A stretch of DNA of 64,000 nucleotides from assembly GCA_963855995.1 (NCBI GenBank), contig OY979716.1:44552480-44616479 (forward strand). Direction: 5' to 3'. Shown one piece after another: positions 1 through 64,000 of this stretch (positions are counted from its first letter, which is position 1; the number at the start of each line of letters is the position of its first letter). Origin of the DNA: Muricea muricata. Its lineage: Eukaryota > Cnidaria > Anthozoa > Malacalcyonacea > Plexauridae. The translations under genes were made by a program, and so were the position numbers. Below the pieces are notes generated by a model. The model saw only the letters and a list, made by a program, of their open reading frames with translations. It was not told the origin of the DNA and did no database searches.

Positions 1-2547
1 TGGGGTAGAAGAGCTCTGGTGCAAATGGCGCTGCGAGAAGGGGGGGTTTTCTCTCCTTTCTAATTGGTTTATTGTTGATTTCTCGTGTAATCTTGCGCGG
101 GAGGACAGGGATGAATTTGCCGGGTTGAATTCCAGGCTCGCCGACTTAGATCGACGGGTTGATCGTGGGGAAAACCTCTCCGTGCTTCGCGAAAAGGTTA
201 GGGCTGAGCTTGAGGAGTATCTATCCCTTCAGGCTCAGGGTGCTAAGTTACGGGCGCAGGTCCAGGAGGCAGTCGAAGGGGAGAGATCAACGGCATATTT
301 TCTCAGGAAGGAAAGAGTTTGTGGCCAACAGGCGCTGATCAATGCCATTCGGCGGAGTGATGGGTCTGTGGCCACGGGCACAAATGACGTTTTAGAGGCC
401 TGGGGTGAGTTCTATTTTCGTTTGTTCTCGTCGCAGGACTTGTCCGAAGGTGACCAAGGGCACTTCCTCGACTCCATCGAACGTAGGCTCACTCCAGGAA
501 AATCCAGGCTATGTGAGGGGGATCTCACCATTGAGGAATGTTCGAAGGCTCTTTCGAACATGCCTTCAGCAAATCGCCCGGGGTAGACGGCCTCCCTGCT
601 GAATTTTTTCGGCGTTTTTGGGACACGTTGGGCCCAGATTTAGTGGAAGTATACAACTCCAGTTTTCACCATGGTCGACTTTGCAAATCCCAAAGGAATG
701 GGGCCATCACCCTTTTGTACAAGAGGGGGGATTGCCTTGATCCGGCGAATTGGAGGCCCATCACACTGTTGTGTGTTGACTACAAAATCGCCGCTAAGGC
801 TTTAGGAAACTGTCTTCTGCAGGTGATCGCCTCGGTGGTGTCACCCGACCAATCCTGCGGCATCCTAGGTCGGTCCCCTGCAGAAAACGTGCGGTTGCTT
901 TTGGACGTAGCATGCTATGCGGATCAAAACAACATAGGAGGAGCGATCGTCTCCTTAGACCAAGAGAAGGCCTTCGACAGGGTGGAAATTTCATTCATGT
1001 TGAAGGTCCTAGAACGCATGGGATTTGGCCCGTCATTTAGAGCATGGATTAGGCTGCTATATACCGACGTGCACTCCGCTGTATCCGTGAATGGCTTCCT
1101 TACGGATTTCTTTCCGGTGACCAGGGGGATGCGCCAAGGTTGTCCACTCTCGCCTTTGTTGTATGTCTTGGTGACGGAGTCGTTGGCATGTGCGGTATGC
1201 GCTGATCCTAAGATCGACGGCTTCCCTCTTCCGGGGGGAACAACGTAGTCAAGCTGTCGCAGTATGCTGACGACATCTCAAGCTTTGTGTGTAGCGATGC
1301 GTCATTGCATGCGCTGTTTGGCCTGTTCGCAAAGTACGAACGAGCCAGTGGGGCGCGCTTGAACCAAGGGAAATGCTGCGGTCTCTTGCTCGGCCCTTGG
1401 CGAACTCGTACTTCGCTCCTGGGGGTTTTAAAATGGTCGTCTAGTTACATCGAGGTCCTGGGGGCGAGAATCTCTCCGGATGGTTCTCAAGACTGGGAGC
1501 CTGTGCTAAAGGCACTAGACGGGGTTTTCGCTTCCTGGCAACACCGTAGATTAACATATTGGGGGCGCGCGTTAGTTGCATGCATGCTGGCGTTTCTGGT
1601 ACCTGGGTTCCACGGTGCCTGTGGGCTCTCACCTGGCCCCTTGGATAAGCACATCAGTTTTTTCCTTCGTATGAAACTACAAGAGGGAGTGGCTCAGTCG
1701 GTCTTCGGCCTCTTTACCTCCCTCCCGTGGAGGGTTGGGCACAGTTGATATTGCTTCGAAGCTAGCATCACTCCGGGTGATGTGGGTTAAGCGCTTCCTT
1801 GTCGGTCATGAACATCCTTGGAAATGCCTTTTTAGGCATTTCCTTCGCTGCGCCTTTCTTTCCGAACCAGTCGAACGAGTTTTTACCTTCACACACGTCG
1901 GATTATCCACTAGGCGTCATTTGCTTATTTTCTACCAGCAAGTCCTTGACGCCTGGCTCAGGCTCGGGTCGGCCACCTTAGTCGAAACTTCTTGGGTTGT
2001 ACAATTTGAAAGTGGGTCGTTACCCCTCAACGAACTGACAGCTCACCGTGCATATCTTCGACTCCGAGGTCTCCCTGAACATCGCTGTAGGCTACCACAT
2101 CGACTGGTCTTCGATCTGGCAAGATTTAGAACTTTTTTTACGGACAAAGCAATTTGGAAGACGAACTTTCTTCTCGTGCATGGCATCTTACCAACGACTG
2201 ATCGCCTGCAGCGGTGGGGTATTGTCACACGCCAGCCCCTGTGCCATTGTGGGGCCCAGGAGTCCCAAGCACATCTGTTTGAACATTGTCCATTGCTATT
2301 GCATGCGGTTCGCTGGTTCGAGGGGTTGCTGGCCCAATCACGGCCACAACATCGCCTCTCGAACGCACACGTCCGGTTCGGTTTTCCGTCTTCAGCCGGG
2401 ATTCCGGCCGGATTTAAATTTCTGCTGGCAACCCTGCGCCATTACATTTGGGTCACACGAAATGCGTGGCAATTTGATCCAGATCCTCAGGTCTTGGTCG
2501 AGAAGATCGAAGCTACGTTCCGTTTTGTCTCGAGAGTCCAACAGTGA
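1..2547 (+). pseudogene. Tx1-like ORF2 (RT and C-terminal part), frameshifted
   Basis: Four open segments in different frames (125-586, 538-1248, 1287-1748, 1735-2547) together read as one ORF2. The first is the pre-RT helical linker. The second carries RT motifs: LYKRGD..NWRPITLL, the catalytic Asp in SLDQEKAFDRV, and GMRQGCPLSPLLYV. The active-site QYADD falls at about 1261-1275, just after a frameshift. The last segment ends in CHC-x7-H-x4-C, the Cys-His motif also found in ORF2 of elements A-E. At least three frameshifts make it inactive. Coding may run past 2547 to about 2640, where a DEWLAGG segment resembles the C-terminal EREWLAR of the other elements. Confidence 0.8.
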
Positions 2548-2711
2548 ATCACTCTCACCTCCTTTTACTAGGACGAGTGGCTAGCTGGAGGAGTGCTGGT
2601 ACCTTTGTTGTCTCGGCTTGATGCTCTTGTCCCAGATGAGTGCACTCCACCCCATCTAGGGTCGGTTTAATTATGTCGGAGTCGATAAGTCCCTTGTCGT
2701 TTCATCCAAAA
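1..2711 (+). mobile_element. 3' part of a Tx1-clade (Keno-like) non-LTR retrotransposon, U2-flanked
   Basis: The element enters from the left edge, so its 5' end, ORF1 and endonuclease are not visible. What remains is ORF2 from just before the RT to its C-terminus, followed by a short 3' UTR ending in CCAAAA at 2705-2711. The next 15 bases are an exact piece of U2 snRNA, so the 3' junction lies inside a U2 gene. Keno is the described U2-specific family of the Tx1 clade (L1 group). The family link to Keno is inferred from clade plus target, not from a search. Confidence 0.75.
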
Positions 2712-2726
2712 TAAGATCAAGTGTAG
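2712..2726 (+). pseudogene. U2 snRNA fragment (nt 22-36)
   Basis: TAAGATCAAGTGTAG is an exact 15-base match to metazoan U2 snRNA nt 22-36, which ends inside the branch-point-recognition region. It stands at the 3' end of the Keno-like element and marks its insertion site. The sequence after it does not continue as U2. Confidence 0.8.
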
Positions 2727-3837
2727 CTTTTTCTTGAAGCGTTCGTGGCAACGGGGAGCAATCAGTTGTTCCAGCTCAATAATAATTATTATTATTAGGC
2801 AACCAGCCATTCGACCATCGGCGCATGCGCAGTGGGGAGGTCTTTTAGAGACACTTCACTCCGCCATTTGGTTGGCCCCGCAGCTAGGACCGCGCAGGCT
2901 TAGAACCTTAACCTGCTTGGCTCGCTAATATCGGTTAGCCTTGTCAAGTAGGGGATCTAAGTCTACAGGTTGTGTGTTTAGCAGATATCGTTCGACCGCG
3001 GTTGATCGATATTTACTAGGCGCTCTCGTTTTTAGCTACGTACGGCCGTTCTTTTTAGAACGCTTGTCCTCCGTGTGTAGTGGCCTGAACGTTCTAAGCT
3101 TTTCATACAACATTTCTCCTCTGCCCGTTCTACGGCAGAGTTTGAGTATCGAATCCTTAGTGTTCGTATTGCTTGACACGTGTTAGTGTAACGCGGTGTT
3201 TTTTCCCCTGGCCGAGGGGTTTTTCTCCGCCGTGTTATATTGACCCTGCCAAGTATACTGCACTCACAATCTAGGCATCCCTTCTCCGAAGGTTTGAGTT
3301 GTATATAGTAAACTCTCTTATGCTGTAGTGAGTTTACTCCTAGATTGCGGCCAAAATCTTTTGATAGGCAACTAGGACACACGCGCTTATGCAATAGGAT
3401 CTCTCCAGGTTTTGTTTTTAACAGCATCTCCTTAGCCCGGGCTAAGTTTGAGACTCCGTTCAGTTCAAAAGTATCTCACTTTTGTGTTTTCACCGAATTT
3501 TTCTGAGTGGCAGCCAACTATACGTGTGGCCTCGACCCACTACGATTAATTCGAAGTACTTGCGACCCAGAATGGTACATCCGTGCCTCGACTACGGTCA
3601 TCGCAAATACTTGTGAGCTACTTTCCAGACGTAGGTGTCCTCTGTGCTTGCAGAGTTTGATACAATTTGTATAGCACTGACTGGTTGTGGTCAGGGGCTA
3701 TCCCTAGTCTGGTACACGTACGTTTTTCGTTGTTTTTCTACTCTCAAATTCACATCCACCATCCACGGTCTCGCCAGACGCTGTTTAAGTTTCTTTTTCC
3801 CATACCCCTAGGCTAAGTATACCCTAAATATCTTGCC
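2727..3837 (+). other. Non-coding leader, probably 5' UTR of the first Utopia-like element
   Basis: No supported coding sequence lies here. The stretch starts right after the U2 fragment and runs to the ATG of the next element, so I take it as that element's 5' UTR, possibly with other debris. It holds a TTA microsatellite at about 2780-2798 and a short hairpin at 3118-3139 (CTCTGCC / GGCAGAG). The U2 nt 39-59 segment expected at this 5' junction, if insertion had been like the second element's, is missing. The true 5' end is therefore uncertain. Confidence 0.45.
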
Positions 3838-6800
3838 ATGAGCTCCCCTTCTACGCCGTTGCCTACGCCTCACGACAACACGTCGGAACAACCTCGCTTC
3901 CCCTGCAGCTCCTGCCCAAAGACTTTCCTAACCATCCGTGGACGCCATGAACACCTGCTCAGAACGAGTCACACCGTCAGTGACACCATCCGCATCACGG
4001 TCCCCTTCTACATTAACCTACGCCACCAGAATATAAAGTGCCCGCTGTGCAAGTTCAAATCTAAAAACGCCAAGTCACCCCGAAGCTTTATCTCTCATTT
4101 CTCCCGCCACCTGGGCCAATACCGACTGAGCGTCGCCTACACCTGCTCAATATGCTCGGAAGTTATGCCAAGCGATGATGTTCAACACCACCTGAAACGC
4201 CACCTTGACGAACGTATGCCCTCACCCCTACACTCCTCCCAACGAATGACCCTGCAAGCCCCGATGACAACGTATCTTCAAGCTCTGCCTCAACCTCACC
4301 CAATGTACCAAAGACCAAAATCCCACAACCTTGAACATTTCCCACTGTTCCTGTCCTCTACCAGATAGTCAACACCCGCTGTCCCCAACCCAACCTTCGC
4401 CTCCACGTCTCTCACCCTCGCCATCTGGTGCTGCACTGATGCAACGCTTCCTGGACTCCTGTGAAACTCCTTGTACCCGACCAAACCAACTCCCACTAGC
4501 TGAAATATCGCCAACCACCACGATTAACCCTAACCCTAACCCTATCCCTAATACCCCAATCCTCCCTCTCATGGCTAACATCATCGCCACCCCCAACCTC
4601 CACCGTCAAGCCCCACCGACCAGACCTAGACCATCAGCGGCTGATTTTTTCTCCCCCACCATTGAATCCCTCCCGATGAATGACTCCCCACAATCACCAC
4701 CCCCACGACCCGACGCCCCACCACCCACCAGATGCCCAAGCCCCCTCCCAAGACCGAGCCTCTACCCTCAATATCTATATCAAAATATCAGCATGAATTC
4801 GATGAAGAAATGAACTTTGATACGTTTTCCACCCTCGCTGACTCGTTTGCCCAAGAAGCCCTCACTTTGGCTCGAGAGTTGTCCAGTCAGCAACGACCCA
4901 AACCTACGCAGAGACAACCTGACCGACCCAGTGTTAGACCACCTATTGACAACCGCCGACCAACGAACTCAGACCACTCGGCAGCTTGCCGTCTCCAACA
5001 TCTTTACCGAATCTCGAAAAAACGAGCCGCCCGAAAAATCTTTGGCGATGATAGCCCCAGCTTTGATGGCACCACCGAAGACGCCACCACCTTTTTCTCC
5101 AACGCATTTGGCCCCCGTTCCTGCAACACGGACTCCCTCCAGGCAGAACTTAATGCCCACGTCCCTTCTGCTGATGTGGACGAAACCCTATTCGACCCAC
5201 CTAGCCCTGAAGAACTTGCCTCGAAGCTCCGAACCATGTCGAACTCGGCTCCTGGCAAAGATTGGATCGAATACCGCCACCTTCGCCTGCTCGACCCCAA
5301 GTGCCTCATCCTTGCCCGACTATTCAAACACTGCTTCTCTGCTAAGGACGTCCCAGCATCGTGGAAGAATGCAACCACCATCCTGATCCATAAAAAAGAA
5401 TCTACCACCGACCCTGCCAATTTCCGACCCATTGCACTCATGAGCTGCTTGTACAAGCTGCTCATGGCTGTCTTGGCCAAACGCATGACCACGTTCTCCA
5501 TAACCAACGACCTGCTCTCCAACGCCCAAAAGAGTGCTCGTCCCAGTGAAGGATGCTATGAGCATGCGTTCATCCTTGAGTCCGTCCTGTCCGATGCTCG
5601 CCATCAACCACGTCCCTTGTGCCTCGCCTGGTTAGACATCCGGAACGCTTTTGGCAGCATCCCTCACAGTGCCCTGTCCACCACCCTGCTACACATGGGT
5701 TTCCCACCAGACCTGGTCCGCATGATAACAAACGTGTACACTGGTGCCACCACCGAAGTCCTCACCTCCACCGGCAAAACCCCTCCCATCCCCATCCACT
5801 CTGGCGTTAAGCAAGGATGTCCACTCAGCGCTATTCTATTCAACTTGTCACTGGAGCTGGTCATCCGCAAGTGCATTTCCGCTGCAGCCCAATCTCCTCG
5901 TGGTCCACTGAAACACCATGGCCTCAGCATTCCCGTCCTCGCTTACACTGATGACATCGTTCTGTTAGCCCGCAACCCGCAAGGCCTCCAGCACCTCCTA
6001 GATACTGTCTCCTCGACTGCCACCACCCTCAACCTAGAGTTCCGCCCGGACAAATGTGCGTCACTGTCCCTAAACAAAACCGCTCCCCGGATCCAGCAAC
6101 ATAATTTCCTGGTCCAAGGCAATCATATCCCTTCCTTGGCGAAAGAAGAGCACTATCGTTACCTTGGCGTCCCCATCGGGCTGATCCCAAATATATCTGA
6201 AATTACCACCCTCGTCGACACCCTCCGTGACAAACTGAAGAAGATTCGCCAGTCCCTCCTCTGCCCGTGGCAAAAACTCGATGCCATACGCACGTTTGTC
6301 CAGCCCTGCCTCACCTATGCTCTACGCACCACTGACCCAACCAATACCTCCCTCCTTGCGTACCGTAAGAGCTCCTCGCCACTGTTCAATCGATATGCCA
6401 CCTCCCCACCCGTGTCACCATTCACTATATCTTTGCGAGCAAGCAAGCTGGCGGCCTTGGATTAACCGACCCGTGCAAAGAGAACAACACACAAACAATT
6501 GTACAAGCTCTCAAGATGCTATCCTCCTCAGACCCTGTTGTCTCTACCATCGCCACCCGAGAACTCCACCAAACAGTTCGCTTTGCGACCCAAGCAGACC
6601 CGACCCCCGCTCTCTCCGCTGCCTTTCTATCGAACCATGCAGACCATCGCTTGGACGCTATCCGAAGTCGGACAGGATCTCTCTGGACGCGAACCCGCCG
6701 GGCCACCAAGTCAACATCTGTCAGCTTCTCTCTCTCTGACACAAACCCACCCAGCATCTCCACTGTCGACTATGCCGAACCCGTCCTTGCCAAAGACGCT

Positions 6801-7583
6801 TGTCGCTTCTTACACAACCTTCAACACGACGAAGAAGCTCAAGCATTGAAAAGCCTCCGTGATCAAGGCAAAGTAGCACGATCCCTTCAAAACGACTGCT
6901 TCGCCAATGGATCCTCGTGGCTGTTCACCAGCCTTAACATCCGGTTCAAACACCTTCGTTTTGTCCACCGTGCCCGTCTGAATGTCCTCCCCACCAACTC
7001 AGTCAAGAGCACCTGGTCCGACTGCGACCCCACCTGCCGACATTGTGAGCAACCAGAAACCCTTCCCCACCTTCTTTGTCATTGCCCCACCAACATGACA
7101 TCAATCACCCAGCGCCACGACCGAATAGTCGACCGTCTCACCAATGCCGTCCAATCTGGCACCATTTCCACCAACAAAACGGTTGCCGAAAGCAACTCCA
7201 CTGTCCGCCCTGACATCGTTATTGAAGACAATGACCACGTAAACATCATCGACGTCTGTTGCCCCTTCGATAACGGTGAGGAAGCCATCCAGGAAGCCGC
7301 TGCTCGTAAAGAAGTTAAATATGAACACTTGAAAATCCACTTTGAGGCACAGGGCAAAACTTGCTCAGTATACGGTTTTGCGGTTGGCACTCTCGGCTCA
7401 TGGCATCCCGGCAACGATCGTGTCCTTGCCACCCTTGGAATGACGAATAGATACAAAAACCTTTTTCGTAGTAAGCTCTGTGTAACCGATGTCATCCAAG
7501 GCTCCTCCGATATCTATCGCAAGCACCTGGGCTGCGATGATATCTCTACTGAACCTTTTTCTTCCACTACCTCCAGTCTTTAA
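3838..7583 (+). pseudogene. Zinc-finger / RT / restriction-like endonuclease polyprotein, frameshifted
   Basis: The ATG at 3838 opens three C2H2-type fingers (CSSC..H-H, CPLC..H-H, CSIC..H-H) at residues of about 23-125, as in DNA-binding N-termini of R2/NeSL elements. Frame changes occur near 4340, near 4740-4800 and near 6375. The RT lies at about 5230-6150, with LDIRNAFGSIPH around 5630 and GVKQGCPLS around 5800. Its active site at 5941-5958 reads AYTDD instead of the usual YADD. The segment 6516-7583 carries CRHC-x7-H-x4-C at about 7038-7085. A restriction-like nuclease core follows at about 7205-7275, RPD..IIDVCCPFDN, with the PD-(D/E)xK pattern. The domains are well preserved but the frame is broken at least three times, so this is a dead copy. 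Confidence 0.85.
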
Positions 7584-7982
7584 GGATTTGACATTCTTAT
7601 TTTTTCACCTTTAAGGATTTGACAGTTTTATATCACCTCACGCTTATCATTTTTCCGACTAGCGGACATGCGCACTTGTTTATACTTTTAATTTGTGCTA
7701 TCCCCAAGCACCTTATTCTTTTATTTTTTTTTGCATTTACCTCTCTCAACTAAGGCCCTATGATACGAACGTGTCAACAGCGCTCCATATGGACCCTGAT
7801 CTCACATCCCTCTGTCATATTATACAATTAGGACTCTCCCCAACTTAGGACGCCACTAGGGCAAACTTGCGACGAGATTATAGGACGCCCTGAGCCTATA
7901 CGTCTCTTTTCGACCAATGTGCATGCAAAAAATTATCCTCACACAGTCTCTGACATAATTGTTTTTCGGTCAAGATAAGAAC
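7584..7982 (+). other. 3' UTR of Utopia-like copy 1
   Basis: The stretch is non-coding between the ORF stop and the U2 junction. The phrase AAGGATTTGACA occurs twice (about 7590 and 7612). A near copy, AGATTTGACAG, opens the next element at 8004, suggesting a shared terminal motif. The last seven bases before U2 (TAAGAAC) are also found at the 3' end of copy 2. Confidence 0.5.
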
Positions 7983-8003
7983 TCTGTTCTTATCAGCTTA
8001 ATA
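7983..8003 (+). pseudogene. U2 snRNA fragment (nt 39-59), target duplication
   Basis: Twenty-one bases beginning TCTGTTCTTATCAGC match U2 snRNA stem IIa. Together with seven preceding bases, the same 28-base string (7976-8003) recurs at 14430-14457. It is therefore the direct repeat flanking Utopia-like copy 2: the U2 remnant behind copy 1 served as target for copy 2. Confidence 0.9.
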
Positions 8004-8966
8004 GATTTGACAGTGCTGCACTTGATCAAAACCTGGTTCATTATACATGAAATTGCTCGTAAGAGTTCCAAGATCCTTTTTGTGAAATTTATTTTTGGTT
8101 GGCTCCGCTTATTTCTGAGATTTTTGGCTCATTTTATTTGGTTATTTTGTCACTCCTGGTCGCCATCTTTGGGTGGCTATATTTTTGGTTCCTGCTGGTT
8201 TTATCTGGACTTTATTCTTATTTTGGCTTTATTTTTCTGGTATTTCATCATGTTTTTGATTTGGAGACCAACTATGTGATTTTACAAGAGTTTTGAGTGT
8301 TTGAATTTCGCGCCGATCGGCGAAATTCGGCGGCCATCTTTGGGGCCGGTTTTTGGTCAATTTACGGGTTCTCGCTATCTGATTTTTGGACTGTAGTTGC
8401 TGCTTGTACCTATCTCGCTGCCCACGAAGTTTAGTGATCGTCAGCCTCGCCGTTTTTGAATTATCGACGTTTTTCAATAAAACCGTTAGTCGCTGCGTGT
8501 TGCTTGGCAACAAGAATTTGAATTCTTACGCATCTAATTGAAGCGATTTTCCTTAGATTTTCGTGACATTTGTATATATTTATTTACTTGGGATCATACT
8601 GGGATTGTTTTGTTTGTTATCGCATTATTTGGACGGTGTTTTGGCCCTTATTTTGGCCCTTATTTTGGCCTTTATTTTATATATCTATGTTATTCCGTAA
8701 TCGTGGTTGGTGCTTCCACTTGCGGATTGCCGCTTCAGTGACTTGGAGTGTATTTTGTGCTCTCCTTCGTTGGTGGAGCTGATTTTCTCTGGGTTCATTC
8801 TTACTGGTGCCACTGTTACAAATTTGGTGTCTGACTTAAAATTTGCGCTGCTGACCGCTGTCTGGGTTCTAGCTGTGTGCGGGCTCAGATTTTGTATTCT
8901 CTTCTAATTTCGCTGTGTTTCAGCGTTTTATTTGGAATTTTTTCGGGTTTTCTAACTGCGTTCATT
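8004..8966 (+). other. 5' UTR of Utopia-like copy 2
   Basis: This leader is T-rich and non-coding between the U2 junction and the ORF start. It contains a tandem run of TTTTGGCCCTTA-type units at about 8638-8678. Short open stretches within it show no domain and are not called. Confidence 0.5.
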
Positions 8967-11900
8967 ATGCCACGGTGTTACCGCTGCGACGTGGATTTTC
9001 GGACCCGCTTAAACCTAATTGACCACCTGAGTGAGCAACATCCCTCTGGTACCCCTGGTGCTAGAGAAGTCCCCGCTGTTTATGAGCTGGAAGTTCTCAT
9101 TGATCGACCAAGACAAACGTTGTTTTGTCCCCACATTGCCTCTACCTGGTCAAGAGTGTAGCATCCACCCGCTCTTTGGCTAGACATTTTATGCAAGATC
9201 ATCCTGCCCATGACATTATCTTTACATACAAGTGTGCCGGGTGTGACTGTCCTGTTGATGCTGAGGATAGATTGACTCACGTTTGTGGTCCTGTCGCTCC
9301 TGGGAATGGTGCTCCTGATCCTGTTTCACCTGGTGTGAATGTCAGCTTGGTTGCTGGCGATGATTTTGCTAGTCCACCTACCTCGGTTGGGCTGCGATTG
9401 GCTCCCAATCCTCGGTACCGTCTTCCCTCTTCTCCTCCGGGTTTGGCCTCTCCATCAACAATCCCGTCTACTCCTCCGTCACAACTCCCTCCTCCTCAGC
9501 CTTCGGGGAGCCCGGTTCAGGCCGGTTGCTCATCCCCTTGCAGTTCGGTGTGCACTTCCGATTACAACATTCCTCCCAGTTCATCTGTTTGTTTGATATC
9601 CCCGACAAGCTCGTTTGATTCCTCGGCTGAGGTTCCTTTGGATGTCTGTGATACTGCTACCCCTCCTTCTCCCTCGCCTGCCCCTGGTTTCCCCTCCCAT
9701 CAACCGGCATTGGATGTTGTTCTTCCTACACCACGCCCTTCCTCTTCGGAGGTTAAAGCTGCTGTGTCTCCACCTAAAGCTGCTGGATCACCGTGTTTGT
9801 CCGGACCTCTGGTTGACTGTACCCCGGCGTCGAACTATTCTGACTCTTATCCACCTGTGAGTCAGTTGGATCGGTCTGATGCTGTTAACTCATCCCCTGC
9901 AGTTTGCGGTCCTCTGTCCACCGACCCTCTCTGTACACCTCCTCCTGCAGCCTGTCCTGTGGACCTGCCTGTCAGTCCTGATTTACCTCCTACCTCTCCT
10001 ACCTCTTGCCTCTCGGTCTCTCCTAGTGATTCGCCATTGCAGCACCGACTATTGATTGGTCCATCCCCTCCGCCTGCGGTTATTCCACCTGACGCGGATC
10101 CTCCGTCTGGCCGTCCTACCCACTCCCTGCATTTCCCCCGGCGGGTTCCCTCGAAATCCTCCCTTCCTGCAACTAAGCGTTTGTCTCGACAGCGTTTGCC
10201 TCGAAAGCGTTTGTCTCGAACGGACCTCCGTCACCGCCTAATTGCTGGCGCGGTTCCTTGTAATGCAGCTGGCGATGTTGCTGAAGCTGACTCTCGGAGC
10301 TGCTATTTGAAAGGCCACCATGACCTTATTGTCAAGTTGAAATCGGTCTGTCGGGATAGTGGTTCTACCTCTCCTCCTCCCTCGCCTTCCCCACCCCCTG
10401 CTGCCGATGTCCGTCGCATTGTTATTCGAGACTCCTCTCCACCACCCTCGCCTGTTCTGGTTCCCTCTTCATCACCTTCCTCTCCATGTCCAGCTGATAA
10501 TTTGGCTATTGCTGAGAATGCTGAATTTGCATTAAAGGTCCTCCGTGAGACCTTCTACGACCACTCTCCTGCTCCCTCCCCTCCGCGTGCTCCTTCTACC
10601 GCTGGATTAGCCCATTCGAGTGTGAACAGTGAGAAGTTGACCGAGTCTCCCATTCTACTTGACGACCCTCCTTCCACCTCTACCCGTCCATCATCCCCTG
10701 TGGCCCCTCCTCCACCTGTTTCTAAGCAGCTCCATCCTGCTCGTTCCTCGTTTCACCCTGCTTCCCATCGCCGAGTCTTTGCTGCAAATGTTGTGCCTGG
10801 CCCGTCTGTTTCAGGTATGGTTGCTGGCCTACTTAATCAAATTCGGAGAGAGAGTCCTCCATCTTCTCCTCCTCCTGCTGACACTGACAATGTTGCGGCT
10901 ACTGATCAAAATAATTGCGCTGATGCCACTGAGCTGGACCCTATCCCCTCCGCCCAACCCCGTCGTTCGAGGTCTCCTGACATTGCTGCTGATCCTCCCG
11001 CCCGCCCTGATCCACCTCCTCCTCCTGACCCTGATTCGTTGGACGATCTTGATACGTCTCAAGACTTGCTCGTTGAGCCGGCGGAACTTGATCAGCTAAA
11101 TGAGTTCCGTGCATTATGGATTGAGCGCTTTAATGGTGATAGTTCCTGGGAAGAGTTCTCGGTGCTGTGTGAACGTTTTGCTGTTGAAACCAAGGAACTG
11201 GCTCAGTCTTTGTCCAACCCTATGGCGCCGAAACCTTCAGCTGGTCAACCCAATCCTCCACCTTCACCTCCTCCTCGTCGTCGTCGTCCTCCCCACGGTC
11301 GTACTTTCCGCCCATTCAACCCTGTGGAAGCCCGTTGCATTCAGGGGCTGTATCACCACTACCGTAAGCGTGCTGCCCGCAAGTTGCTTTGCGATACGTC
11401 TGTTCAGTACTCTGGTTCTGTCGCTGCTGCTGAGACCTATTTTGAGGACGTTTTGAGTGAGAAGACCTGCAACGCTAACCTCCTGTGTGAAGCCCTCCGT
11501 GCGGACGTCCCTACTGCCGAGGACACTGTGAACACTCGTGATCTAAAGAATGAGGTGTCTGCAAGCGAGGTTGCTGCCAAGCTTCGATCGGCGGCGAATA
11601 CGGCTCCGGGCTTTGATAAAGTCGAGTATGCCCACCTAAAACGAATTGACCCCTCCGCTAAGATCCTTACCCCAATGTTCAATCGATGCCTCCAGGCTCA
11701 AGATGTGCCAATGATCTGGAAACAGGCTGTGACTGTTTTAATATACAAGAAGGGCGATGCCTCCGACATTAGTAATTTTCGACCTATTGCGTTAATGTCG
11801 TGCATCTACAAACTGTTAATGGGTATCATTGCGAAGAGATTGACGCGGTGGTCCATCGATGCGGGGATCCTCTCCCCTGAACAGAAGTGTGCTCGGCCCA

Positions 11901-13931
11901 CTGAGGGCTGTTATGAGCACACATTCATTCTCAAGTCCCTGGTGGGACAGGCGCGTCGTAATAAGAAAAAGTTGTCCGTGGCGTGGCTTGATATTCAAAA
12001 CGCCTTTGGGAGCGTTCCCCATGCCACCATCCTTAACACCCTTCGCCACATTGGTGTCCCGGCTGAACTTACATCCCTTTTTATGAACGCTTATTCTGGT
12101 GCTGCGACGATTTTCAAGACCCCCAACGGTGACACTGGTGCTATACCTATTCGAGCTGGGGTGAAGCAGGGCTGTCCGTTAAGTCCCATCCTTTTCAATC
12201 TCTGTATTGAATTGATCCTTCGGCGCGTTAAAGCTGCTGCCGCCAAGCTAAAGTCGGGAAACTGTGTCCACTATGGCTCCGCTCTCTCCTGCCTCGCCTA
12301 TGCGGACGATCTTGTCATTATAGCTCGGAGTAAGGACGCCCTGCAGCGGTTGCTTGATGCTGCTTCTGAGGCAGCTCACATCGTTGGTTTCCAGTTCCGA
12401 CCGGATAAATGTGCATCGCTTACCTTAACATCTACCAAGCAGCGTGCGACCTTTGTTACCACGGAAGACTTCACCATCCAGGGCAATCACATCCCTGCCC
12501 TCGCCCAGGAGGAATCCTACCGGTACCTTGGAGTGCCTATTGGTTTGATTCATAATATCGATGATCTCCCGAGTGTTCTTCCTCAACTGATTAAGCATAT
12601 CGAGCTCATTGGTGCCTCGTTGCTAGCGCCGTGGCAGAAGGTTGACGCTTTGCGAACGTTTGTCCAGCCGTGTCTCTCCTATGTACTTCGAGCTTGGAAT
12701 CCGGAAATGCAATCGCTTGACATCTACAAGGCTACGCTGGTCCGCACGCTCCGTGACATTTGTAATCTCCCCAACCGTGCTGTGGCCTCCTACTTCTTTT
12801 CGCACAAACGCTGCGGTGGGATGGCATTCCAGGAACCACGTACTGAATGTGACGTTATGGCAGTTGCTCAAGCGGTTCGTATCTTATCATCTTCTGACCC
12901 TGCTGTTGCGACTATAGCTCGTAATGAACTGAAGTATATCGTTCGCAGATCCACGCAGTCTGAGCCGACTCTGGAGCTCCTGTCGATTTATCTCTCGTCC
13001 ACCCCCGATCGTCGTACGGACAAACTGAATTATACATATTCCAGTCTTTGGCCGCGTGTTCAACAGGCGTGTAGGCGCCTTCGTATATCGTTACACTATT
13101 CAGAGGACGCGGCTGGCGTTACCATCTCAGCGGACGATTCTGAACATATCAAATCTAGCCAAGTCATCACTTTTCTCCACCGTCTCGTTCAATCCCGGTT
13201 TGGTGATGAGTTGATGCAGCTTAAGGATCAAGGCAAAGTGGCTCGTTGTTTGACGGATGACCAGTATGCTAATGGGTCTACGTGGCACTGCACTGGCTTG
13301 AACTTACGTTTCAAAGATTGGAGATTTATTCATCGTGCCCGGTTAAATGTTGTTCCACTAAATGCTAACAAGAGCCGGTACTCCAACGTCGATCCTGTTT
13401 GTCGCCATTGCTTGCAGCCGAAAACGTTGCCCCATGTGATTTGCCATTGGCGCCCACATATGGTGCAGATCCGGGATCGTCACAATTCCATCGTGTCCCA
13501 GCTTACAAACGCGATTCGGTTTGGTAAGATCACGACCGATCAGTCTGTTGCTGAGTCCAATCTTCGATTGCGCCCGGATGTGGTTGTTGAAGAGGGTAGC
13601 CAAGTTCTCCTAATTGATGTCACCTGCCCCTTCGACAATGACTCATCTGCCCTCAGTGATGCAGCAAATCCGAAAGTATTAAAGTACCAACCTCTCAAGG
13701 AATTCTTCGTGTCGAAGGACATCTTGTGAGATTTACCCTTTCGTGGTTGGTGCCTTGGGCTCATGGTACAAGCAGAACGAACTGTTATTAAAGAAGTTGG
13801 GGTTGACGCGTCGTTATAAATCGCTCTTTCGCAAGTTGTGTTGCTCCGACGCCATCCAGGGATCCAATAATATCTATCGACTCCACCTTGGGTGTGACGA
13901 TTCGGTCCCTGGTGTTTCATCTTCTGCTTGA
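8967..13931 (+). pseudogene. Zinc-finger / RT / restriction-like endonuclease polyprotein, two frame breaks
   Basis: The ATG at 8967 leads straight into a C2H2 finger (CYRC..H-H). A single-base shift inside the second finger, near 9130, moves the frame to the long segment ending at 13729. A third, CCHC-like finger (CAGC..H-C) follows. Then comes a Pro/Ser-rich linker of about 550 residues. The RT lies at about 11560-12450, with WLDIQNAFGSVPH, GVKQGCPLSPILF, and YADD at about 12298-12310. The Cys-His motif at about 13398-13450 reads CRHC-x7-H-x3-H-W: the last Cys of the usual motif is Trp. The nuclease core RPDVVVEE..LLIDVTCPFDN lies at about 13565-13640. A second one-base loss near 13720 puts the last 60 residues (VVGALGSW..LGCDDS, homologous to the end of copy 1) in another frame. 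The copy is otherwise nearly intact and probably young. Confidence 0.88.
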
Positions 13932-14436
13932 TTTCTCTTTAGGCTACATTGTGTGTGTTATATGTGTTTATTTGTGTGTTGTCGGGTGCTGAGCATTGCG
14001 CTCGCTCCTGTGCCGGGTGTGCTCCCTTTTGTTGCCACCTGTAGAAGGAGTATTGCTTTGTGCTTGCTTCTTGGATGCCGTAGTAGGTTGCGTCAGTCAT
14101 CCGAAATTGTCAATATGTCCTATTGTTCGTCAATATGTCCTCTTGTTTTATTGTTTGTCAATATGTCTTATTGTTCGTCAAAATGTCCTCTTGTTCGTCA
14201 ATATGTCCTATTGTTCATTAATATTGCCTGTCTTTCCTATAGTTTTTGCCTTTTCTTTTTCTTTCACCCTACGTGGTACAAGTGGGTACATGTTTTTCAT
14301 TTCTTTTTCCAGATCTATGTTTGTTATGTGTTATATGTGATTTTATACAAGTGACCTTTTTTGTTTGTATGATGATGGTGTGGAATTATAATGTATTTGG
14401 ATTGGTCCCATCACTTTGCTCATTTATTTTAAGAAC
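13932..14436 (+). other. 3' UTR of Utopia-like copy 2
   Basis: This is non-coding sequence from the ORF stop to the U2 junction. It carries the minisatellite listed separately and ends in TTTTAAGAAC before U2. Open stretches at 13953-14455 look like reading-frame noise in T-rich sequence. Confidence 0.6.
14107..14232 (+). repeat. Minisatellite, unit about 20 bp (GTTCGTCAATATGTCC core)
   Basis: About six imperfect copies of the core GTTCGTCAATATGTCC, with a variable YNTT spacer, lie in the 3' UTR of Utopia-like copy 2. The same core recurs in the 3' UTRs of the unrelated Tx1-like elements B and C (29240 and 37687-37825). Confidence 0.85.
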
Positions 14437-14590
14437 TCTGTTCTTATCAGCTTAATATCTGATATGTTAGGCAATGCCTAACTCATATATTAAACTGATT
14501 TTTGGAGCTCGGCCATGGGACTTATCTTACTGAATCTTGCTTCGCCCTGGCCACGGATTGTCTCTGTCATTGCACTACCACCGAGAAACG
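14437..14590 (+). pseudogene. U2 snRNA, 5'-truncated copy (nt 39 to 3' end)
   Basis: The sequence begins TCTGTTCTTATCAGC (stem IIa). It continues through AATATCTGATATG and a short hairpin (TTAGGC/GCCTAA) to the Sm site GATTTTTGGAGC. The end region, with CATTGCACTACC, corresponds to stem-loops III/IV of U2. Nucleotides 1-38 are missing because the retrotransposon occupies that position, so this copy cannot make a functional U2. Conserved paired segments suggest it was a genuine U2 gene before insertion. Confidence 0.88.
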
Positions 14591-15133
14591 CCCACCTACC
14601 ATTGAAAATTTGAAATATGAAAGATAAAATGAAAACTGAAATCGACTATGAGCAAATGAACAGCTCCGGCGGCAAAAGTGAGAACAGATACTATGCACTT
14701 AGAAGAAGAAGTACTGATGTCTTTATTATAGATCTTTCTTTCTTTATTCATTCATATGTATGTATGTCTTCTCTATTTATATGTATAGTACACTTATATA
14801 TTTGTTGTTTTAGTTTGGAAGGGGGCTATGTGTCACGCTGAAATTTTCCGTTGCTTTCCCATAAGGCTTAGCGATCTCACCGTAGACACGAATACTTCAT
14901 GATAGAGCGTGCATAAAAGCATTAAGAATGAAATAGCTCGTATGACTTTCACGAGAAAGAAACTCTTTTCTAAAGAAATGAGTAATAGAGAATTTAGACA
15001 GACTCTAGAGTCAGAGACTACTCTAGCTTAGTAATTTAGTAATTTGCAAACATTGATTGTGAAGGCGACTCACTTCTAACATATTTTTCTCTTATTCTTT
15101 TTACAGCAAGCGAGAACGGCAAACGATTCTCAC
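14591..15133. other. Spacer between U2 and U1 loci
   Basis: I see no recognisable gene here. It contains a weak 3'-box-like stretch (TTTGAAATATGAAAGA, about 14608-14623) where an snRNA 3' box would be expected after U2. A 74-codon open frame at 14617-14841 has no recognisable domain. Confidence 0.4.
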
Positions 15134-15237
15134 ACTTACCCAACCAAGGAGAAACATGCAAATTAGAGTGCTGACAGAACCACGTCCGTTTCCATTCTTG
15201 GCTGAATAAAACGTGAGTGCCTGCGCTCAACAAACTC
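15134..15237 (+). promoter_or_regulatory. U1 snRNA promoter copy 1 (octamer and PSE-like)
   Basis: The region upstream of a U1 5' end carries the octamer ATGCAAAT at 15156-15163 (-82). A block at 15182-15199 (ACGTCCGTTTCCATTC) starts 56 bases before the U1 start, the usual place of an snRNA proximal sequence element. Both blocks recur at the same spacing before elements B, C and E. Function is inferred from position, conservation and the octamer. The PSE consensus of this species is unknown. Confidence 0.75.
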
Positions 15238-15253
15238 ATACTTACCTGACGCG
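15238..15253 (+). pseudogene. U1 snRNA 5' fragment (nt 1-16)
   Basis: ATACTTACCTGACGCG begins with the invariant U1 5' end that pairs with 5' splice sites. It stops where element A begins. The U1 continuation is seen at 30088 and 38321. Confidence 0.9.
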
Positions 15254-16013
15254 AGTCACTTGTACTCGCGTTCAGTGCCTTCGACCGGGCAGTTGTGGAT
15301 CCATGCTAGGGATTGGAGCCCTTAACACAGCTGTGCCGGATTCAACTAGCTACACCCCCTTCATTGTGCTTGGTGTAGACACTCCATTTCTTACCCTTCT
15401 CGTAGTTTTCTTCCGCTGGGGACAGTCGGGCTGAGGGTTAGCCTCAGTTGGTACGACTGCCAGCACCTCCCATACTTCTTTTCTTTGTCGGTCTCTTCGG
15501 AGATCGGCGGTAGGGTTAGCCTACCTTGTCTTCCGGTGTACCGGCTTAACTGGGCACCTCCCTGCATTTTTTATTGCACACAGTCCACACGTGTATAGGT
15601 AGAGGGAACTAGTTTTTCCGTGGTTGGGCCTGTCGAGTCTGGTGACTCAAAGGTCAGGGCTAACTTTTTTCTGGTTTCTTTGACGCTTTCCTGTTGGGGT
15701 TCTTGGTCCATCTTTTCCTTCAGGTTTTGAGCGCGTCTTTTGTATAGTATTTACGTTAAATACTATACTGGTAGTATTCTATTAAAAGGCAGGAGTAGGC
15801 TGTGTGGAAATCGTACTCGATTGCACAGCGCCTTTTAATAGTAGGTTAGGTTCATTAAGTTTTGTTATTTTTGGGAATTTGTTTTGAATCCAGTTATTTT
15901 CTCTTGTTTTTGTTTTCTTTCTCTACTTTGTTTTGTTAGAGAAAGTGTGTGTTGGAACTGGATATTTTGTATATATTTTCATTCCCTCCAACTTATTTTC
16001 TATCTTAAGAACC
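15254..16013 (+). other. 5' UTR of element A with conserved RNA hairpins
   Basis: The leader opens with a hairpin whose left arm borrows U1 bases (CGCGAGT / ACTCGCG, 15250-15270). It then holds a UUCG-capped hairpin (15490-15505), a palindrome-like hairpin (15742-15768) and the two-tier stem at 15779-15841. A block beginning CCGTGGTTGGGCC and ending TTTTGAGCGCGT is shared by all five elements. No coding sequence is supported before the ATG at 16014. Confidence 0.7.
15779..15841 (+). promoter_or_regulatory. Conserved two-tier RNA stem in element A leader
   Basis: CTATTAAAAGGC (15779-15790) pairs perfectly with GCCTTTTAATAG (15830-15841). Inside, GCTGTG/CACAGC and ATCG/CGAT form a second stem with a GTAC-containing loop. 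Equivalents occur at 23068-23132, 31245-31314, 38991-39058 and 44850-44919. In C and E the outer stem is CTATTAAGGGAC/GTCCCTTAATAG, so both arms changed together. The function is unknown. Confidence 0.75.
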
Positions 16014-18521
16014 ATGGCTACCAGCCAGAACAACACCATAGTAAAAACAGTCTCCTTCTCGGCTGCGGATTTTCAGCGGTGGAATCAGACCACTTCGGTG
16101 GTTACGATTCCACAACGCCTAATAAGATCGAGTAAAATCCCGCAGCTGAGAAAAGAATTAATTCAGTCAATTGGGGAGCGCAGGGTTGCAGCTGTGCAAG
16201 CCTTGTCTCCCTATAAATATCGCGTGGAATTCCGTTATAGTTCCGATCGGCACGCCGCCGACATAAACGGTGTTTCCTTTAGGGGCGTACATTTGCAGCC
16301 CTTACCTGCTTACGAGGAGGTCAAGTCAATTTTTGTCGACCGTGCCCCTCTGCAGATGCAGGACAATATACTTTTTGAGACCTTGGCACCCTACGGGAGA
16401 GTAATCTCCATTCACCATCTTAAAGTGAAGGGCTTCGAGTCCGTTCGCTCCGGCACCCGTAGGGTGTCAATGGTGCTAACAAAGGCCATCCCTGCGAATA
16501 TTAACATCGGGGGCTTTCTGGTGTCCTTCCGTTACCGCGGGCAGCCACCGACTTGTTTCGTGTGCCAGGAGGTGGGGCATACGGGCAAGGGCTGTCCAAA
16601 GTCTCGGCGGGCCCAGAAAGCTGCCCAGCAACAACAACAGCAGGGTGGCAATAATCAGAAAAATAAAAAAGGTCAGGAGGACCTTACAATTAAGATTCAA
16701 GGGTCCGAGCGCACTGTCTCGGCCCTTACGAAGAAACAACAGCAGGTGGATCTCCGTGAAAAGATCGACGCGTCGAGGGCTGCCAAGTTGGCTCCCTCGA
16801 AAGCTGCCGCGTCGAGATCCACCTCGCAAGTAAGCATTACTAAGGAGAAGGAGGTTGACACATTAACGGATCAGTCCTCACAGGGGGCAAAAGCTGAGGC
16901 AGCCAAGGCTGTCCATAGCGTCACGGGCGAGGCTGATCCCATGGATACGTGCTCTCCTCCTTCTCCTCCCAAAGTCAAACGAGAGGCTGGCAAAGCTAAG
17001 GGCCGGTCTTCAAAGGGGGCGGGAGTTAAGGTAACCGCCATGGATCCACGGGATGAGGTTGCCCCTTCCGTCCCTGGCGAGGCTGGTCCGAGAGCAGTCC
17101 AGTCTCTTCGTCATAATAACCCTAAAATATCAACATCTCCCCCGGCTCATCACCTGGCTGCTATTCGCCAGGTGTTCGGCATGTCATCGCCCTCAGACGA
17201 TCTGGAGCCGGGGGAAATTAGAGATTCTGAGCCGGAGACTGATTTCAAGTCTCTGGCTCAACAGGCACAGTCCATCGCCAATGTGGCAACGCTCGCCACG
17301 GCCACACCAGCGTCATTCGCATACAAGGGTTCTGCTCGTCCGAGTAGTTTAAGATCAACTAGGGCCAAGTCGGTCCTAGTTAGCGCACCAGAGCATGTTG
17401 CCTCTGGTGTCGCCCCTCCCTCGGTCGAGCGGTTCTCCTTTACTTTAACGACCGTCTCTGCGTCGTCCACACATGCCAGTGCCTCGAAAGTAACATCAGC
17501 GTGGACAAGGGCATATCAAGGGGCTTCGTGCCCTCCCCCTTGTCCCCCCCGACGGCCTGGCAAATTTAAGACCAACTCGCTGCAGGAGGATGATGACATA
17601 CCCTTAATGCAGCGGTGTAAGGAGCGCAAGAGACGGCGTTTGAATTTACCACCAACGCTGGAGACCGTGGACGAGTGTTTGTCGGGGGCAAGTGTCGTTG
17701 ACCCCCTCAATATGGCCTGCCCTGCTTTATCATCAGTTGGGGGGAGTGAGATGCCGCCAGTCTCCTCCCCTTGGATAAGCCAAACCATCGCTCAGGGTGG
17801 GGAGATGCCGCCGGTCTCCTCCCCTCAGCCTGATTCTGAGGCCGAGGCCATGTTGGTCTCTGACCCAGCCTGCCACACCATCGCATCGGCTGAGGGGAGT
17901 GAGATGCCGCCAGTCTCCTCCCCCACAATAAACACTAATAGCGGATCTGGGGTCACGCTGACCTCCGATCCCACGAATAACATCTCCACTGGACCTGGGG
18001 TCACGTCGACCCCAGACCCAAGTAACTTAATTAATCCTGGTTCTGGGGTCACATTGACCCCAGACCTCACACATCATAATAACAATTTAATTGAGGGGAG
18101 CGAGATTCCGCCAGTCTCCTCCCCTCTATCTCGCTTGGAGACAGAGTCAACGTTGGACTCCCTCTCCTTGTCCTCGAGCGTAGCTGCTGGGGATACCAAC
18201 ATGGGGTGGCAAACGCCACCCCCGTTCCACAGCAGCTCGTTTCCATCGGTGGTGGGGGGAGAGGAGTCACCGTTTGGCTCTGTGCTCTCCACCCCGGAAT
18301 TTTTGCCCTCCCCAGCAACATCAACGGGGAGGTTTGAGGCATTGATCGGTGGGGCCCCTGTGGCCCCCGTGTCCCAGTCGGAGCCGGAGCCGCTGGACAC
18401 GATCGACGCCATTAACAGGGCGATCCTCACCGATCCGCACTGCCTACAGCTTCTCATGGAGCTGCCTGAGCCTTCCTTGGAGTCCAATAATGGATCTCAA
18501 GATCATATCGCTAAACATTAA
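16014..18521 (+). CDS. Element A ORF1: RNA-binding protein with CCHC zinc knuckle
   Basis: An 835-residue protein, probably the nucleic-acid-binding ORF1 protein that packages element RNA. The start is the ATG at 16014 in ACCATGG context. All five elements share this MATS start, although the frame is open further upstream. Residues 13-180 form a conserved region (FSAADFQRWNQTTSVV, then an RRM-like part ending GTRRVSMVL..INIGG..V.YRGQPP), followed by the knuckle C181-x2-C184-x4-H189-x4-C194. The layout resembles ZCCHC3-like and Tx1 ORF1 proteins. The rest is charged and Ser/Pro-rich, probably disordered. It holds conserved islands: SPPAHHLAAIRQVF with LEPGEIRDSE near 385-405, KRRR plus CLSGASVVDPL near 535-560, and four copies of SE(M/I)PPVSSP-type motifs. 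It overlaps ORF2 by 32 bases. Confidence 0.9.
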   Translation: MATSQNNTIVKTVSFSAADFQRWNQTTSVVTIPQRLIRSSKIPQLRKELIQSIGERRVAAVQALSPYKYRVEFRYSSDRHAADINGVSFRGVHLQPLPAYEEVKSIFVDRAPLQMQDNILFETLAPYGRVISIHHLKVKGFESVRSGTRRVSMVLTKAIPANINIGGFLVSFRYRGQPPTCFVCQEVGHTGKGCPKSRRAQKAAQQQQQQGGNNQKNKKGQEDLTIKIQGSERTVSALTKKQQQVDLREKIDASRAAKLAPSKAAASRSTSQVSITKEKEVDTLTDQSSQGAKAEAAKAVHSVTGEADPMDTCSPPSPPKVKREAGKAKGRSSKGAGVKVTAMDPRDEVAPSVPGEAGPRAVQSLRHNNPKISTSPPAHHLAAIRQVFGMSSPSDDLEPGEIRDSEPETDFKSLAQQAQSIANVATLATATPASFAYKGSARPSSLRSTRAKSVLVSAPEHVASGVAPPSVERFSFTLTTVSASSTHASASKVTSAWTRAYQGASCPPPCPPRRPGKFKTNSLQEDDDIPLMQRCKERKRRRLNLPPTLETVDECLSGASVVDPLNMACPALSSVGGSEMPPVSSPWISQTIAQGGEMPPVSSPQPDSEAEAMLVSDPACHTIASAEGSEMPPVSSPTINTNSGSGVTLTSDPTNNISTGPGVTSTPDPSNLINPGSGVTLTPDLTHHNNNLIEGSEIPPVSSPLSRLETESTLDSLSLSSSVAAGDTNMGWQTPPPFHSSSFPSVVGGEESPFGSVLSTPEFLPSPATSTGRFEALIGGAPVAPVSQSEPEPLDTIDAINRAILTDPHCLQLLMELPEPSLESNNGSQDHIAKH

Positions 18522-21500
18522 CGGTCTGAACGACCATCTAAAGCGGACCGCACTGGTAGACTGGCTTAAGTGCATGAAGGTGGACGTGGTGTGCCTCCAG
18601 GAGACCCACTCCCCTTCGCACAAGTCTGCCAGAAGATGGTTCGCTAACAGCGGCTATCGCGTCGCCTCCTCTTCATTAACATCAAAGAGTGCAGGCGTCG
18701 CCATCCTTGTTAAAGACCAATATAAAATCACGAAAATCATCAAGGATGAAGATGGCCGCTACGTTCAGGCCGTTGTGGACTTCGGGGAAGGCCAGGCTAG
18801 TTTTATATCACTGTACGCGCCGAACCGCAACCCGGCGCGTAACGTATTTTTCGCCAGTCTAACTGGCTTGATTGACTTGTCTCGGCCAACCTTTGTGGCC
18901 GGTGACTTTAATGCAGTCTTGGATCCTGCTAAGGATAGGATGAGAGATCCATCATATGTTGCTGGGCCTGCTGGCCAGCAACGGGAAAGCATCCCTGCGT
19001 TGGAGTCCCTCATGTCGTTCACGCAAACCTACCCCGTGTGGCGCCAATTACATCCAGGGTGCACGGCGTATTCATGGACGCACGGGGATGGCACCCAGGC
19101 GTCGCGGATCGACATGGTGTGGGCTCCAACAGCAATGAGCAACAACATCACAGGGTGTGAGTACCACCCGTCCTTTCTGTCTGACCACCAATATTTATTG
19201 GTGGAATTTTCACTCAACCAACAATTTGACTCGGGGCCGGGGGTGTGGAAGCTGAACGCTTCGCTCCTCCAGGACCCCGAGTACCTTAATTTAATTAATT
19301 CGTTCTGGTCCCACTGGCAGTCCATGGAAAATCACGCCGATTTTCCATCCCTGATGGACTGGTGGGACCAGGGCAAGTTCTATTTGAGAGAGGTCTCCCG
19401 AACATTCGAGCGTGCAAAAGCCGCCGACAAACGCGGCAGGAAGGCCTCTCTCACCAAAGAGATGCACGCCCTTAAAGAGGCGTTTGATCGGGGGGATCGA
19501 ACGGCCTTCACACGCCTGTGCGCAGTCCAGCAGGAGTTGAGAGACATCGCTCTGTACGAGGCCAAAGGGGCCCAGGTTCGTGCCCGCTGTCAGTGGGCAG
19601 AGGAGGGAGAGACATCCTCCTCTTACTTCTTGAACCTGGAGTCGAAACATCATGCCCGGCAGACGATGTACTCGATACGCGATCCTGCAACTGGACTGGT
19701 CCGCCACGACCCATTTGAGATCTTGGGGGTCTGGCGGGCGTACTACGACACTTTATTTACCGCACAGGTGTGTGATCCCATCGCTCAGGACACCATGCTC
19801 TCTCAGCTGACACGTCGCTTGAGTCAGGCTGAGAGGGCTGGTTGCGAGGGGTGTCTTACCGTTGCCGAGTGCTGGGCCGCCCTTTCGGGCATGCCTCACG
19901 GTAAGACACCCGGGTCGGACGGTCTCCCTATGGAGTTTTACAAAACCTTTTGGCAGTCCCTCGGTGCTGATCTGGTCCGTGTCCTCAATGCAGCTTTTGA
20001 GGCCGGCCAGCTTTCCACCTCTCAGCGCCGGGGGCTGATAATAGTCTTATATAAGAAGAACGACCCTCTCGACACCAAGAACTGGCGCCCCATTAGTTTA
20101 CTTAACGTAGACTACAAAATCGCTACGAGAACTATTTCGGGGCGCCTTCTTGGTGTCATGTCAAGCATAATTGGTCCAGACCAGACGTGTGGCGTCAGGG
20201 GTCGGACCATTAGTGAAAATCTCGCCGGGGTGCGAGATCTATTGGAGTATGTGGAGCGGGAAGATATCCCCCTCGCCCTTCTCTCTCTCGATCAGGAGAA
20301 GGCCTTCGATCGCGTCGATTGGGGATTCCTGCTCCGCATACTCGAGACGTTTAACTTCGGGCCCCAGTTTTGCAACTGGGTCCGTCTATTTTATACGGAC
20401 ATCCAGTCAGCTGTCATCATAAATGGCTGGATGTCCTCGTTTTTTCACCCCACTAGGGGTGTGCGCCAGGGGTGCCCTCTGTCTCCTCTATTGTACGTCC
20501 TCTCCATCGAAGTGCTGGCGGAATGCATTCGTGCATCTCCGGCCATTGAGGGCGTGACCATCCCCCACTCGGTGGAGGGGTACAAGTGCTCCGGCTACGC
20601 GGACGACACTACCGTAGCCGTCACTACAGAGCGGTCAATAGAGGAGACCTTCTCAGTTTATTCCAACTACGAGAGGGCCTCTGGCGCCCAATTAAATAGG
20701 GGCAAGTCGAAAGCTATGTGGGCTGGTTCCTGGAAGGATCGCACCGATACCCCGTATGGGTTACAGTGGGTAAAACAACTGCCACTGCTCGGTGCGACCT
20801 TCAGCGTTGGTGATTACACCACCCCAACGTGGGAGCCAGTCGTCTCCAGCTTGGAGACTCGGCTTGCCTCGTGGTCCGGGCGACAGCTGTCTTTTCAGGG
20901 GAAGGCAGTTGTCATAAACACCCTAGCACTATCACAGATTTATCACTTGTGTCACGTTTTCCCCATACCAGGTTGGGCGGGGAAGCGCATCGATAAAGCC
21001 GTGTGGACCTTCTTTTGGTCAGGCAAACGTGACCAAGTGGCCCGGACCACCGTAACTCTCCCCAAAGCACAGGGTGGCTTTGGGGTCAACAATTTTCGAC
21101 TGAAAGCCGAAGCATTCGCGCTGCAGTGGCTCAAACGTTTTTTCGTGTCTTCCGACGGGCGTTGGAAGACCTTTTTTGTTTATTTTTTTCAATCCACTTT
21201 TCATTTAGAGCCACGCAGCGCTCTTTTAACAGCCCAGCCTCGTCGCCTTTTACGTTCTTTGCCCACGTTCTATCAGCTTCTGTTCAGGGTATGGCGGGCC
21301 CTGGATGGGGGTGTGATAGTGGGTAGCGACGAGCTGGGCATTAGGGTATCTTCTGACGACCCAACCAACATCTCGCAGCTCACCTCGAGACGCACGTACA
21401 CCCTCCTACGGGCACACAATTACAAGGAACCCCATTGTATCACGAAATTCCATCCCACCTACGGTCCCTTGCACTGGCCCGAGACATGGCGCCAGTTGCA

Positions 21501-22044
21501 CATTTGCGATCTGGACCGTAAGGTGGTCGATCTCAGTTGGCAGATCGCACATGGGGTTCTTCCTACCGGTGCCCGTTTGGCCATCAAGTTTGGAATGCGT
21601 GGAGTCGACAGTCGTTGTTTTTGTGCGACTGCCGACGAGACGCTCGAACATCTCTTCTTTGAGTGCGAGCTGGCTCGCCTCTTGGTGGCCTGGGTGTACA
21701 TGTATTTACATTCTATCAACCCAACCGCTGGTCGGTTTACGGTTGATGAGCTGCTCTTTGGGTTTTCGGAAGCTCGTTGTCGGGCAATCCCTTCCATCTT
21801 TATTTTCATGCTGATGGTCATGAAACATGCCATTTGGGTTGCTCGGTGCGACTTTCGATTTCGTCAGAAGGTACCCATCGCTTCGAATCTGTTACATATA
21901 GCCATTCGGCGTATTAAATTTACTTTAAATTTATTATTTAAGCGGTGCAAGTCTCCTGCTCAAATTCGCGCGTTTGAGCGGGAGTGGCTTGGCCGCGGTT
22001 CTTTGGGGCACTTGGAGGGTCCGGACCTTGTCTTTTCCTTCTAA
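18490..22044 (+). CDS. Element A ORF2: APE endonuclease / reverse transcriptase, intact
   Basis: A 1184-residue protein that nicks target DNA and copies element RNA (target-primed reverse transcription). I place the start at the ATG at 18490 because MDLKIISLNINGLN is the expected APE N-terminus and B and C start at the same point. Earlier in-frame starts lie inside ORF1. APE residues are present: N9/N11, E38 (LQETH), Y109, GDFN 138-141, RID 206-208 and SDH 231-233. The RT covers about 472-800, with LYKKNDPLD..NWRPISLL, catalytic Asp 601 (SLDQEKAFDR), GVRQGCPLSPLL and YADD 703-706. A C-terminal CFC-x7-H-x4-C motif is typical of L1/Tx1 ORF2. All catalytic positions are intact. It lies in the +1 frame relative to ORF1. 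It is a candidate active enzyme for U1 targeting. Confidence 0.93.
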   Translation: MDLKIISLNINGLNDHLKRTALVDWLKCMKVDVVCLQETHSPSHKSARRWFANSGYRVASSSLTSKSAGVAILVKDQYKITKIIKDEDGRYVQAVVDFGEGQASFISLYAPNRNPARNVFFASLTGLIDLSRPTFVAGDFNAVLDPAKDRMRDPSYVAGPAGQQRESIPALESLMSFTQTYPVWRQLHPGCTAYSWTHGDGTQASRIDMVWAPTAMSNNITGCEYHPSFLSDHQYLLVEFSLNQQFDSGPGVWKLNASLLQDPEYLNLINSFWSHWQSMENHADFPSLMDWWDQGKFYLREVSRTFERAKAADKRGRKASLTKEMHALKEAFDRGDRTAFTRLCAVQQELRDIALYEAKGAQVRARCQWAEEGETSSSYFLNLESKHHARQTMYSIRDPATGLVRHDPFEILGVWRAYYDTLFTAQVCDPIAQDTMLSQLTRRLSQAERAGCEGCLTVAECWAALSGMPHGKTPGSDGLPMEFYKTFWQSLGADLVRVLNAAFEAGQLSTSQRRGLIIVLYKKNDPLDTKNWRPISLLNVDYKIATRTISGRLLGVMSSIIGPDQTCGVRGRTISENLAGVRDLLEYVEREDIPLALLSLDQEKAFDRVDWGFLLRILETFNFGPQFCNWVRLFYTDIQSAVIINGWMSSFFHPTRGVRQGCPLSPLLYVLSIEVLAECIRASPAIEGVTIPHSVEGYKCSGYADDTTVAVTTERSIEETFSVYSNYERASGAQLNRGKSKAMWAGSWKDRTDTPYGLQWVKQLPLLGATFSVGDYTTPTWEPVVSSLETRLASWSGRQLSFQGKAVVINTLALSQIYHLCHVFPIPGWAGKRIDKAVWTFFWSGKRDQVARTTVTLPKAQGGFGVNNFRLKAEAFALQWLKRFFVSSDGRWKTFFVYFFQSTFHLEPRSALLTAQPRRLLRSLPTFYQLLFRVWRALDGGVIVGSDELGIRVSSDDPTNISQLTSRRTYTLLRAHNYKEPHCITKFHPTYGPLHWPETWRQLHICDLDRKVVDLSWQIAHGVLPTGARLAIKFGMRGVDSRCFCATADETLEHLFFECELARLLVAWVYMYLHSINPTAGRFTVDELLFGFSEARCRAIPSIFIFMLMVMKHAIWVARCDFRFRQKVPIASNLLHIAIRRIKFTLNLLFKRCKSPAQIRAFEREWLGRGSLGHLEGPDLVFSF

Positions 22045-22453
22045 GTGTCTCTCTTCCCTCTTTTTCTTCTTTTTAACCTTCTTGGTGGTATCCCGGTGCT
22101 ATCTTCCATGGTGCACCGTCCATGTATATATATATAGATAGGCATAATACAAGTACACATAGATAATTACACACACATATATATACATTTTTTAACTTTT
22201 AGTTATTTTAATTTTCGGGGTTTATAGCGCTATTTATGTTCCACGAATTATATGTTGTTTTCTGCCTTGTTTTCTGTCCCGTTCGTCAGAGTGTTGTCGT
22301 GTCCATTAGCGCTAAATGTGTGCTTAACAGGCATTTAGTCGGGGTTGGGGCTCGACTCCCCAGTTGTTTTGCGTGTGGGTACACACCCCGAAATTCGGCA
22401 TGCCATTGCACAATCCCTCAATCGGGACGGCAATGTCGAATTTAGAAGTATAA
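22045..22453 (+). other. 3' UTR of element A
   Basis: Non-coding, with a TA/CA-rich patch at about 22125-22190. Hairpins follow: CTAAATG..CATTTAG at about 22314-22339 and GGGGCTCGACTCCCC at about 22348-22362, then CCATTGCAC and CCCTC..GGGACGG at the end. The last 130 bases are shared with elements B-D and are probably what the RT recognises. Confidence 0.65.
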
Positions 22454-22557
22454 ACTTACCCAACCAAGGAGAAACATGCAAATTAGAGTGCTGACAGAAC
22501 CACGTCCGTTTCCATTCTTGGCTGAATAAAACGTGAGTGCCTGCGCTCAACAAACTC
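22454..22557 (+). promoter_or_regulatory. U1 snRNA promoter copy 2
   Basis: The octamer is at 22476-22483 and the PSE-like block starts at 22502. The U1 start is at 22558. The 207 bases from 22454 to 22660 are identical to 15134-15340, which points to recent exchange or duplication. Confidence 0.75.
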
Positions 22558-22573
22558 ATACTTACCTGACGCG
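22558..22573 (+). pseudogene. U1 snRNA 5' fragment (nt 1-16)
   Basis: ATACTTACCTGACGCG lies directly before element B. Its bases 3-16 recur as the direct repeat at 29452-29465 after B. Confidence 0.9.
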
Positions 22574-23316
22574 AGTCACTTGTACTCGCGTTCAGTGCCT
22601 TCGACCGGGCAGTTGTGGATCCATGCTAGGGATTGGAGCCCTTAACACAGCTGTGCCGGACTCTACTAGTTATACCCCCCATTGTGCTTGGGTATAAACA
22701 CGCCACACCGCTTTCCCTTCTTGTAGTTTTCTTCCGTTGTTCAGTCCGGCTGAGGGCATAGCCTCAGTTTGTCCGACTGGCAACAAATCCCCCTCTTTTT
22801 CTTGTCTTAACCAGTTCGCTGGTTCTTCCGTTGTTCCTGACTAGCAGGGCAACTCCCTCCATTTTTGCACATAGTGTAAATACATTTTAGGTAGAGGGTA
22901 CTAGTTTTTCAGTGGTTGGGCCGGTCGAGCCAGGTGGCTCAAAGGTCAGGGATCACTTTATTTCTGGTTTCTTTGTCGCTTCCTGTTGGGGTTCTTGGTC
23001 ATCTTTTACCTTCAGGTTTTGAGCGCGTCTTTGATAGTATTTGCATTTTGTAAATACTATCGGTAGCCTATTAAAAGGTTTTTAGTTGTCTGTGGGTCAA
23101 TTGTACGCAATTGCACCGGCGCCTTTTAATAGTAGGTTCTTTTAGTACTTTTTGTTTAAGTACTAAGTTTTTTGTTTTTGTTGCTTTTGGGAATTTGCTT
23201 GTTTTTGATCCAGTAATTTCTTGTTTATCTCTAAAATTATTTAGAGAGTGTGTGTTGTACTGGATCTTGTATATAATTTTTCTATTAATTCCCTTCTTTA
23301 CCATCATACAAGAACC
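22574..23316 (+). other. 5' UTR of element B
   Basis: Its first 87 bases are identical to element A. It contains the hairpin AACCAG-TTCG-CTGGTT (22809-22824), a stem around GATAGTATTT..AAATACTATC (about 23033-23061) and the conserved outer stem at 23068-23132 (CTATTAAAAGG / CCTTTTAATAG). Non-coding. Confidence 0.65.
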
Positions 23317-25542
23317 ATGGCTACCAGCCAGCAAAATAATAATAACACTAGTCCTCATGATAATAACAACATTACAAAGTTCTCGGCTGCGGACTTCCAA
23401 AGATGGAATCAAACCACTTCGGTGGTGAACATTCCATCCCGTATAGTCAAAACATCGAAGATCCCGCAGTTGAGAAAGGAACTGATTGATGCCATTGGGG
23501 TGCGCAAGGTCACTGCAATACAAGCCTTGTCCCCCACGAGATATAGGATAGAATATCGTTATTCATCAGATCGGCATGCTGCCGATATAAATGGCATTGC
23601 TTTTCGGGGTATTCAACTAACCCCCCTTCCTGCGTACGAGGAAGTTAAGTCCGTTTTTGTGGATCGAGCTCCCCTACAAATGCAGGACCAATATTTATTC
23701 GACACCTTGGCGCCCTACGGTCGGGTCATTTCTATTCAACATCTGACGGTGAGGGGTTTTCCTTCCGTTAAATCCGGCACGCGTAGGGTGTCAATGGTGA
23801 TAACTAAACCCATCCCTGCCAATATAAATATAGGTGGTTTTTCGGTGTCCTTCCGTTACCGAGGGCAGCCACCGACCTGTTTCATGTGCCAGGAGGTGGG
23901 GCATACGGGCAGGGGCTGTCCGAAGTCGCGGAGGGCCCGGAAATCTGCCGAAAATAGTAAAAACGATGTTAACAACAACAATACATCCAGGGATGATAAC
24001 AACACTAGTAAACCTTCAACTACAGCTAATCTGAAGGTTCGATCTGATGGCCAAACACGGGTTGTCACGACAACCAAGCCATCCTTACAAAAGTCAGAGG
24101 AAGACTTAAGAATGAAATTAAACGCTAAACGGGCGGCTAAAGCCGCACCTAAAGACCAGGTGGCAATCACTGCCCCAATAGATCTTCCTCTTCAACAAGA
24201 AATAGAGACTGATGAGCCACAGAGTCAGCACATGCAACAAATAGGTGAGGGTAACGCTGTCGAGCCTCAGGCTGAGGCCACTTCCTCTCTTGCTCCTGTG
24301 GCCTTAATGGAGATTGAATCTTTTCCGTCTCCTCCAAACAGACGGTCCCGTAGTGCCAAAGGCGAACGATATACAAGGTGGGACGGGAAGCAGGCAGTCA
24401 TAACATCACCGACTGTCGCTGCTCCTTCCTCCCCAGAATTGAACGGGCCAGGAACCAGCTCTATTTCTACTTCTCCTCCTGCTGCCCATCTGGCTGCGTT
24501 GCGCCAGATGTTTAATCTTCCCCCGAAATCGGCGCAATCTGAGTTAGGAGATGTTCCTTCTTCCTCAGCTGAGGACCAATTCGAAGTACTGGCACGGCGA
24601 TCTCAATCCGCTGCTGGCCAAGAGGCCACTTGTACAACTTCCTTTGTACGTAGTCAATCCATCACCCGAGCATTTTACCGGGAACGGCTACTATGCACAT
24701 ATACTGTGCCAGCTACTCCCTCTTTCTCTTTTGATGCACGCATGGCATTTACTGCACCTACAGCAAAGCCTATTAAATCGGCCAAGCACCGTTCCTTTGG
24801 AGCGAAGGCTTTGCTATGTGATACGGACACTGACCTCGATAACATCTCGCTGGCGGAGCGTCGCCGCCGAAAACGTCGTCGTCTCACCGAGCCCGTGCCA
24901 TCAGACGACGTAGACTCTTGTCTGACAGGATCGTCAGTTGTAGATCCACTCCTTCATCTGGAGCGATTACCTCCTCTTCCCTCCTCACCCACGTTGGCAA
25001 CTTCTGCGGTTGCCTCGCGAGATCCATCTGTACCATCTAGTGAGGAAGTTACAGTAGAAGTCCTTGCAGAAGGGTATGCGCCTTGGGCGTCAGCCCAACC
25101 TCATTCCTCCCCTCTGCCTAATCCCAATAACCAAAAGGACTTTTCTGCCACCACAACTAATATATACAGTATGACTGTGGAGAGTGAGTCCCCGCCAGGC
25201 TCCTCTTCTCAGTCGACTAATAGAATGAATAATAATATATCTGCTGAGAGTGAGATTCCGCCAGTCTCCTCTTTAGCTATAGTGCCTTATCATGACAAAG
25301 ATAGTCATGATAAAAATAATGATATAAATTTAGGGAGTGACACTCCACCAGTTTCCTCCTCTTCCAATTATGGTACAAGTCATCTTGCACCTATCTCCCC
25401 TGCTCCTCCTCGTGTGGAGGCAGGTGCTGTTACTGATGCCAATGCGTCATCTAGTTCGCCGGAATCGCTTCGCGATACCGGAGCCCCGCAGTTAATGTTT
25501 CCAACATTGCCTGTTTTTCATTTCTTAGAAAATGAATTTTAA
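23317..25542 (+). CDS. Element B ORF1: RNA-binding protein with CCHC knuckle
   Basis: A 741-residue ORF1 protein starting at the conserved ACCATGG (MATSQQNNNN). It shares the FSAADFQRWNQTTSVV block and the RRM-like region. The knuckle is C188-x2-C191-x4-H196-x4-C201. The knuckle is followed by an Asn-rich linker, the SPPAAHLAALRQMF island, RRRRKRRRL with CLTGSSVVDPL, and the ESEIPPVSS / GSDTPPVSS repeats. It lacks the LEPGEIRDS motif and the TIDEINRAIL motif present in A and C. The C-terminus overlaps ORF2 by 11 bases. It is open and possibly still functional even though ORF2 is dead. Confidence 0.88.
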   Translation: MATSQQNNNNTSPHDNNNITKFSAADFQRWNQTTSVVNIPSRIVKTSKIPQLRKELIDAIGVRKVTAIQALSPTRYRIEYRYSSDRHAADINGIAFRGIQLTPLPAYEEVKSVFVDRAPLQMQDQYLFDTLAPYGRVISIQHLTVRGFPSVKSGTRRVSMVITKPIPANINIGGFSVSFRYRGQPPTCFMCQEVGHTGRGCPKSRRARKSAENSKNDVNNNNTSRDDNNTSKPSTTANLKVRSDGQTRVVTTTKPSLQKSEEDLRMKLNAKRAAKAAPKDQVAITAPIDLPLQQEIETDEPQSQHMQQIGEGNAVEPQAEATSSLAPVALMEIESFPSPPNRRSRSAKGERYTRWDGKQAVITSPTVAAPSSPELNGPGTSSISTSPPAAHLAALRQMFNLPPKSAQSELGDVPSSSAEDQFEVLARRSQSAAGQEATCTTSFVRSQSITRAFYRERLLCTYTVPATPSFSFDARMAFTAPTAKPIKSAKHRSFGAKALLCDTDTDLDNISLAERRRRKRRRLTEPVPSDDVDSCLTGSSVVDPLLHLERLPPLPSSPTLATSAVASRDPSVPSSEEVTVEVLAEGYAPWASAQPHSSPLPNPNNQKDFSATTTNIYSMTVESESPPGSSSQSTNRMNNNISAESEIPPVSSLAIVPYHDKDSHDKNNDINLGSDTPPVSSSSNYGTSHLAPISPAPPRVEAGAVTDANASSSSPESLRDTGAPQLMFPTLPVFHFLENEF

Positions 25543-28500
25543 TCTTATATCAATTAATATTAACGGTCTAAATGATCATATAAAAAGAACTGCCTTTATT
25601 GATTGGCTCCATTGTATGAAGGTGGATGTCGTCTGTCTTCAGGAAACGCATGCACCTTCTCATGAATCCATTCGTTGGTGGTTCCGTAACTCAGGCTTTC
25701 ACGCTGCCTCCTCTTGTTACACCAATAAAAGTGGTGGCACAGCCATTTTAGTGAAGGATGCCTACAAGATAGATAAAATCATCCGCGATGATGCTGGACG
25801 TTTTGTCCAAGCTTTGGTATCCTTAGGGGATGAATCTCTTAGTTTTATCTCCATATATGCACCTAATAAAAATCCTGCTCGTAACACCTTTTTTACTTCG
25901 TTAACAGGCCTTATTGATCTTACGCGACCTGTTTTCGTAGCAGGGGATTTCAATTCTGTTTTGGACAGTGCTCTAGATCGTAAGCGCCGTCCCTCTTTTA
26001 TTGACAGTGCGAGTGCGCGTGGCCAAGAGAGTGGCCCTGCTCTCGAGGCTCTCATGTCTTTCACCCAGACATACCCGCTATGGCGCACACTTCACCCACA
26101 GCGCATAGCCTATTCGTGGACGCACGGGTCTGGCGCATTTGCGTCACGGATAGATATGATATGGGCACCCACTGCCATGCAAGATTGTATTCAAGAGTGT
26201 GAATACTATCCATCATTCTTCTCGGATCACCAGTATTTGTTTGTTAAATGTAATTTCCGTGATCCTATAATTGCTGGACCTGGGGTATGGAAATTTAACA
26301 CTTCCCTGCTCCAGGATCCAGGTTTTGGTCCTTCTGGGACACACAGAAAGACAACGAGGACTTTGATTCCTTGTTAGATTGGTGGGATCAAGGCAAATTC
26401 TACCTTCGTGAGGTTACTCGATCCTACTCGCAATCCAAGGCTGCACAACAACGCAGCCTCAAAGCCTCGCTTTTAAAACGCATGCGAAAGTTGCAGGCCC
26501 TTTTTGAGGCCGGAGATCAGGCCTCTTTCACAGCTCTTTGTGAAATCCAGCAGCAACTTCGCAGTATTGCCCTACACGAAGCTCGTGGAGCCCAAGTCCG
26601 TGCTCGTTGTCAGTGGGCGGAGGAAGGGGAGACCTCTTCATCCTACTTTCTGAACTTGGCAACAAAGAAGCATGCCAAACAGGTTATGAGGTCCATCAGG
26701 GACCCCAACACTGGTGCAGTCTGCCACGACCCTTTTGCCATCGTGGGTGTCTGGCGGCACTATTACAACGACCTTTTTACTGCAACGCAGTGCGACCCTG
26801 TGGCCCAAGATGAACTCTTGACCAAACTGACATGCCGCCTTGACTCCAAGGAACGGGCTTCATGTGAAGGGTGCCTTACTGTTGACGAGTGTTTTCAGGC
26901 CCTTATGGGCATGAGTCGCAGTAAGACACCGGGCTCCGATGGTTTTCCCATGGAGTTCTACGTTGCTTTTTGGGACGCTCTCGGCGCTGATCTGGTCCGT
27001 GTTCTCAACCTTGCGTTCGAGACCGGCCAGCTTTCCACCTCTCAGCGTTGAGGGCTTATCATTGTACTTTATAAGAAAGACGACCCTCTTGAAACCAAGA
27101 ACTGGAGGCCTATCAGTCTACTTAACGTAGACTATAAAATCGCCACCCGTGCCATCTCGGGTCGTCTCTTAGGGGTCTTGGGCTCCATCATAGGTCCAGA
27201 CCAAACGTGTGGTGTCCCTGGGCGCACCATTTCGGAGAATCTGTCACTGATGCGAGATCTCTTGGAGTATGTGGATCGGGAAAACCTCCCGCTCGCGCTT
27301 CTGTCTCTTGATCAGGAGAAAGCTTTTGATCGTGTAGACTGGGGTTTTCTCATCCGCATACTCTCTTCTTTTAATTTCGGTCCCGATTTTCTAAAGTGGA
27401 TCAGACTTTTTTATTCTAATATACAGTCGGCCGTAGTTATCAACGGCTGGACTTCCTCGTACTTTTCTCCAACTCGCGGGGTGCGGCAAGGGTGTCCGTT
27501 ATCCCCGCTATTGTATGTTATTACCATCGAGGTGCTTGCCGTCTGTCTTCGGACGTCTCCGAAACTCATGGGTATAGCACTTCCAAATTCTTTGGAGGAG
27601 CTAAGGAACACCGGGTATGCCGATGATACGACTGTCGCGGTTACCACGGGTGACTCCATCAAGGAGGTCTTTGTTATCTACGCCAAGTACGAGAGAGCCT
27701 CCGGGGCCAAACTTAACAGAGGCAAATCAAAGGGTCTATGGGCTGGTTCCTGGAAGGATCGCACCGATGCCCCCCATGGGTTGCGTTGGGTGAAACAACT
27801 CCCGTTGCTCGGTGCGACCTTCAGCGTTGGTGACTACACCATCCCAACGTGGGAGCCAGCCATAGCTAAACTAGAGAAACGCCTTACGGCGTGGTCGGGC
27901 AGACAACTGTCCTTCCAGGGCAAGACAGTGGTCATTAACACCTTGGCCCTGTCACAGATTTGGCATCTCTGCCATGTCTTTAAGATCCCTTCATGGGCAG
28001 AGAAGCGTGTGAACAAAGCCATCTGGTCCTTCTTTTGGTCCGGTAAAAGAGATTTGGTTGCCAGGACCACCGTAACCCTCCCCAAATCCCAAGGCGGTTT
28101 TGGGGTTGTAAATTTTCCACTTAAGGCAGAGGCCTTTGCAGCCCAGTGGATCAAGCGATTTTTTGCTCCTTCAAGGAGCAAATGGAAATCCTTTTTTATT
28201 TATTTTGTTACTTCTTTTAATTTACAGCCACGGGCTGCCCTTTTACGCACACAACCTCGCCATCTAGTCGAGACTCTCCCCACCTTTTACCAGCTCCTGT
28301 TCAAGGTATGGCGGGCCTTGGATGGGGGGGGAAGTGAATGGTGGGGTGTTAAGTATATTAGCATCCTCTGACGCACCTATTTTTCTTGAGCAGCTCTCCT
28401 CGAGAAACACCTACGAGCAATTGCAGTTGCGCACGTACAAGCAGCCTCATTGCATCGAAAAATTCATGCCAACTTACGGTCCATTGCACTGGCCCCAAAC

Positions 28501-29059
28501 TTGGGGTCAGTTGCACATCTGCGACCTGGACCGTAAGGTCATTGATCTCAATTGGCAAATTGCACACGGTATATTGTATACTGGGGCTCGCTTGGCGCAC
28601 AGGTTTCATATGGCACATGTTGAAAGCCTCTGCTTTTGCAGAGTGGCTGACGAAACTTTGGAACATCTATTTTTTGAATGCCAGCTCGCTCGGGTCCTGG
28701 TTGCATGGGTGTTCCAAAATCTACGTCACATCGATCCTATCGTTAGTCATTTCACTGTCGAGGAGTTGCTGTTCGGTTTTTCGGAAGTTCGTCGGCGGGC
28801 AATCCCATCCATCATCATCTTCATGCTCTTAGTCATGAAACACACCATCTGGGTTGCCCGTTGCGACTTCCGTTTCCGTCAGAGGGTGCCAGTTGCATCA
28901 AAATGCCTGAGTCAGGCTATAGCTAAATTGAAATTTATCTTGGGCTTACTTAGTAAGCGGTGTAAGTCTCCCGCTCAAATTCGCGCGTTTGAGCGGGAGT
29001 GGCTTGCCCGCGGTTCTTTGGGGCACTTTGAGGGTACGGAATTGGTCTTTGCCTTCTGA
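25532..29059 (+). pseudogene. Element B ORF2: APE-RT, three disruptions
   Basis: APE motifs are intact in the first segment (25532-26377: INGLND, LQETH, YAPN, GDFNSVLD, SRIDMIWAP, SDH). A small deletion with frameshift near 26325 moves the frame to 26371-27051. A TGA at 27049-27051 replaces the Arg codon of SQRRG. Reading then continues with LYKKDDPLE, SLDQEKAFDR, RQGCPLSPLL and GYADD. An expanded G-run at about 28324 shifts the frame into 28322-29059, which holds the CFC-x7-H-x4-C motif and the conserved end. No full-length ORF2 can be made. Confidence 0.9.
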
Positions 29060-29451
29060 GTGTCCTTTTTTATTCTCTTTTTAATCCCGGTGTGACCTTA
29101 GCGTGTCACTCCGTCCACGGTTTTAGTATAGTTAGCTTATTTTAGCTTTTTAATTGTAGGGGCATGTAATCATAATCGAATTAGGCACGCATCTTTTGTT
29201 TGTTTTGTAACCATGTTGTTTTCCATCCTGTTTACTGTCCCGTTCGTCAATATGTCCTTTTGTCTTAAATGTTAGTGCTAAATATGTGCCAGTGCCGCGT
29301 CGCCGAAAGGGAACTAAATAGCCAATGCACATATTTAGTCAGGGTTGGGGCTCGACTCCCCAGTCGTTTGCGTGCGGGTGCACACCCTGAAATATGGCAT
29401 TCCATTGCACGCTCCCTCAGTAGGGACGGAATCGCCATCTTTAAAATATAA
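29060..29451 (+). other. 3' UTR of element B
   Basis: Non-coding. It has one GTTCGTCAATATGTCC copy at about 29240. A 12-bp stem follows, CTAAATATGTGC (about 29278) with GCACATATTTAG (about 29326), then the GGGGCTCGACTCCCC hairpin, CCATTGCAC and CCCTC..GGGACGG, ending AAAATATA before the U1 repeat. Confidence 0.65.
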
Positions 29452-29465
29452 ACTTACCTGACGCG
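29452..29465 (+). pseudogene. U1 fragment / target duplication (ACTTACCTGACGCG)
   Basis: This is the direct repeat of U1 nt 3-16 behind element B and in front of SINE-like unit 1. It ends one insertion and starts the next. Confidence 0.9.
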
Positions 29466-29769
29466 TTTAGGTTAAGTTTTTCGTCTGTATGGTTAGCCCA
29501 GCAGGCACCTTTTTGCTGTATGGTTCGCCCAGCAGTTTTTTCCTCCTGTATGGTACGCCCAGCAGGTTGTATTTTTTGTTCTCCTTTTGGAGAGTTTAGC
29601 TAGTAGTGCTTGACGGCCTTCTAGTTTCGCGCTATTGGGAGGTGTGTTACCTGTAGCGGGCTTTTCTTCGGAAAAGTGCGGTTTCGCGAACGGGGGCCTT
29701 CCAAGTTGCATTTCACCCTGCGACCATTGCACGACCCTCTTGGTGTCGGGAGCAGGACTTGCAATACAA
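29466..29769 (+). mobile_element. U1-targeted SINE-like unit 1 (304 bp)
   Basis: A 304-base non-coding unit is bounded on both sides by ACTTACCTGACGCG. Its head has three diverged copies of a TGTATGGTTNGCCCAGCAG motif. Its tail (CACCCTGCGACCATTGCACGACCCTC..) resembles the 3' end of the U1 LINEs (CACCCTG..CCATTGCACGCTCCCTC). This fits a SINE copied by the LINE RT. I see no clear tRNA, 7SL or 5S head, so its origin is open. It could also be a short LINE relic. Confidence 0.75.
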
Positions 29770-29783
29770 ACTTACCTGACGCG
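29770..29783 (+). pseudogene. U1 fragment / target duplication (ACTTACCTGACGCG)
   Basis: An exact repeat of the 14-base site between SINE-like units 1 and 2. Confidence 0.9.
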
Positions 29784-30087
29784 TTTAGGTTAAGTTTTTC
29801 GTCTGTATGGTTAGCCCAGCAGGCACTTTTTACTGTATGGTTCGCCCAGCAGTTTTTTCCTCCTGTATGGTACGCCCAGCAGGTTGTATTTTTTGTTCTC
29901 CTTTTGGAGATTTTAGCTAGTAGCGCTTCACAGCCTACTAGTTTCGCGCTCTGGGAGGTGCGGTACCTGTAGCGGGCTTTTCTTCACGGAAAAGTGCGGT
30001 TTCGCGAACGGGGGCCTTCCAAGTTGCATTTCATCCTGCGACCATTGCACGACCCTCTTGGTGTCGGGAGCAGGACTTGCAATAAAA
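29784..30087 (+). mobile_element. U1-targeted SINE-like unit 2 (304 bp)
   Basis: Nearly identical to unit 1 and of the same length. It is flanked on the left by ACTTACCTGACGCG and on the right by a U1 gene copy that continues well past nt 16. That shows directly that the 14-base repeat is U1 sequence. Confidence 0.78.
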
Positions 30088-30177
30088 ACTTACCTGACGC
30101 GAGAGGCTCCTTGATCAACTAGGAGGTCCTCTCAGGATGAGGCCCTTTCATTGCACTAACAGACTGGGTTGATTCCG
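30088..30177 (+). pseudogene. U1 snRNA fragment (nt 3 to about 92)
   Basis: ACTTACCTGACGCG continues into stem-loop I (GAGAGG..CCTCTC with GATCAACTAGG), the ATTGCAC loop of stem-loop II, and CTGGGTTGA before stem-loop III. It is then cut by SINE-like unit 3. The stem-loop I loop differs from the usual GAUCAYGAAGG 70K-binding loop. Confidence 0.88.
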
Positions 30178-30545
30178 TCGGGTTAAGTTTTTCCGTCTGC
30201 ATGGTTCGCCCAGCAGACATCTCGCGGCATAGCCATTTATTTACCCTGCATGGTTCGCCCAGCAGGTGTTCTCGCCCCTTTGGGGCAATTAGCTGGTGAT
30301 GCTTAACAGCACACTGGCCTTCCTCATGTCTGCTTCACGGCAGCATGTTGTACCTCTCCCTTGGGAGAATCAGCTAGTACGCGCATGCGCACTAGTTTCG
30401 TGCTCTGGGAGGTGCGGTACCTGTAGCGCGCTTCTCCATTATGGAGGAGTGCGGTTTCGCGAACGGGGGCCTTCCAGACTTGCATTCACCCTGCGACCAT
30501 TGCACCGTGTCCTTAGGGGCACAGGAAGCGGGCATGTAAGCATAA
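30178..30545 (+). mobile_element. SINE-like unit 3, inserted deeper in U1
   Basis: A diverged relative of units 1 and 2 starts GGGTTAAGTTTTTCCGTCTG, with the same GGTTCGCCCAGCAG repeats and the GCGGTTTCGCGAACGGGGG block. It interrupts U1 near nt 92 rather than nt 16 and ends before AAACTTGCTGAACG, the upstream end of the next U1 promoter. Exact ends are approximate. Confidence 0.65.
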
Positions 30546-30663
30546 ACTTGCTGAACGTGGGGCAGGGAACCATGCAAATTAGCTAGGCAGCACGAGGCAG
30601 AACCACGTCCGTTTCCATTCTTGTTGGGTGAATAAAAGGTGAGTGCCAGTCATGCTCAAACTC
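30546..30663 (+). promoter_or_regulatory. U1 snRNA promoter copy 3
   Basis: The octamer ATGCAAAT is at 30572-30579, the PSE-like ACGTCCGTTTCCATTC at about 30605-30620 and the U1 start at 30664. Surrounding bases differ from copies 1 and 2 while both blocks are kept, which supports their being functional elements. Confidence 0.75.
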
Positions 30664-30679
30664 ATACTTACCTGACGCG
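30664..30679 (+). pseudogene. U1 snRNA 5' fragment (nt 1-16)
   Basis: ATACTTACCTGACGCG stands directly before element C. Twelve bases of it, ACTTACCTGACG, recur at 38016 after C. Confidence 0.9.
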
Positions 30680-31467
30680 AGTCACTTGACCCGCGTTAGT
30701 GCCTTCATCCTTATACCTGAGGATAGTCGATGCTGGGTAGTGGTTGCCCTAACTCCGGGTATAAGGAATCAACTAGCCGTGCCCCCTAGGTGCTTGGTAC
30801 GGACATTTCCCTCTTACACTTCTCGTAGTATACTTCCGCTGGGGACAGTCGGGCTGAGGGTTAGCCTCAGTTGGTACGGCTGCCAGCAACTCCCCTTCTT
30901 CTCTTTGTCGGTCTCTTCGGAGATCGGCGGTAGGGTTAGCCTACCTTGTCTTCCGGTGTACCGGCTTATCTGGGCACCTCCATACATAATTAATACACCA
31001 TAGCGTATTGTGGACACGTTTTAGGTAGTGGTCAATAGTATCTTCCGTGGTTGGGCCCGTCGAGTCGAGGAGACTCAAAGGCCACCGGGTGATCTTTTTC
31101 AGGCATCTTTGACGCTTCATTGTCGGGGTTCTTGGCCTTCTTGCTTTTTACTTCGGGTTTTGAGCGCGTTTTTGGAGTGCTTCATACGATTGAAGTACTC
31201 TTCGTAGTCGCAGTAAGGGTCATCGTTTCGACCCTTGCTGTATTCTATTAAGGGACATTATTTAGATCAGGTCTTGCGCTTGGAGTACGTGCCAGCGTAA
31301 GCGTCCCTTAATAGTAGGTAGGTTTTAGGCGACAATTGTGTTTTGCGAAGACCTAGAGTCATTTCCTTGTTTGTTTTGAAGGACTCTATTTGGAATAGAG
31401 CCTTCGTGTGCGACTCTACGGTCTTTCTTGTATATATTGTATTTTATTATAATCGTTTAAAATCACC
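30680..31467 (+). other. 5' UTR of element C with conserved hairpins
   Basis: It contains the opening hairpin, the GGTCTC-TTCG-GAGATC hairpin near 30910 and GAGTGCTTCA..TGAAGTACTC at about 31176-31200. Further on are AAGGGTC..GACCCTT at about 31215-31236 and the outer stem CTATTAAGGGAC / GTCCCTTAATAG (31245-31256 / 31303-31314), which encloses a CTTGCGC..GCGTAAG stem with a GTAC loop. Non-coding. Confidence 0.7.
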
Positions 31468-34062
31468 ATGGCTACGAGCCTGAATAATACTACAAATCTA
31501 CATACTAAATCCTATGCAAATGCCAGCAAAACCAACACCAATGCTGGCATTAATACAAAATTTACAGCTGCGGATTTCCAGCGTTGGAATCAAACCACAT
31601 CGGTGGTCCATATTCCATCGCGACTAGTTAAGAACAGCAAAATTCCGCAGCTGCGTAAAGAGTTAATCAATGCCGTTGGGGAGCGCAAGGTTTCTGCCGT
31701 GCAGGCCTTGTCTCCCATTAAGTATAACCTTCAATTCAAAAGATCATCGGACCGGCACGCTGCCGAAATCAACGGCATTGCCTTTAGAGGCGTGCAACTA
31801 ACGTTATTGCCTGCATACGAAGAGGTCAAGTCAGTTTTCGTCGAGAAAGCTCCTCTTCAAATGCAGGACAATTATTTGTATGAAGCATTGGCACCCTATG
31901 GACGCGTTATTGGCGTCCAACATCTAACAATTAAGGGTTTTCCGACCGTGCGATCTGGCACGCGTAGGGTGTCAATGGTCGTGACCAAGGCCATCCCACG
32001 CATTCTCAACATTGGGGGATTTCCCGTCACTTTTAATTACCGTGGGCAGCCCACGCAATGCTACGTATGTCAAGAGGTGGGACATGCGAGCAAGGACTGC
32101 CCAAAATCAAGACAGGGGAGGAAACAACACCAACAACAACAACAGCAAAACCTCCCCAAAGTGACGGGTCAACAAAGTGCTCAACATAACATCAAACAGA
32201 GCACAAATAAGGCAAACAACAGCAAGCCAGCCTTAGGTCACGACGACCTCAAAATAAAACTGGACGGTGCCAAGCGCACGGTCCAGACAACACAAATTAA
32301 AAAGAAGTCTCCGTTGGGGGAGACAGATTTACGTAATAAATTAAATAAAAAGCAGGGAGTTGTGCTAAAATCTTCGGAGACAGAGCCATCCCCTGCTAGT
32401 AAATCTCCCTCAACCAAATCGAAGGCTGGCCGTGCCAAAGGCCAGTCATTGTCCAAGGGTCGATCGAGTGCTACTGATGACGTAAATTCTAAAGACGAGG
32501 TCGCTCGATCCCCCAAAGCCGTGGCTGAGTTGATGGATACTCAGCCTTCACAGGAGACTTCTGTATTAACAACATCGCCCCCGGCTCAACATCTTGCCAC
32601 TTTACGCAAGATGTTTAGCGTTCCACCGCCATCGGACGACGAATTAGAGCCGGGAGAAATCAGAGACTCATCATCCATCCAGTCAATGGATGATGAGAGA
32701 TCTTTGGATCACGCTGATCCGAAGACCAAACTGGATGGGGCCACGAAATCCATCCAGTTAAAGAGTGAGGCTGACAGTCCATTGAGAGTTCAGTCCCACT
32801 CGACTTCACCCCCTCTGACTCAGCAATTGAAACAGTTAAGATCGCAATTTAACATGCCAGCAACATCGGCTAGCGAGTCAGAAGGAATTACGGAGGCAGA
32901 TTTCGCGGCAAGTATCATCACGGCCGAACAACAGGCTGCTGCTGCGAAATCTGGCCAAGTGCGCACCGCCGTGCGCATGGTAACAACGCTACGGGTTCGT
33001 AGGCGTCGAAGTGGCCTTTCTCAGGCAATAACACCAGCCACAATAACAACATCAACAACTACCTCTCGATCGAGCTCCACGATCACAACATCGACGTGGA
33101 CAGAGCCGACGGGGGGTAGGGCTAAGGTCACTGCAACACAGGCAGAAATAGACAGGGACGATATTCCCCTCGCCGTGTTGCGTAACAACAAGCGACGCCG
33201 GCTCAACTCCACAACTCCTCCAGACGAGGAACTCGAATATTGTCTTTCGGGGTCATCGGTCATCGACCCCCTTGCTATCGAGTATTGGCAAACAACGCCA
33301 ATTTCTTCCTTCGGGCAAACGCCATCGTTGCCCGCATTAGAGGCGCCAAGTGCTACATCGGATGTAGCACTTCAACAACAAGAACAACAATCAGCTGAGG
33401 ATATGTCATTAGTCCCATTGGATGGGACACTGGCAATCCCAGCAACAGCGCCGGTCGTGACAACATTAGATGTTGCACGACCAGAGCCAGAGGTCACGCT
33501 CGACCCCATGGCAACGCCCTTTGGGGCGTTAATGCAAGAGGAGGAAAAAATCCTCGTCCAAGTTAGAGATGAAGGGGAGGTATCTTGGGCCTCGGAGGTC
33601 GCGTCTGACCCGCGAGGTACCCCTCCCCTACTTGGAGTTGAGATAGGGATCTTGGAGCCCGGTGAAACCGGCCCAGATCCCTCGTTGATGTACGACCCAT
33701 TAGTGGTCCCATTATCGCCGCCGGGGGGGGAGGTAACGCCGATCTCCTCTCCTGTGCAAATCAATACGCCGGTCCTTTATAGACCTTCAGTTGACGGGGA
33801 CGAGTCGCCGCCAGGCTCGGTTGCTTCGTCAACTGATTTTTTGCCTTCCCCTGCTTCGTCGCAGGGGTTGTTCGATCGATTGGTGTGTGGCGCACCTGTT
33901 GACGCCATCGAATCTGCGCACGAGCCCACCACCATCGACGAAATTAACCGGGCAATCCTTACGGAATTGTCCAGTCCCGAGCTCCCTCTCTCACCGGAGT
34001 TTCTCCCCTTAACGCTGGAATCAAACGATGAATTTGATTTCAGTCAACATCAACGGTCTTAA
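31468..34062 (+). CDS. Element C ORF1: RNA-binding protein with CCHC knuckle
   Basis: An 864-residue ORF1 starting at CACCATGG. It has the FTAADFQRWNQTTSVV block, the RRM-like region and a knuckle at C198, C201, H206 and C211, followed by a six-residue Gln run. Conserved islands: SPPAQHLATLRKMF with LEPGEIRDS, a second partly similar SPPLTQQLKQLRSQF segment, NNKRRRLN with CLSGSSVIDPL, GDESPPGS, and TIDEINRAIL near the end. It overlaps ORF2 by 35 bases. It is intact. Confidence 0.9.
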   Translation: MATSLNNTTNLHTKSYANASKTNTNAGINTKFTAADFQRWNQTTSVVHIPSRLVKNSKIPQLRKELINAVGERKVSAVQALSPIKYNLQFKRSSDRHAAEINGIAFRGVQLTLLPAYEEVKSVFVEKAPLQMQDNYLYEALAPYGRVIGVQHLTIKGFPTVRSGTRRVSMVVTKAIPRILNIGGFPVTFNYRGQPTQCYVCQEVGHASKDCPKSRQGRKQHQQQQQQNLPKVTGQQSAQHNIKQSTNKANNSKPALGHDDLKIKLDGAKRTVQTTQIKKKSPLGETDLRNKLNKKQGVVLKSSETEPSPASKSPSTKSKAGRAKGQSLSKGRSSATDDVNSKDEVARSPKAVAELMDTQPSQETSVLTTSPPAQHLATLRKMFSVPPPSDDELEPGEIRDSSSIQSMDDERSLDHADPKTKLDGATKSIQLKSEADSPLRVQSHSTSPPLTQQLKQLRSQFNMPATSASESEGITEADFAASIITAEQQAAAAKSGQVRTAVRMVTTLRVRRRRSGLSQAITPATITTSTTTSRSSSTITTSTWTEPTGGRAKVTATQAEIDRDDIPLAVLRNNKRRRLNSTTPPDEELEYCLSGSSVIDPLAIEYWQTTPISSFGQTPSLPALEAPSATSDVALQQQEQQSAEDMSLVPLDGTLAIPATAPVVTTLDVARPEPEVTLDPMATPFGALMQEEEKILVQVRDEGEVSWASEVASDPRGTPPLLGVEIGILEPGETGPDPSLMYDPLVVPLSPPGGEVTPISSPVQINTPVLYRPSVDGDESPPGSVASSTDFLPSPASSQGLFDRLVCGAPVDAIESAHEPTTIDEINRAILTELSSPELPLSPEFLPLTLESNDEFDFSQHQRS

Positions 34063-37000
34063 TGACCACACAAAGCGAACCGCCCTGGTCGACTGGTTAA
34101 AGTGCATGAAGGCTGATGTCGTGTGTCTACAAGAGACGCACACCCCTTCGCACAAATCGGCCAGGAAGTGGTTCGCCAACAGCGGCTATCGCGTCGCCTC
34201 CTCTTCATTTACATCAAAGAGTGCAGGCGTCGCCATATTAGTGAAAGATACCTATAAGATCTCTAGGATTATCAAAGATGAACATGGCCGCTTTATACAA
34301 GTCTTTATAGACTTTGGGGAGAATCAATTAAGTTTTGTCTTGTTATACGCTCCGAACACGAACCCGGAGCGTAATCGCTACTTTACATCGCTAACGGACT
34401 TAATTGATCTATCGCGCCCCGTCTTTATTGGGGGCGATTTTAACTCCGTTCTCCATCCAGAAGTGGATAGAATGAGAGATCCTTCTCACGCACCTAATCG
34501 CTTTGATCACAAGCGTGAGAGTGTTGCTGCTTTGGAGTCGCTCATGTCATACACGCAAACTTACGCGCTATGGCGTCAATTACACCCAGGACGCATAGCG
34601 TATTCGTGGACGCACGGATCGGGTGATCGTGCGTCGCGAATCGACATGGTGTGGGCTCCAACGGTTATGGCTGACTCGATCGAGGAATGCGAATACCATC
34701 CGTCATTCCTCACGGACCATCAGTATCTTTTGGTGAAATTCCATCTTTTGCCAAAGATCGACTCGGGCCCAGGAGTGTGGAAATTCAACACATCCCTCCT
34801 GAAAGATCCCGAGTACGTCAGCCTGGTGAGCTCGTTCTGGTCCCATTGGCAGTCCCTCGAACATCACGAGGATTTTGCCTCGCTTATGGACTGGTGGGAC
34901 CAGGGTAAATTCTATTTGAGAGAGGTTACTCGTTCGTATTCTCGTTCGAAAGCTGCCGACCAACGCAGCAAGAAAACCTCTCTCACACGCCAAATGCATC
35001 AGTTAAAAAGATCGTTCGACCGGGGGGATCGAACTGCATTTGGCAAATCATGCGAAGTCCAGCAGGAACTGCGAGGCATCGCTCTGCACGAGGCACGAGC
35101 GGCACAGGTGCGCGCTCGTTGCCAATGGGCCGAAGAAGGAGAGACTTCGTCTTCCTTCTTCTTGAATTTAGAAACACACCACAAAGCCCAACAGACAATG
35201 CACTCTATACGCGATCGGGAAACTGGACTCGTTCGTCACGACCCATTCGAGATCCTGGGTGTGTGGCGCTCGTATTATTCGAACCTGTTTACGGCACAGG
35301 ATTGCGATCCTGTTGCGCAAGACGAAATGCTCTCTCAACTCCATCGTCGTCTTAGTACGGCCGAGAGAGCTGGCTGCGAAGGCAATCTTACCCTTGACGA
35401 GTGTTTCGAAGCTCTCAAGGGTATGCCAAAGGGTAAAACCCCAGGTTCGGATGGCTTCCCAATGGAATTCTATCAAACATTGTGGCAAACCCTCGGCGCC
35501 GATCTGGTCCGGGTTCTCAACGCTGCGTTTGAGGCCGGCCAACTCTCCACCTCACAGCGCCGGGGTTTGATTATCGTTCTTTACAAGAAGAACGATAAAC
35601 TGGACACCAAGAATTGGCGTCCGATTAGTCTCTTGAATGTGGATTACAAGATCGCCACTAGGGCTATATCTGGACGACTTCTCGGTGTCATGGGAAGCAT
35701 TATTGGACCTGACCAAACGTGTGGCGTACGTGGCAGGTCCATTAGCGAGAATCTATTTACCATCAGAGATCTCCTCGAGTACGTCGAACGGGAAAACCTC
35801 CCCCTGGCCCTTCTCTCTTTAGATCAAGAGAAGGCATTCGATCGCGTTGATTGGGGTTTCCTGCATCGAGTACTCGAAACGTTTAACTTTGGCCCAGATT
35901 TTATGAACTGGGTCAAATTATTCTACACGGACGTTGAATCTGTCGTCGTCATCAACGGCTGGACATCTTCTTTCTTTCGCCCCTCGCGGGGCGTTCGACA
36001 GGGATGTCCTTTGTCTCCTCTCTTGTATGTGCTCTCCATCGAGGTGCTCGCCGAGTGTATTCGTAAGTCACCGAGAATCACCGGCGTTACCATCCCGCAC
36101 TCGATGGACCCATGCAAATGCTCCGGCTACGCTGACGACACTACAGTAGCCGTGACTAATGATGAATCTATCGAGGAGACGTTCAACGTCTACAACAAAT
36201 TTGAACGTGCCTCAGGTGCTCGGCTAAATCGCGGAAAGTCGAAAGGAATGTGGGCCGGTTCGTGGAAGGATCGCCAGGATACCCCTTATGGGTTGCAGTG
36301 GGTGAAACAACTACCCCTGCTCGGAGCGACCTTCAGCGTTGGCGATTACAGCACGCCAACATGGGAACCGGCAGTTAGTAACTTGGAATCGCGACTTTCT
36401 GCTTGGGCAGGCCGTCAGCTGTCTTTCCAAGGAAAGACAGTCGTCATCAACAGCCTGGCATTGTCCCAGGTTTGGCATTTATGCCACGTTTTTCCGGTGC
36501 CATTTTGGGCCGGAAAACGCATTAATATGGCGGTCTTGAAGTTCTTTTGGTCGGGCAAACGAGATCTTGTGGCACGTAAAACGGTCAGCCTTCCCAAAGC
36601 CCAAGGTGGTTTTGGGGTTATAAACTTCAAAGATAAGGCTGACTCGTTCGCATTGCAGTGGCTGAAGCGCTTCTTTGCCCCTTCTGAGGGCAAATGGAAA
36701 GCCTTTTTTACGCACTTTTACATGTCGGCATTTGACATGCAGCCACGCAATGCGTTATTGTCAGAGCACTATCGCCAGCAGATGAAACAACTTCCTGCAT
36801 TCTATCAAACCATCCATCGGGTATGGCGGATCCTGGGTGGTGGCGTAGTAAATGGCGATGTGCTCAGTCTTGATGCGTGTTCTGATTGTCCTTTAGAATT
36901 ACATCAAATCTCCTCACGGAATGTGTATGCCCTTTTGCAGGCTCGTAACAGCAAAGAGCCTCACTGCATCCAGAAATATCTGCCAATTTACGGTCAGTTG

Positions 37001-37573
37001 CACTGGTCTCAAACCTGGAGTCAGTTTCACATTTGCGACCTCGACCGTAAAGTGATCGATCTCAACTGGCAGATAGCACACGGCGTGCTATACACAGGTG
37101 CTCGTCTCGCGCATAGCTTCGGCATGCGCTACATTGAGAGTCTCTGTTTTTGTCGTGCTGACGACGAGACTCTTGAGCATCTGTTCTTTGAATGCGAGCT
37201 GGCTCGCATCCTGGTTGCATGGGTATACTTTAACTTAAACACCATCAATCCCACCGCAGGTCGGTTAACCGTCGAGGAGTTATTGTTTGGGTTTTCGGAG
37301 TCACGACGTCGAGCAATTCCAACAATCATTATTTACATGCTTTTGGTTGTTAAACACACCATCTGGGTTGCTCGTTGTGACTTCCGATATCGTCAGAAGA
37401 CGCCAATAATTAGTGAATGTTTAAATAGGGTTATAGCCAAATTGAAATTCATTTTACACTTATTATTTAAACGGCGCAAGAGCCCTGCTCAAATTCGCGC
37501 GTTTGAGCGAGAGTGGCTTGCCCGTATTTCTTTGGGGCACTTGGAGGGTGAGGAACTTGTATTCTCCTTCTAA
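34028..37573 (+). CDS. Element C ORF2: APE endonuclease / reverse transcriptase, intact
   Basis: A 1181-residue protein. The ATG at 34028 lies inside the end of ORF1, in the +1 frame. APE motifs are complete: VNINGLN, LQETH, YAPN, GGDFNSVL, SRIDMVWAP and TDH. RT motifs are complete: LYKKNDKLD..NWRPISLL, SLDQEKAFDR, GVRQGCPLSPLL, and YADD at about residue 701-704. The CFC-x7-H-x4-C motif and the FKRRKSPAQIRAFEREWLA end are present. Compared with A, changes cluster in the linker and C-terminal half while catalytic blocks are nearly identical, as expected under selection. It likely performs target-primed reverse transcription at U1. Confidence 0.93.
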   Translation: MNLISVNINGLNDHTKRTALVDWLKCMKADVVCLQETHTPSHKSARKWFANSGYRVASSSFTSKSAGVAILVKDTYKISRIIKDEHGRFIQVFIDFGENQLSFVLLYAPNTNPERNRYFTSLTDLIDLSRPVFIGGDFNSVLHPEVDRMRDPSHAPNRFDHKRESVAALESLMSYTQTYALWRQLHPGRIAYSWTHGSGDRASRIDMVWAPTVMADSIEECEYHPSFLTDHQYLLVKFHLLPKIDSGPGVWKFNTSLLKDPEYVSLVSSFWSHWQSLEHHEDFASLMDWWDQGKFYLREVTRSYSRSKAADQRSKKTSLTRQMHQLKRSFDRGDRTAFGKSCEVQQELRGIALHEARAAQVRARCQWAEEGETSSSFFLNLETHHKAQQTMHSIRDRETGLVRHDPFEILGVWRSYYSNLFTAQDCDPVAQDEMLSQLHRRLSTAERAGCEGNLTLDECFEALKGMPKGKTPGSDGFPMEFYQTLWQTLGADLVRVLNAAFEAGQLSTSQRRGLIIVLYKKNDKLDTKNWRPISLLNVDYKIATRAISGRLLGVMGSIIGPDQTCGVRGRSISENLFTIRDLLEYVERENLPLALLSLDQEKAFDRVDWGFLHRVLETFNFGPDFMNWVKLFYTDVESVVVINGWTSSFFRPSRGVRQGCPLSPLLYVLSIEVLAECIRKSPRITGVTIPHSMDPCKCSGYADDTTVAVTNDESIEETFNVYNKFERASGARLNRGKSKGMWAGSWKDRQDTPYGLQWVKQLPLLGATFSVGDYSTPTWEPAVSNLESRLSAWAGRQLSFQGKTVVINSLALSQVWHLCHVFPVPFWAGKRINMAVLKFFWSGKRDLVARKTVSLPKAQGGFGVINFKDKADSFALQWLKRFFAPSEGKWKAFFTHFYMSAFDMQPRNALLSEHYRQQMKQLPAFYQTIHRVWRILGGGVVNGDVLSLDACSDCPLELHQISSRNVYALLQARNSKEPHCIQKYLPIYGQLHWSQTWSQFHICDLDRKVIDLNWQIAHGVLYTGARLAHSFGMRYIESLCFCRADDETLEHLFFECELARILVAWVYFNLNTINPTAGRLTVEELLFGFSESRRRAIPTIIIYMLLVVKHTIWVARCDFRYRQKTPIISECLNRVIAKLKFILHLLFKRRKSPAQIRAFEREWLARISLGHLEGEELVFSF

Positions 37574-38015
37574 GTGTCGTCCTTTTAATTAATTCCCGAT
37601 GTGACCTTAGCGTGTCGCATCGTCCATTCTTTTTATTATTAGTTAGATTATTCTAATTAATTGTTAATTGGTAAGGGTTCCCGTACATGTTCGTCAATAT
37701 GTCCCTCTTGTACTTTTATGTTTAAGATTGTCAATATGTCCGTTCGTTTATCTATACGTTAGGATTGTCAATATGTCCCTTTTGTAGCTATATGTGTTAG
37801 GATTGTTCGTCAATATGTCCTTTTGTCTTAAATGTTAGCACTAAATATGTTGCCGGTGCCGCGTCGCCGAAAGGAAACTAAATAGCCAGTGCACATATTT
37901 AGTCAGGGTTGGGGCTCGACTCCCCAGTCGTTTGCGTGCGGGTGCACACCCTGAAATATGGCCTTCCATTGCACGTTCTCTCAGCAGGGACGGAATGGCC
38001 ATCTTTAAAATACAA
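37574..38015 (+). other. 3' UTR of element C
   Basis: Non-coding. It includes the GTTCGTCAATATGTCC minisatellite, the CTAAATATGT..ACATATTTAG stem and the shared LINE 3' tail (CACACCCTG..CCATTGCACG). Confidence 0.7.
37687..37825 (+). repeat. Minisatellite with GTCAATATGTCC core
   Basis: Four copies of (TTC)GTCAATATGTCC spaced by 30-45 bases in the 3' UTR of element C. It is the same core as at 14107-14232. Confidence 0.85.
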
Positions 38016-38027
38016 ACTTACCTGACG
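38016..38027 (+). pseudogene. U1 fragment / target duplication (ACTTACCTGACG)
   Basis: A twelve-base repeat of U1 nt 3-14 behind element C and before SINE-like unit 4. Confidence 0.88.
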
Positions 38028-38320
38028 AAGTTTTTCGTCTGTATGGTTAGCCCAGCAGGCACCTTATACTGTATGGTTCGCGCAGCAGTTTTTTCCTCCT
38101 GTATGGTGTGCCCAGCAGGTTGTATTTTTTGTTCTCCCTTGGGAGATTTAGCTAGTGCGCTTAACGGCGTACTAGTTTCGCGCTCTGGGAGGTGCGGTAC
38201 CTGTAGCGGGCTTTTCTTCACGGAAAAGTGCGATTTCACCAACGGGGGCCTTCCAAGTTGCATTCACCCTGCGACCATTGCATGACCCTATTGGTGTCAG
38301 GAGCAGGACTTGCAATAAAA
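38028..38320 (+). mobile_element. U1-targeted SINE-like unit 4 (293 bp)
   Basis: It starts AAGTTTTTCGTCTGTATGG, lacking the first few bases of units 1-2. It has the three CCCAGCAG repeats, the GGAGGTGCGGTACCTGTAGCG block and the CCATTGCATGACCC tail. The right flank is the longest U1 copy in the window. Confidence 0.76.
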
Positions 38321-38458
38321 ACTTACCTGATGCGAGAGGCACCTTGATCAACTAGGAGGTCCTCTCAGGATGAGGCCCTTTTATTGCACTAAGAGACTGG
38401 GTTGACTCCTGCGATTACCCCTACTGTGGGTAACTCGAGCGTAGAATTTCTGCGCACC
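38319..38458 (+). pseudogene. U1 snRNA, longest copy (stem-loops I-III and Sm site)
   Basis: The sequence runs AAACTTACCTGATGCG, then stem-loop I, the ATTGCAC loop (U1A site), CTGGGTTGACTCCTGCGATT, stem III (TTACCC/GGGTAA), AACTCGAGCG and the Sm-like AATTTCTG. Stem III bases differ from human (TTTCCC/GGGAAA) but pair, showing a real snRNA ancestry. After the Sm site no clear stem-loop IV follows. Instead the sequence runs into promoter-like TTGGTTGAATAAAA at about 38478-38491. It is therefore probably a recombinant, non-functional copy. Confidence 0.88.
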
Positions 38459-38514
38459 ACTTGCCACTGATTGGTCTTGGTTGAATAAAAAGGGTAAACT
38501 AGAAGTAATTAAGG

Positions 38515-38529
38515 ATTCTTCCTGGCGCG
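38515..38529 (+). pseudogene. Diverged U1 5' fragment before element D
   Basis: ATTCTTCCTGGCGCG is a degenerate form of ATACTTACCTGACGCG and sits where element D begins, in the same register as the other insertions. Confidence 0.6.
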
Positions 38530-39251
38530 AATTACTTGATTCGCGTTTCAGTGTCTTCGACCGGGCAGTTGTGGATCGATGCTTGAGATTGGTTCTCATA
38601 ACACAGCTGTGCCGAAATCAACTAGTTATACCCCCCATTGTGCTTGGGTATAAACACGCCATACTTCTTCACTTCTTGTAGTTTTCTTCTGTTGTACAGT
38701 CCGGCTGAGGGTTAGCCTCAGTTTGTCCGACTGGCAACAAATCCCCGTCTTTTTCTTGTTTTAACCAGTTCGCTGGTTCTTCCGTTGTCCCTGATTAGCA
38801 GGGCAACTCCTCACATTTATTGCACTAGTGTAAATACAATTTTAGATAGTGGTTAATAGGTTGTCCGTGGTTGGGCCTGTCGAGCCAGGGGGTTCAAGGG
38901 TCAGGGAGATCTTTTTTTCTGGTATCTTTGACGCTTTCATTGCTGGGTTCTTGGTCCATCTTTTGTTCCGGTTTTGAGCACGTCTGTAGTCTATTAAAAG
39001 GCCTGATTAGTTAGTCTGTGGGACAATTGTACTCAATTGCACAGAGGCCTTTTAATAGTAGGTTAGTTAAGTTAAGTTTTGTTTTTGTTGGGAATTTGAA
39101 TTTGTTTGTTTATCCAGTTATTTTCTCTTGTTTTTTTTTCTCTAATTCATTTTTGATTAGAGAAAGTGTGTGTGTTGTACTGGTGTTGTACTGGATTATT
39201 GTATATACTTCCTATTCTATTTAACTTCCCTTTATTTAACTTATACTAACC
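38530..39251 (+). other. 5' UTR of element D
   Basis: B-like leader: AACCAG-TTCG-CTGGTT near 38766, and the outer stem CTATTAAAAGGCC / GGCCTTTTAATAG (38991-39003 / 39046-39058) with AATTG-TACT-CAATT inside. The hairpin that precedes this stem in A, B, C and E is deleted. Non-coding. Confidence 0.65.
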
Positions 39252-41030
39252 ATGGCTACCAGCCAGATTAACAACACACAGAAACCAGTTACTTTCTCAG
39301 CTGCTGATTTCCAGCGGTGGAATCAGACCACTTCGGTGGTGACGATTCCATCTAGGCTACTTAAATCCAGCAAAATACCGCAGCTGAGAAAAGAAATAAT
39401 CAATTCAATTGGGGAGCGCAAGGTTGGTGCTGTGCAGGCCTTGTCTCCCTTAAAATTTCGGGTAGAGTTCCGTCGCAGCTCTGATCGTCACGCTGCTGAC
39501 ATTAACGGCATCTCATTTAGAGGTATACACCTTCAACCTCTAGCCGCTTATGAGGAGGTGAAGTCGGTATTTGTAGACCGCGCCCCTCTCCAAATGAACG
39601 ATACTATTTTATATGAGACCTTGGCACCCTACGGGAGAGTAATATCAGTTCAACATCTTAAAGTGAAGGGCTTCGAGTCCGTTCGCTCCAGCACCCGTAG
39701 GGTGTCAATGGTTCTCTCAAAAGCCATCCCTGCCAATATTAACATCGGGGGTTTCTTGGTGTCCATCCGTTACCGCGGGCAGCCACCGACTTATTTCGTG
39801 TGCCAGGAGGTGGAGCATATGGGCAAGGACTGCCCAAAGTCTCGGCGGGCCCAGAAGTCTGTCAAAAAACAACAACAACAGGATGGCAATAAAAGCATTA
39901 ACACCAAACAAGGTCATGAGGACCTTAACATAGAAATTCAAGGGTCAGAGCGCATTGTCTCTGCTCTTCCTAAAAAACAACAGCAGGTGGATCTCCGGGA
40001 TAACATCAACGCGTCGAGGGCTGCCAAGTTGGCTCCCTCGAAAGCTGCCGTGTCGGGATCCACCTCGCAAGTAAATACAATTAAGGTGAACGAGGTTGAC
40101 ACGTCACTGGGTCAGTCCTCAAAAGAGGCAAGAGCCGAGGCAGCCACTGTCCATAGCACCCATAGAGAGGCTGACTCCATGGATACATGCTCTCCTCCTT
40201 CTCCTCCAAAAGTCAAAAGAGAGGCAGGCAAAGCTAAGGGCCAGTCTTCAAAGGGGGCGGGAGTCAAGGTAACCGCTACGGATCCACAGGATGAGGTTGT
40301 CCCTGGCGAGGCTGGTCTGAGAGCAGTCCAGTCTCTCAGTAATACAGATAGCAAAATATCAACATCTCCCCCGGCTCATCACCTGGCTGCGATTCGCCAG
40401 GTGTTTGGCATGTCATCGCCATCTGACGAACTGGAGCCGGGGGAAATTAGAGACTCAGAGTCAGAGGCAGAGTTCAAGTCTCTGGCTCGACAGGCACAGT
40501 CCATCGCCAATGCGGCAACGCTCGCCACGGCCACGCCAGCCTCCTTCGCATATAAAGGTTCTGCTCGTCCGAGCGATATAAGATCATCTAGGGCCAAGTC
40601 GGTCCTAGTTAGCGCATCAGAGGATGTTGCCTCTGGTGTTGCTGCTCCCTCGGTCGAGCAGTTCTCTTTTCATTTAACGACCATCTCAACAACATCAACA
40701 GCCACTGCCAGTGCCTCCCCAGTACCATCAAAGTGGACAAGGGCGTATCGAGGTGATTCGCTCCCTCTCCCTTGTCCCCCTCGGGGGCCTGGCAAATGCA
40801 AGTTAGACTCGCTGCAGGAGGATGATGATGTCCCATTGCTGCAGCGAAGTCAGGAGCGCAAGAGACGGCGTTCGTATTTACCACCATCGGTCGAGGCCAT
40901 GGACGAGTGTCGGGGTCCAGTGTTGTGGACCCCCTTACTATGGGCTGCCCTGCTCTTACATCAGGTGGGGGGAGGGAGATGCCGCCAGTCTCCTCCCCCC
41001 GGTCTAGCCATACCATCGCTGTGGTTGAGG
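39252..41030 (+). pseudogene. Element D ORF1, truncated and with a damaged zinc knuckle
   Basis: It starts at the conserved ACCATGG and follows A closely through the RRM-like part. The knuckle reads YFVCQEVEHMGKDC: the first Cys is Tyr and the conserved Gly before His is Glu, so zinc binding is probably lost. A frameshift near 40912 (after MDEC) and the first deletion near 41030 remove the C-terminus. The open frame running to 41180 is read-through in the wrong frame. Confidence 0.85.
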
Positions 41031-43706
41031 GAAAGCGTTGCTGTCCCTCATGTCGTTCTCGCAAACCTACCCGCTGTGCCGCCAGCTCCATCCTGGGCGC
41101 ACAGCATACTCATGGACGCATGGGGACGGTACCCATACGTCGCGGATCGACATGGTGTGGGCTCCAACAGCACTCAGTAACAACATTAAAGGGTGTGAGT
41201 ACCACCCATCCTTTTTGTCCGACCACCAATATTTATTGGTGGTCTTTACATTACACCAACAATTTGACTCGGGGCCGGGGGTGTGGACTTCTTGAACCTT
41301 GAGTCCAAACATCATGCACGGCAGACGATGTACTCGATACGCGATCCCGCAACTGGACTGGTCTGCCACGACCCATTTGAGATCTTAGCGGTCTGGCGGG
41401 CGTATTACGACAACTTATTTACCGCACAGGTGTGTGATGTTACAGCTCAAGACACCATGCTCTCTCAGCTGACACGTCGCTTAAGTCAGGCTAAGAGGGC
41501 TGGTTGTGAGGTGTGTCTTACCGTTGACGAATGCTGGGCCACTCTTTTGGGCATGCCTCACGGTAAGACCCCCGGGTCGGACGGTCTCCCCATGGAGTTT
41601 TATAAAGTCTTTTGGCAGTCCCTCGGTGCTGATCTGGTCCGCGTCCTCAATGCAGCTTTTGAGGCCGGCCAGCTTTCCACCTCTCAGCGCCGGGGACTGA
41701 TCATTGTTTTATATAAGAAAAACGACCCTCTCGACACCAAGAATTGGCGCCCCATTAGCTTGTTAAACGTAGATTATAAGATCGCTACTAGGGCTATTTC
41801 GGGGCGCCTTCTTGGTGTCATGTCAAGTATAATCGGTCCGGACCAGACGTGTGGCGTAAGGGGCCGGACGATTAGCGAAAATCTCGCCGGGGTGCGAGAT
41901 CTGTTAGAGTATGTGGAGCGGGAAGATATTCCCCTCGCCCTTCTCTCTCTCGATCAAGAGAAGGCCTTCGATTGTGTGGATTGGGGATTCCTGCTCCGCA
42001 TACTCGAGACCTTTAATTTCGGGCCCCAGTTTCGCAACTGGGTCCGTTTGTTTTATACGGACATCCAGTCTGCCGTTATCATTAATGGCTGGATGTCCTC
42101 ATTTTTTAACCCCACTAGGGGTGTGCGCGAGGGGTGTCCTCTGTCTCCTCTATTGTACGTCCTCTCCATCGAAGTGCTAGCGGAGTGCATTCGTGCATCT
42201 CCGCAAATTCAGGGCGTCACCATCCCCCACTCGGTGGAGGGGTACAAGTGCTCCGGCTACGCGGACGACACTACCGTAGTCGTCACTACAGAGCAGTCAA
42301 TAGAGGAGACCGTCTCAGTTTACTCGACCTACGAGAGGGCCTCTGGCGCAAAATCAAATAGGGGCAAGTCGAAAGCTATGTGGGCTGGTTCCTGGAAGGA
42401 TCGCACCGATACCCCGTATGGGTTGCAGTGGGTAAAACAACTGCCGCTGCTCGGTGCGACCTTCAGCGCTGGGGATTACACCACCCCAACGTGGGAGCCA
42501 GTCGTCTCCAGTTTGGAGTCTCGGCTTGCCTCGTGGTCCGGGCTACAACTGTCTTTTCAGGGGAAGGCAGTTGTCACAAACACTCTTGCACTATCTCAGA
42601 TTTGGCACTTGTGTCACGTTTTCCCCATTCCTGTTTGGGCAGGGAAACGTATTGATAAGGCCGTGTGGACCTTCTTTTGGTCTGGCAAACGTGACCAAGT
42701 GGCCTGGACCACAGTAACTCTCCCCAAAGCTCAGGGTGGCTTTGGGGTTACTAATTTTTGCTTGAAAGCCGAAGCATTTGCGTTGCAGTGGCTCAAACGT
42801 TTTTTTGTGTCTTCCGACAGACGTTGGAAGACTTTTTTTGTTTATTTCTTTAAATTGACTTTTAATCTAGAGCCACGCAACACACTTGTCACTGCCCAGC
42901 CTCGTCACCTTTTACGATCTCTGCCCACGTTTTATCAGCTCCTTTTCAGGGTATGGCGGGCCCTGGATGGGGGTTTGATAGTGGGTAGCGACGAGCTGGG
43001 CATTCGGGTATCTTCTGACGATCCAATCAACATCTCGCAGCTCACCTCGAGACACACGTACACCCTCTTGCGGGCGCACAACTACAAGGAGCCCCATTGC
43101 ATTTCAAAATTCCATCCCACCTACGGTCCCTTGCACTGGCCCGAGACATGGCGCCAGTTGCACATTTGTGATGTGGACCGTAAGGTGGTCGATCTGAGTT
43201 TGCAGATCGCACATGGGGTTCTTCCTGCCGGTGCCCGTTTGGCCATCAAGTTCCGAATGTGTGGAGTCGACAGTTGTTGTTTTTGTGCGACTGCCGACGA
43301 GATGCTGGAACATCTATTCTTCGAGTGCGAGCTGGCTCGCCTCTTGGTGGCCTGGGTGTACACAAATTTACATCATATCAACCCAACCGCTGGTCGGTTT
43401 ATGGTTGATGAGCTGCTCTTTGGGTTTTCGAAAGCTCGTTGTCGGGCAATTCCTTCTATTTTTGTTTTCATGCTCATGGTAATGAAACATGCCATTTGGG
43501 TTGCTCGGTGTGACTTCCGGTTTCGTCAGAAGGTACCCGTTGCTTCCCAGGTACTGCACATAGCCATTATTCTAATTAAATTTATTTTAAATTTATTATT
43601 TAAGCGGTGCAAGAGCCCTGCTCAAATTCGCGCGTTTGAGCGGGAGTGGCTTGGCCGCGGTTCTTTGGGGCACTTGGAGGGTCCGGACTTGGTCTTCTCC
43701 TTCTAA
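41031..43706 (+). pseudogene. Element D ORF2: endonuclease mostly deleted, RT frame open
   Basis: The fragment 41031-41281 carries only the late APE motifs (YSWTHGD, SRIDMVWAP, SDH). After the second deletion the frame 41283-43706 is open through the RT (SLDQEKAFDC with the usual Arg replaced by Cys, GVREGCPLSP with Gln replaced by Glu, and YADD) to the CFC-x7-H-x4-C motif and the end. With no endonuclease N-terminus and altered RT motifs it is inactive. Confidence 0.87.
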
Positions 43707-44157
43707 GTGGCTCTCTTCCCTCTCTTTTTCTTCTTTTTAACCTTCTTGGAGGTATCCCGGTGCAATCTTCTTCCATGGTGCACCGTCCATGTATATATAT
43801 ATATAAATATAAATAGTATACACACACACACACACACACGTATAAAGTATACACACACACACACACACCCCTAACATTTTTTATCTAATTTTCGGGGTTT
43901 ATATAGCGCTATTTATGTCTCTTTTGCAAGTTTCTCATCTCTTGTTATATGTTTTATGTTGTTTTCTGCCTTGTTTTCTGTCCTGTTCGTCAGAATGTTG
44001 TCATGTCCATTAGCGCTAAATGTGTGCTTAACAGGCATTTAGTCGGGGTTGGGGCTCGACTCCCCAGTTGTTTTGCGTGTGGGTACACACCCCAAAATTC
44101 GGCATGCCATTGCACAATCCCTCAATCGGGACGGTAATGTCGAATTTAAAAGTATAA
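43707..44157 (+). other. 3' UTR of element D
   Basis: Non-coding. It carries TA and CA microsatellites at 43790-43868 and then the A-like tail with the GGGGCTCGACTCCCC hairpin and CCATTGCAC. Confidence 0.65.
43790..43868 (+). repeat. TA / CA microsatellites in element D 3' UTR
   Basis: A TA run is followed by two CA runs separated by GTATAAAGTATA. Element A has a short TA/CA-rich patch at the same place (22125-22190), so the repeat expanded in D. Confidence 0.9.
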
Positions 44158-44264
44158 ACTTACCCAACCAAGGAGAAACATGCAAATGAGAGTGCTGGCA
44201 GAACCATGTCCGTTTCCATTCTTGTTGGCTGAATAAAACGCGAGTGCCTGCGCTCAACAAACTC
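44158..44264 (+). promoter_or_regulatory. U1 snRNA promoter copy 4
   Basis: The octamer is at 44180-44187. The PSE-like block near 44205 reads ATGTCCGTTTCCATTC, one base different from the other copies. The U1 start is at 44265. Confidence 0.72.
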
Positions 44265-44279
44265 ATACTTACATGACGT
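44265..44279 (+). pseudogene. Mutated U1 5' fragment before element E
   Basis: It reads ATACTTACATGACGT. The C-to-A change in ACTTACCTG would weaken 5' splice-site pairing, so the copy has drifted or was inserted long ago. Confidence 0.8.
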
Positions 44280-45068
44280 CGCGTCACTTGACTCGCGTTA
44301 GTGCCTTCATCCTTTTACCTGAGGATTGTCGATGCTGGGTAGTGGTTGCCCTAACTCCGGGTAGAAGGAAATCAACTAGCCGTACCCCGTTGGTGCTTGG
44401 TGCGGACACGCCACCGCCTTACACTCCTTGTAGTTTACTTCCGCTGGGGACAGTCGGGCTGAGGGTTAGCCTCAGTTGGTACGGCTGCCAGCAACTCCCC
44501 TTCTTTTCTTTGTCGGTCTCTTCGGAGATCGGCGGTAGGGTTAGCCTACCTTGTCTTCCGGTGTCCCGGCTTAACCGGGCACTTCCCTGCATAATTACTC
44601 GCACCATAACGTATTGCGGACACGTTCTAGGTAGTGGTTAATAGTTCTTCCGTGGTTGGGCCCGTCGAGACGAGGAGACTCAAAGGCCACCGGGTGATCT
44701 TTTTCAGGTATCTTTGACGCTTCATTGTCGGGGTTCTTGGACTTCTTGCTTTTAACTTCGGGTTTTGAGCGCGTCTTTGGAGTGCTTCATATAATTGAAG
44801 TACTCTTCGTAGTCATAGTAAGGGTCATCGTTTCGATCCTTGCTATATTCTATTAAGGGACATTATTTAGACCAGGTCTTGCGTTTGGAGTACGTGCCAG
44901 CGTAAGCGTCCCTTAATAGTAGGTAGGTTTTAGGCGACAATTGTGTTTTAGCGAAGACCTAGAGTCATTTCCTTGTTTGTTTTGAAGGACTCTATTTGGA
45001 ATAGAGCCTTCGTGTGCGACTCTACGGTCTTTATTGTATATATTTTATTATAATCGTTTAAAATCTCC
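44280..45068 (+). other. 5' UTR of element E
   Basis: Closely matches the element C leader, including the outer stem CTATTAAGGGAC / GTCCCTTAATAG (44850-44861 / 44908-44919) and GAGTGCTTCA..TGAAGTACTC upstream. Non-coding. Confidence 0.68.
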
Positions 45069-46083
45069 ATGGCTACGAGCCTGAACATAACTACAAATAT
45101 GCATAATAACACCAACACATATGCAAATGCCAGCAAAACCAACATCAATGCTGGCACGAATATGAAATTTATGGCTGCGGATTTCCAGCGTTGGAATCAA
45201 ACCACTTCGGTGGTCCATATTCCATCGCGTCTTATTAAAAACAGCAAGATTCCGCAGCTTAGAAAAGAACTAATCAACGCCGTTGGGGTGCGCAAGGTTT
45301 CTGCTGTGCAGGCCTTGTCGCCCATCAAATATCACATACAATATAAACATTCTTCGGACCGGCACGCCGCCGAGATCAACGGCATTAGTTTATGAGGCGT
45401 GCATTTAATGCCATTGCCTGCATACGAAGAGGTCAAGTCGGTCTTCGTTGAGAAGGCTCCTCTTCACATGCAGGACAATTACTTATACCAAGCATTGGCA
45501 CCCTACGGACGCGTTATTGGCGTCCAACATTTAACTATTAAAGAATTTCCATCCGTGCGATCAGGCACACGCAGGGTGTCAATGGTCGTGACCAAGGCCA
45601 TCCCACGCACCATTAACATCGGGGGATTTCCCGTCGTTTTTAATTACCGTGGGCAGCCCACGCAATGCTATGTATGTCAGGAGGTGGGACATGTGAGCAA
45701 GGACTGCCCAAAATCAAGACAGTGGAGGAAATTACAACAACAACAACAACGACAACAACGACAACAACGACAACAACGACAACAACGACAACAACGACAA
45801 CAACGACAACAACGACAACAACGACAACAACGACAACAACGACAACAACGACAACAACGACAACAACGACAACAACGACAACAACGACAACAACAACAAA
45901 ACCTGCCCAAAGTGACGGGAAAGCAAAGTGCTCAAAATAACATCAAACAGAGCAAAAATAAGGCAAATACAAACAAGCCAGCCTTAGGTCACGACGACCT
46001 CACAATAAAACTGGACGGTGCTAAGCACACCGTCCAGACAACACAAAATAAAAAGAAGTCTCCGTTGGGGGAGACAGATCTAG
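45069..46083 (+). pseudogene. Element E ORF1, N-terminal part
   Basis: It starts at CCATGG (MATSLN). A TGA at 45393-45395 replaces the Arg of AFRGV, giving an early stop; the same frame then continues through the RRM-like part. The knuckle is CYVCQEVGHVSKDC. A 9-bp repeat expands the post-knuckle Gln run to about 55 residues. The LTR insertion at 46089 cuts the ORF. Confidence 0.87.
45735..45899 (+). repeat. (CAACAACGA)n microsatellite in element E ORF1
   Basis: About 17 units of CAACAACGA encode QQR repeats after the zinc knuckle. Element C has only a six-Gln run here. The Cys-rich antisense frames over it are artefacts. Confidence 0.95.
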
Positions 46084-46088
46084 GAAAT

Positions 46089-46201
46089 TGTGGTGTATGC
46101 CCCATGATGCATTGGGGACCGATCACCACGAGGCTGTAGTGCTCATATTTGTCAATTTGTAGTTCGAGACGCTGAACAAAAATATATTGAAGAACACTAC
46201 A
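46089..46201 (+). repeat. 5' LTR (113 bp)
   Basis: It begins TGTGGTGTATGCCCC and ends AACACTACA (TG..CA). It is very short for a gypsy LTR and contains CCCCA..TGGGG and GTGGTG..CACCAC inverted pairs. Confidence 0.95.
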
Positions 46202-46254
46202 CTGGCGACGAGGATGGGATTATAAACAATTGATTATGGCTTCAAGTCACAGAA

Positions 46255-47525
46255 ATGGCGTCTAAGCTTGAAGTGACACAAAATAAAGCGATGAATTCGA
46301 TCGGTAAACTAGAAGAATTTGATGAAACACACGGCGATTGGACTGCATATATAGAAAGAGTTGAACAGTATTTCCTTGCAAATGATGTAGACGATGAGAA
46401 AAAAGTTCCAGTTTTGTTGACAGTAATCGGATGTAAGACGTATAGTTTTATTACGGACATTAACCTCCCCTGACAAACCTTCGACCAAATCATTTGAAGA
46501 GATAGTGGCAATCTTACAGGGGCATTTGTCGCCCAAGCCCCTACTGATCGCAGAACGATTTAGATTTCACAAGCGGAAATATTAATACATATGTGGCTGA
46601 AATTAAAAAGTTATCTGAACATTGTGAGTTTGGTACAGCGTTAAGTGACTCGTTAAGAGACAGATTTGTTTGCGGACTACACAATGAATCTATTCAGAAA
46701 CGCTTACTTGTCAAAACCAGCCTTACGTTTGAGAAAGCACTAAAACTCGCGGTTGCCATGGAAACGGCTATGAAAGATTCAGTTGAGCTAAGGGGAAAAA
46801 CCAAGTCAGAACCTCCTGTGAACAGTATTCATGAAGCCCCAATGCAACATAGATGTTATAGATGTGGGAAAGAGGGGCATGAACCCCAAGAATGCTACTT
46901 TAAAGATCAATACTGTCGAAACTGTGGAAAAAAGGGGCATGTAAAACGGGTATGTAGGGGGAAACCAATTAAACAAAATTCCCCTGCCAAGCCACATTCA
47001 AGCAAGAAAAAGCAGCAACCGCGGGTACATAAAGTTCAAAACCAAAGCGATAGCGATAGCGAGGACACCTTGGCATCCTTTGAATTGCACAAGGTTTCCA
47101 AAGCCCACACTAATATAATCTGGGTCACCCCTGAAGTGGACGGGAAACCCCTTCAGATGGAATTAGACACTGGCTCGGCTGTATCTGTCCTTCCACTTAG
47201 TAAATATACTACAATGTTTAAGTCAAGCAAACTCCACCCAACAAACACTGTTCTTAAAACTTACACTGGGGAGAAAATCCAACCCATAGGAGTCTTGGAT
47301 GTCCAAGTCAAATATAAAGAAGAGATGCAAAAGCTAAGTTTGTATGTTGTCGAAACAAAGGGGCCTGCCCTGTTTGGTCGAGACTGGTTAGAAAAGATCA
47401 CATTAGATTGGATTGGAAAGCAATCAACACTTTGGCAACCACATCCCTGGGAAATCCATCAACTCGATTACAAGAGATCCTCGATAAGTATGGTGATGTT
47501 TTCAAGGAAGACATTGGTCTGCTAA
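46255..47525 (+). pseudogene. gag and protease region of the LTR element
   Basis: An ATG at 46255 opens a 72-codon gag start that is cut by a frame change near 46470. The frame 46593-47525 continues gag with two zinc knuckles (CYRCGKEGHEPQEC and CRNCGKKGHVKRVC) at about 46855-46965. It then gives an aspartic protease with the active-site LDTGSAVSVLP at about 47163-47195. The order and spacing fit a gag-PR fusion of Mag-like gypsy elements. At least two lesions lie before the protease. Confidence 0.88.
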
Positions 47526-50227
47526 AGACGACCAAAGCAAAGCTGGACCTGAAAGAAAACAGCCAACCGAAGTTCTGCAAAGCAAGACAAGTACCATATG
47601 CTCTACGACCGAAAGTTGAAGCAGAGTTGACCAAGTTGCAGAAAGGTGGAATTTTGACCAAAGTCAATTGGAGTGAATGGGCAACCCCAGTTGTTCTAGT
47701 AATAAAGAAGAATGGGAATGTTTGCCTGTGTGGTGATTTTAAGCAAACCATCAATCCAGTCTTGCACGTACAACAGTACCCTCTCCCAAGAATTGATGAT
47801 ATTTTTGCCTCTCTCGAGGTGGGCAAAAGTTCAGCAAGATTGATCTACGACAGGCATATTTACAGATGGAAATGGAAGAGGAGTCAAAGAAATTACTAAC
47901 AATTAACACTCATAAAGGACTATTCCAATACAATCGGCTTGTATTCGGTGTAGCATCTGCCCCTGCAATCTGGCAACAAGCTATGGATCAGATATTGGAA
48001 GGAATCCCCCATGTGCAATGTATCCTTGATGACATGATCATTTCGGGTGCAACTGATCAAGAGCATCTGGACAACCTAGAAGAAGTTCTCAGCCATCTTA
48101 GTCAACATGGACTGAGAGCCAACAGCAGTAAGTGCGAGTTCTTTAAAGAAAGAATTGAGTTCTGTGGTCATGAGATCAGCAAGCTTGGTCTACACAAGTC
48201 CCAACAGAAAGTGGATGCTGTACTAAATGCACCACGTCCTGAGAATGTGTCCCAAGTTCGTTCCTTTGTCGGTCTCATCAATTATTACCACAACTTCCTT
48301 CCAAACCTTTCCACTTTACTCCAACCATTAAACCAGTTGCTCGAAAAAAATAGACGGTGGAAATGGACCTCGGAATGCGAGCAAGCTTTTTTGAAAGCAA
48401 AGGAATTAATTGCATCTGAGGAAGTTCTTGCACATTATGACCCTCAACGCCCAATCAAGTTAGAATGCGACGCTTCCCCATATGGGTTGGGGGCAGTTTT
48501 AACACAAGTCATGGATGATAATACTGAAAGGCCTATAGCTTATGCTTCAAGATCCCTGACAAAAACTGAAAAACATTATTCTCAGATAGATAAAGAAGCC
48601 TTGGCATTAAGTATGGGGTGTAAAGAAATTCCATACATACATATTTGCACGACATTTCACCCTGCAAACAGACGATAAACCATTGACAGCAATTTTCAGT
48701 CCAACCAAGGCTATACCAGCAACAACTGCGGCTCGTCTCCAGCGATATGCTCTGTTCCTTTCAGGTTTTGACTATGAGATTGAATACCGTAGTTCAACAA
48801 GGCATTGTAATGCAGATGGATTGTCTCGTCTACCCCTAGCAACAACTGAAAACGAAGAAAGTCAGTCTGTTGACCCTGTTGATGTGTTTCACGTGTCACA
48901 GTTCAACATGTTGCCTGTCACTTGCCAGCAGGTACGCAAAGAAACCCAACGAGATTCTACTCTCATCCTAGTATATGAGCATGTCATGAAAGGCTGGCAT
49001 GAAGATAAAGACCCCAACCTGGGACCATTTTATTCTCGAAGAAACGAATTGACCGTACATCAAGGATGTATTATGTGGGGGAGCAGAGTTGTCATTCCCA
49101 CAAAGTTACGAAGCGAGGTACTTCACGTATTACATGAAAGTCATGTGGGTGTGGTCAGAATGAAAGCTTTGGCAAGAAGCTACGTCTGGTGGCCAGGAAT
49201 TGATCTAGAGATTGAAAGGCTAGCGAAAGGATGCAGTGGTTGTCAGCGGGTACAACATGCCCCCAAATGTTCCCCCTTACACCCATGAGAGTGGCCATCT
49301 ACCCCTTGGCAACGTATCCACATTGATTTTGCAGGACCATTTCTTGGAATGATGTTCTTAGTGGTTGTTGATGCTCATTCGAAATGGCCAGAAGTAATAA
49401 TCATGCACTCTAAAACTACCACCTCCAAAACAGTTGAAGCCCTGCAAACAGTGTTTGCACGAAATGGGCTACCAGAACAACTTGTCAGCGATAATGGGCC
49501 ACAATTCACTTCTGAAGAATTCCAACTATTTCTAAAGAAAAACGGAGTTAAACACACAACATCAGCACCGTACCATCCAGCAACGAACGGTTTAGCAGAA
49601 AGATTCGTCCAAACCTTTAAACAATCTCTGACATCTATGAAGGAAGACCCTGGCTCCACGCAAGCCAAACTTTCTAAATTCTTAATGAAATATAGAAACA
49701 CGCCACACAGCACAACCGGTGAAACACCTGCAACTCTCTTCATGGGACGAAACTTACGAACACGGTTAGACTTGATCAAACCAGATATTCGGAAGCATGT
49801 TCTCGACAAACAAACCAGCCAAGCCAAACAAAACAGTGCTATTGCTAGTAACACACGTCAACTATTTGTTGGGCAGGCAGTGAGCGTCAGAGATTACAGA
49901 GGGAAGGAAAAGTGGATTCAAGGAATTGTGCGTGCTCGGACTGGACCAGTGTCATACCAGGTGGAGGTTGCACCAAATGTTATCTGGAAGAGACACATCG
50001 ATCAGTTACTTGCCTCAGAGAACAATCGTGATTTCCAACCAGTTACAGATATTCCAGCCTTGGTTAATGAAAGCAATGCTGCAGGGGAAACACCAGTGGA
50101 CATGCAAGACCAACAAGAGACTCCAGAACCAAATCAAGAAATGGATGAAGAGGAACAACCTCGTCCTGAGCAACGATATCCTAGCAGAATTCGACAGGAA
50201 CCAATTAGACTAGGACACAATAGTTAA
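47408..50227 (+). pseudogene. pol (RT, RNase H, integrase) of the LTR element
   Basis: Four open segments make one pol. 47408-47899 holds the RT start (TPVVLVIKKNG, QYPLPRIDDIF). 47866-48678 holds FGVASAPAIWQ, the active site ILDDMIISG, and the RNase H LECDASPYGLGAV. 48683-49288 holds the end of RNase H and the integrase HHCC finger (H-x3-H..C-x2-C). 49349-50227 holds the DDE core: VDAHSKW, SDNGPQF, and NGLAERFVQ with the Glu. Frame changes lie near 47410, 47820 and 48640, and a TGA at 49286-49288 replaces a Trp codon. It cannot encode active enzymes. Confidence 0.9.
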
Positions 50228-50346
50228 AACAGTATATAGAGTATGTATAGGGTGCGAACATATATGGACGCCATAAAAACATTGATATTTGTTAACCAGG
50301 TCTTATTCTTAAGATAAAAGGACAACAATGCTTACGTGGGGAGAGA

Positions 50347-50459
50347 TGTGGTGTATGCCCCATGATGCATTGGGGACCGATCACCACGAGACTGTAGTGC
50401 TCATATTTGTCAATTTGTAGTTCGAGACGCTGAACAAAAATATATTGAAGAACACTACA
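50347..50459 (+). repeat. 3' LTR (113 bp)
   Basis: Identical to the 5' LTR except GAGACTG for GAGGCTG. It is followed by GAAAT, the target duplication. Confidence 0.95.
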
Positions 50460-50464
50460 GAAAT

Positions 50465-52180
50465 AAATTAAATAAAAAGCAGGAGACCATGTTAAAATCT
50501 TCGGAGACAGAACAGGCTCCTGCTTCTAAATCTCTCCCAACCAAATCGAAGGCTGGCCGTGCCAAAGGCCAGTCATTGTCAAAGGGCCAATCGAGTGTTA
50601 CTGATGACGTGATTGTAGACGAGGTCGCTCGATCCCCCAAAGCCGTGGCTGAGTTGGACACTCAGCCTTCAAAAGAGACTTCTTTAGTATTAGCATCAAC
50701 ATCACCTCCGGCTCAACATCTTGCAACTTTACGCAAGATGTTTAACGTTCCAACACCATCGGACGACGAATTAGAGCCGGGAGAAATACGAGACTCATCA
50801 TCCATCCAGTCAATGGATGATGAGAGATCTTCGGATCACGCTGATCCGAAGACCAAACTGGATGGTGCTACCAAAGCCATCCAGTTAAAGAGTGAGGCTG
50901 ACAGTCCAATTGAGAGTTCAGTCTCACTCGACCTCAACACCTCTGACTCAGCAACTTAAACAACTAAGATCGCAATTTAATATGCCCACAACATCGGCTA
51001 GCGAGTCAGAGGGAATCACAGAGGCAGATTTCGCGGCCAGTATCATCGAGGCCGAACAACAGGCTGCTGCGAAATCTGGCCCAGTTCGCACTGCTGTGCG
51101 AACAATCACAACGCTACGGGTTCGTACGCGCCGAAGTGGCCATTCTCAGGCAAAAACACCAGCCACAATAACATCAACAACAACCTCTCGATCGAGCTCC
51201 ACGATCACAACATCGACGTGGACAAAGCCGACGGGGGGTAGAGCTAAGGTCACTGCAACACAGGCAGAGATAGATAGGGACGATATTCCCCTCGCCGTGT
51301 TGCGTACGAACAAGCGACGCCGCCTCAACTCCAAAACTCCTCCAGATGAGGAACTCGACTATTGTCTTTCGGGGTCATCAGTCATCGACCCCCTTGCTAT
51401 CGAGTATTGGCAAACAACGCCAATTTCTTCCTTCGGGCAAACACCATCGTTGCCCGCATTAGAGGCGCGAAGTGCTACATCAGATGTAGCACTCCAACAA
51501 CAACAACAACAACAACAACCAGCTGAGGATTTGCCATTAGTCCCATTGGATAGGACACTGGCAATCCCAGCAACAGCGCCGGTCGTGACAACATTGGATG
51601 TTGCACGACCAGAGCCAGAGGTCATGCTCGACCCCATGGCAACGCCCTTAGAGGCATTAATGCAAGAGAAGGAAGAAATCCTCATACAAGTTAGAGAGGA
51701 AGGGGAGGTGTCTTGGGCCTCCGAGGTCACATCTGACCTACGAGGTACCCCTCCCCTAATAGGAGTTGAGATAGGGATCTTGGAGCCCGGTGAAATCGGC
51801 CCAGATCCCTCATTAATTTAGGACCTGCTAGTGGTTCCAATATCGCCGCCAGGGGGGAGATGACGCCGATCTCCTCTCCTGTGCCAATAAACACGCTGGT
51901 CTTTTATAGACCGTCAGTTGATGGGGACGAGTCGCCGCCAGGCTCGGTTGCCTTGTCAACTGATTTTTTGCCTTCCCCTGCTTCTTCGCAGGGGTTGCTC
52001 GATCGTTTGGTGTGCGGCGCACCTGTTAACGCCATTGAATCTGCGCACGAGCCCACCACCATCGACGAAATTAACCGGGCACTCCTTACGGAGTTGTCCA
52101 GTCCAGAGCTCCCTCTCTCACCGGAGTTTTTACCCCCATCACTTGAATCAAACGACGAATTTGATTTCAGTCAACATTAA
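50465..52180 (+). pseudogene. Element E ORF1, C-terminal part
   Basis: Continuation of ORF1 after the LTR insertion. Frame changes occur near 50920 and near 51822. Conserved islands remain: SPPAQHLATLRKMF with LEPGEIRDS, TNKRRRLN with CLSGSSVIDPL, GDESPPGS, TIDEINRALL, and the FDFSQH end at 52180. Confidence 0.87.
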
Positions 52181-53804
52181 CGGATTAAACGATCATACCA
52201 AGCAAACCGCACTGGTAGATTGGTTAAAATGCATGAAGGCCGATGTCGTGTGTCTACAAGAGACGCACACCCCTTCACATGAATCTGCCAGGAAGTGGTT
52301 CGCAAATAGCGGCTATCGCGTCGCCTCCTCTTCCTTTACATCAAAGAGTGCAGGCGTCGCCATATTAGTAAAAGATACCTATAAGATCTCTAGGATCATT
52401 AAAGACGATCATGGCCGCTTTATTCAAGTTTTGGTTGATTTTGGGGAGAATCAATTAAGTTTTGTCTCGCTATACGCTCCCAACACCAACCTGGAGCGAA
52501 ATCGTTATTTTACATCATTAACAGACTTAATTGATCTATCGCGCCCCGTCTTTATTGGGGGCGACTTTAACTCCATTCTCCATCCAGAAGTGGATAGAAT
52601 GAGAGATCCCTCTCACGAACCTAATCGCATTGCGCACAGGCGTGAGAGTGTCGCTGCATTGGAGTCGCTCATGTCATACACACAAACATACGCGCTATGG
52701 CGTCAATTACATCCAGGACGCATAGCATATTCGTGGACGCACGGATCGGGTGATCGTGCGTCGCGAATCGACATGGTGTGGGCTCCAACAGTTATGGCTG
52801 ACTCGATTGAGGAATGCGAATACCACCCGTCATTCCTCACAGACCATCAATATCTTTTGGTCAAATTCCATCTTTTGCCAAAGATAGACTCGGGCCCAGG
52901 AGTGTGGAAATTCAATACATCCCTCCTGAAAGATCCCGAGTACGTCAGCCTGGTGAGCTCTTTCTGGTCCCATTGGCAGTCCCTTGAACATCACGAGGAT
53001 TATTCCTCCCTTATGGACTGGTGGGACCAGAGTAAATTTTATTTGAGAGAGGTTACACGGTCTTATTCTCGTTCGAAAGCTGCCGACCAACGCAGCAAGA
53101 AAACCTCTCTCACACGCCAAATGCATCAGTTGAAAAGATCGTTCGACCAGGGGGATCGAACTGCATTTGGCAAATTATGCGAAGTCCAGCAGGAATTGCG
53201 AGGCATCGCTCTGCACGAGGCACGAGGGGCACAGGTGCGCGCTTGGTGCCAATGGGCCGAAGAAGGAGAGACTTCGTCTTCCTTCTTCTTGAACTTAGAA
53301 ACACATCACAAAACCCAACAGACGATGCACTCTATACGCGATCCAGAGACTGGACTCGTACGCCACGACCCATTTGAGATCCTGGGTGTGTGGCGCTCGT
53401 ATTATTCGAACCTGTTTACGGCACAGATTGCGATCCTGTTGCGCAAGACGAAATGCTCTCTCAGTTACAGCGTCGTCTGAGTACGGCCGAGAGAGCTGGC
53501 TGCGAAGGCAATCTTACCCTTGATGAGTGTTTTGAAGCTCTCAAGGGTATGCCTAAGGGAAAAACCCCAGGTTCGGATGGCTTCCCAATGGAATTCTACC
53601 AAACATTGTGGCAAACCCTTGGCACCGATCTGGTCCGAGTCCTCAATGCTGCGTTTGAGGCCGGCCAACTCTCCACCTCACAGCGCCGGGGTTTGATTAT
53701 CGTTCTTTATAAGAAGAACGATAAACTGGACACCAAGAATTGGCGTCCGATTAGTCTCTTGAACGTGGATTATAAGATCGCCACTAGGGCTATATCTGGA
53801 CGAT
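52155..53804 (+). pseudogene. Element E ORF2, start codon lost, truncated in RT
   Basis: The position of the ORF2 ATG in element C reads ACG here (52155-52157). APE motifs follow intact (INGLND, LQETH, YAPN, GGDFNSIL, SRIDMVWAP, TDH). One G is missing near 53425 compared with C, shifting the frame. Reading continues through LYKKNDKLD..NWRPISLL to ISGRL, then stops being element sequence at about 53804. The catalytic RT Asp and YADD are gone. Confidence 0.9.
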
Positions 53805-54049
53805 TAAGCCAGAAGTATGTGAACTCATTGTGTTCACAGTGCACGGGTATCGACTCGATTGTAGTCTGTTATGGAACGTTTTTTAACCTTGTTGGTCAAC
53901 TCCTGGTTATCTTCACTAAGTTCTTTGCTCTTGATGGAACAAATCCTTGTGACGTGCTTCTCTGGAAGCTCTGCAGATGTGCGATACTGCGTTGTTCAAG
54001 CTAGTAAATACATGTAGGTCTTTAATTTTTTGTTTAAAGATATAAATTA
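53805..54049. repeat. Repeat module X, copy 1
   Basis: About 245 bases starting AAGCCAGAAGTATG and ending TAAAGATATAAATTA. Copy 2 at 54332-54575 is nearly identical, and a 46-base start occurs at 55811-55856. It directly abuts the broken end of element E. An open frame on either strand shows no domain I recognise. Confidence 0.85.
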
Positions 54050-54050
54050 A

Positions 54051-54331
54051 TCGCGTCACCTCTTTTGCTTTCAAAGAATGGCTGTTCCAAAGCTTTTCCA
54101 CGCCATGTTTAAAACTTTTTAAATAAATCCCTTCTTGCTTTAAAGTAAATTAATAGTATTATACTATTCATGACATAATGTGGTATCATGATATCAGAGC
54201 CGTCAAAGTTAAATGCTACTGTAGTACTGATGAAGCTTGTCAACAGTAGATGTATTCTTTGTCTGCCAGATGCACAACATCTTTTTAGCTGCTAAATTTT
54301 TGTCCACTGTAAAAGTTGCCATACACATGGT
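54051..54331. repeat. Repeat module Y, copy 1
   Basis: About 281 bases starting TCGCGTCACCTCTTTTGC and ending ACACATGGT. It lies between X copies 1 and 2 and is repeated at 55530-55810, again followed by X. Confidence 0.85.
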
Positions 54332-54575
54332 AAGCCAGAAGTATGCGAACTCATTGTGTTCACAGTGCACGGGTATCGACTCGATTGTAGTCTGTTACGG
54401 AACGTTTTTTAACCTTGTTGGTCAACTCCTGGTTATCTTCACTAAGTTCTTTGCTCTTGATGGAACAAATCCTTGTGACGTGCTTCTCTGGAAGCTCTGC
54501 AGATGTGCGATACTGCGTTGTTCAAGCTAGTAAATACATGTAGGTCTTTAATTTTTTGTTTAAAGATATAAATTA
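54332..54575. repeat. Repeat module X, copy 2
   Basis: Direct repeat of 53805-54049 with a few substitutions. X-Y-X could be a partial Y-X tandem array or a small element with direct terminal repeats. Confidence 0.85.
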
Positions 54576-55529
54576 ACTGTTTCCCGTCGGTCGGAAGTGA
54601 ATAAAATGCTTAAATGCCACTAAAATCTAATTTTCTTTCGCTGTGTAAGTCCCTAAGAAATGAATCAAGTATCGTTGTATTCCTCACATAAAAAGCTTTC
54701 GATTGAGGGGTTAATATTATTGTCAAACGCTATATTTGCAAATACATTTAAGATTTGATCAGAAACTTACCGTCATTAACTCGAGTTATGGGAAAATTAC
54801 ACTGATTCTGTGAAACATCTTCCAATGGTTATTAGCTAGGAATAAGGCTTATATTCAAGCGCTTTTGTACTGAAAATTTTGTTTGAATACGCCAAATAGA
54901 AGCTTATTTACAAGCATTTTTATGTCAGGAATAGCTCTTGGTCTTTGACCTATTACCAAATTTGGCTTACATTTAGTTATGCAATAGTCAGAATCACGTG
55001 AAATACATGCTATATGGGGTAAATTGACCCGTAGAATCGATTGCCGGTGTGTTTGAGTGTCTAGGGGTCATTGTTCGTATAGTTTGGGTCACAAAACATT
55101 TTACTTCCGGTTTTCTTGCTACAATGGAATGCGTCTTCGTTCTGAGCAAATTGTGTGCGTATAGTTACAAAATATAGATCACTAGAAAGAGCTTTTCAAG
55201 GCGATTCTGCTGGTGCAATTGCCAAGAAGTAAACCCTAGAAGAATTGGATATATTTTCAATCAAAGGTGACTGTTTACAATGTATGTTTATTGACAATGC
55301 AATTTACAACATTTTACAATATATCAAATTTCATATACTCTAAACGGCCATAAATCGGCTGCATTGCACTGTATCAAAAATCTAAAAAGATACTCTAATA
55401 GATCTTTATATGCTGATTCCAATGGTGGTACTCGTTTTCTTTTGCCTTGCGTAAAAGCCGAGCTATGCCACAGCAAAGTCATCGTTCACCCGTGAACGAA
55501 ATACAAGAGAACTCACGGGGAGGAGTTAA
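54576..55529. other. AT-rich sequence without recognised gene
   Basis: I find no conserved domain, RNA gene or long frame. It separates the X-Y-X cluster from the second Y-X. Confidence 0.5.
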
Positions 55530-55856
55530 TCGCGTCACCTCTTTTGCTTTCAAAGAATGGCTGTTCCAAAGCTTTTCCACGCCATGTTTAAAACTTTTTA
55601 AATAAATCCCTTCTTGCTTTAAAGTAAATTAATAGTATTATACTATTCATGACATAATGTGGTATCATGATATCGGAGCCGTCAAAGTTAAATGCTACTG
55701 TAGTACTGATGAAGCTTGTCAACAGTAGATGTATTCTTTGTCTGCCAGATGCACAACATCTTTTTAGCTGCTAAATTTTTGTCCACTGCAAAAGTTGCCG
55801 TACACATGGTAAGCCAGAAGTATGCGAACTCATTGTGTTCACAGTGCACGGGTATC
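55530..55856. repeat. Repeat modules Y copy 2 and truncated X copy 3
   Basis: Y (55530-55810) is followed by the first 46 bases of X, which break off at GGGTATC. Order and orientation match the first cluster. Confidence 0.85.
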
Positions 55857-56837
55857 TTCCGAATTGGCAGAGACAGTTGTCAATGTGTTAAGAGCCAGAT
55901 GTGAATCACCCACAGTATATTTTTTCTGCATGAATTCAAATCCAACGAACGTCCATGCTCCGTTTTGAAATGCTTTCTGACATAAATGGCATTGATATTT
56001 GGTTTCTCCATCTTTTATTTGTTGAACATTGTTTTGTATTTTGCGTAATTCACGCGCGAACAATTTAAATCACGTTGCATCTTTGCCGTGGAATATATTA
56101 TTTTTATATATCCAATAATTTATTGGGATAATCACGGTTTGGGTTAGGGTTTACGTTGTAACCCAGTAACATTATTATCAGAATAATATAATCTCATGGT
56201 CAGATCTAGGATTCTTTCATACCTTTAGGCAAAATTTTCGTATAGTGACTACGCCTAAGTGAATATTCGCAGGTTCTTTAAATTACTGTCGTCGTACCGC
56301 CCGCCCGAAAAAACACTGGCAAACACATTTTAACCATTAATAGGATATTGGGTGGCATTTGGCACATTTTGGTGGCATTTGGCACATTCCAGAGGCAACA
56401 TCATTTGGTGCTTAAAATATATTAAGTTTGTTACGTGAATTATAATTATTGCAGAAAAGCATATTAACATCGCCTAATGTGCAGTATGTTAAAATTTGAC
56501 AATATAGCAATAAAAAGAGATATAATGAATTATAAGATTTTTTAACAAGAAGTATAGGAACTAATGCATATTTTAGAAGAGAAAAAACGATTCTTGTTAA
56601 CAATCTCAGTAGTAGGCAGAAGTGTAGTATATGCATTTGGTATTATGTACTGTGTAGTTGTTGTATTAATTATAACATTACTTAGAACATGCTGTAATGT
56701 CTGAAGATTACAGTGGAGCATACTAGCCAAGAACCACCTGTTTAATATTGCTATCTTTTCTTGGGACTTGGGAAACAAATTGAAATCATTAAAAAACAAT
56801 ACCAATAAATAAAGGCGTATGAAAAAGACGTATGTAT
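55857..56837. other. AT-rich sequence without recognised gene
   Basis: No gene is recognised. It includes an 18-20-bp tandem duplication (GGTGGCATTTGGCACATT) at about 56351-56388 and repeat Z copy 1 (listed separately). Confidence 0.5.
56082..56152. repeat. Dispersed repeat Z, copy 1 (about 71 bp)
   Basis: Centred on the palindrome CCAATAATTTATTGG and followed by ATCACGGTTTGGGTTAG. Copy 2 is at 57745-57816. It may be the end of a longer dispersed element. Confidence 0.8.
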
Positions 56838-56914
56838 GTAGACATAATATTATACATATATATATATAAATATATATATACATATATAGACGATATATAG
56901 ACGATATATATATA
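56838..56914. repeat. TA-rich microsatellite
   Basis: An interrupted TATATA run with ATAGACGATA units, immediately upstream of exon-like segment 1. Confidence 0.85.
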
Positions 56915-56915
56915 G

Positions 56916-57055
56916 TGACGATACACTCTCAGACATATCCTTGTGAGGTCTTAATTGTTACAGGAGTTAGGATGCAAAGATATCCGAATGGGGTAGTCGG
57001 TGACTTGTTACGACAAAGACTTCTTCGATATTCATATCAAGCTGAAGACCGAACT
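56916..57055 (+). other. Exon-like segment 1 of a tandem pair (140 bp)
   Basis: A 140-base segment preceded by AG and followed by GTATGT, consistent with splice sites. It has an open frame with a peptide like HSQTYPCEVLIVTGVRMQRY. Segment 2 is 358 bases downstream, the same length and about 93% identical. Similarity starts at the acceptor AG and runs about 30 bases past the donor to a shared TGA. I do not recognise the protein. It may be a duplicated host exon or a repeat. Confidence 0.45.
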
Positions 57056-57273
57056 GTATGTATCTACAAATTATGCTCGTGACTTACAAGACTATATAAA
57101 AAAGTATATGTAGTGTAGTGGTTTAAATTAAATGTTCTTGTGTTTTTCTGAACTGTACAACATTTTAGTCTAAGCTGATTGCTTCGAATCTGAGCGCACG
57201 AGAGAATGAAGAAGCATTATGAAGGTTATATCAAGTAATATCATAGTCACCTCGAAATCCTTTGTTTTACTAG

Positions 57274-57413
57274 TGACGATACACTCTCGGACGTATCCTT
57301 GTGAGGTCTTAATTGTCACAGCAGTTAGGATGCAAAGGTATGCGAATGGGGTAGTCGGTCAATTGTTACGACAAAGACTTCTTCGATATTCATATCAAGC
57401 TGAAGACCGAACT
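57274..57413 (+). other. Exon-like segment 2 of a tandem pair (140 bp)
   Basis: Preceded by a pyrimidine-rich TTTGTTTTACTAG and followed by GTATAT. It is open in the same frame as segment 1. Of the roughly ten differences about half are silent, and none is an insertion or deletion. Confidence 0.45.
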
Positions 57414-58175
57414 GTATATATCTACAAATTATGCTCGTGACTTACATGTATATGCATGTCGTGCGTAGAGAGAGAGGCCTTCGATTCGCGAGGGGACCTG
57501 GCATGGACTGGCTCAGCTGTGACCACCAGGTCAAATCGGCAGGCAATTAACAACCGACTTAGAACTGGAATGGACAAGGGGAATCCGACTGTTTAATTAA
57601 AACAAAGCATATATAAACATAAGCATTATTAAATGTATCATCGGGTACATTTAATCACTAATCAAACTCAAAGCCATGTTATTACTTATAGATATTAACT
57701 TGACTTCTTCAAGTTTATATAGTAATTTTACTTACAGACCGTGCTTTGCTGTGGAATATATTATTTTTATATATCCAATAATTTATTGGGATAATATCAC
57801 GGTTTGGGTTAGAGTTTTGGTCAGGGTCATTTTGTGCGCATGAAATGACAATTCCAATAAGTATCGGAACTATCAAACGTTGTAACTATCAAACATTTTA
57901 TTAGGTTACAACGTTCGGATCGGTTGTTTTAAATCTCTACACTGCATAAACTCACTGTGAGAGTCACTGTTGAATAGTATAGCGCTTTAGGTGCTAGACC
58001 GATTTTTACATCTCCTGAGCAGTACAAGAAATGATCGTAATGCACAAATGTCCCTTGTCGTCTCGGCAGGTGAAGTGAGCGCCATCTTGTTGTTAGGTAT
58101 GGTACGCTTAGTTTCGCTGCTAATGTCATCCAATTATTCAAAGTGTCGTTTCAACATTGCGTGGACATGCAATAT
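57414..58175. other. Sequence without recognised gene
   Basis: No domain or RNA gene is seen. It contains repeat Z copy 2 (57745-57816). Confidence 0.5.
57745..57816. repeat. Dispersed repeat Z, copy 2
   Basis: Matches 56082-56152 with a two-base insertion (GATAATATCACGG). Confidence 0.8.
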
Positions 58176-58255
58176 AACTTAAGTAGTGACTCTTAAGTGG
58201 TTCTTAAGTGGTTCTTAAGTGGCTCTTAAGTGGTTCTTAAGTGATTCTTACATGG
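58176..58255. repeat. Minisatellite, 11-bp unit TTCTTAAGTGG
   Basis: Six to seven tandem, slightly variable copies of TTCTTAAGTGG. Confidence 0.92.
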
Positions 58256-59689
58256 TCATTAAATGGATTATGTATGTTAGGCGATGATAGTATGAGGTTA
58301 GAAGGAGCGCATCCAGGGAAAAACATTAAAAAATATTGAGCCGAGCCTGAATAAGCAGAAAGCGTGCGGCTTCAAGCGAAGGCCTTGAGTGGAAAATTAT
58401 CAGTTTACAACAACTTCCCCACGCAGGGTTTCCGTTCAAAATGTTGAATTCTGCTTGCATCGTTTTAGGTTGTCTAAGCTAGATCCCATGATCTACAAAC
58501 TTTTAGAATACACTGCCGACTAGCAACGATGTTTTGAGAGAATTTCCATTCACTAGAACAATTTGATATCATTACGTTACAAGATAAATGTAGAATAGGG
58601 TTTCATTGTTTAGAAAAATGTTTTACCTATAGTTTTACACATACAGTATGTGTTATTTCCGGTGTCTGTTATTTAGCTATCGCCCCGTCAACTTTTATAA
58701 AAATAAAAATATGCTACCTCTGCTAGATAGTTAATTCGGCCCTGGTGGGCATATAGCTATGTGATATACTTTCTATATATTCGGCATAATTATGACAGTG
58801 AGCTGCATTTCAGTATCTATTTTTGCCACATTGAATGTAAACGCAATTTAACTTCAGGATATAATTATAGAAAGACAGACGTTTATTTATTCTGATCCGG
58901 AAATCTCATCAGACCACAGACCTGTTATCAGCGAGAGCCCTATATAAATACAAATAGTACTTTCTACAACACAAGATTCATTGCTTATGAAAGATACGAA
59001 AATAAAACTAAATTGCTTATGAAAGATACGAAAATAAAACAAAAAATGGTATTCTTCTAATAGTATTATTTATTCCTCACATGTATGATATTGGAAAGCT
59101 GTGTCAGAAACCTTCCTTGTTAAGACTCTTTTCGTTGAAAGTGTTGCCAAAATGCAGCAAATGCCATTTGTGACCTTAAAAAATCAAAGACCCCTTGGGT
59201 ATACCACCAGACCCCCTATTCTTCACAATTAAAGGCGCTCATTTATCGGTCGGTTCTGCAAGACTAGGGATCCAAGGATAGTGCAAAGTTTCCCAAGTCA
59301 GATAAATGTATAAAAAACTGACACAAATAGAAACAATGAATACAATACATACAGAATAATAAATCTGAAAATTGTGGTCTGCAATTAGAAGGTATATTTT
59401 TGAAAATTTCAAAGCGTTTCAAGTCATGCCTTTTTGAATATGTAATTATGTAAACATACAATTTCATCGCGTTGTAGGGGTTGAGAGTGTTAACTGGACT
59501 CTCATTAAGAGAAATTATAAAGCCACCTCAATTACATGAATCTATGACATCGAAATTTTTAAGGATTATTGCTCAATGTTTGCATAAACTTGAAAATTTT
59601 CAAAATTTTGCCCTTTGGCTTGCGCAGTTTTACAACGAAATATAGTACTTCCGGTTAATTTTGTTTACCTCAAATAAATACTTCGCACG
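58256..59689. other. AT-rich sequence without recognised gene
   Basis: No gene is recognised. It includes a 32-bp tandem duplication at about 58980-59041 (TTGCTTATGAAAGATACGA twice). Confidence 0.5.
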
Positions 59690-60060
59690 CTTTACTTATC
59701 ACTACGTCGAAGAATCGTTATATCTTGTCTATTTTCTTGTATTTTCGATTGAAGCTTTGCAAAAATATTAAGAAAACAACACCGCTTCATATGGTGATAT
59801 TTTGAGGAATATACGATAAAGGAATAGCCGAATATATGATAAAATTTTTAAATATACAGATGTATGTGTACGTTCGCACTAACGATGAGCAGTCGGCAAG
59901 CGCCCGCTACATTATAATACGCGAAAGATTTCACTGTATCTTGTTTGCTCTTTATTATTTTCGCATGAAGCTTCGCCAAAATGTAGCGAAAACTACGGCG
60001 ATTCATTTAGAGTAATTTACGGAATATACGACGGAACATAGCGAAAATTTTAGTCGTATC
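59690..60060. repeat. Old tandem duplication (two diverged copies)
   Basis: 59695-59865 and 59925-60055 share an order of blocks: TATCTTGT, TTTTCG..TGAAGCTT.GC.AAAAT, AGAAAAC/GCGAAAAC, GGAATATACGA and AAAATTTTA. They are diverged enough to be ancient. Confidence 0.6.
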
Positions 60061-62739
60061 TACTATATATGTTTGTACTATGAACATAACTCATCAGTTC
60101 ATATTAAACTCGGTTTAATTTGATGCTTTCGAAGGCAAAAATCCCTTTTTACACGTTGTAAATGAACAACTAATAGTCTAGACTGAAATTCTTTCAATGC
60201 CGGTTTAAATAGTGTTCTTATTGTCATAGAAATACACTCATGTTTGCGACCCATTCCTAGAGACCTACATGTGAAGACGATTAGCGCTGCGCATTATACA
60301 CGTGCTTAGTCGAATAATTGAGATTCCGGGGGTGTTTGGTAACACTGTTTATGTACATGTGCAATACAACTATTAGTCTCTTTAGATGTCATAATGCTTA
60401 TTTAACAATCTTTCCCATCGGTACGAACAACAGCAGACACTGGTGTATAACTAAACTCTGGTAAATTCAAGTAATTTTGATTAAAACCTTGTAAGAATGA
60501 CATTTAAGCGACGTGTTCAAAATTTGCACAACCCCCCGGAGTTTACACTATGACTGACTGACTGATGTAAATTTTCGCCACTCATCACAATACTGCAAAG
60601 TTTTGAAGAAACTTTGCAGTAAAAACTGTTACATGACCCTTCTTCCATTACATTTCTGTCTATCAATCATGTTATACAACCAAACTATATGTTCAGGCTA
60701 TTAAATATAATTATAATATATCACGTAGTTTAAAAAAACCCAATAAAAAATAAAACTACCAAGGAAAGACTAACTGTTATAGAACCGATTAAAAATCTTA
60801 ACTCCATTATAAAAAGACTTCTTTGCTCTTTCTATTCTAAGAACCCAATATACTAAATTACTTTAGCGAGTAGTTCTGACAGTCAATAGCTATTAAATAA
60901 AAACCATGCGCATAAAAAATGAGGAAATAAACGCAATTTGCTACTCTCTCCTGTTTTTTGCGAATTGCCTCAATCAACGTTTATCACTATTATTGCTGCT
61001 CTTTCTTGTATTTTCTCAGGCTCTCCCTGATCCCCGACATTTTAACAGTCCTAAACCTTATGTAATATTTACAAATTTAAGGAAGTAATATATAGCTTGA
61101 AATCATCGAGCCTGATGTAACTAAATGTTTTGGTGTGTGTGTATTAATAACAAAATGTACTTCTATATCAAAGTATAATACTGTGGAAACACCACGTAAA
61201 TTTATGATCATAATCACTTGATAATGATCCCAATGCATCAGTCCCAATAATGCATTGTGTATCTACAATATCATACTTTCATATACGTGTAATCACCATA
61301 TAAACATACTAGGAACTTAAAATGCCTTTCTGTTGTGAAGTTTTAATTTAGTTTGGAAAACTTGCAAACAGTGTTTGCTTTGTAAAATACAGCATTAAAT
61401 TTTCTTCAAACTTACAAACATCATTCTAAAACAATTTCATCGTTTAAGAAAGTATATTTCTGTTTAAAATCCATTCTAATTAAAAACAAAAATACATCGT
61501 ACAGATAAGATGAATGATTATTCTAAAAATCATCAAAAATACATTTAAAGGATTAGTTCTCAACGATTTCGTACCTTTAAATAGTTTAGCATTAAAGTTT
61601 GTTGCTGCATTCGTACTTTTTGTTTACGCATTTTCCTTCATTTGTTCAAAACTTTGATGCATTTTGAAACAATAAAAAAGCTATCATTTGCAGGCATTTT
61701 GAAAAAGGCAGTAGTGACTGATCAGCTGCAGACCATTACCTCAGAGGTACTGCTGAGAACCAATCCGAATGCTTAAAAAACAATTAGTTACAAAGAAATT
61801 ATACCAAAGCCTAATATTGGTGCAACATAGGATTTGTTAGTCATGGTCACTGATCTGATAGTACACTTGGCAGTAGCAGTATGCATACGGTATTATAACT
61901 TGAAGAAAGTTCGGCTTGTGGTGGGGCGAATCTTGAAATGGGAGAGTGGGGTGCCCAGAAATTTTGTGGAGAGTAACAATAGACTTGCACGCGTAGTAAA
62001 GAACAACAAAATATGGCTTTGGATTTATCGCGTTCAAAACAATCATTCAGTGATCATCATACACCTTCAGGCTCTGTCACATGATTATTGTAGCTACAGC
62101 CCTTGGATAAAGTTTTGATGTAATATTGCATGAGTTGTCATCAGCAAGCAATTTGGATTCATTTCCCATTAAGCACTGTGATAATGGTAAAAAAAATCCC
62201 TATAAAGAAAAGAAAGAAAAAATAAAAAAAAAACAAAAGGTTAAATAAATACTTTACAGTAAAGATTGCTTGATTTCTATTGGGTGTACAGTAGGTGTAC
62301 ATACCATTCAACATACTATACCTAAGCCTGCACTGTTTTACATGTATCATGTGCATGAAATAGTTACTAAATGTGTTACGCTGCCATACTGAGCATACTT
62401 GGTCATTTTTTAACTGTAATCTAAACAATCAATAACAAATAATAAAGGAGAACTTGTCCTTTTCTATTTTGCCTGCATGCTTATGTATCTAGTGGAGATC
62501 AGTCTTTGATGCAATTTAATAAATCCATTCACGTCTACGGAAGACTATGTGTTACAACGCAGTACAATTCAGTATAATGTACGTCGCACATACTTTATAC
62601 GACTATCAGCCTTTCTAAATTCTCTATATTAAAATCTTATTATACTTTCTCTGGAAGTGCAATACAAAGTATGCATACTTTATTTGACATAGGTGTCTAT
62701 AGCACAATGAAGAGCAATCAAATGCATTGAAAGATGCAG
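60061..62739. other. AT-rich sequence without recognised gene
   Basis: No conserved frame or RNA gene is seen. It has a short TGAC microsatellite at about 60550-60564 and the perfect hairpin at 60592-60620. Small open frames here (for example 60906-61088, 61834-62118) have no recognisable domain. Confidence 0.5.
60592..60620. repeat. Perfect 12-bp inverted repeat, 5-base loop
   Basis: ACTGCAAAGTTT and AAACTTTGCAGT are separated by TGAAG. No T-run follows on either side, so nothing indicates a terminator. Confidence 0.9.
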
Positions 62740-63835
62740 TGAAAATCCAGTCTAATTCAGTACAATGTAGTCTAACCAAGTATGGAGCAATCTGATGCGT
62801 TGCAAAGATGTCTAATGCAATGTACAATACAGTCAGATACAGTGTAAATCATTGTAATACAGTCTAATTCAGTACAAAGCAGTGTAACTGAGTGTAGGGC
62901 AATCTGATGCACTGTAAAGGTGTCCAATGCAGTGTAAATCATTGCAATACAGTCTATATAAGTACAATATTGTCTACCTGAGTGTAGAACAATCTGCTGC
63001 ATTTAAAAGGTGTCTACTGCAATGTATAATTGTACAATCAGATATAGCGTAAATCATTGCAATACAGTCAAGTTCAGTACAATGTAGTCTGAGTGTAAAT
63101 TACAGTCAGATGCAGTGTAAATCATTGTGATACAGTCTAATTCATAACAATATTGTGTACCTGAGTGTACAGCAGTCTGATGCATTGTAAAGATGTCTAA
63201 TGCAATGTATAATATAGTCAGATGCTGTGTAAATCATTGTAATACAGTCTAATTCAGTACAAGGTAGTCTACCTGAGTGTACAGCAATCTGATGCATTGT
63301 AAATGTGTCTAATGCATTTGTATAATATAGTCAGATGCCGTGTAAATCATTCTAATACAGTCTAATTCAGTGCAAGGTAGTCTACCTGAGTGTACAGCAA
63401 TCTGATGCATTGCAAAGGTGTCCAATGCAATGCATAATACAGTATAATTCAGTACATTGTTGTCAGCCTGAGTGTACAGCAATCTGATGTATTGTAAAGG
63501 TCTCCAATGTAATGCATAATACAGTCTAATTCAGTACAATGTAGTCTAACTGAGTGTACAGCAATCTGATGTATTGTAAATGTGTCTAATGGAATGTATA
63601 ATACAGTCAGATGCAGTGTAAATCATTCTAATACAGTCTAATTCAGTACAAGGTAGTCTACCTGAGTGTACAGCAATCTGATGTATTGTAAAGGTGTCTA
63701 ATGCAATGTATAATATAGTCAGATGCAGTGTAAATCATTGTAATACAGTCTAATTCAGTACAAAGTAGTCTACCTGAGTGTACAGCAATCTGATGCATTG
63801 TAAAGGTGTTCAATACAATGCATAATGCACAGGGG
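62740..63835. repeat. Satellite array, unit about 118 bp
   Basis: Eight to ten imperfect tandem units. Landmarks are GTGTAAATCATTGTAATACA, GTCTAATTCAGTACAA, CCTGAGTGTACAGCAATCTG, ATGCATTGTAAAGGTGTC and AATGCAATGTATAATA. Early units are shorter and diverged, later ones regular. The array ends near CACAGGGGGCCC at 63828-63839. Confidence 0.9.
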
Positions 63836-64000
63836 GCCCAAACGCGCGCTAGACTGTAACAATTATTGTATATTTGATATATAGAAAAATATATCACTAA
63901 AATATATTTTAAAATGAAATTTACTTGCCTATTTGATTGTGTGTACAGCTTTTGTTGTTATTTTGCTGTTATAATATTTTTTAAACGCTTTACAGTCGAT

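Follow-up and report, generated by a model that had tools for sequence, protein, structure and literature searches.

The window, the whole 64,000-nucleotide stretch of DNA analysed here, lies among octocoral U1 genes with LINE insertions. The inserted elements very probably represent U1-specific L1/Tx1-type LINEs that share a 5' joint at U1 nt 16, use two 3' sites and include one family, the A family, that duplicates the U1 promoter. The target site duplications were either 14 bp or 120-143 bp long.

The LINE copies in the window (A to E, Table 1) belong to the diverged families A/D, B and C, which share 72-75% identity in ORF2; D shares 92% ORF2 identity with A over 805 aa. Both long frames were open in A (ORF1 frame 15888-18521, ORF2 frame 18346-22044) and in C (ORF1 31468-34062, ORF2 frame 34013-37573). 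The B copy is broken in ORF2. RVT_1 and Exo_endo_phos domains were found in ORF2 of A and C, and zf-RVT exceeded its cut-off in A, whose ORF2 (APE endonuclease, RT and zf-RVT) matched L1 ORF2p with an E value of 4e-83. The best solved relative of ORF2 was L1 ORF2p, not R2, and no named Tx1 sequence was present in the best 120 of 1722 matches. A zinc knuckle (CCHC) scored 22.0 bits in C ORF1 (cut-off 20.8) and fell below the cut-off in A (14.7) and D (15.1). An ORF1 zinc knuckle together with an APE endonuclease in ORF2, which we take to be Tx1-clade traits, was found in C. Judged by their sequences, the elements are site-specific non-LTR retrotransposons of the L1/Tx1 type, with ORF1 and an APE/RT ORF2. 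The N-terminus of C ORF1 was RRM-like by predicted fold (pLDDT 76.9, pTM 0.49). We considered and rejected it as a binder of AUUGCAC, since the model resembled tandem RRMs generally, such as those of HuR and NONO (TM-scores by query length of 0.25-0.33 among the 50 matches listed), and showed nothing specific to U1A.

Table 1 LINEs, SINEs, snRNA sequences and duplicated target segments in the window
Positions	Strand	Feature	Detail
9104..13729	+	R2-like LINE ORF, 1541 aa; neighbouring, separate element	best solved match R2, E 9e-48
14437..14600	+	U2 snRNA sequence	Rfam RF00004, 82.5 bits for 14410-14600
15134..15253	+	120-bp duplication of A, 5' copy	matches 22454-22573, 120/120
15254..22453	+	LINE A, 7.2 kb	
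22395..22439	+	3'-tail hairpin of A	ATTGCAC (22405-22411) unpaired in predicted fold
22454..22573	+	3' copy of the duplication of A; U1 promoter and start rebuilt, then LINE B	
22574..29451	+	LINE B	ORF2 split into several frames
29394..29438	+	3'-tail hairpin of B	ATTGCAC (at 29404) unpaired in predicted fold
29452..29465	+	14-bp duplication ACTTACCTGACGCG after B	
29466..29769	+	headless SINE-like unit	ATTGCAC-bearing tail
29784..30087	+	second headless SINE-like unit	
30088..30545	+	U1-headed SINE: U1 nt 3-91, body, ATTGCAC tail	98% to U1 over 89 nt
30546..30679	+	flank preceding C: upstream site (decayed), U1-type promoter, U1 nt 1-16	
30680..38015	+	LINE C, 7.3 kb	
37958..38002	+	3'-tail hairpin of C	ATTGCAC (at 37968) partly paired in minimum-energy fold
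38016..38320	+	duplicated ACTTACCTGACG, then truncated headless SINE	
38319..38455	+	copy of U1 snRNA; ATTGCAC loop and Sm-like site present	Rfam RF00003, 94.4 bits
38530..44157	+	LINE D, A family	degenerate 5' flank
44158..44280	+	flank following D: upstream site, U1-type promoter, mutated U1 start	
44281..53804	+	LINE E, C family	interrupted, ends within RT

The sequence ATACTTACCTGACGCG occurred nine times in the window, exactly at 15238, 22558 and 30664 and with one to three mismatches at 29450, 29768, 30086, 38014, 38319 and 44265, a count reached in none of 100 shuffles (mean 0.41). Inspection of the flanks bore out the first-pass annotation, according to which this sequence immediately precedes the start of A, B and C, a mutated form of it that of E and a degenerate form that of D. 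Genome-wide, the 14-mer ACTTACCTGACGCG had 189 copies (56 forward and 133 reverse; reversed control 0), and 72 U1 starts were free of insertion. The array C16 (C1 and C16 label U1 arrays or clusters, not LINE families) contained uninterrupted arrays of U2-U1 units of 1634 bp each, with both ACTTACC motifs present. LINE insertions were also seen singly amid uninterrupted U1 units.

In all three families, A/D, B and C, the element starts exactly after U1 nt 16. The U1 specificity proposed for these families was confirmed by 67 exact 5' junctions of ACTTACCTGACGCG with AGTCACTTG genome-wide (control 0), although array copies are linked by tandem duplication and gene conversion, so that junction counts overstate the number of insertions. 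The 3' ends lie immediately before ACTTACC, either at U1 nt 3 or at a second copy of this motif upstream. At the 3' side, 61 exact junctions were found at the U1 site, with LINE and SINE tails pooled (control 0). The junction counts on both sides place the insertion point at a constant position within one gene family, U1.

B- and C-like 3' ends were scored in 40 of 94 candidates. Thirty-four of the 40 lay at U1 nt 3 (32 at the U1 site and two at mutated U1 sites), which gives a 14-bp duplication; four lay at a site upstream of U1 and two were off-target. Thus 38 of 40 adjoined U1 or U1-promoter sequence. The upstream ends all came from B-like tails (ATATAA, 4/23) and none from C-like tails (ATACAA, 0/17). 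The string ACTTACCTGACG indeed follows both B and C in the window, and the proposed cleavage at U1 nt 16 on the top strand and nt 2/3 on the bottom strand, with a 14-bp duplication, holds for these two; it fails for A and D, which use the second, upstream site and duplicate the whole promoter.

The LINEs appear to mobilise SINEs, some of them U1-headed, that share their sites and the ATTGCAC box. The 3' end of the U1-headed SINE lies at an apparently decayed upstream site. The 14-bp string had been said to run on into unmistakable U1 at two places. This is correct at 38321 (94 bits for 38319-38455), but the stretch at 30088 scored 50 bits, below the Rfam cut-off of 69.5, lacks the part with the Sm site and is a SINE head rather than a gene.

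AUUGCAC occurs in most tails of the LINEs and of the SINEs at the site, U1-headed or headless, where it lies in a hairpin between two helices; in both LINEs and SINEs the box starts 44-49 nt from the 3' end. The exact heptamer was absent in seven of 28 distinct tails, six of which were one base off. Over 14 distinct LINE tails, 93.8% of hairpin cells were paired and six pairs had changed on both sides; the covariation of 0.296, compared with 0.137 in shuffles, was reached in none of 500 shuffles. The stems of the LINE tails vary while the AUUGCAC loop, closed by a C-G pair, stays constant. The U1A protein makes contacts with AUUGCAC and with the C-G pair that closes it, also when these form part of an internal loop (PMC2203988, in excerpt). 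The tail may thus correspond to the U1A/SNF recognition loop and be a putative, PIE-like U1A binding site. We judged this reading less likely because the box, open in the single-sequence minimum-energy folds of A, B and D, is partly paired in those of C and the SINE tails. The view that the hairpin is no more than the stem-loop by which the reverse transcriptase recognises its own 3' end, and that it resembles the U1A site by chance or through descent from U1, has a slightly better than even chance of being right. Recognition of their own 3' tails is reported for some LINEs (PMC4176376), and the shared box position and the partly paired boxes are consistent with this view. Against it stands the conserved loop, which matches the U1A heptamer exactly, has the closing C-G pair, belongs to a U1-inserted element and is kept while the stems change. 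Two U1A boxes were also considered in the 5' UTR of B and D (ATTGTAC...ATTGCAC) and rejected, as CAATTG pairs with itself and C and E are without boxes. By eye, no convincing match to the snRNA 3' box was seen at the LINE ends.

The A family differs at its 3' end. All 24 scored A-type 3' ends lay at a second ACTTACC motif (18 exact, six decayed), 106-129 bp upstream of the U1 site, while the 5' ends seen of A-type copies remain at U1 nt 16. Because of this arrangement the duplication spans 120-143 bp and includes the whole U1 promoter. A and D are followed not by the 14-bp string but by ACTTACCCAACC, with a second U1 start 106-109 bp further downstream; since this upstream site adjoins the 3' end of A, its duplication measures 120 bp. 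The front copy contains the upstream site ACTTACCC, a U1-type promoter and U1 nt 1-16; we take the promoter elements to be an octamer, ATGCAAAT, and a PSE-like element, CCACGTCCGTTTCCATTCTTG. In a C16 copy the two promoters were identical at 138/138 positions, and another duplicated promoter pair agreed at 141/142. The 22 exact upstream joints were followed by another LINE in 16 cases, a SINE in three, a truncated promoter in one and an uninterrupted U1 start in two; rebuilt U1 starts are mostly struck again by later insertions.

That the long promoter duplications arose not by insertion but by unequal exchange between two LINEs, one at the U1 site and the other at the upstream site, is improbable. 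Tandem arrays with many similar copies make exchange likely, and two C16 flank pairs are unequal by 4-8 bp (138 vs 134 and 142 vs 134). Promoter copies of one cluster resemble each other to about the same degree whether or not they flank a LINE: a clearly better match within the pair than with other copies was seen only for the flanks of A in the window (10 differences to the nearest other of 26 compared), three C1 flank pairs differed at 1-2 of 124 positions, no better than other C1 copies, and the C16 138-bp flank pair is the same as the array unit. However, exchange requires ordinary insertions at the upstream site, and no 5' junction was found there in a search for exact junctions with a spacer of 0-8 bases. 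Moreover, none of the 24 A-type tails lay at the U1 site, and the C16 copy with identical 138-bp flanks sits between uninterrupted units and is followed by an uninterrupted U1 start.

Amplification of ordinary LINE remnants with the U1 array by segmental duplication, with no site-specific activity, is very improbable; it would fit the even spacing of about 7.3 kb seen in the C1 and C16 arrays, but not the same 5' joint in three such diverged families, the single insertions or the open frames of A and C. Least probable is a U1 promoter that belongs to the mobile element and travels along with it, with no long target duplication: promoter or its remains followed the 3' end of each A-type copy examined and LINE starts were often preceded by promoter, yet A-type 3' ends 98-100% identical adjoin promoter variants of 120, 124, 133, 142 and 143 bp, the two flanks of A in the window match perfectly and uninterrupted C16 U1 units share the promoter of the C16 flanks. 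The duplicated promoter sequence tracks the locus, not the LINE family.

For insertion by U1-specific LINEs, we propose that the endonuclease would nick the bottom strand at GGTAAGT/ATGAG and that cDNA synthesis would be primed there on the tail of the element's own RNA. In B- and C-type elements the nick would mostly fall inside U1, giving the 14-bp duplication and severing the U1 body from its promoter. In the A family the 3' end is joined at the upstream copy of the motif and the 5' end still at U1 nt 16, and the element therefore ends up between two full U1 promoters, the front copy presumably driving the LINE and the rear copy standing before a rebuilt U1 start. The LINE RNA likely starts at U1 +1, in which case the cDNA would end in U1 nt 1-16 and anneal there, fixing the 5' joint; alternatively, the second cleavage may always occur at nt 16/17. 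By way of its AUUGCAC tail the RNA may enter the U1 pathway or escape polyadenylation. The full scenario of low-harm entry, in which an upstream nick and the nt-16 joint duplicate the promoter for the LINE and rebuild the U1 start as a fresh target, while a U1A loop guides the RNA to the U1 snRNP pathway without polyadenylation, is rather unlikely as a whole, and we offer it tentatively. The sequence of the proposed nick, being complementary to the 5' end of U1, resembles a 5' splice site.

R2 and R1 are site-specific LINEs in 28S genes that use host gene transcription; their target is different, and here the duplication rebuilds the promoter and start of the host gene. SINEU elements are SINEs with snRNA-derived heads, as here, where the SINE lies at the U1 site and has an AUUGCAC tail. 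Keno, another APE-type LINE, is likewise specific for the gene of a spliceosomal snRNA, in its case U2 instead of U1, and we know of no promoter-duplicating mode in it. This Tx1-clade LINE occurs in U2 snRNA genes of frogs, fish, lancelet and hydra (PMC4640811, in excerpt). No U1-specific LINE was found in the literature searched, and the first-pass statement that none is known agrees with a 2015 statement in the excerpted part of the same source (PMC4640811). Dada-U1 is likewise a mobile element inside U1 genes, a DNA transposon with sub-terminal repeats GTGCAAT and ATTGCAC, but it uses another U1 site with a proposed 6-bp duplication, GCGAAT/GCGAAC (PMC3706591, in excerpt).

U1, an RNA that reads 5' splice sites, would thus join the list of LINE targets. 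Why snRNA-specific LINEs survive has been posed as a question (PMC4640811, in excerpt), and our data suggest a route of persistence in a low-copy essential gene, with the promoter duplicated and the gene start rebuilt and the gene not merely broken. A LINE that is site-specific and also restores its target is of interest to gene-insertion work, and the AUUGCAC tail would tie a retrotransposon to a spliceosomal protein in a way that is simple to test.

The neighbouring R2-like ORF stands upstream of the U2 fragment, which at 14437 presumably resumes at about nt 39 in U2 numbering, and the U2 neighbour in the window seems to harbour a Utopia-like element. Utopia is a LINE with a restriction-like endonuclease that inserts at U2 nt 39 with duplications of 0 or 20 bp (PMC4640811, in excerpt). 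Like the LINEs described here it is specific for an snRNA gene, whereas the endonuclease of A and C is APE-type.

The U1-start motif of the window, which the first-pass annotation had taken as the LINE target, is real, and its frequency is far above chance. The window spans C1:44552480-44616479. The host is an octocoral, since COX1 from contig C74 (code table 4) shares 92-97% identity with five octocoral records (Coelogorgia, Ellisellidae, Protoptilum, Cornularia, Leptophyton), compared with 84% for the closest sea anemone and zoanthid records. On contig C16, U2 and U1 form a tandem repeat whose uninterrupted host unit measures 1634 bp, with Rfam scores of 141.9 bits for U1 and 59.5 bits for the partly masked U2. 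Two copies of CTCATACTTACC bracket the U1 promoter: the downstream copy ends at U1 nt 9, and the upstream one lies 106-129 bp away, depending on the U1 variant. An exact 25-mer search, which counts starts and not whole U1 genes, found 72 uninterrupted U1 starts in the 453-Mb assembly (74 contigs, the basis of all genome-wide counts), 71 of them on C16. A run of such starts, spaced mostly 1.64-1.68 kb, lies at C16:6451073-6513687, its units being slightly longer from ~6478640 onward; no exact LINE start fell within it among the matches of the genome-wide 5'-joint search.

LINEs of the B and C families mostly insert with a 14-bp duplication, their 3' ends abutting U1 nt 3 (the U1 site). The 5' joint, ACTTACCTGACGCG/AGTCACTTG, had 67 matches genome-wide and the 3' joint, ATAYAA/ACTTACCTGACG, had 61, SINE tails included; each reversed control had 0. 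From a search with the 3' end of B, 40 of 94 candidates were scored: 32 adjoined the U1 site, two a mutated U1 site and four the upstream site (a second copy of the target motif beyond the U1 promoter), and two were off-target (table). Both off-target sites also start with ACTT. B-like tails (ATATAA) accounted for 23 of the 40, four of them at the upstream site, and C-like tails (ATACAA) for 17, none at the upstream site. An excerpt of a 2015 paper (PMC4640811) names only Keno, Utopia, Dada-U1 and Dada-U6 as elements of snRNA genes, and our literature search, with Repbase, Dfam and most subscription journals outside its scope, listed no U1-specific LINE.

A-type LINEs use a second mode, in which the duplication spans the whole U1 promoter. 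The A 3'-end search gave 91 candidates, of which 40 were scored, yielding 53 rows; 25 reached the last query base, and one of these, a B-type copy already in the B count, was left out. All 24 scored copies adjoined the upstream site (18 exactly, six in decayed form) and none the U1 site; at the most decayed joint, C1:71797789, nothing is left but the promoter with a mutated U1 start. Site and family were associated (24:0 versus 4:34; Fisher's test, 2e-13), the copies not being independent. Genome-wide, the exact upstream joint had 30 matches, 22 within U1 clusters (18 A-type and four B-type tails) and eight elsewhere, and the reversed pattern had seven. No ordinary 5' joint was found at the upstream site in searches with 0-8 spacer bases.

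LINE A of the window arrived with a duplication of 120 bp, and the U1 start that it rebuilt is now occupied by B. The flanks of A are identical at 120/120 positions; relative to them, every other copy in a comparison of 26 shows at least 10 differences. On C16, the flank pair 6379242 and 6372342 matched at 138/138 positions, which is expected under any local origin because the C16 array unit has the same promoter; the promoter copy at 6372342 leads into an uninterrupted U1 start, with a U1 body 97% like that of the window. The flanks at C16:6172173 and 6179197 were identical at 141/142 positions. Three C1 pairs (45749/45742, 45803/45795, 45844/45851) had 1-2 differences per 124, no closer than other copies of their cluster. 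Two further C16 pairs fitted more poorly: 6200649 (138 bp) and 6214958 (134 bp), with two LINEs in between, share a CGCCCAAC variant absent from the rest of the comparison; in the second pair, 6259598 (142 bp) and 6266622 (134 bp) differ in length. The promoter variant tracked the locus; A-type tails 98-100% identical adjoined variants of 120, 124, 133, 142 and 143 bp.

An uninterrupted U1 start followed two of the 22 exact upstream joints (C16:6372342, C1:45688621). At the others, the U1 start carried another LINE (16, some at mutated starts) or a SINE (three), or the promoter was truncated (one); the rebuilt U1 has thus mostly turned into the next target. At window 38319-38530, C1:45072536 and C1:45113975, a D-type LINE start with a decayed promoter comes directly after a U1 copy. 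The U1 variant start ATACTTCCTGGCGCG stands directly before D-type starts at C1:45466724, 45537222, 45544494 and 45551756, which accounts for the degenerate form preceding D and suggests that D-type LINEs target a diverged U1 lineage.

Two SINE units, one headless and one U1-headed (nt 3 to 74 or 91, 98% to U1), occur at the LINE sites with tails similar to those of the LINEs. A set of 46 junctions yielded 28 distinct 75-nt tails. Exact ATTGCAC was present in 21 of these, with its first base 44-49 nt from the end; six of the other seven were one base off, and one (44739651) was unrelated at that position. In the 14 distinct LINE tails of this set, the loop is conserved and both sides changed in 6/15 stem pairs, which may reflect few independent events. 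Their covariation score was 0.296 versus 0.137 in shuffles and at most 0.095 in slid controls, the structure having been derived from the same related sequences, a bias in its favour; SINE tails were excluded since their stems differ. In single-sequence folds, several no better than shuffles, the box was open in A, B and D and partly paired in C and SINE tails. The U1A protein makes contact with AUUGCAC and with the closing C-G, and it can bind a version in an internal loop too (PMC2203988); once bound, it blocks polyadenylation (PMC9977717). The LINE 3' ends have no poly(A). U1A may bind the LINE tails.

Both long frames are open in A and C, and ORF2 contains APE endonuclease and RT domains. 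ORF2 identities were 92% (A-D), 75% (A-C), 75% (A-B) and 73% (B-C), B and D being fragments. The nearest solved protein was L1 ORF2p (E 4e-83), with R2 at just 9e-14. The N-terminus of C ORF1 has predicted tandem RRM-like domains (pLDDT 76.9; matches to HuR and NONO at low TM-scores), with a zinc knuckle after them. Paramuricea clavata entries are among the relatives of ORF1 and ORF2. Each of the five window LINEs has a long hairpin in its 5' UTR, with CTATTAA/TTAATAG at its boundaries (table); the stem shows compensatory changes from family to family, reading AAAAGGC/GCCTTTT in A and D and AAGGGAC/GTCCCTT in C and E.

Positions of off-target 3' ends and of 5'-UTR hairpins
Feature	Location	Position	Sequence
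Off-target 3' end	C1	44476928	ACTTTCCTCC
Off-target 3' end	C10	5442595	ACTTGTCTTATACC
5'-UTR hairpin, A	window	15779-15841	
5'-UTR hairpin, B	window	23068-23132	
5'-UTR hairpin, C	window	31245-31314	
5'-UTR hairpin, D	window	38991-39058	
5'-UTR hairpin, E	window	44850-44919	

Within window 9104-14600, an R2-like LINE, whose only ORF encodes 1541 aa, lies upstream of U2 sequence that picks up again near nt 39 (at 14437), a point that matches the published U2 position of Utopia; the U2 beside the parasitised U1 thus seems to be parasitised as well. Directly after the point where LINE E breaks off, window 53805-55856 contains two repeat pairs of 99% identity, one of 246 bp (53805/54331) and one of 331 bp (54047/55526), which suggests a recent insertion or duplication at this breakpoint. 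At C1:38414782-38416095 the nuclear genome holds a copy of mitochondrial COX1, whose matched frame is interrupted by one TAA stop.
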